Positions 1 through 36,227 of a stretch of DNA of 36,227 nucleotides are shown here, piece after piece. The first letter of the stretch is position 1, and every line of letters begins with the position of its first letter. The position numbers and the translations under genes were made by a program. Source of the stretch: Saccoglossus kowalevskii (taxonomy: Eukaryota; Hemichordata; Enteropneusta; Harrimaniidae); contig NW_003123904.1 in assembly GCF_000003605.2 (NCBI RefSeq), positions 82,496-118,722 of the forward strand, given 5' to 3'. The notes beneath the pieces were generated by a model, which was not told the origin of the DNA, ran no database searches, and saw nothing but the letters and a program-made list of their open reading frames with translations.

Positions 1-2379
1 TTAGTATTTACATTGGTATCATATTCTTGGGAACAAAATTTTATATAAGAGCTCATTTTTCTTGAGAACCTACATCATAGTGTGAACATTTTGAATCCAA
101 TGGACGCAAATTCTAGAAGCTATAGTAATTTGGAACTCACCAACTGAAGAACAAAAACGTAAACAATAACCACTTGAAAAATAAACATGTAAACCTTATA
201 CCTTATCAGTGTTTTGAAATTTTAAATCTCGTTTTAATATGTTTTGCTTGTGGCATGGCTTCGAACTTTTAAGAGCGTGTAGCAAATGTTGTCTTATTTT
301 AAAACAATAAATAAAACCATAATTCTATTACTTCTAGCATCTACCAACCTGCATCTATAACTTGGATATAGGTCACGTGCGATTAACAGATGTGTAAGGA
401 CATGAAATAGGTTAATATGCCTAGCAACTCGATTGGAAAATTTGCTACAAATTATTATTGGTGAAACCGAGTCAGCGTTTTGCTATAGGTCGATAACACA
501 TGGTTAATACCGTAGACAACCGACCATGTCACTCTTGACCGGTAAAATTACCTCGCACAACCAAACGTAGTCCGCGATAAAATTGCTTGTATTTACGTTT
601 CGGACATTAATAAATAGGTTGCCACAAACAATGATTCCAATGTGTGTAGTATATTTTGAGGTAAAACAACTGCAAAACAATGACCATGCATAGTGATGTA
701 TATGACTAAAAAATTAAAAGCTGATCGTGTTACAATTGCGCATGCGTGCCAAGACTTATGGGAATAAGATTGTACATACTACTTCATACTTCAAAGGCTA
801 CAACCAAAATCTATCCCATAATATCAATTTAAACTACTTCATAATAACAAGCATATATAAATCTCAAAACAACACTTCCCCTCTCAACAGAATAATTATT
901 TTATTTACCAAATTATACTATAGATTTACGCAAACCAATTGTTCGGACTATGCGTACTTACATCTCATGAGGTTGAACACATCCCTCCCAAGTTACCACG
1001 CTGGAAGCCCCAATGAATGTTTGTATCCACACATCGTACCACATTTTGTATTATGTGAACCCGACATTCAGTTCATATGTTCAGTGTGCGCGTGCGTAAT
1101 TTGAACTTGTATATTGCATTTGGATACATAAATGTGTACATTTAATATTAGCACACTGTTGCAGTATTGGTTAATGTATTAACTGATCGGACTACCTTTC
1201 ATAAAACGTAAACCATTCCTTTGGTTTAAGAGTTATTTTGAGGTTGTATTGCGTTTTAGACGATGTTTAGTTAACATTAGAGTTTATTTGGGTGAGAGGC
1301 ACTGCCTCCTTCGGGTGAGAAGGATTTGTTATTTTGGGCAAGAAAAATTGACTTTATGGGGCAAGGGCACTGACTCGTATATATAATGAATATTACGCTC
1401 TTGTACGCATTTCCTGCATCTCAAAAAACGTCTCCAAACGCTCGTTCGAAAAACTGGAAAAAAAAATCAAATTCCATTATTTACGGCTTCATTTAAGTAA
1501 TCCACCGCTGCATCTGTATGTAGAGTTTTTACCGTTACAATAATTTAAACTACTCGCTATGGTCTAATTCCTATAGCCACAATTAAATACATAATTTATT
1601 TAGTTGCATATGATTGGGACATTTGTTGGCTTGTTTTCGGTGGCTGGGTATATATCTCATCCTTCCAATCAAGCATAGTGAAATTTATGCGGCGATAAAA
1701 TGTCGCGACTCTAGGGTGGCTAAGTATTTACGTACTAATCCGTAGTATCAGGTTATTTCTGTTTTGCGAGTGGGTGTAATCAAAAGTTACTGTCGACCTC
1801 GCTTACAGTGGACATGACCTCCTTTTTGTGAAACTAGAGGTCGGCAAAGATCCGAAGGCACTCAATCTCTCCAATATGTACTTCAACCTAGTCTCAGTGT
1901 GTGACAGAATATTGTTTCCCAAATCAATACTGTGTGTTTGCCTGTTCCTAGACTGCGGGGTCACGCAGGCACAACTCAACGTAATCTACATGAAATTAAA
2001 ACCTCTGTTGACGTCATCGTTTTCAGGAATCAAATCAAAGCAGTCACTTAACATGAGTCATTCAGTCATTATATTTATATTTTAATTAGTTTCATGTTTA
2101 TAGATATGTTTCGATACAGATTGGCATATTTACGGGGTATGGGACATCTCGAGGAAGATCTTTTATATTTATGGAAAGTCGTAAAATCTGTTATGTTTGT
2201 ATTTATTCGTTTTAGCCATGTTATAATAATTAAAATAGACTTTAAACAATGTATTCACCACTCACCACCAACTTGACTTTGATATGTTTTGTTTGAAATA
2301 CCGCGATTTTGCAGACAAATCTGCAAATGTGGGTAAGCATAAGTCTACGCGTCGATGACGTAATTGAACACCACGCGCA
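1..2379. other. No gene recognised; AT-rich non-coding sequence
   Basis: Reading frames here are short, have low-complexity translations and lack convincing splice signals or family motifs. Visible motifs include an NRF1-like palindrome TGCGCATGCGT at 737-747, an E-box CACGTG at 374-379, a perfect CRE TGACGTCA at 2009-2016 and TGACGTAA at 2356-2363. No repeat unit or RNA gene was recognised. Confidence 0.6.
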
Positions 2380-2643
2380 CTAGAAATCCATAAATGAAAC
2401 ATACATTATTCGTAAATGACCGCCAAGCTCTTGTTGAGACACGAAACTTTTTTTCCTCAAAAATTGTTTCATTTTTCTCGTCATTTTGGCCACTGTTCTA
2501 GATACAATGGTTACATAGGCCAGGGGAACAGTAAACGCGACGACAGCGAGGAACACTAGTTGGGGGCAAAAAACAAAAAGTCTCGTGACGCTCTCGTTCT
2601 GAACGAGATCTCGGCGGCCCTTTCTTGGTTTCCTCGCGCTCAA
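2380..2643 (-). CDS. Weak candidate coding fragment with one hydrophobic segment
   Basis: This is an open frame of 87 codons on the minus strand, with no good ATG at its 5' end (it opens at TTG). The translation is more protein-like than its surroundings: a basic N-terminal part (ARKPRKGRRD), one hydrophobic stretch of about 20 residues in the middle (LVFLAVVAFTVPLAYVTIV), then a basic run (KMTRKMKQFLRKK). That order resembles a single membrane segment followed by a cytosolic positive patch. The DNA is more GC-rich than its flanks. A possible donor (GTATGT) lies near the 3' end, but no strong acceptor is visible upstream. I do not recognise a family. It could equally be a chance frame or a decayed exon. 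Confidence 0.12.
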   Translation of the reverse strand: MSARKPRKGRRDLVQNESVTRLFVFCPQLVFLAVVAFTVPLAYVTIVSRTVAKMTRKMKQFLRKKSFVSQQELGGHLRIMYVSFMDF

Positions 2644-5600
2644 GGCGATCTCCTTACAAATAAGGTCTATTAGTGTGCAACTAATTATATAGCAATTAGT
2701 GTGAATCTCAAATTGCCTACATTTGCATTTTTCTTGTGGATTGTTTTCGCATTGTTTGAGTTCACAACATGTGAATTAATCATGATTGGTGGCCTTCAAT
2801 TATCACGTGACATCGAGTCACGTAACACACATCGAACATACTGTAGATTATCTGAGATGATATACGCGTTTCGATAAAAACACGAACCTTTGATAATTAG
2901 GTTATAAATCAGGATATTATTCATACCTTCGTGTCAATGAACACCGCACTTATATTTATTTTACAAGTTATGTTTTCTGACATGAACGTGACCCGAGGAT
3001 TCCTACTCACAATTCCTCAGATTAGTGTGGGTATTTATTATCTACACCATGAATCAGAAATCTGTACTTAAATATAATTCAACAGGGAATTTAGAGAATA
3101 GTTGTTTCCACGGAAACATTGGGTAGCTGTTATGTTTTTAACTTGCTGTTAGTAATTACGCAAGCCGAGTTCGCCAAAATATAAACTACCGCAGTTAACG
3201 TGCCTAACACTTGCATTTTAACAGCCTACTACCTTGAAAAGGGCAGTGTGGATACATTTGACTATTTTGAATCATGCTTAAATAATTTAGTTTGAAATGT
3301 CTTTTCAATTCACACCAACATAGTATGGTTGGAATTAAAACGTTGAATAATCAAAGGAGTATTTGTCCGAGACAATATTTACAAGTTTAGTGCGAGTGGA
3401 TGCTGAATAGACCATTTTCCGTTCACTGCGAGAATCACGCGTTATGCGTGAAATCGAACGTAAAAACGGGACAAACAAAGGTCATAGCGTCGTAGTGGCG
3501 TCAAACATCGCGTGAGATTCGACAAACGCGAAAGTATTTTGGGGGACATTTCCATGTCAACAATGTGCTGTACACATTTGATGATAGACAATTTCGATTA
3601 AAAGAGGATATTCGAATGCGATATTCCTCTGTCAAAGATCGGCCGGTCGATGTGAGCTACGAAATAAAGAAATTCGAGTTCAAAATCAAATCGTTCGATT
3701 TTTGCGGCAGACGTTTGACGCGCGTCTTTCATGCATCTCGCGAGATCTCGCAGTTGTACGGAAAATCACCTATTGCCTGTTTATAATTTAACTCTAACTT
3801 TTAACTTGTTCGTCATATATTTTGCACATTTTTATAGTAATATTATGTGGATAAATTTAATACAAAGTTAACCTTGGTTGGCGACGGTGATCTAGCAGAA
3901 ACGATTTGATTAACGATTGTGTGAGGAACAAGGTTGTCAATGATTTTGACACACCTGATGTCCATATATGTGTTCCTCCTCTTGATTTGACAATATCAGT
4001 TGTTAAATGCTTTTCGGGTGGTTTGATACTGTTTTGTACTTGCAAATGTGTTTGTCAGTAGTTCGTTTGTGTTCTTGGCCTTGCAAATTCCACTTATATT
4101 TATAAATTTCTGTGTATAGTGATTTAACATGGTATTTTGGATTTCAATATGTTTCTTCAATATTTGTCGTACATTTTCAAAGCAAGTGTTTGTATATTTT
4201 CAAAATCTGCACAATTACATAATCTGTATATGATGGTAAACGCATATAAGTCACAGTTTTTAGTGGCTGTTCGTCTAGGGGTAGGTATAACACATTAATG
4301 GAATGTTGCAGTGTTTCATAAAATTGCAAGTGTGGTTGTTGCTTTGTATGAAAATCGTAACATCTGACTAGTGTACGTATATATACAAGAATAAACCTAA
4401 TACACATCCACGTAAACACCACTAAATTTCGAGGCATAGATCTCGAATTCACAAAGTTTCTGAAACGTTAAGGTAAGTATTTTAAAATAAGGCAAACTGA
4501 AGGCGTTTTATGTCATTCGATCAAGTTGTTTTTTAATTCACATTCATTATTCCATTTCATGTGCTGATGTCAGAGCTTCAGATCTGTTGGAACTTGAACA
4601 CAAAGAACTAATTTGCAAATGTATTTGTGACGTCATTTGTGCATCTGGTTACACTTTGCACAATTATTGAGGCCTCATTGAGTTCTTGTTATATGTCGTT
4701 ATATGTCAAATACTATTATCTAACAGTACATATTTGAAAACGGAATTTGATTAAGTAAACCAATCCAGCTTCAATTTGCTATGGTTCGTACAGTGCAGGG
4801 CGTCATTTCGTATATTGACTGACAGTAGAGTAGAAATGATATCATATGCAGCAAAATTCACAACATAATATAAGAAATAGAAATGATACTAATCATTATA
4901 CATCTGTCACCGTAACGCCATAAGTTACAGCGTGCCGTAATTTTGTAGTATTGCACTGGGTATTTTCATCCACCATATTAGGAAACGAGAATTCCAAATA
5001 TGGAACGATTACGCGCGTAATAATAAACAAACATGGTTGTCCCCACACAAAGAAGTTCGTTAAATCTGTTCTAAACGTTTTGGATGTATTCCTGGGAGTC
5101 GGTCGATACTCCTGCTGTACTGTCTTCGTGCATACTTTGCAGTATCCTCGTACTATAACCTCATATTAATAATACGCGTATAAGTGTAACATCAACGCAC
5201 ACAGTCTAGACGTGATGTCATGCTCCACATGTATCAAATCAAATAGTTTTAAAACTTTTTAGAATCTAAAGTGGCAATCATCTGTGTAACATAATTACCG
5301 TATTTTGCCCGGAAGTAGGTGATATTTGCCAACAACATTGAATGATGACACAAGTCGTAAACTTGAACTTATAAACTTGGAAGAGGAAGCAATGACGATT
5401 CCATGCTACATGGTCTTGCAGCAAATAAACTGACGGAATGTACACCACTTTAAATTAATTGAAAAATACAATGGCGTTGCATTGATGGACGGTAAAATTA
5501 AATTGTTAGCACGATTCTGTAGCTAGCCAACGCGAACTCATGTATACAATAACCAAATGTTCGATATAGAAAAATGTTTCACCATCTGTGTTGTTATTCA

Positions 5601-6400
5601 AGGATTTATAAGGGTGTGCGTGTATGTACGGTGATATGCAATATAACCCTATTTCATGTGCGCGTCAATCCATCGTCGTCTATCCAATAGCGTCACAGAA
5701 CGCTTTAGAGAATAGAAAAATATTGATTATGTGAACAGAAACCATGCTCATCGACTTCATACCTTCATTGCATACCATACGAGCTGCAAACTCTTGATTC
5801 ATAAATCCTTGTTTTTACATTATGTAGAAGAACTATACAGCTTACCGGATACATCTTTAACCAAAGATTTCTGGATCTTCGTACATTTTATTATGTGGTT
5901 GTGGTATCAAATAAAAGCAATGTCGTCCATTACTTCCATGATAGGAAAATAAACTGTTTATGGAGGACACAAAGAGGTTTGGATTTCTCTGAATTTCGTG
6001 ATTGTTCAAGATTAGCAGCACTACTGTAGTCTTCTTTCACAATATAGACTCTCGTTATATTTTTACATGGTATTTCATTTACAAAAAATGCAACAGATAG
6101 AAAATTATGACCATATGTTCGAATAATAGAAAAACACATTGAAATGTGCGTTCAAAAAGTTACTGAAACTAGGTGCAACATCACAAGGATTTATTCAACA
6201 TTTATTTTTAGAAAATAAATGAATGAGATGTCTCGTAAAGGTATTCATTAGACAATGCCAGTAAAGAACGTACTTATAGCGATACAGGTACGTGTTGTTA
6301 TTTTATTATTTTTTGTGGCTATACTATGCTGCGGTGACATATACTATATTATGTGTAAACTAAACTTTGACGTCATTGTCTCACGTGAGCTTGGTGAGAT
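2644..6400. other. No gene recognised; one isolated consensus splice donor
   Basis: Frames are short. A CpG-richer patch at about 3400-3780 carries a 73-codon frame with no recognisable family. A textbook donor, AAG|GTAAGTAT, sits with its GT at 4473-4474 on the plus strand. The frame that stays open up to it is only about 16 codons, so if it is used it would belong to a short or non-coding exon. Perfect CRE motifs lie at 4628-4635 and 6368-6375. An E-box lies at 2804-2809 and another at 6382-6387, close to the second CRE. Confidence 0.5.
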
Positions 6401-6407
6401 AATTTCT

Positions 6408-6840
6408 GATGAGTAGTGTTTCCGGGTAGTGTATACAGATTTGAATCATGTTGATGTTAATGTGTGAATAAATTACGGAAAAAGTCCCGGGGTAATGTTT
6501 ACAGACTTGACTGTTATTGATATTTATTATATTGTGTATTGATGGACATTGTCTTTGAATCATGTTGATGTTCATGTGTGAATAACTGATGAGTAAAGTC
6601 CCGGGAAATATAAAGAGACTGACCATTGATGTAATGTATATGTAATGTATGTTGATGATTGGTGAGAATTGACCCGGGGTAAGGTATAGGTATCTGAGTT
6701 GTATCGATGTTCATATGTTGAAAACAGATGAGCATTGTCCTGTGGTAATGTCCAGACACTTTGTCTGGATTTGAATCATATTTGGGGGATGTTTCGAGGT
6801 AATGTGCATTGACTTTAATCCTATTGAAGTTCATATATTG
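6408..6840. repeat. Degenerate tandem repeat, unit about 66 bp, 6-7 units
   Basis: Successive units begin with a GATGAG-like block, then a CCCGGGG core with GTAATGT, then a TTGAATCATGTTGATGTTCA-like block. Unit starts are near 6408, 6474, 6541 (shortened), 6588, 6658, 6727 and about 6785. Units differ by many substitutions and small indels, so the array is old. It explains the overlapping minus-strand frames with repeating HMNI/MIQ and YPGT motifs, which are repeat translations and not a protein. Confidence 0.7.
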
Positions 6841-6994
6841 ATTATCAAAAAGTAATATTTTAAGTAAAGTAAAAAAAATAACAATAACATACCCAACCAC
6901 AGATCGCTGAAAAAAAACAATTCACAAAAACAAAATAATTAAGACACAGCCGCCAGACTCGCATAAGAAAGATATACAATCCAAAGGTATACAT

Positions 6995-7065
6995 TCAGTG
7001 ATGTCAGGTGTGAGCACTTCCTGCTTCACACGTGGCATCCATCATATATCATTCTGAGTCATAAT
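6995..7065 (-). repeat. Dispersed repeat copy A (bivalve-type, from memory)
   Basis: Read on the minus strand, the segment contains GATGCCACGTGTGAAGCAGG followed by AAGTGCTCACACCTGACATC. The same block occurs at 14446-14505 in the same orientation with a 10-11 bp length difference, so two copies are seen directly. The order of blocks (GTGCCACGTGTGGAGCAGG, TGCTCAC, CACCTGA.ATCAC) matches what I remember of a very abundant dispersed repeat in bivalve genomes and transcripts. That match is recalled, not searched. The copy is inverted-repeat-like internally (GATGTCAGGTGTGAGCA against TGCTTCACACGTGGCATC). Confidence 0.5.
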
Positions 7066-7699
7066 GAAATAGTTACAACCTGACGTCAGACAAGTGACAT
7101 GGATGCCATCAAATATTATCAATGGAACATTGTTATTGTAATTAAGTGCAATCTCATATCTGCCAACACACCCATTGAATGTCATTCTCTACAAAATCCT
7201 TAATTGAAGAACAAAGGAAGACAATGTTTTTTTAAAGATTCTGTATATGTACTACATAGTTGGGAGGTATATAACACATCAAATATATCCATGTGATATT
7301 TATACACAAATACAAAACAGTCATCGGGGTTTCATTATATTTTCAGTGGCAATGTTCTTGTATGTTGTTCTATAACTGTTATTCGTTGTATATAATAATA
7401 TCAACATAGGTTACAGTTCCGAACACATTGTTATTAGATTATGAAAAGCGGATAAATGCGCTGATAGAGGAATCCAAACACAACTACGTGGATGCTAAAA
7501 CTCTACGACATTGTTACGTAAAGTATAAATACCTCATTCATCAGGAGCTTTTATAATTCAGTGCACCAAAGTGCATACAATGTAAATCTAAATTAATATA
7601 TTAATTATAACATATGGGTATATATCATATATTGTTACGTAACAGTGCTATTGATCTGTGTCGGCATGCTTTCCTTTGTTTTCTCTTAACCTTACTTAG

Positions 7700-7767
7700 T
7701 TATGTCGCATTTCTGGTTATGGAATGAGGCTGCGTGGTTTCTATATCTTGTTGTAAATTCGTTTCCG
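7700..7767 (+). CDS. Possible short internal exon (splice-site based)
   Basis: A pyrimidine-rich tract ending CTTAACCTTACTTAG at 7699 is a good acceptor, and a strong donor GTAAGT begins at 7768. The 68 bases between them are open in the frame that reads MSHFWLWNEAAWFLYLVVN and runs to the donor. The sequence is hydrophobic and tryptophan-rich, with no family I recognise. The splice sites are the only real support: a single short exon with no visible partner exon nearby is weak, and a chance pairing of sites is quite likely. Confidence 0.15.
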
Positions 7768-9740
7768 GTAAGTCCGATGTATGTTTCACTGGTTTCCTTG
7801 TCTATTCGCGTAACTTTCGCTTGGTATATAACGCCATACTGTACATTTATTTATTTACATTCGTGTTGTCAGTCGTGGTGTTTTTATCGGTAGCAAGTTG
7901 GCGTTTGTAATACGGAATTACGATATTCTCGTATGAATCTCTCGAGCGTGGGGATATAGTTCTGCTCATTGAATGATATGAAAAAGTTCTCAGTTGTTAC
8001 ATTTTAACTTGAAGAATGTATGAACAACAAGTCGAGTATGAATTTCAATGACGTAATTCATTTATCTTAATATATTGCTCAAATATAGTGAGGAAAGATT
8101 ATTCAGAACTTTGTAAGCCATAACAGTTGTAAACAAATGCCACGGAACTCAACGATCAAAACAAGTGACTGTGGGAATTATTGTATCAACCCACAGAAGT
8201 GCCCTCCCAGCCTATTTGTGGTATAGAAATACGTAGTAAATTAAATGGTGCAACGTACTGTTGCTGTCACTCACTGATTATATCGTCAATAAACACTTAG
8301 AAGATAAAGTAGGTTATGTACTATTACGACACAAATAGTTATTGCTTGTTACTTGTTAGTAAGTGTCCTTGTATCTACGAAGTAATTTAATAGCCCCAAG
8401 GTAAGATACTCGGAGTATTGTCAGAATAATCTGCTCTGGTTACTATAATATGGAATGACAAATCGATCGATTAGAGATTATCACATGCATTTTAGGGTCG
8501 TTACTGAAAAAATACTGGAAAACGTATGTTTTGTAAATATAACATTGACGAAACACTGCCTTCGATATTGCATACACGGAATAAGGGTCACTACTGATTG
8601 GGTATTTTATAGACATATGTCAGCTTCCTTCATTCATTTCGAGTCGTAACTCCGCGGTTGCTTGTCTAGATTTCAAAATAAAACAATGTAATTTGTCAGT
8701 AATTTCTTATTTTAACGATACATCCTTTGCATGTAATCTAATATGCGCGTTATTTAAAAACAACAACAGTATAATAATATAATTGTGACTGACGTGTCCC
8801 ATATTATTGGTCTAAATAAAGCATACGTTCCTAATTGGAATTTCCATAGCCTAATTGGCGTATTGATTTTCGTCTATAGAAATGTGCACGTTTTTCTAAC
8901 GATTTCTTAATGTAAGTATACTCACAGCGTTAAAAGTACAAACAGAATACTTTTCGCTCAATATATTATTAGGTCCAATAAATAAATAAATATACTAAGT
9001 AATGTCATTTCCCGGTCTAGGCTATCTGTCTGATAACATGAACTGCAGGTGTGGTCGATACTAAAAACACTGATTTAGCACTAAAAGTTTTGCATAGATT
9101 TAAATATTGATGTCAATCACCATGTGCCTGTTGTTTGTTTCATAGTGTGCCATTTTAGTACCATAAATTGTCATGTTTTCACTGACCAAACAGTGGGGAT
9201 AGTTTCGGTGAAAGGAAGTATTTACAATATGTAATAATTGTTCAGATATTGACCTGCGCACTTTTCTCAATGTGTCAAACCTAATTGATTTTTTCACGTT
9301 ATCTTCTGCATTGCTGTGGCGCTGTTTTGTTACTATTGTAAACTCTCCCTAGAGTATGCGGCACAATAAGGCTGGCGCCACTCAAACTTTCTCATCAGGA
9401 AGACCGTACAATATTAATACTATTATGGTAATAATCTATTTTACATCGCGACCTCCCGCCAGCATTGTGAGCTAGATTAAAAATGACATGGCACATCTAG
9501 GGGAGATGTGACTAAATGAAACGCGCATTGACATTTCTCTTCACAAATGGCGTCTTCTATTATCATTTACTATAATTATGACTACTTCGTGTGACAGTTT
9601 TGCGCTTATCGTGTGCCAGTCACCTTAAGCTTCGCCGATTACTGACCTCCCAAATCATTTGTTATCATCCGATCGTGTACACGCAATGATGATTATCACC
9701 ATTCATATCCGGTTGCCAGCTTAATAGGCGGAGTGTCAAT
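7768..9740. other. No gene recognised
   Basis: This is AT-rich sequence with scattered short frames and no repeat array. TGACGTAA lies at 8049-8056. Nothing here resembles a tRNA, snRNA or protein domain. Confidence 0.5.
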
Positions 9741-9747
9741 TCAAGTC

Positions 9748-9816
9748 CACGTGCCATTATAAATAAATCGCTCTCTCAAAACGCCAAATTGTAAATATTC
9801 ATGTAAACTGGTGAGT
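9748..9816 (+). promoter_or_regulatory. Candidate core promoter with short first exon and donor
   Basis: An E-box CACGTG (9748-9753) is followed by a TATA-like element TATAAATA (9758-9765), then a CT-rich stretch, then a consensus donor CTG|GTGAGTATT with its GT at 9811-9812. TATA, about 30 bases, a short leader and a donor is the arrangement expected of a TATA promoter with a small non-coding first exon. The leader holds only an ATG-TAA minimal frame. The second exon is not identified, and TATA-like strings are frequent in AT-rich DNA. Confidence 0.22.
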
Positions 9817-10269
9817 ATTTTTGTTCACATCTTCCTGGTGCGGAGATAATTGATATTAATATTATACTACTTGATTGAGTCCATACTTCTTTCTAATAAT
9901 TTAAAGCCATATTAAACTCATACCTACAATATAATATATGTTTCCCCCACCCCAGTGAAAACTATTACATTAATATGAAATATGACATCGATTACGTAAT
10001 CATCATCTGATCAACATGGAAACAGTCCATTAAGCATCATCTGCATACCATGTCTAATTACACACTCGATTAAAACAGATATGTAAAGCATGACAATTTT
10101 TAAATGAAATGAAACATACGTGAAACACTTGTACTAGTAATCTAAAGAATGTGCTCTATCAAAATAACACATGTGGAACATCAAACAACATAACTCAAAA
10201 CAGCGCAAGATAGATGTACATAACACAATTGTTTTTAAGACTTTCGTTGAACGTCGATGTAACTGTAAT
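9817..10269. other. No gene recognised
   Basis: AT-rich sequence with no long frame and no repeat structure that I can see. Confidence 0.5.
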
Positions 10270-10321
10270 ATTATATCACAGTCCCTCTATCATAGATATG
10301 ATAGAGGGACTGTGATTATAT
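10270..10321. mobile_element. Tiny palindromic insertion, copy 1 (38 bp plus 7-bp TSDs)
   Basis: The core at 10277-10314 is a perfect inverted repeat: a 17-bp arm beginning CACAGTCCCTC, a 4-base centre AGAT, and the exact reverse-complement arm ending GAGGGACTGTG. It is flanked by an identical 7-bp direct repeat ATTATAT on each side (10270-10276 and 10315-10321), as expected of a target-site duplication. A second element at 30076-30101 shares the same 11 terminal bases and also has a perfect 7-bp flanking repeat of different sequence. That points to transposition and not a chance hairpin. No coding capacity; the superfamily is unknown. Confidence 0.7.
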
Positions 10322-11188
10322 ATCACAAATCTTTCCATTTTCAAAATAAACTGTTCAATTTGAGAGATATGTGTTTCTAATTGTCGTGTTTTCTGTTCCG
10401 ATTTTATATTCAATAAATTATACAAATTTCCTTGTCTGCTGCTTTTCTTCTGTTGACATTTCAAAGTGATATATGAATTTGAACCTACGAAAATAAATTG
10501 CCATTGGAAATAATTTAGTTTTATTGACTTATATCCCATATATGTAACTATATCTACATGCATCTTAATATAACGTATGTCTATGTTAGTATAGATTTAT
10601 TGCATTTCAAATATTGTATCTATATTTGTTTATATAGAATGTGATATTATTGATTACATTAAATTGGCCATTATCTATTTCTCTACATTTCTTTAAATTA
10701 AAACATGATTTACATATAGATTGTGATCAACTTGCCTGATTGTTATATATTTCACTCAAGAGTAATAATAATTTGTCTCTTTCTTAGATAGGTGACATAT
10801 AGCATTGAAATAGGCATCTTACAGTTAGGTTCCATGGCATTTTACAATGGTTTCCCGTGATAAGGATGTATCCCATTCTCAACATCTCATAGGGCGTGGC
10901 ATAGGGCGAACAAATAGTATATATGATTGTTGTAATAACAAAATCAAATTAAATCAACTAAACACATTCACATTAATTTACTGGGATTTTAAAGACGAAA
11001 TGTACTTTTTATATGTATGTTGAAGATTTAAATCTAAATTCACTGATGATTATATTCTAATGTTAAATCCAACTGAATTTGTTATTAGAAAGTCTACCTA
11101 ACCTGACCGTAATAATTATTGTTCAATTTCTCCCTTATACAGTTTCTACAAACATTATAATAAAGTCGAAATAGGTTCAAGTTTCAGG
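10322..11188. other. No gene recognised
   Basis: Very AT-rich sequence. A 95-codon minus-strand frame beginning at 10563 runs through the palindromic insertion and is not convincing as coding. Confidence 0.5.
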
Positions 11189-11365
11189 ATGACTGAAGAC
11201 TTCCCCAAACGTGGAAAGTGCTACAAGTTTGTTTCTTTCAAATTTAACAAAGGGAAGAGAAGACCGAATCAAACGCAATACACAGGACATCGTTTGAATA
11301 TAGATATTCGTCAAGTTGCGCCACGCAAAGAAACTCACAGAGGAACATTCAATCAACGTATATGA
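11189..11365 (+). CDS. Small ORF, 58 residues, basic, unknown
   Basis: ATG at 11189-11191, stop TGA at 11363-11365. The product starts MTEDFPKRGKCYKFVSF and is strongly basic (FNKGKRRPNQ, then RKETHRGTFNQ), with an even mix of residues unlike the low-complexity frames around it. The ATG follows TTCAAGTTTCAG, which could act as an acceptor, so this may be part of an exon. No domain is recognised. A minus-strand frame covers the same bases, but the plus frame reads more like protein. Short enough to be chance. Confidence 0.2.
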   Translation: MTEDFPKRGKCYKFVSFKFNKGKRRPNQTQYTGHRLNIDIRQVAPRKETHRGTFNQRI

Positions 11366-11466
11366 CATTATTCAATAAACAGGAATATTTGTAGATCTGA
11401 AGCACATATACAAACCACAATATTTTATTATCCAAGTCACAGCATTATGGCATAAAAGATACTTAC

Positions 11467-11571
11467 CTAGAATCAGCATCAACGGTTTTGATATATCATA
11501 TTTAGCCCAAATTTTCAAAATTGTCAAATTGTTGGCTTCGACATAAATAGAATCCATAGGGTTAAGGTATT
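11467..11571 (-). CDS. Possible internal exon, unknown product
   Basis: On the minus strand, an acceptor-like GTATATTAG ends at 11572 and a consensus donor CTAG|GTAAGTATC begins at 11466. The 105 bases between are open in one frame. It contains MDSIYVEANNLTILKIWAKY and runs on to a leucine-rich end at the donor, and it looks protein-like. The acceptor has a poor pyrimidine tract. It lies about 100 bp from the plus-strand small ORF at 11189-11365 on the opposite strand, so the two cannot belong to one transcript. No family recognised. Confidence 0.2.
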
Positions 11572-11742
11572 CTAATATACTTTACTTTATCAGAATCACA
11601 TCATATAAAATATCGATAATATAGCATTGTTTAGTATACATTAAAAATTTGTTGGTATATCTGGCAGACGACGTGATTATATTTTCTAAATGTATCATAA
11701 ATAAAAACAGCCTTTTTTATGTTTTAATTGTTTAATTTTATG

Positions 11743-11903
11743 TTAAAGCGGGGGGGAGTCGTCACCTGTGCATGCGTCAGATGGCCATAGCGTGTCATTG
11801 TTTACAAACAAGCGTAAACCCATGAGCCTTTGCGTTTTTCGCGTGTGTTGTTATCGTCGCTTGGGATTCAACTCCCGCGCAGGTAACTACCCACCCGCTT
11901 TAA
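11743..11903 (-). mobile_element. TTAA-flanked miniature inverted-repeat element, copy 1
   Basis: A 161-bp element bounded by TTAAAGCGGG and CCCGCTTTAA, with imperfect terminal inverted repeats of about 30 bp. It is the reverse complement of the copies at 29492-29656 and 32150-32288, which share blocks along their length. TTAA at both outer edges suggests a TTAA target-site duplication, the habit of piggyBac and Kolobok superfamilies. The termini do not begin with the CCC usual for piggyBac, so Kolobok-like is the better guess. Conserved internal motifs are TGTTTAC (forkhead-like, 11799-11805) and TGTGCATGCGTC (NRF1-like, 11768-11779). No coding capacity; a plus-strand frame across it is a shadow. 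Confidence 0.75.
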
Positions 11904-12117
11904 TACTCGTGATCCAAGCCATTTTCAACGTTTTACAGCAACATTGTCTGTTTGTAGTTAGGTCATTTAACCCATTTGAGAACAGATCCTGAGATTTCAC
12001 AGTGGAGTCAAAAAAATCTTAACAAACAAAGCCCCTCTGATTGGTCTGACTGTTATGGTTAACGAGCCAATTAGACACAATCTTGCAAGTACTTGAATCT
12101 TTATTTTGTAACCGTAT
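11904..12117. other. Spacer, nothing recognised
   Basis: Unique-looking sequence between the miniature element and the promoter-like block. No motif noted. Confidence 0.5.
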
Positions 12118-12750
12118 CCAAGATGGCTGCCCCGTATAGTAAATATCGGTAAATTACTCTCATGTATTTCATAATCACGTGTACATTAGCTGACTGTAAT
12201 AATACTACACTACACTATACTAGAACATCGACCTCAACATTGTATAATCGTCACTACAATACATTTCGGAAAATATCACAAAAGAAAGATAATATATTAT
12301 TTGTTGGTGGTCTATACAAATGAACCCGTGACATCGTCGTGACTACATCACGTAGTACACCAAATAAGGGCAAACGCGTGTGATACGCAAAGTGGGGTCA
12401 TTTACTACCCCATTTGTGCAGGTACGCGCATTAACAAAAGGCTAATTTATTTCTGATATAATGCGCGCTGACAGGCGGGTGATCGAGGCGCCGTGGAAAC
12501 GAATGACTGAAAACACCGGAAGATGTACAATAAATCATCGTGGACAGCTCCATCGTTTTACCGCGGCCTGTGACGTCACATTCCGACAATCACGAACTGC
12601 GCGCGAGTGAAAGCAGTGACGATCGAGGGGGAAAGCCAAGACCGGTTGCTATTGGCTGCGCTGCGTGCATAATAATTCCTGACGTAGTTATACGTCACAC
12701 AGGAGATGGTTTGGTGATAATACTACGCGCACGATGTGATAAGTAACGTC
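12118..12750. promoter_or_regulatory. CpG-rich promoter-like block without an identified gene
   Basis: The block stands out from the AT-rich background by CpG density, especially at 12460-12720. Motifs seen: a near-perfect YY1 site CCAAGATGGCTGCC (12118-12131), an ETS site ACCGGAAG (12515-12522), a perfect CRE TGACGTCA (12571-12578), an inverted CCAAT box ATTGG (12651-12655), and CRE-like TGACGTAG (12680-12687) and TACGTCAC (12691-12698). An imperfect hairpin with TGGGGT and ACCCCA arms lies near 12390-12420. YY1, ETS, CRE and CCAAT together are typical of TATA-less housekeeping promoters. No convincing first coding exon is visible on either side, so the transcript and its direction are unknown. 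Confidence 0.35.
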
Positions 12751-14445
12751 TATTTATAGTTCAGCTGGTTCCTTACTTAATTGGAACCACACCACCTTGT
12801 TTAATTACCTTACCTCTTTTTTTTCTAACCTCATTCAATAAATACTTGTTTATTATCGCGACCTACATCCTGACACGGCCGCGAAGTGATAACCTAACAT
12901 TGCAGCTTACTAGCTGCGTAGCAAGGTTATCTATGATGCTAGACGCCTTGGCTGTGATCAGCTAAAAAAACGATTAACATTATGTGTTGATGAGCTCCAC
13001 AAATATTTGTAATAAATAGACATCTAAACTTGTCATCAGCCATTTTGCCAATGTTGTATATGCCATTCAAAATACGGTCAGAGTGAAACCTGACAAAATT
13101 TGCTTTTGGTCTTTTTTTGAATGCATTGCTTTATATGGTAAAATCATATTTTTCCATCTCGAAGTAAAGAGATGGGTGAGCTTATTTCCTATAAAGTATA
13201 TGTTCAGTTGTGAATTCGATTCGAACGCCCTCATATAAATGGTGTTGTCACGGTGCACTTCGATGTGAATATATGCAGTGCACACATCAATGGTGTTATT
13301 TTCAAAATTTGGTCTTTACGGATTTGTTTCGGCATTTACCTTACGTGGAGTTACTTTTTTGTTTATTTATTGCAAATATATGATACATGTTCACAATAAG
13401 TGAGATAAACACGAGAATTCCATTAACAGATATTCCAAGTCCCCATCTACGGCCGTACTACATCAACACCCAATTCTATTCTAAACACCGTATCGCATTA
13501 GTGTTGAGCAAAGTCCTCCAATCTTTGCGACCCGCCTGCGTGAACAAGGGAGAACACTTCTGAAAGAGTCAAACTCGGGGCACGGATGTGAAGCTGAATG
13601 GAGATGAGTGAATTCGCGATGACAACACGCAATACAATAGTATTCGTTGCTTATAGAGTCATCATTTCATACCGATAATGTGGTAATTGCACAGTGAGTA
13701 TATATACAGTTTGACGTCTGAATCAAATAATATTCTTATTCCCTCAAGGACCAGCCTACTCGCATTCTCAGAAAGGTCGCAATAAAAAAAAGTTCCTGAT
13801 GATAACAAAGAAACTGATACTAAATAAATACTTTCTTCTAAAAAAAAATTATGCTTTTCCGATTTCCTAGAAAGCCTTTTTGTAAAGAATTAAATACCGG
13901 TCTTATTCGTATTTCGTCAGAAAAAGTTACGCGATCAGATTTATAATGATTTATTTTGAATTCAGAATGAATTACTCACGTAAGATTGATGGCGCATGAC
14001 CTTTGGCCACAAAGACGTGTTTCAAATTTGGAACACATATTATTAAAAACAATGTTCGTGATCCAATCACGACTCTATGACTACGATTTTAATAACTACA
14101 AACGCATTACACGAATTTACTGCATTTTGCAAATGGAATTTTTGTGTTGAGAACTACTGTTAAAATATAGTGAATAATTAAGAATACGGTCAAATAAGAA
14201 AGACATGGACTTGGGCAGAATAAATACTAAGATGAAAAACGAACACGAATTGTAACGGAATAGACACTGTGTAATGGGACATGGAGAGGCAAGTCAAAAA
14301 AGAGGGAGCACGTTGGCATCCTGCGAAAGTAGACTGGGGAAGTGAGACATGTTTGAGAGAGGGGGTTATATTGCACTGGACTTGAAATAAGAAAAGCCCG
14401 CAAGTGAAACAGGACAAAATAACAAAAGATGTAAAGATGAGGAGT
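12751..14445. other. No gene recognised
   Basis: AT-rich sequence. A purine-rich plus strand at about 14190-14440 generates two overlapping minus-strand frames with leucine/phenylalanine/serine-rich translations. These run into dispersed repeat copy B and look like repeat-derived sequence, not a gene. Confidence 0.5.
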
Positions 14446-14505
14446 GATGTCAGGTGTTCTGAGAAAAGTGAGCACATTCTGCTCCACATGTGACATCTCT
14501 CATAT
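14446..14505 (-). repeat. Dispersed repeat copy B (bivalve-type, from memory)
   Basis: On the minus strand it reads GATGTCACATGTGGAGCAGA, then ATGTGCTCACTTTTC, then AACACCTGACATCACTCC. It shares its blocks in order with copy A at 6995-7065 but keeps 10-11 extra bases between TGCTCAC and ACCTGACATC, so copy B is nearer to the family form I remember. Minus-strand sequence continuing down to about 14190 may be the degraded remainder of the same element. There it is rich in TTT and CTT, like the T-rich tail I recall. The family assignment is recall only. Confidence 0.5.
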
Positions 14506-14561
14506 ATCTACGTCAAATTTAAAAATCGAAGTCATAGTCTATTCTTACATACGTAACCATG

Positions 14562-14910
14562 TATTTGCATTCTGAACTTAGGTAATTTATGTATTATATT
14601 ATTACATATGTACTGCAGTTTATTTTGATTCGTCCCTGAAATCAAAATCGGTATTTCCACAACCCATATGCAAATGAGGTCTGAGAGCAAACAAAGTAGC
14701 CCCTTCATGAGTACCGTTTTTCGAAATAAACAATATTTAGAAGTGCGATATTTTCCCCTTGGGGTACATGAATATACTTGCCGAGTGAAATTAAATTTGA
14801 ACAACAGTAATGGTAGTTTTAAGCATTCACTTATTTTGAGTCAAACTAATTTGCATATCACCCATGCAATAATGTTTTCGGTATTTTCACGGTCGATATG
14901 CAAATGAACA
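14562..14910. repeat. Octamer-motif cluster with a diverged direct repeat
   Basis: Four exact octamers (ATTTGCAT or its complement ATGCAAAT) lie at 14563-14570, 14668-14675, 14849-14856 and 14898-14905. Two of them sit in a duplicated segment of about 32 bp. CGGTATTTCCAC followed 6 bases later by ATATGCAAATGA starts near 14649; the matching CGGTATTTTCAC ... ATATGCAAATGA starts near 14879. The offset is about 230 bp. The cluster ends 45 bp before the assembly gap, so it may extend into unsequenced DNA. It may be a POU-factor binding cluster or a tandem repeat whose other units fall in the gap. Confidence 0.5.
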
Positions 14911-14950
14911 TGGTATTTCCATTGGCTACCGAACTATTTTTATTTACAAA

Positions 14951-15645
14951 NNNNNNNNNNNNNNNNNNNNNNNNNNNNNNNNNNNNNNNNNNNNNNNNNN
15001 NNNNNNNNNNNNNNNNNNNNNNNNNNNNNNNNNNNNNNNNNNNNNNNNNNNNNNNNNNNNNNNNNNNNNNNNNNNNNNNNNNNNNNNNNNNNNNNNNNNN
15101 NNNNNNNNNNNNNNNNNNNNNNNNNNNNNNNNNNNNNNNNNNNNNNNNNNNNNNNNNNNNNNNNNNNNNNNNNNNNNNNNNNNNNNNNNNNNNNNNNNNN
15201 NNNNNNNNNNNNNNNNNNNNNNNNNNNNNNNNNNNNNNNNNNNNNNNNNNNNNNNNNNNNNNNNNNNNNNNNNNNNNNNNNNNNNNNNNNNNNNNNNNNN
15301 NNNNNNNNNNNNNNNNNNNNNNNNNNNNNNNNNNNNNNNNNNNNNNNNNNNNNNNNNNNNNNNNNNNNNNNNNNNNNNNNNNNNNNNNNNNNNNNNNNNN
15401 NNNNNNNNNNNNNNNNNNNNNNNNNNNNNNNNNNNNNNNNNNNNNNNNNNNNNNNNNNNNNNNNNNNNNNNNNNNNNNNNNNNNNNNNNNNNNNNNNNNN
15501 NNNNNNNNNNNNNNNNNNNNNNNNNNNNNNNNNNNNNNNNNNNNNNNNNNNNNNNNNNNNNNNNNNNNNNNNNNNNNNNNNNNNNNNNNNNNNNNNNNNN
15601 NNNNNNNNNNNNNNNNNNNNNNNNNNNNNNNNNNNNNNNNNNNNN
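14951..15645. other. Assembly gap (N run, 695 positions)
   Basis: The sequence is all N. Long open frames crossing it on both strands are artefacts of the Ns. The true content is unknown; gap size may be an estimate. Confidence 0.99.
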
Positions 15646-18600
15646 AAAATAACTTCCATACGCAACAAAGCCACGGGGAGGGATGGGGTTCTGTCATATT
15701 ATAGTATAGATCGTAGAATATGTAATAACTCGTTTGAATGCTAACCATGTTTACCATGTGGAGATTTAATTCCCTTTTTCTGGATCTCAGTTGAATTAGC
15801 CGGGAGCTCTCTATGTTATATGAGTCATAGAAAGTTCCGGTATTAAAATACTGTGTTTTATATTTGCATTTTGCTCGCAGTAAATGTCAGTATTCCCTGT
15901 CCACTATAAATATGGGATATTTTTATTGACGACCCTTGATGATCGGCTTTATCCGATGATAAGCCGAAGATGTGAAAGTTAAGTATGATTTTAGTGAGAA
16001 GCACCTGGTGAACTAACACATCTATATTAAGTAGACTCGGTCCAATCCCTCGCTTTGGCTGGCAGCATAACAAACAGGAGCACGTCAACTACTACGAGTC
16101 GAGTACTAAGTACAAGGCACAGCCGACTTTTGTGATCTTTTACAAAATAAAATTCAAATAATGTTGTTCCTATTTCGTCCATTCAGTCAGTAATATATGT
16201 TTATTTAGTTCAAGATTGTCAAAGCAGAATATAGAAACATTCATAAAAACTAAGAAACAATCATGGCACTCCAAATGTTAGCTTTTTCAATTTTAACCAC
16301 TACAAGCTGAATTTGTTTTAATATATTTAGAATTGACGTGATACTGTTTACTATTTGATGCAAAACAAACAAGATAAATCACTCTTTTTGACTTTTTAAA
16401 AGGATATATAATGTGTAACATATCCCTGTTTTTCAAGTGTTTGCATTGTAGTAAGGAGTTAAATGTAGTGTGAGACAAAAAGTAACAAAGATATTCGAGA
16501 CACCGTCTCTGCAATAAAGACAACACATGCGTTTTAATTGAACAAAGCGATTAGATGTACATAGGTGCGGATATCAATGTTGATCACTCTCAATTGTGGT
16601 TTGCCTTGTTTAATTCATGATTTAAATGTCGAATGTCCACGCCTAACTATTCGATGGAGTAATTTCCGTTGTTTTATAAGACTGATCAAATGCAAGCAGA
16701 ATATAAATCTATTTACTTTTTCTTAATATCAATGATGATGTCCGTAGCCGTAGAAGCAATACGATTTCCTTACGAGTGCAGATATTGTAATGGGGAAATT
16801 ATTTCGAAAGGGGTTTCATTTTAATTAAAAGTTTAATCGTTCAAGATATCATCTCATTCAGCATGTTGACGTCTCATATCCGCTCTTTGAGATAACAAAC
16901 TGGTAAGTTTGACATTTGACATCTCACTGTCACGGGTTTCACGAAGATGAATGCTGTACACGTGTCTTTAGCGCCTACAATTGAGAGTGTAAATGGCACA
17001 CCGCCGAACCAGTATACATCTGTGTATACATCTGTCAGAATGTATGTATTTTTCTGTGCGCGTGCATAATCCTGAAATATTAGAGTACTGAAGCTAGAAG
17101 TAGTGGTCACTAAAGTCACTTCACTTTGTTTTAGGAGAGTTTTCTAAACTCGATGTCATGAACTGTACAAAATCCAAAGCTATTATGATGCTTACATGAA
17201 TCAGTGAAAGGTTTTCTGGGGGGCAAGGGGGGGGGTAGCTGGTACAGGTTACAGAAAATAAAAAAAGACATTTTTTTACGTTTTTACAGAAAAAAAGTTC
17301 CATTTACAGTAAAAAATAGATTTTTACACTTTACAGATAAAGCAAATTCCTAATTACGTTTTTATATTTGATTATTTGTGTTCAAGAATCAAAATTGGAA
17401 ATTTTGCGTACGATTTACGACATTTAATGTGGAAAATGCTTTATACGCTTACAAAAAATAAGATCTTAAATTATTACAAATTACGGACGAATAAAAATCA
17501 TTTTACACCTTGCCCATGTCTACGAAATTTCGTTTTTTTTATTTATTTAAACTACATTATTACGAAAATAAAAACAATACCCCTTGCCGACCCTCTTTTC
17601 TTTCGATCTTCCAAAGTAGGCATTATGTAAAGCTATTATAGATGGTCACCTATTGAGGTTCATTGATATGTACGATCACAATGTGGTGGATTGTGGTACA
17701 ACTTTAGCATAACTCCCATGCTTGAAAAATCTGATTAAATAACCCAGACAGCTAGTTGATCCTCACGTGCCAAATGTCGTGAAAGTCACATCAAAGTAAA
17801 AAAAGGTGTATGTCAAGACTAATTTAAACGGTGCGTGCATATATTACCAGTTTCATATCAAAATGTGACTTATCATTTATGGAAATTTTACTTAATCTCA
17901 AATTAATTTAATTGAAATGTGTATATAACCATTACGCTAAGTTAAACAATAACACAACAGACATACATGCTAGATATACGTATGATTACTAGTAAGATTC
18001 GTTAACTATTTATTTATCCAGTTAAAATATTATTGTTGTTGATTGAATAGTGGTAGTGTTTAAACGGATACAAAATGATCGGGGCATCCGATTGGTGTGG
18101 TGTCTACATTGAGCACATCACGTTATGGTGAACTTAGAAGTAGGCCTTATCAGGAATTTACGACAAACAGAAGTATCTTGAATGACTTTATCTGTATTAA
18201 TTTTATTGTTTTCCCACAATCATCTGCCTTGCACATGTCACCATTGAAGAATGGCATGAACTTGTGTAACAATGCGTCTGTACTTCTCGATTGTCTCGCT
18301 GGAGTCCGAGAGTGGCGCTCGATCGGGGGAGAGTTGTCACAGACAGAGATTAAAGGTACAACTGAATTAATTTGGTGAATGTAGTTTTTGAAAACGAGAT
18401 AAACGACTTTAATTCACTGTGAAAAAATAATTTCAATAGCACTTCGCAGTTAGTATGAACTGGTTATTTACTTTTTTAAATTGCTAACTTTAAAAGGATG
18501 TTTAAATAAATGTAACTCCTGCACCACTTATTCGATTGTTTTGAATATCTGATTTACAAAATATTATCGCACTATCCATTGGTTCATATGTGTGTGTTGT

Positions 18601-20502
18601 CAACCTATAAATACTTGGTACCACTGTTTGAAACGTGTAGCTGATGTAAGCGTAGGAAATCTATGAAATGAAATGGCAAACACGTAGAAACATCCAGCCT
18701 TATTAGTAGTTGAGTACCGTGCTTGATGACTTATCTATGAATCTATGGAAATGTACCCAATAACAATTTTTTAAAAACAAAAACAAAACAAAAATATACT
18801 GGTCCATAGAAAATGTAATTTGATTCATGTTTCAAATAGTATTCAAATAAAATAAAATGAATTTTATAAATGTGCATTAAAATGCATATAAACACGGGAG
18901 TACGTTCGCTAAATAGAACAGCCTAAGATAGACACGCTGAACGGAACAGCTCATCTTCGGCGCACTTGATGAAATACAACCCGATGTAACATTGATGTAT
19001 GCATACTAAACTGGTAGTTGACTGTATAGAGTTTTTAACTGCGACCATCAATCATAATGTCCTACTTCAAGAACCAGCAGTCTGCTAATGGCACATTTTA
19101 TTAACTTACGTATTAAATAGCTTCCAACATTTGTCACAAATCAATCGAATCCACTCCCATAATTCAATGCGAACATCACCATCACGGTAACATAGATAAA
19201 CCGTTAACTCACATCCTCTACATAAAACCATGGGATGGGGTCAACTTATAAAAAGGGGTGGGCGCGAGCCCGCTAATTAATTGTGATTAATTGTGAATTG
19301 TAAAACGAAGTTACTGTATAATTTACAACCGCGAACGAGGTTGTCTTCTTTCTCAATGATGTAAACTGCCCTTTGTGGTCTACCTTTTTGTTGATTCTGT
19401 AAAAGTGTCTATTTAGACTGCTCAAGAGTGAGTGAATATTTAGATTGTCTAACCATCCATCGTCGTCAGTACGCATAGAGAGTTCAATACATTCAGTAAT
19501 TGCCGTGGTTTGCTTGAATTCTCACTTCCCCTCGGGGTCAAATCATGTTATACTGTTGCTTTAATTTCCACTGAGTGGCGATCTGATTTGTAACACACAT
19601 AGCATACATGTACTGTGTTGTGAACGCTGAAAATCGTCAAATTAAAATCCTACGCTCGCCCTGGCAGTGTATAAACACGTGTGAATACTTAGTAAACGCA
19701 CAATGTGTTCTATGCTGTCCAACAATATTTTTTTCGTGGATATTTTCGATCAACCATAGCTGGCATCTTTTCGCTTCATAACACAGTGTGCATTACGTTT
19801 CTGACTAAGTTTACTCTACTCTACAGATGTTATACAAACCTACTCAAACCTATGAACGTAAAATTCCATTTGTGTCGCTTTTCATATTTTTTCCCACATT
19901 TTGATTAAAACCTGTAGGTAGTAGAAAATCATGTTCATTTATTTCAAAATTAACAATGAAATTTCGGACATACATTTGCATACAAATGTCGCATCAACAT
20001 TTTGCCGGGAAACAATATGACCGCGTTGTTCAGCTTCCGTGGTCCATAAAAAAATATCTTCGCGCTTCGGGCAAGTGTCATACCACACTTCTCATATCTG
20101 TCGTTAATGTTTCCTTTGCTTTTTGTCCATAATTAACACCTGTTTCCATAATTGGAACTGAAGATAAAACGGCGCTAAATTGTTCAATCTTGGAAGCCAA
20201 TTTTGACACTGTGCCTGCTGGGAGAGTTAATTTAGTTTATTTCTTAATTCGTTTTTTTTTTCAGTTCATTAGTGAATAGATCTGCTAACATGCAATTATC
20301 TTCCTTCTAACTTGAACTTGATATTTGAATTACCGTCTTACATCTCTCGTTAATGATAATATATCACTTTCCATGGATGTGTTTATGTTTAAGGTCAAAT
20401 TAGAATATTAATTGACTCTATATTTAGTTAAACCCCGCTTTCCATTTTTAGAATGCTCGTTTCTAATGCTGCCATCAAAGTTGTATACAACGCGTCGTGA
20501 AG
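15646..20502. other. Long stretch with no recognisable gene
   Basis: Frames are short and unconvincing. Minor features: a 12-bp tandem duplication GTATACATCTGT near 17012-17035, and G runs at 17218-17223 and 17227-17235. The AT-rich segment from there to about 17610 ends in CCCCTTGCCG, a weak hint of an old inverted-repeat element. A hairpin ACATTTG CATA CAAATGT lies at 19972-19989. A plus-strand frame at 18097-18378 ends near a donor-like AAAG|GTAC but lacks a good acceptor. Confidence 0.5.
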
Positions 20503-21309
20503 AGTACATGGCGGTATGATACGATAAGGGTGGTACCGTATGTACGGAGTGGTATAGCGCGTACAGGGTGGTGTCGCGCGTACAGGGCGATGTGGCGCGT
20601 ACAGTGTAGTGTGGCGCGTACAGTGTGGTGTGGCGATCGGTGTGGCGCGTACAGTGTGGTGTGGCGCGTACAGTGTGGTGTGGCGATCGGTGTGGCGCGT
20701 ACAGTGTGGTGTGGCGCGTACAGGGCGATGTGGCGCGTACCGTGTAGTGTGGCGCGTACAGTGTGGTGTTGCGATCGGTGTGGCGCGTACAGTGTGGTGT
20801 GGCGCGTACAGTGTGGTGTGGCGATCGGTGTGGCGCGTGCAGTGTGGTGTGGCGCGTACAGTGTGGTGTGGCGATCGGTGTGGCGCGTACAGTGTAGTGT
20901 GGCGCGTACAGTGTGGTGTGGCGATCGGTGTGGCGCGTACAGTGTGGTGTGGTGCGTACAGTGTGGTGTGGCGATCGGTGTGGCGCGTACAGTGTGGTGT
21001 GGCGCGTACAGGGCGATGTGGCGCGTACCGTGTAGTGTGGCGCGTACAGTGTGGTGTTGCGATCGGTGTGGCGCGTACAGTGTGGTGTGGCGCGTACAGT
21101 GTGGTGTGGCGATCGGTGTGGCGCGTGCAGTGTGGTGTGGCGCGTACAGTGTGGTGTGGCGATCGGTGTGGCGCGTACAGTGTAGTGTGGCGCGTACAGT
21201 GTGGTGTGGCGATCGGTGTGGCGCGTACAGTGTGGTGTGGCGCGTAGTGTGGTATGGTGCGTACAGCGTGGTGTGACGCGTACATGGTGGTGTGGCGCGT
21301 ACAGGGTGG
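20503..21309. repeat. CpG-rich hierarchical minisatellite (19-bp base, 50-bp unit, 288-bp super-unit)
   Basis: The base unit is 19 bp (TGTGGCGCGTACAGTGTGG and variants). Two base units plus a 12-bp derivative TGTGGCGATCGG make a 50-bp unit. Ends of GCGATCGG fall at 20640, 20690, 20778, 20828, 20878, 20928, 20978, 21066, 21116, 21166 and 21216, so spacings are 50, 88, 50, 50, 50, 50, 88, 50, 50, 50. The 88 and four 50s form a 288-bp super-unit present nearly twice, with the same private variants (GGGCGATG, ACCGTGTAGT, GTGTTGCGATCGG, GCGTGCAG) in the same order. Both edges decay into single 19-bp units. Three long open frames across it arise because the repeat lacks stops in those frames; the translation (CTRHTTLYAPHRSPHH-like) is not a credible protein. 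Confidence 0.95.
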
Positions 21310-21396
21310 AATAAATAAATACATAAATAAATCGGATTACAAGTTTATGTTGGTATAGGCTTCATCCCGTTTTAGTTCATGTGTTTTATTTGCCAG

Positions 21397-21791
21397 AACA
21401 GCAAGAAACAGAAAATGGGAAAGGGGTCTACCCTGTTACGCCGATTATCTTGAAAACTAATATATGTCACCCCAACGCATACGACATATACAATTTAAAA
21501 TTAATCCTCAGCTCAATTCGTAAGAGGATTTGTCGATATAAAACTACGCATTTAAAGAAGAGTTCGACACGTTCCATGAATCATAACCGTTCAAGCCATG
21601 TTAGTTCAAACAGTGGAAGATTTCTTGGAATTATTGTCCTAAAGGTCGACACATGTCACGAGTATACTGTTTATTTACAGTGGACTCATACTATATCAAA
21701 TGATTGTCAAAAACACGGAAAGTCCACCAAAATAAACACAAACAATGTTTTTATCAGAAATGTGAGCGATACATGGAAAAATACAAATTGA
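21397..21791 (+). CDS. Candidate exon or chance ORF, unknown product
   Basis: The longest open frame in gap-free, non-repetitive sequence: about 136 codons from 21381 to the stop before 21792, with no ATG at its start. GTTTTATTTGCCAG ending at 21396 is a good acceptor, after which the frame reads EQQETENGKGVYPVTPIILK. Two internal stretches resemble each other (PIILKTNICHPNAYDIYN and GIIVLKVDTCHEYTVYLQ), hinting at an internal duplication. A run this long is expected by chance about 0.3 times in such a window by my rough estimate. Residue use becomes asparagine/serine/threonine-rich toward the end. It begins just after the minisatellite. No family recognised. Confidence 0.2.
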
Positions 21792-22076
21792 ACAAATTAT
21801 ATAAGGTGATACTTGATGCGTGACGGTCAAATGCAGCTGTGACGTAATTAGTTTTTGTCACAATAAAAGTGACCACTTACCTCACAATTACATCATCGCG
21901 TGACTCGTGGCCAGTGTTCAACATCAGCAACACCGGAAGTTCTCGAACCTATTCTCAAGGCAATCGATTAATACCGATACAACGAAGAAACTGCATAAAC
22001 GTATTGCCTGTATGATTACGTCGAGAGATTAAATTAGACCAGACAAAATGACGTCATCGTGACGTGTCATCATTAC

Positions 22077-22270
22077 AATGGAATGGAATAGTCGGATTTC
22101 CCGATCCGTAACAGTAGGTCGCAACAATGACTCCGAACGGTTCACCAGTTCGGGGGTTATCCCGTAATATGCTCAAGGCAGCACAGTTATAACAAGCTGT
22201 GGCACCGTTACCGAATGACCCGCGCAGGGAATCTCCAAGACAGGTGCTGTCAAAACGATAGCGCATTGAA
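22077..22270 (-). CDS. Candidate internal exon, glycine/cysteine-containing, unknown
   Basis: Within a 106-codon minus-strand frame (22054-22374), GCTTTCTGTCAG is a fair acceptor ending at 22271 and ATT|GTAATG is a possible donor with its GT at 22076-22075. The 194 bases between read in one frame through LGDSLRGSFGNGATACYNC and then RTGEPFGVIVATYCYGSG. About half of the bases are G+C and many codons start with G, which contrasts with the flanks and is what coding DNA usually shows. Four cysteines and several glycines suggest an extracellular domain, but I cannot name one. About 200 bp downstream on the same strand, another strong donor (GAG|GTAAGT, 21881-21875) has no open frame leading into it. 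Confidence 0.28.
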
Positions 22271-22374
22271 CTGACAGAAAGCGATGGTTCACCTCTTGAG
22301 TATCTCTCCAGAAGCGAAGTTGTCTTTTTTTTCAGATGGAAGTTAAAAATGAGATGAAAGTAAATGGACAGCAA

Positions 22375-24817
22375 TCACTTAGGTGCTTATTTTTAGCAAA
22401 ACGGTAAAAAAGTAGAATATAATTCGAATGAATCTGTGCATATCAAATTATGTTATTCGGTCTTTTAAGCAATAAAAGCCATCGCCGGCCATGTGATATG
22501 TTCATTCTATCAATGAGTGAAAAGTCCCATTTAAAAAATTGATGATCCAGCGGTTACTGTTTATTAAATTGTTCAAGAACACGCGCATTTTGAAAAGAAC
22601 ACGTTTTCTGAAAGTAGATATATGCCGTTGTCAATTATTTAGTATATAATTATGACTTTTCATAAATCTTATTCGCATCCCATTTGTAGATTGAAGTTAT
22701 TTTCTAGACCAGATCTTTTTTTTAAGACCAGACGCCACGCTGTCTCCTACAAAATCGATGGTTTAAAATATTATATAATCTGATATAGCGACCACCAGCC
22801 AAGTAGAATATGCCTGGATTATGTAAAAGGCTGCATACTCAACGTGACATGGTGACCTCGAACAAGTCAAGACAGCCAATCGAATACTGTAAATCTTCGC
22901 TGGAATGTATATGTTTCCATCTTTCATCGCATTTTAACAATATTACCAGTAAGTAGGATTTAGTTGACAATCCTTACTACTCTCTATGTCACCGATTTGA
23001 GAAGACGCGTAACGTTTGTTTGGGTTTATTGTCAATATTTTAGTAAGTCACTAAAGTTACACTTAGTTTTATTGGGATTTTGAGACTATTATGCGTGCAA
23101 AATGGTGTCATAAATATGTTTGAATTACGGGAAATATTTTGAGGATTCGTCATGATTCGCTTCTGATCCGAAAATTACAATTGCTGCGGGAAAATTTTTG
23201 TGAATCCACACGCATGAGACCACTACATGAACCAATCAGTATGCAGAACCGATCGCCAACACTTAAACATGTTGAAAATCATTGTAAATTGAATATTAAG
23301 TAAACATTCCCCACAATTTGTGCAGCACAATAAATATAATAATAATAACAATCTCAGGACCCCGATAAAATGTCGGGAAAAATTTCAGACTGAATATTTA
23401 AAACAATCCACGGAAAGAGAATGGCAACTTCATTTCTACAAAACGTCAAACAATCACCTTAACATTATAATTATAATTATGAACGAGTTATTTGTTTGTA
23501 AAGGTGTCCGAAAGAAGGAAATGCACATCACCTTTTTATGCGCATTTTTTGAATTGTGATATTTTGTTTATATACTGAGTATAAGTGTTTTTCAAAGTCA
23601 ATCAATGACGTTCGTATTCTGATTATGTTCAAACCTAAAATTACTCCACCGCGCGTTTTTATACGTATTTAGCCCTGTCAATGTAAATCATCATCTATTT
23701 TACAAGATTATACAATTATGCAAATAAGTTATGATTATCTGATTTAGCCAATAAGCTGTATAGTCGTGGATAAAAAAAAATAGCTCATCCACGGTTACTA
23801 GAAGAAAAATCATTTATGTAAATAGGATGAAAGTATACAACAGTGGTATTGCTTTTCAGAACTAAATTATGGTAATATAAAAATAAATAAAATGTTAATT
23901 TCCAAAGTAGTTAAGTGTACTGCGAAGTGTGCTATGATCTCTCAAATATTGCTTCATTTCATCAATTTATATATATCAGATCGAAACATCAATTAGTTAT
24001 CTGAGTTGCGCTGACAACGGTTAATTAGTATGTAAATTGATCTAATCACGGATCTGTACCTGGAATGGTTCAATCTTTTACTTGTCATCACATGACATAT
24101 GTGATAACTGATTATAATATGCACTGAGTGACAGTCTCATTTAAGGTCATTAGAGTTAATTAAAAGAACTATGAATGATGATATCACTGTTCATATATTA
24201 TATGCTTTTTAGTAAAAGTATTAATTTATGTCGTTTTCCACGACATCGGTTGTACTTAGCGGATTTGGATGACGAGTACATTCGGAAACTGTCGCCATTC
24301 AATTATCCAAATTTGTTTACCACATTATGAATTGTAGTTTTCTCGGGAACTTGGCTAGCTTTATCGAAGTGACCACAAACGAACGTGTTTTTTTTCCATC
24401 ACTGATATCTTGCAAGATGAGATAGCGGCTGGTTTCAAATGACTGATGAATATATAATTTTACAGGGATACCCAAATTTTTGATATAGGAATTTATTTTA
24501 TTTTGCTTATAAATGAAGTACTTACAATACATTACATTACAATAATGTTCTTCCCACAATGCAGCTCGTATTCTCGTGAGAATGGCGTAACCTACAATCA
24601 AACTGCGCGTTCTAAAGCGCAGCTGTTCGGTTATCCAATCAGCTTTCAGTATTACTTATTTGGTGTTCCGGGTTGGATGACGGTAACGTCTATATGGGAT
24701 AGGAAAATTACAGGCCGCCGTCAGTTGTTGCAGACTCCTTTGATTCCCAATATTTGGTTGTCCAGACAGAGTGTGCTATAGTTTATAAGCCGAGTGAGCG
24801 TCAGCTCAGGTGATAGA
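22375..24817. other. No firm gene; CpG-richer patch at 24600-24790
   Basis: Mostly AT-rich sequence. TGACGTCA at 22049-22056 lies just upstream of this stretch. The patch at 24600-24790 carries CCAAT in both reading senses and a CTGCGC/GCGCAG inverted repeat, and is overlapped by frames on both strands. A minus-strand frame (24317-24601) contains a consensus donor TATT|GTAAGTACTT, but no acceptor or family supports it. Confidence 0.4.
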
Positions 24818-24832
24818 CCCCCCCCCCCCCCC
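24818..24832 (+). repeat. Homopolymer C15
   Basis: Fifteen consecutive C. Length in the assembly may be inaccurate. A comparable G12 run lies at 26844-26855. Confidence 0.9.
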
Positions 24833-25768
24833 ATCGTGATGTGAGACGACGGATTTAAACAATGACATCACACCTGGGCCCCGGGCATACGTGTATTGAA
24901 ACAACGGGCTAGGTAACGAGACAGCTGCGGGCGCAACTTCTTTAAATAAATAATCAATAAAACAAACAAATTATACTTCACTCCACGTTGTTTTATTTTC
25001 AGCCATTTTTAAATATATATACAAACACATTACATTCCTGGACAATGTAACAATAAGAGCCATACACATAAATGTACTAGTCTAAGAATTTCTGCATAGT
25101 AACCAGGGTCTTTCAGATGTCAATATCAAATACCAATACATTTCCGGAAAGTTTGCTATAGACGTACCTGTGTCATTAAATTTCTACGAGTCAAGATTTT
25201 TTGGAAAATTACCTCCTTTTTTTAAATGTTTATCAATTTTACCTGTTCTGTCTGCAATCTCAGACTAGTGAGCTGCAATGTAGTATTCAACTTGAAGTTA
25301 TTTTTTAACCGTTTGTGCGTATTTCGGGAAATTTGCAAAACGCGTTTTTCTAATAACCTTTTAGCAACAAATTTACAAAAAATTAACATTTGTGACAATT
25401 AAGAGTAGTGGGACTATATACTCAACTACATTTATCGGAGAAAAATTGGCAACATTTTTTACACTTGCAGAAAAGTTCTCATATTATACAGTAAAACTAC
25501 ATTTGGGTTTTGGTGGATTCATTTAAAGCATGGCATAAAAGGATTCCATTGGAATTCTCTTAGCTTAATGTCAATTGTTAATTTGAATGGAACGCGGTAA
25601 AACTCTTTCCAAACATGAATTTTCGTCTTTAAGGTAATTTCAAAATCAGTTCTGAGTGTGGTGGCATAACCTTACTTTTATTATACATCTATAAATATCA
25701 TATGATTCATTCATAACATGTAAGTAAACAGGAATAATATAATATCAGTACTTTGTTTCCACTCGCAG
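24833..25768. other. No gene recognised
   Basis: AT-rich sequence without repeat structure or convincing frames. Confidence 0.5.
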
Positions 25769-25891
25769 TTTTGTTGTACAGTACTAGCCGAGAAAGTACA
25801 AGACCAAGTCATTGCAGAAAAGCATGCCGAAGAACACCAAGATTGTGTTCCATGGCAAAAATTTACGTGCTTCATCAAACATAAAACCAAT
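25769..25891 (+). CDS. Candidate internal exon, charged, unknown
   Basis: The stop-free frame here has no usable start codon. TTTCCACTCGCAG ends at 25768 as a reasonable acceptor and AAT|GTAAAT gives a possible donor at 25892. Between them the frame reads VLAEKVQDQVIAEKHAEEHQ, then DCVPWQKFTCFIKHKT. Twelve of the 21 codons from GCC to GTT begin with G, a periodicity typical of real coding sequence. The first half could form a charged helix. The frame stays open beyond the donor to about 25957 but becomes lysine/serine/asparagine-rich. No family recognised; a decayed exon is equally possible. Confidence 0.28.
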
Positions 25892-25957
25892 GTAAATGAA
25901 TCCAACTTTTATGATTTGTCAAAAAAAAAATCCACCAACTTCGCACCGTTTTACCGT

Positions 25958-26310
25958 TAGGATTGCCGTACATACCAGTGCTTACAACTTGAACACGCTT
26001 ATCCGGTCTTCAGACGGTTGAGGTGAACGCTAGAGGTCGCTAGTCACATTGAGTTTTTTTTACTCAACCCAACACAGAATAATGTACTGGCGTATATTAT
26101 ATTATTCTGAAAACTCAATTATCCCAGAAAGGTTTTAATGATAATATTTAACGATTGGTTCTGTTTGGGAGCGCTTTGTATGAATATCCGGGCTCATAGT
26201 GTTCCGTTTACAGCAACAAATTTAAAACGAGACATGCATGCAAACTACCGTGACGTAACTCGTTATGTAGATTTATTTCCTATCTATGTGCATCTCTGTC
26301 ATCGTTTATT
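25958..26310. other. No gene recognised
   Basis: Contains a small hairpin TTGAGT/ACTCAA near 26050 and TGACGTAA at 26251-26258. CCGTTTACAG near 26204 resembles the terminal motif of the neighbouring element. Confidence 0.45.
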
Positions 26311-26710
26311 GCTGCGTTTACACGACATCATTTTATCGGAGCCCTTCGGCTAGAGCCAAGAACGGCTCCAATAAACCGACCGGGCCGAAATCACGGCTCT
26401 GAATCGACTTCTCTTTTCATTTATGATGGAGACAACATAGTTTGTAATCTATCTTAGCTCAACAGCATAATACACTGACATGCATCGTGCTATGTAAAGA
26501 AACAACAAAACAAGCACGACACAAAAGACGTTTTCAGCCATATTGTTTTTATAAGTTACGTTCGGCTCTGAACTAACTTGATTGAATTCGGCTAATCTCG
26601 GCTCTCGTTCGGCCCGACCATGTAAACGCATTGAAGATAATTTCCTGTTAATCGGTGCAAAGAACAGTTGTTCGGCTCCGATATATAGAATGCTATCGTG
26701 TAAACGTAGC
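26311..26710. mobile_element. Terminal-inverted-repeat element, about 400 bp, non-autonomous
   Basis: The left end GCTGCGTTTACACGACATCA (26311 onward) continues into ATCGGAGCC. The reverse complement of the right end, GCTACGTTTACACGATAGCA, likewise continues into TATCGGAGCC, so the terminal repeats span about 33-37 bp with few mismatches. Subterminal CGGCTC/GAGCCG motifs are dense on both sides, and a longer inner inverted match joins CCGACCGGGCCGAA (26377-26390) and TTCGGCCCGACC (26608-26619). A second GCGTTTACA copy, inverted, lies inside at 26621-26629, so the element may be compound. No clean target-site duplication is visible. It has no transposase. Dense subterminal motifs suggest a hAT-like relative, which is inference. 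Confidence 0.65.
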
Positions 26711-27460
26711 ATTTGATTAGACTCTATTGCAGAAATAGTAGCGGCACCCTATATGATATGGTAGCAAAATGTCCACATCGTGTTTTGCAACAACTTCGAT
26801 GCACATACGTTTATTGCTATCCCGGGGAAGGTTTTGGTGAATTGGGGGGGGGGGGCATCAAACTGCAAAACCACGATTGAATTCCTTCGGCAGAGCTACG
26901 ATGTTACAGTCAAACAGATTCAAAGGTGACGACACAATTTGATCTTCAGAAGGTGCACTTTTAACACCGGTTGTCGAACAAAGACACATACATTCAACGA
27001 TGTAACAACACAATTATTCATGGTAAAAATCAAAGCACGTGTATTGCCCCATAGCCCCCACTGAGCTGTGTATGATGGGAGTTGTTTAGACCAAAGACAC
27101 TAGAAAATATAAACTTGTTTTTTGGTTCTTTTTTTGTGCGGTAACCCGACTTTCGCAGTAACTCCACTTTCGCCATTTATACACCCCCATAACATTATTA
27201 TATTTCATTGAGAAAACAACAACAAATAAATAAGGTACTGTATGCATGGATGTACTAAGATGTGTATGCAAGTCTACTTATACCAACTACAAATTTGTCC
27301 TATTAGATCTACGTCATACAGACACGTGACACACACGAACACGTTATCACGTGCTCTAGCGAGACAAACGTGGCCACTGATATATGTTAAAAAAATATAT
27401 AAAAGTTTCGTGTATTCAGGAGATAAAACCGTGCCGCAAATATCAAACACAACGTTAACG
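26711..27460. other. No gene recognised
   Basis: Contains a G12 run at 26844-26855 and E-boxes at 27036-27041, 27323-27328 and 27348-27353. Frames are short. Confidence 0.45.
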
Positions 27461-27581
27461 CGCCATGACGATCATGGCGACTTAAGGTACATATACTTCA
27501 ATGTGCTGAGATGTTGTTCACTTCCTGGTTTGAAATTCGGCATTTCTGTCATCAAGCAGTAGATAAATTAAATTTCAAACC
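27461..27581. repeat. Two small perfect inverted repeats
   Basis: CGCCATGA CGA TCATGGCG (27461-27479) has 8-bp arms and a 3-base centre. GGTTTGAAATT (27527-27537) pairs perfectly with AATTTCAAACC (27571-27581), and CTTCC and GGAAG blocks lie further out. The second pair may be the core of a small fold-back element. No flanking duplication was found. Confidence 0.6.
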
Positions 27582-28460
27582 AAGTCACCGGGAAGCCAAG
27601 TCAAGGACAAGTTCAATCTGTTCTTATTTTTGGTTTGCTGGTGTGCGTTCATGTGTATGACCTTTATATTGCCAATAATTATATCAGACATGTTACAGTA
27701 CTATCCACTTACACTTACACACCGAGAGAGTGGGTGTCAGTGATTCCATCTCACCGTAACTATGCCGATGATGAGTGGTTGATGAAAGGTATGCAGTGTT
27801 TCGACTCCAAACACCGAAAGTACCATACACTGTTAAAGACTATATTGTGATCGCGTTGTTCCAATTTGCTGGGGTGTGTGGTCGCGATACCCCATCCAAA
27901 TGAATAAAAAAAAATGGGAATATACAGAAACACATTGATAGACTGTTAAACTGGTTCCAGTGTATTTCATTGAGACTGTCTATTCCGATTTTTTTCAATG
28001 AAATCCACTAGACCCTGTACCGTGATCAAAGACGAGATAACATAGCAGTAAGCCAGCGAGTTCGTCTACAGAAAACATTGAGATCACTCAGCGAACCGGC
28101 AAATGGACCGCACCCAGATTTGGTTGCCGATCTTAATCTTGTAAATTAAAAACCTAAACTTCGGTTAATCAATTGGGCTGGAATGACGATTTTATCTTTG
28201 GTCAGCGAAGCGAAAGACTGTTCAGTCGAGCATGAAATAAATATAGAGTCGACATGGATGGATTGACTGGGACTCACTTAGAAGTCATAATTTCAATCAA
28301 AAAGACGTTCCAGAACACGGTATCATTCTACCTCCCACACACATCATCCACTTATGGGTAGTAGACAAAAAATCATTACATTTTGCTGCTAAGTAAGTCT
28401 AGTTAGTACACGAATATATTCGGGTGTACGTTATAGATAGATTGCATACTTCTAGAAAAA
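27582..28460. other. No gene recognised
   Basis: Unique-looking AT-rich sequence with a 71-codon frame at 27635-27850 that has no domain or splice support. Confidence 0.4.
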
Positions 28461-28825
28461 GTTAAGAATTGAAAATGACGAATCACAGTTTGAGTTGAGA
28501 ATTACAGATGAAGTTTAGAGTTAAAGGTGGAATTAAGAATTACAGTTACGTATTAGAGATGAAGATAAGAGTGATCAATTAAGTTGAGAATTAAAAATGG
28601 AGTTCATAATTAATGATTGGGGTCAAAGGACACTGACAGATAGATTTGTGGAGTTACGGATTACAAAATAAGTTGAGAAATCATAATGATGGAGTTGTAA
28701 ATCACCGACAGATAGAGTTGAGAAGTACAGATAGAGTTGAGAAGTACAGATAGAGTTGAGAAGTACAGATAGAGTTGAGAAGTACAGATGGAGTTATGAA
28801 TTACAAAATAAGTTGAGAACTAAAG
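28461..28825. repeat. Minisatellite, 19-bp unit, four exact copies in a decayed array
   Basis: GATAGAGTTGAGAAGTACA is repeated exactly at 28711-28729, 28730-28748, 28749-28767 and 28768-28786, then once with changes at 28787-28805. Diverged units of the same type (GAGTTGAGAATTACAGATG) extend left to about 28461 and right to about 28825. The exact core inside decayed flanks indicates recent expansion within an old array. Confidence 0.9.
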
Positions 28826-28885
28826 TGACAGACCCGTATTTGTTGGCATAATTTATCCTGTATATGAGAACTATTTAAGGGAGTT

Positions 28886-28923
28886 CTATGTCACCACGGT
28901 AACCGTAATGACACGTGACATAG
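28886..28923. repeat. Inverted repeat with inner palindrome
   Basis: CTATGTCAC (28886-28894) pairs with GTGACATAG (28915-28923). Inside lies the odd palindrome ACGGTAACCGT (28896-28906). The right arm overlaps an E-box CACGTG at 28912-28917. The two symmetries are not concentric, so this is either a small decayed fold-back element or a cluster of palindromic binding sites. Confidence 0.6.
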
Positions 28924-29491
28924 TATCTCAGAGTACGTCTTCAAATCGTGTGCCTATCTGTTATGTTCGTTGGGTATGACGTAATCATTAGAATAATTCT
29001 CCTGGCGTTCATTTGACAATACCTAATTTAGGCAGATAAATGGAATTTGCCTTATGTGCACCCTGTATGTCGTTGCGTGGATTGGCTTGGAACGAGCCTA
29101 AAATTTGCTGACGTAATCAGACAGATCATCACGTGACCTGCATATATGCTGTCCTTCATAATAAAATAACGTTGACAGTTGACTTGAGTACTCGTATTAT
29201 GTATTAATAAATCTGCTATGTTCAGATTGGCCCACTATTTTTTTTTGTATGATTTTTTTTTATTTTCACACAAAATAAAAATATACAGTAACAAAATCAT
29301 ACATACACAAAAAAAAACTGAAACTAAAACAAGAATGAGATGTGGGCTAATGTGGTGTTTTCTATTTTGTAACCTTCAAAGCCAGCTGTCATGTTTTGTT
29401 TATACTATTCCAATAGCCAAAAAGAAATTATTGGCCCACTAATAGTAACTTACATGCTCAGCTGCTAACTCACACCACTCACTGTGTGCCA
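28924..29491. other. No gene recognised
   Basis: TGACGTAA occurs twice (28977-28984 and 29109-29116), and an E-box lies at 29130-29135. A T-rich and A-rich low-complexity patch lies at 29236-29330. Confidence 0.45.
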
Positions 29492-29656
29492 TTAAAGCGA
29501 GAGGGTCGTCACCTGCCCACGAGCGGGGATTGAGTTCCAAGCGACGATAACAACACACGCTAAGAACGCAAAGGCTCATGGGTTGTCGCTTGTTTGTAAA
29601 CAATGACACATTATGGCTATCTGACGCATGCGCAGGTGACGACTCCCCCGCTTTAA
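29492..29656 (+). mobile_element. TTAA-flanked miniature inverted-repeat element, copy 2
   Basis: A 165-bp copy in the opposite orientation to copy 1, running from TTAAAGCGAGAGGGTCGTCA to GTGACGACTCCCCCGCTTTAA's TTAA edge. It keeps GTAAACA (29596-29602, forkhead-like) and GACGCATGCGCA (29623-29634, NRF1-like). Its left arm has diverged (CCCACGAGCGG where copy 3 has GCGCACGCGCG). A minus-strand frame starting at 29920 ends inside it and is incidental. Confidence 0.8.
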
Positions 29657-30068
29657 AACGATAGTGTCGTCATAATTGTACATGTGCACATGATGGGACT
29701 CGCACAAATCAATGTTTACATAATACATTGTGTTTTGATAGAAGCACAGTCCATCTATCACCGGTCCAGAAACGGCTATTGTTCTAGGTGTTAAAAGGCA
29801 GTAGTTGTCGCGCCGTGCACGTGCGACATTTGTGTTGATAAACATTGATTTTCCCACAATCCAATGCGCTCTTCTTATGGAAATCACAAGTATGAGTTTT
29901 GCCCTGGACGCCACTTGCACTGATCACCGCCAGCGACTCCTTCAATACCTTCCAATCACCGAAACAAAATGCTAATTAAAGCTTAGTAACCTCTCAGATT
30001 GTACATGGACGTACAATGATTTGTACTCGTTGGTGTGCGCAATAGACAAAATCGCCATCTTTGTTTAT
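29657..30068. other. No gene recognised
   Basis: CpG-richer than average, with an E-box at 29818-29823 and a small inverted repeat ATTGTAC/GTACAAT near 30000-30018. Confidence 0.4.
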
Positions 30069-30108
30069 ATGAGACCACAGTCCCTCCCTTGAGGGACTGT
30101 GATGAGAC
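30069..30108. mobile_element. Tiny palindromic insertion, copy 2 (26 bp plus 7-bp TSDs)
   Basis: The core at 30076-30101 is CACAGTCCCTC, then CCTT, then the exact reverse complement GAGGGACTGTG. It is flanked by the direct repeat ATGAGAC at 30069-30075 and 30102-30108, identical 7 of 7. It shares its 11 terminal bases with copy 1 at 10277-10314 but lacks the next 6 bp of each arm. There is practically nothing between the inverted ends, making this about as short as an inverted-repeat insertion can be. Confidence 0.7.
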
Positions 30109-30860
30109 CCATATCTTGCGCACGCGTAGCGCGACAACCACCGCTCTTTAATCCTCATTTTCGCTGGCCAATCCGGGCTGCGTCTTTCATCGAAGAATAC
30201 AATCACTCAGAATCAGTGTTGGGTGGCATTTTGTGATGTGTACGGTCCTGTTATCCAAATAAACTAGGCAGTTTTGATATTACCGTAATTCTGCAACTGG
30301 TGAGTCAATTTCGTAGTGACCAATCACCTATTTACTAAGTAATTTTACTTTGCATTTTCTGAGGGCGTTTATTCAAAATAAAGAGACAATGTTGTGATAC
30401 CAAATCATTTGTAAGACTCGATCACATTTCAAGCATTCATTATGTGCTAGAATATTAGATACAGTTGCGAGCTCGTACAACTCATATATTGCGCTTGGAT
30501 GAACTTGTATGATGTTGGTAAAAAAAACACAGAAAATAGGAAAACAGTGGAACAGGGAAATAAGCTTTAGCACAGTTCTGACAATAGTGTCCAGTCACCA
30601 ATAGAGGGCAGTATTCGCACATTTTCTATTACATATGTGGATATACGTAATTATTCATAAGGGATATTGAATCTAATCAGTATTATCTCAAGTATATAAT
30701 GGCAGCCGTATGTCAGATGTATCGATGATTTAACAACAAGTTGAACAAAACAAAGAGTTTATAACTGATCATTAGAATAGGAAATAAACTAGATGCGTAT
30801 AGAACACATGTTGATTAATTTGTAACACATTGTTTTCTCCGAAACTTTGTAGTGCTAGTA
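30109..30860. other. No gene recognised
   Basis: An NRF1-like TGCGCACGCG lies at 30118-30127. A donor-like CTG|GTGAGT lies with its GT at 30300-30301 and has about 22 open codons upstream, with no acceptor. AGAGGGCAG near 30603 resembles the end of many invertebrate miniature transposons, but no partner end was found. Confidence 0.4.
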
Positions 30861-31115
30861 TATTCACGTCACAATGTTCACATGAAATGTCATCATATGC
30901 CACAATGTTCACACGATAGTGTTATATCAACAATGCTAGAGTTCACATCTCTAAGTTCGTATCACAATGTATATAAAATAGTAGTTAATTATATTACAAT
31001 GATTACTTATATTATGTTCGTATCACAATGTTCATAATATAATGTTCAAAATTACAATATTCACGACGCAATGTTTACAACTCAATGAACGTATCGCAAT
31101 GTTCACATCATAATA
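30861..31115. repeat. Degenerate array of ACAATGTTCACA-like units
   Basis: The words CACAATGTTCACAT, TCGTATCACAATGT and CGCAATGTTCACAT recur about a dozen times with irregular spacing of roughly 17-35 bp. Longer phrases (GTTCGTATCACAATGT) recur near 30956, 31018 and 31089, so a higher unit of about 60-70 bp is likely. A 61-codon plus-strand frame over part of it is a repeat translation. Confidence 0.65.
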
Positions 31116-31555
31116 TCCGTTAATAGCGGTTCTGTATTTAGCACTATGATGTTGCTGTTTTTCTGGTTTTCGAGAATATTAGCTTCTATGACGTATTTTG
31201 ATTTTGTAAGAATGCTTTATTTCTGAAATGATGAAAACAATATTTAGAAGAAAACAAAATACTCATTTATACTTTACGACGTATGGTGTAATTTTTGACA
31301 GTGAATATGATACTAGCGTCTGTATTTATGTTACTCATTTACCGGCATCTGTTTGTATTAGAGACTCAAAAACACAGTCTACACACAAAAAGTGTTTTTA
31401 AAAATTTCAGATCAAAGGCTTTTTACAAATTTATAGGTTTGAGAGGTTTTGGTCACTATTAACAGCCGTCAATATGTTTCTCGCAAAAAGACTACATCAA
31501 GTTTCCTGCTGAAATGGGATCATTGTTTCAAGCCATAAGTTTTGTTGGTGATTAA
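31116..31555. other. No gene recognised
   Basis: AT-rich sequence with no repeat or convincing frame. Confidence 0.5.
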
Positions 31556-31751
31556 TTTGTCTTCAAAATTAACGAAGTTCTTACTACATTTCCATTTATC
31601 TTTAGTATATATTTTCGTTTTTCTTTTGTATGTGTCAAATTACTGATAACAATTTATTGCACGTTATTTCTGTCATCATGGCATTGTTACAAACTATATC
31701 CAATATCCAATTTACAAAGTGTATCAGAATTAGAACTAATCGGATTTTTTA

Positions 31752-31909
31752 AAGGTGTGAGAAATTACCGACTTACAAGAGTATCAAGTGTCGGCAGATT
31801 AGGCATGCTCGAAATGGCGGAAATTCATTTCCTCACCGACGCCTGGATGACAAAGCCTCTGCTACTCGATCTACGGCGGCACGTATACAGCCAACGAGTA
31901 TATGTATGA
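31752..31909 (+). CDS. Candidate 3'-terminal exon, unknown product
   Basis: A 117-codon stop-free frame spans 31556-31909, ending with TGA at 31907-31909. Its first half is low-complexity. From about 31740 it becomes protein-like: FFKGVRNYRLTRVSSVGRL, then GMLEMAEIHFLTDAWMTK, then PLLLDLRRHVYSQRVYV and stop. CGGATTTTTTAAAG is a fair acceptor placing the exon start near 31754; an in-frame ATG is at 31805-31807. GC content rises sharply across 31800-31905. No domain is recognised. A stop-free run this long is expected about once by chance in the window, so the evidence is the codon and residue use, not the length. It might be a last exon or a decayed one. Confidence 0.27.
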
Positions 31910-32149
31910 GTATTACACCTTTAAAAGTGGGTAATATTCAAAGGAATTCAAATAGGGGTGACAGGCGCCTTAGAGGTGTATGCTTGCACACATTCTCCTT
32001 CCCAGAGTTCCTTGCGGTTAGATCACCGAAAGCATCTCTGCCAGCACACACCGCCATTTTGTGCTTAAACGTCACAAGACGTTTATTACGTCTATCCTTG
32101 CCGATTTGTGTTTGTTATTAGGGGCCTTCGTGTCGATTTCTTTTTACTG
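31910..32149. other. GC-richer segment, no gene recognised
   Basis: A 71-codon frame beginning at 31906 overlaps the stop of the preceding candidate exon in another frame and has no family support. If 31752-31909 is a terminal exon, this would be 3' untranslated sequence; no AATAAA was seen before the next element. Confidence 0.35.
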
Positions 32150-32288
32150 TTAAAGCGGGAGGGTCGTCACTTGCGCACGCGCGTCCCAGGCGACGATAAG
32201 AACACGCTCTTTGGTAGACGCGTGTTTGTAAACAATGATACGCTATGGCCATCTGACGCATGCGCAGGTGACGACTCCCCCGCTTTAA
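32150..32288 (+). mobile_element. TTAA-flanked miniature inverted-repeat element, copy 3
   Basis: The shortest (139 bp) and most symmetrical copy. The left end is TTAAAGCGGGAGGGTCGTCA; the reverse complement of the right end is TTAAAGCGGGGGAGTCGTCA, and the match continues to GCG about 32 bp in. It retains GTAAACA (32228-32234) and GACGCATGCGCA (32255-32266). Against copy 2 it lacks about 25 bp of the central region. Frames on both strands cross it and are incidental. Confidence 0.8.
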
Positions 32289-33118
32289 AGAAGTTTTAAA
32301 ATATGTTATCGATAGCTGATAATAGTTTTTCCGTAAATGCACAGAAAAGGGTGATATTTACAAAAGAAAATAATTTCATCGCGAAATAACGCTTATCGTA
32401 AGGTTCAGCAAGCTATGGACGTACTAACACGTCCATGGTCAAGCTGACCGTCCTGTCGATTGTCAGACGAAGAAATATACTACGGAAAATTAAAAAAAAT
32501 GATCTTCTCATAATCTACAAAGAACGCGCGTACGCTTTCGTCTGGTTCTACAATCAAACACCAACATGGCAATGTTTTGGTGGACTACTTTGAAAGTAGT
32601 ATCACTGTATATATTCGTTGAAATAGAACTCTGCGTGGGAGATTGGCTTGCACTCAGTTCACGTGGTCCGAGGTCTGCATGAGCTAGTTGTCACGATGAA
32701 ATATGCGGCTAACACGTTATTTTGTTGCACTGTCATTTAAATGAGGTAGTGTCGTGATTTTATTTTTATTTATCGTAATATAATTTATAATTATGGGTAT
32801 CGCGATAATTACAATGTTCGATGTTTATGACCGAAGAAGTGTGAACTTGGAGTGTGGCCATCTGAAACCACACCTGTGAGTATATTGTCATTAGGGTGAC
32901 ATTGGTATGTCAGAGGTATCTATAATGAGTTTGGACAAGATATACTAGTAAGAACTAGTATAGGATGCGATCAATCAATCGCACGCTTGTCTGTCACTCA
33001 AAGAAACGATAGAATGACGTCACCAGTTAGAAAAAAATGTGTCGATACCATATACGGTCAGGCACATGCATAGTCACCAACAATTAATAACAGTGTTGAC
33101 TTTTATCATCGTCCGCCT
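32289..33118. other. No gene recognised
   Basis: Contains an E-box at 32660-32665 and a perfect CRE at 33015-33022. Frames are short. Confidence 0.45.
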
Positions 33119-33165
33119 GCACGGTGTTGTTCCGTTCGGACATTCCTCCCTCTACAACACCGTGC
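33119..33165. repeat. Inverted repeat with 12-bp perfect arms
   Basis: GCACGGTGTTGT (33119-33130) pairs exactly with ACAACACCGTGC (33154-33165) across 23 bases. CCG and CGG lie just outside the arms. This could be a small fold-back element; no flanking duplication was found. GCACGGTGTT recurs singly near 33990. Confidence 0.7.
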
Positions 33166-33751
33166 GGTAATACCATTCATAATCGTGTATGTCACGTGGT
33201 TGCGCGATAGAAAGTTTACCGACCAATAGAAAGCTTTGTTACAAAGACTGCCAGAAAACGCTCGGAGCTCTGCATTTCTGATATTTTCGGCTTCATTACT
33301 GCCAATATGTGTTGCAGTGATATCACGAGCTTTGGGGTATAACACCTACTCTTCTATAATAGTCAACAGTGGTGACAACACTATTACCACTATTATTAAG
33401 TAAAGCTTGAATAGCTTTGGTCTGAATATCAGTGAGTTGCATTTTCACCGCCTGGCAACCATCATGGTGAAACAAAGACCAATAAATTCTCAGAAAATGG
33501 TATTATGGGATGGTTGTTGTCACCCCCTACATATGCAGTGCACAGCAGCTCGTGCAGAGTCCATAGAAATACATGGTATTGTGGTGCGCGTCTTAAATAG
33601 CAACGTGGAGCGTTTAGTGACTTAGCTCCGCCTCGAAGATTTTGATAGCTTGGCCAAGCGCGTTGAAGAAAGAAGTTATATGATTGGCTGTTGTTAAACT
33701 GATTCTAAACTGTGAGGGCATTGTCATATACACATCGTCCTAATGAAATAC
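33166..33751. other. No gene recognised
   Basis: A 72-codon frame at 33407-33625 has mixed composition but no splice or domain support. An E-box lies at 33193-33198 and an inverted CCAAT box at 33683-33687. Confidence 0.4.
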
Positions 33752-33799
33752 TTCAAGGTGATATAGAGTGGAGTGCTTCGCCGGAACATTCACCTTGAA
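33752..33799. repeat. Inverted repeat with 10-bp perfect arms
   Basis: TTCAAGGTGA (33752-33761) pairs with TCACCTTGAA (33790-33799) across 28 bases. TCAAGGTGA also resembles a nuclear-receptor monomer site (TCAAGGTCA), so this could be a pair of divergent binding sites or a decayed fold-back repeat. Confidence 0.55.
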
Positions 33800-33854
33800 A
33801 ATTCAAGATGACTTTTATAAACATATGCTATTTTCAACTTATATACGAGTTGTG

Positions 33855-34289
33855 ATTGGCGCAAAGTAAATAAAAACACGGACAATGAGAATCTGATTGG
33901 TTGGCTTATATTTAGAGGCGTTACCAATACCAGAATTCCTAACGTTACTTGTATCGTAACTGAAGTAAAGATTCTCTCACTGGAGTACGAGCACGGTGTT
34001 TAGGTTGGCGGAGGGTTACCGTGTTTCAATTGTGCCAGACGTAACTAAGTCTATCTGGTACCGTGACGTGGTAGTTATTGCATGAAAGAACGAAAGATCC
34101 CGATTCCCCATGAAATAATAATGTTTCTGACGTCTATATAGAGAACACAATGATTACTTGTACCTACTATGTGTTGACATAGATATACATGTATAATAAT
34201 GACTCTAGTTTACACGTGATACAAAATAAAACGCCATTCCTATAAGTCAAACTGGCGAGATGTTGTAAGCATTGTCATTCAGTGCGACA
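33855..34289 (+). promoter_or_regulatory. Candidate promoter and 5' region for the exon at 34290
   Basis: Two inverted CCAAT boxes (33855-33859 and 33896-33900) precede a TATA-like TATATTTA at 33907-33914. A second possible core, TGACGT followed by TATATAG, lies near 34131-34141, and an E-box CACGTG lies at 34213-34218. Spacing of CCAAT to TATA is short but possible. The assignment depends wholly on the exon at 34290-34457 being real. Confidence 0.2.
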
Positions 34290-34457
34290 ATGTCTTATGC
34301 CGATTATAACAAATTATTCAAACACACTATTATTTTATTGGCGGTAGCACTACAGATGAAAACATATCGACGCTGTGAACGGCCTTCCTGTCACCCATTT
34401 ACAGACAGACTCGTTTCGTCGTTAGAGGGGGCGATTTATTGTGATGGTGTATTGCAG
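34290..34457 (+). CDS. Candidate first coding exon, possible secreted or membrane protein
   Basis: ATG at 34290-34292 with A at -3. The frame stays open for exactly 56 codons to a consensus donor CAG|GTAAGA (GT at 34458-34459), ending in phase 0. It begins MSYADYNKLFKH, then a short hydrophobic stretch TIILLAVAL that could be a weak signal anchor. Then comes QMKTYRRCERPSCHPFTDRL with two close cysteines, and it ends at AIYCDGVLQ with a third. ATG context, hydrophobic leader, balanced residues and the donor together make this the best coding candidate in the window. The frame runs only six more codons past the donor before a stop, as expected of an intron. No domain is recognised, and no second exon is visible before the window ends. 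Confidence 0.33.
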
Positions 34458-35105
34458 GTAAGAAAGGTGACCGAGATGTAGGCACAAAGAAGTTTTAGTT
34501 GGAATACTGCCCTCTGGTGACGGGAATCGTAATATTTTGCCTGTAGACTATGATATAATCATAACCACAGAAAAATTCCCGCGTGTCTATGTGTGTGTAT
34601 GCATCTAGTTGTGCAGAACACATTTAAATGTAACAAAAATACCGCATTTATATTATACCAATGTTGGAGTTTCGAGTCTCGGGCACAGGCATTCAGAACG
34701 TCTGTCTGGAGTAACAGGATTTAAGTATCGGCCTTGCTATACGTTTCTGAGACTTACTAGCTCATTATCCAATGTGGCGTTACTCTTGTTATACACAATT
34801 TCAAATATTGGATTTTGAAAAGGCTTGTGGGATAGAAAATTGAACTGTAGAGGGCGTTTGGGGCATATCTTTTCTATAAAATCAGCTTTTTACCGCCTGT
34901 TTTCAAGCATCACATCAGTTTTGGTTGATTTAAATTGGTTTAAAGGGGGTTTACATCTTTTCTGTTTAACTAAAAAAATATAGTTATATTTTTTTGTGTC
35001 ACAGTTGAAAAAAAAATGAGTAAATAAGTTTGACACCTCTCTTCATCATCCATACAACTAGATTTGAGTTGAGTTTGCGACTTTAAAATGTAACTAAATA
35101 CTTGT
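34458..35105. other. No gene recognised; possible intron
   Basis: If the exon above is real, this is the start of its first intron. ACTGCCCTCTGGTG near 34506 and AGAGGGCG near 34851 resemble ends of common invertebrate miniature elements, but they do not pair convincingly. A 69-codon frame at 34609-34818 lacks support. Confidence 0.35.
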
Positions 35106-35370
35106 GACATGTGTGCCAAGCTTGAAGGCACTGGTTATTTTTCCTATTGCGAAAATATAGAAACACATACTGCAGCCTTGATCAGGCTTTGTAAACTGAT
35201 TGTATCCATTTGGATGATGCTCACTTTTTTATTTTGTAGTTATATTGTCAAAAAATACATTAACACAGATGTGATTTTGACTTTTCATGTTTTGTGTCCA
35301 AAATGTATCCAGGTCTTGCATGTTGCATTAGGAACCTGTGTGCTAAATTTGAAGGCCCTAGATAATTTAT
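35106..35370. repeat. Diverged direct duplication at 227-bp offset
   Basis: ATGTGTGCCAAGCTTGAAGG (near 35109) is repeated as CTGTGTGCTAAATTTGAAGG (near 35336), with similar GCACT/GCCCT and TTATTT continuations. The shared phrase TGTGYYAARYTTGAAGGC is one I associate with dispersed repeats of marine invertebrates, by memory only. The window seems to hold parts of two units of an old tandem or dispersed repeat. A 94-codon frame across it reads CAKLEGTG and CVLNLKALD at the two copies. Confidence 0.55.
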
Positions 35371-36227
35371 TTTACATACATAAACAAGATTGAATGTCCT
35401 AGCTATTCAAAATATTTCTTGACTATTTTTCATTCAAGGAATGATTTCATTTAGAAATTGCAGTACTCATTTTTTTTTTCATTTTGCCACAGAGGGCATA
35501 ATTTTATAAAATTATAACACAAACATAAAAATGGTTGATTTGGTATGATTTTCTTGACACGTCCAGTAATTTGATTCATAGTTCAAACAAAGTGAAGAAA
35601 TTTGTTGCAAATCATTTTTGTGTAGGGGAGGCAAATATTTATTTTTCGACTTACAGTAACAATGCTATAGTTTAGATGGAATTCATTTGTTATTGGTATA
35701 AAATGAATATCAACGCAGAATGAACAAATAAATAAAATAAGCATTGTATATAAGTTTATTTACAAATCAAAAAGACATCACACCAAACTATACAAAACTG
35801 AGCAAAGTAGATTGTTACGCTAAAATATATACTGCATGTCAAATTCTAGAAAGTTCAATACATTGTCTGCATGGCAATGTGGTCTTGCAAGCAAAAATGA
35901 CTGATGCACAAACACTTCAAACCTGTTACTAGTATTCCAAAATAACATATAATAAAAATGGATACATATTAATGTTTAAAAATGATAGAAAGTTTCTTGC
36001 AACTTTTTTAAAAATAAAGTTTAATAATGGGTGACTCTGTTGAAAAGACTGGACATCTGGGCTTCTGCTATAACTTCCTGAGATGTCAATGGAGAGTTAT
36101 TTGTGGATTTGGCTATGACAAATTATATCACTTGTCAACCATGGCTACAATCAAACCATGAGAAATTCATATTATTTCCATGAAATAAAAGGTTATGCAC
36201 TTTTCATTATCACAGCACAAGGTGTGA
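35371..36227. other. No gene recognised
   Basis: Very AT-rich sequence with short frames and poly-A/T tracts. Confidence 0.5.

Follow-up and report, generated by a model that had tools for sequence, protein, structure and literature searches.

Short palindromes flanked by 7-bp duplications in the Saccoglossus kowalevskii genome are very probably end-joined excision scars of a P-superfamily-like DNA transposon

Excision of the Drosophila P element is the closest described counterpart of the structures analyzed here. The P transposase, which uses internal binding sites, cuts 17 bp inside the element end, and its donor-site product carries 17-nt 3′ overhangs. The excision footprints reported in PMC2895639 resemble our palindromes: two target duplications enclose at most 17 nt from either element end, placed face to face, with 1–15 nt of filler, sometimes templated, a blunt join, or a short overlap between the ends. 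Both duplications are kept in 44 of the 66 P{wa} excision junctions published there. In the same 66 junctions we found outer arms of at least 11 in 35, such arms combined with a centre of at most 4 in 27, and 26–38 bp between the duplications in 30 (PMC2895639). Because those flies lacked Rad51, their mix of joining outcomes need not equal that of a wild germline. The P junctions come from a laboratory assay whereas the palindromes are natural and genomic. Furthermore, the P element has 31-bp ends starting with CATGATG and an 8-bp duplication, whereas the family described here has ends starting with CACAGTCCCTC, 17-bp inverted ends in the one paired copy read, and a 7-bp duplication.

The P superfamily also includes members with 7-bp duplications, like our family, for example Galileo (PMC4168063, PMC2775673, PMC3573991, PMC3688188). 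Transposases of this superfamily combine a THAP DNA-binding domain with a split RNase H fold and a GTP-binding insertion, and its target motif is palindromic and reaches beyond the duplication. After averaging of both strands, which imposes symmetry, 47 sites of our family favour T/A (0.67–0.69) at the second and sixth duplication positions and, on each side, at the third outside base. The Galileo consensus GTANTAC shares the T of position 2 and the A of position 6 (0.67 each here, symmetric by construction). Galileo differs in its very long, foldback-like inverted ends, as opposed to 17 bp. Dada elements generate 6- to 7-bp duplications, but their described families have no terminal inverted repeats and target small RNA genes (PMC3706591). 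We rejected Dada, as inverted ends are present here and the window yields neither a tRNA with ARAGORN nor an Rfam family at gathering score. Duplications of 7 bp are likewise described for hAT7 and for Kyakuja, whose ends are CA..TG and which differs from our family in having no inverted ends; the excerpts of the source describing these two groups mention no 17-nt scars (PMC12730594).

The window, a 36,227-nt stretch of an S. kowalevskii contig, contains two palindromes that both run from CACAGTCCCTC to GAGGGACTGTG (table 1). As the first-pass annotation had described, they share their ends and each is bracketed by an exact direct repeat, the longest exact repeat being 7 bp at both sites. Its statement that both have a 4-base centre holds less strictly: the longer palindrome pairs over 18 bases around the 2-base centre GA, and a 17 + 4 + 17 reading is equally possible. 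Inverted arms of at least 8 with an exact 6- to 10-bp flanking repeat and arm starts less than 3 kb apart occur in the window at the two palindromes and in one 2,244-bp pair, and nowhere else. A narrower scan (spacer of at most 40, repeats of 6–9) returned just the two palindromes, compared with five matches in total, and never more than one per shuffle, over 200 dinucleotide shuffles. Across 142,862 non-N bases including the window, we found both palindromes and one further copy of the family, and no others outside AT microsatellites. The window has a GC content of 0.36 and a CpG observed/expected ratio of 1.06. Its six-frame Pfam scan, covering 17 of 18 frame pieces (the remaining piece being minus strand 15648–25652), gave no domain above cut-off.

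Table 1. Features of the putative excision scars and of the parent-like element end in the window
Feature	Position	Strand	Description
Left duplication copy ATTATAT	10270..10276	.	Flank of putative scar 1
Putative scar 1, 38 bp	10277..10314	.	17 terminal transposon nt CACAGTCCCTCTATCAT, 4 joining bases, same 17 nt reversed
Right duplication copy ATTATAT	10315..10321	.	Flank of putative scar 1
Resident parent-like element end	29745..29794	+	17-nt terminus CACAGTCCATCTATCAC, then CGGTCCAGAAACGGCTATTGTTCTAGGTGTTAA; alignable to parent ends elsewhere in the genome
Left duplication copy ATGAGAC	30069..30075	.	Flank of putative scar 2
Putative scar 2, 26 bp	30076..30101	.	11 terminal nt per end, 4 bases between
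Right duplication copy ATGAGAC	30102..30108	.	Flank of putative scar 2

The palindromes belong to a family with many copies in the genome. We searched the genome from which the window derives (572 Mb, 4,830 contigs) for the exact paired 11-nt ends and found 318 matches with 0–30 bases between the arms and 11 with 31–61 bases; a reversed control pattern gave none at either spacing. Two of the refutation tests named by the first-pass annotation, copy number and flanking duplications, did not refute it. We analyzed 52 copies: all 49 distinct places among the matches listed (of the 318), both palindromes of the window, and one neighbouring copy. The 7-bp duplication is exact in 38 and has at most one mismatch in 47, the five others being poor (two to six mismatches), and all 52 left-flank 7-mers are different. 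Arm length and centre vary, giving distinct bodies in 45 of the 52 copies. The body is at most 34 bp long in 44 and longer in eight. According to a classification with four 17-nt tails chosen from the very data that they classify, the full 17 nt are kept on at least one side in 27 copies and the tails are joined bluntly or with an overlap in 24. Three scars of 21 bp (L093, L096, and L105) are one-sided: an exact 7-bp duplication encloses 17 nt from one end and 4 nt from the other. Five of the 11 wider-spaced matches were read; among them, the duplication is exact in L081 (60 bp) and L085 (59 bp) and has one mismatch in L084. L085 retains one end beyond 17 nt and is therefore an internal deletion or partial gap repair.

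Resident elements with the same ends are also present. The one intact paired copy that was read, 167 bp long (G000:C3429:78150-78316), has 17-bp inverted ends and the duplication CCATAAC, and is not palindromic beyond these 17 bp. We read 29 occurrences of CACAGTCCCTCAACACC, comprising 19 scars, nine element ends, and one unclear case. The base following this 17-mer is G in nine scars, T in seven, A in three, and C in none (two of the 19 being the ends of one scar), versus C in eight and G in one of the nine resident ends. In the AACACC subfamily, the parent sequence stops by base 17 in the scars and continues in the resident copies. This sample comprises 27 loci, the 17-mer places being taken in list order except for the 167-bp copy, which was added out of order. 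It excludes four known scars (C361, C370, C594, and C686), the head-to-head pair C1050:54794/54811, C843:241, which lies near a contig end, and L089, which duplicates the L088 site; as known scars were left out, it under-counts scars. Partner ends were sought for the unpaired ends C1645:134113, 165036, 112240, and 44982, and none was credible.

Several resident parents could be compared in the AACACC subfamily only, the TATCAY subfamily being represented by one end, at position 29745 of the window. A match to the 17-mer with at most two mismatches, as at this place, was present in 3 of 500 shuffles. Beyond the terminus, the alignment of the following 36 bases to a parent end scores 25, a value reached by none of 20,000 shuffles and by 5 of 19,604 random window pieces, some of which may overlap the 29745 place itself. 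Neither a partner end nor a duplication was found for this end. Of 12 ends with an intact TATCAT 17-mer, nine continue with A, which could also come from a longer tail in that subfamily.

We consider it very probable that both palindromes are end-joined excision scars of a P-superfamily-like cut-and-paste DNA transposon. An element with 17-bp inverted ends, CACAGTCCCTC followed by TATCAY or AACACC, would have inserted at each site and generated the 7-bp target duplication. For its later excision, the transposase would have cut one strand at the element boundary and the second strand 17 nt further in, so that each broken chromosome end retained a single-stranded 3′ tail with 17 nt of element sequence. 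End joining, which may trim the tails, use short overlaps, or add small filler, would then have sealed them face to face. In the predicted product, the two duplications enclose at most 17 nt from one end, filler, and at most 17 nt in reverse. The bodies, mostly of 34 bp or less, fit the joining of two tails of at most 17 nt, and some copies have filler repeating the tail, suggestive of polymerase-theta-like joining. Three features point to the P superfamily: a duplication of 7 or 8 bp (7 bp with at most one mismatch in 47 of the 52 copies), terminal inverted repeats (17 bp in the paired 167-bp copy), and a 17-nt staggered cut, indicated by the AACACC boundary and the length cap, with a strand polarity that is presumably that of P. 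Some observations weigh against this explanation. Five of the 52 copies lack a good duplication, and the scanned pieces of the window contain no transposase domain. The shorter palindrome requires symmetric trimming to 11 + 11, the 18-bp pairing of the longer one, taken alone, suits an 18-nt tail equally well, and the length cap is imperfect, considering the eight copies above 34 bp and the wider-spaced matches with good duplications.

Excision might instead have been catalyzed by a transposase of another superfamily, such as a 7-bp hAT or Kyakuja-type enzyme, with an independently acquired 17-nt staggered cut. Fungal hAT families and Kyakuja, with its CA..TG ends, do make duplications of the right length, but Kyakuja has no inverted ends (PMC12730594), and we rejected this group (KDZ) in view of those of the 167-bp resident copy. 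A 17-nt stagger is moreover called unusual and sets P apart from the other characterized cut-and-paste transposons. To our knowledge, hAT excision leaves no long element tails, and this alternative appears unlikely. Very unlikely, in our opinion, are ultra-short MITEs made of two inverted ends, mobile themselves and moved by a transposase in trans, despite the many copies with common ends and 7-bp duplications. Such elements should share one body and both ends, yet arm length and centre differ between most copies, which implies that the palindromes are not copies of one element, and the second end of the three 21-bp copies is just 4 nt. Mobility as MITEs would also leave the cap at about 2 × 17 without a reason, P transposase uses internal binding sites, and a 26-bp element would be too short for the bending that a paired-end complex requires. 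The varied bodies, this cap, the one-sided scars, and the stop at base 17 argue against both proposals of the first-pass annotation, which we rejected, namely mini-elements mobilized as such and an undescribed hairpin-insertion mechanism. The insertion event that it deduced is supported by the common ends, the 7-bp duplications, and the many genomic copies carrying them; on the excision reading, the duplication was made by the insertion of a normal transposon that was later excised. Its list of duplication lengths by superfamily lacked the P superfamily, with its 7-bp members.

Palindromes are prone to deletion, and resident foldback-like transposons could have been shortened in place by loss of the palindrome centre during replication, L085 being a partly deleted copy. 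However, independent deletions would neither halt at base 17 nor yield one-sided 21-bp remnants with intact duplications. The one complete resident copy read is also not palindromic past its ends, and the number of matches drops from 318 to 11 between the two spacing ranges searched, making this scenario extremely improbable. We give next to no credence to chance hairpins or template-switch quasi-palindromes. AT-rich DNA often holds short palindromes, but not the same 11-nt ends hundreds of times with a silent reversed control, nor 7-bp duplications in nearly all copies read. By contrast, a scan of prokaryotes found the paired pattern at three loci, one in a Kaiserbacteria MAG and two, 24-bp palindromes with near-identical flanks, in a single MAG, none with a 7-bp duplication. 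Viral contigs gave no match to the paired pattern; the 16-mer occurred in two of them, where the 180 surrounding bases contain no second end. At least one of the 11-mer ends occurs in 44 papers, and none of the 20 titles listed concerns transposons; of 81 papers matching very short MITEs, the 20 listed deal mostly with arachnids and materials science.

Interpreting the palindromes as excision scars replaces an apparent new class of mini-transposons with a concrete, testable mechanism. If correct, short palindromes with matching flanks elsewhere could be read as footprints of transposases making long staggered cuts. Whether this genome constitutes a fossil record of germline double-strand-break repair, with hundreds of scars from one defined break, seems to us evenly balanced. 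Every scar would have arisen from one starting structure, a pair of 17-nt 3′ tails. How these were joined, by overlap, bluntly, or with templated filler, would therefore tell which end-joining pathway operates naturally in the species, and the genome-wide set would be a natural sample of outcomes at one break type, outside laboratory flies. The total would exceed the 318 matches with exact 11-nt ends if decayed and one-sided scars were counted. The family seems to have more scars than resident copies (19 scar versus nine resident ends, with scars under-counted in this sample), so that excision without restoration from the sister would be a frequent fate.

The first-pass annotation had described two palindromes in the window, each bracketed by perfect 7-bp repeats, and a position check located both where they had been placed. 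They are real and are explained by a known mechanism: they are most likely excision scars. A search across the window for duplications flanking inverted arms returned these two sites and one other pair spanning more than 2 kb. With spacers of at most 40 bases the two sites were returned alone, and 200 shuffles gave five hits overall, never two together. What matters here is the size of the natural archive of excision scars, not a new kind of element. No comparable archive appeared in the titles and abstract openings of related literature, in searches aimed at other questions.

The whole-assembly search proposed in the same annotation (572 Mb, with the window at G000:C1645:82496-118722) revealed many further copies of the paired ends, mostly with 7-bp duplications among those read. 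The pattern CACAGTCCCTC-N0..30-GAGGGACTGTG, which is its own reverse complement, has 318 matches on each strand, with at least one site (on contig C310) counted twice within the 318; the reversed control pattern has none in the same genome. Arms spaced by 31-61 bases gave 11 matches genome-wide, versus 318 at spacings of 0-30. We analyzed 52 copies, comprising all 49 distinct places among the matches listed, the two window sites and one neighboring copy. Their left-flank 7-mers are all different. The 7-bp duplication is exact in 38 copies, extending to 9 bp in one, and carries at most one mismatch in 47; the remaining five show two to six. Bodies measure 34 bp or less in 44 copies and up to 47 bp in the other eight. 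Among the five wider-spaced matches read with their flanks, the duplication is exact in L081 and L085, and L084, L083 and L082 show one, two and four mismatches, respectively. L085 retains over 40 nt from one element end and about 12 from the opposite one, which marks it as a product of internal deletion or partial gap repair, not of plain joining of two tails.

A mobile mini-element would predict identical bodies; instead, 45 distinct bodies are found among the 52 copies. Their sequences resemble a 17-nt end joined to a second copy of itself. Some are blunt 17+17 joins (CACAGTCCCTCTATCAC to GTGATAGAGGGACTGTG and CACAGTCCCTCAACACC to GGTGTTGAGGGACTGTG); further bodies show trimming, a two-base overlap or filler, which in a few copies, such as loci L059 and L048, repeats the tail itself. 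A crude classification, descriptive and not an independent test since the tail definitions came from these same copies, gives 19 blunt joins, 5 overlapping, 21 with one to five inserted bases and 7 with more. The full 17 nt are retained on at least one side in 27 of the 52 copies, and on both sides in 5. In 9 of 12 ends with an intact TATCAT 17-mer, A is the next base. We take it to be filler templated by the tail, although a longer tail in this subfamily would produce it too.

In the genome, CACAGTCCCTCAACACC is present as a 17-mer at 53+58 places; the boundary was examined in 29 occurrences from 27 loci. Nineteen are scars (two being both ends of one scar, and one, L103, being scored from a duplication that has a single mismatch, and having a poor far end), nine are ends of resident elements and one is unclear. 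The 18th base in the scars is G in nine, T in seven, A in three and never C. It is C in eight of the nine resident ends, which were sorted by the first five bases past the 17-mer (CGGTT or GAACG), so that this C is part of the sorting. One continuation is common to the sequences that lack a nearby duplication and is missing from those that have one. Resident ends run on as CGGTTRGGAAACG, and most then reach TTGTTCTAAGGTGT; one complete resident copy was found (L094). At loci L093, L096 and L105, 21-bp scars combine 17 nt from one end with 4 nt from the opposite end, inside exact duplications; they cannot be elements because no second inverted end is left.

These features would result if a transposon with a 17-nt staggered cut were excised and its 17-nt tails were joined face to face between the duplications. 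In PMC7776569, P transposase is described as cutting flush with the element at its 3' end and 17 bp inward on the opposite strand, and this stagger is listed there as distinguishing P from other characterized cut-and-paste elements. Donor ends after P excision carry 17-nt 3' overhangs, as stated in PMC2895639. Among the 66 junctions in Table 1 of that study, from flies lacking Rad51, both duplications are kept in 44, outer arms reach at least 11 in 35 (the centre being at most 4 in 27 of them) and 26-38 bp lie between the duplications in 30; the commonest all-stem product is 14+2+14 (14 isolates). Neither window site would stand out among those junctions. Templated insertions are described at the same kind of break in PMC5466332. 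In Saccoglossus kowalevskii, we observe the family, the duplication, the 17-nt boundary, the length cap and the diversity of joins. The strand polarity of the cut, the enzyme and the repair pathway we infer.

Membership of the scar-leaving transposon in the P superfamily is probable. Within this superfamily, Galileo generates 7- or 8-bp duplications (PMC4168063 and PMC2775673). Kyakuja has a 7-bp duplication but no inverted ends, Dada is likewise described without inverted ends, and hAT7 also makes a 7-bp duplication.

The window also contains a parent-like end. Its 17-nt terminus, CACAGTCCATCTATCAC, differs from the scar-1 tail at two positions, a match equaled in 3 of 500 shuffles. The following CGGTCCAGAAACGGCTATTGTTCTAGGTGTTAA aligns with a resident end with a score of 25, as high in none of 20,000 shuffles and reached by 5 of 19,604 pieces drawn at random from the window, some of which may overlap the site. 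The alignment was not among the BLAST matches at E 0.05. The window thus comprises two places that the family left and one where a remnant probably stayed. Near 29792 this end meets a dispersed repeat, recurring in L084 and elsewhere on the contig, that starts near TT(T/A)AAAGG and is perhaps a nested insertion at TTAA.

Features in the window and related loci
Feature	Location	Size	Flanking repeat	Description
Scar 1	window 10277-10314	38 bp	ATTATAT	18+2+18, equally 17+4+17
Scar 2	window 30076-30101	26 bp	ATGAGAC	11+4+11
Neighboring copy	C1645:49480-49502	23 bp	ATTAGGC	33 kb left of window
Complete resident copy (L094)	G000:C3429:78150-78316	167 bp	CCATAAC	17-bp inverted ends
Wider-spaced copy (L085)	G000:C1346:213943-214001	59 bp	GTAGAAC	
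Parent-like end	window 29745			
Dispersed repeat	window ~29792 onward; L084 564-710; C1645:238,344-238,441 (approximate)			
A/T-rich inverted repeat	window 17259-17286		CAGAAAA	
Short inverted-repeat element	window 29490-29658; 32149-32290		TTAA at ends	two copies
Tandem array	window 20549-21309			periods 19, 50, 238, 288 bp
N run	window 14951-15645	695		
Bacterial palindrome	L004 4626-4649; L005 3787-3810	24 bp	CATG	

The A/T-rich inverted repeat could have arisen by chance or be what remains of a decayed scar from a different family; shuffles give a mean of 0.03 per window. The short element, TTAAAGCG(G/A)GAGGGTCGTCAC...GTGACGACTCCCCCGCTTTAA, resembles, by its sequence, a MITE family that targets TTAA. 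The tandem array (GTGTGGCGCGTACAGTGTGGTGTGGCGATCGG...) has several open frames and a GC skew of 0.23 in its 2-kb bin. The N run is an assembly gap or a withheld stretch; seven further long runs lie in the neighboring 200 kb of scaffold. On two contigs of a bacterial MAG, the same 11-nt arms (CACAGTCCCTCATGAGGGACTGTG) form a palindrome whose flanks are nearly identical; CATG lies on either side and a 7-bp duplication is absent, so that this is probably a chance match to a bacterial repeat.
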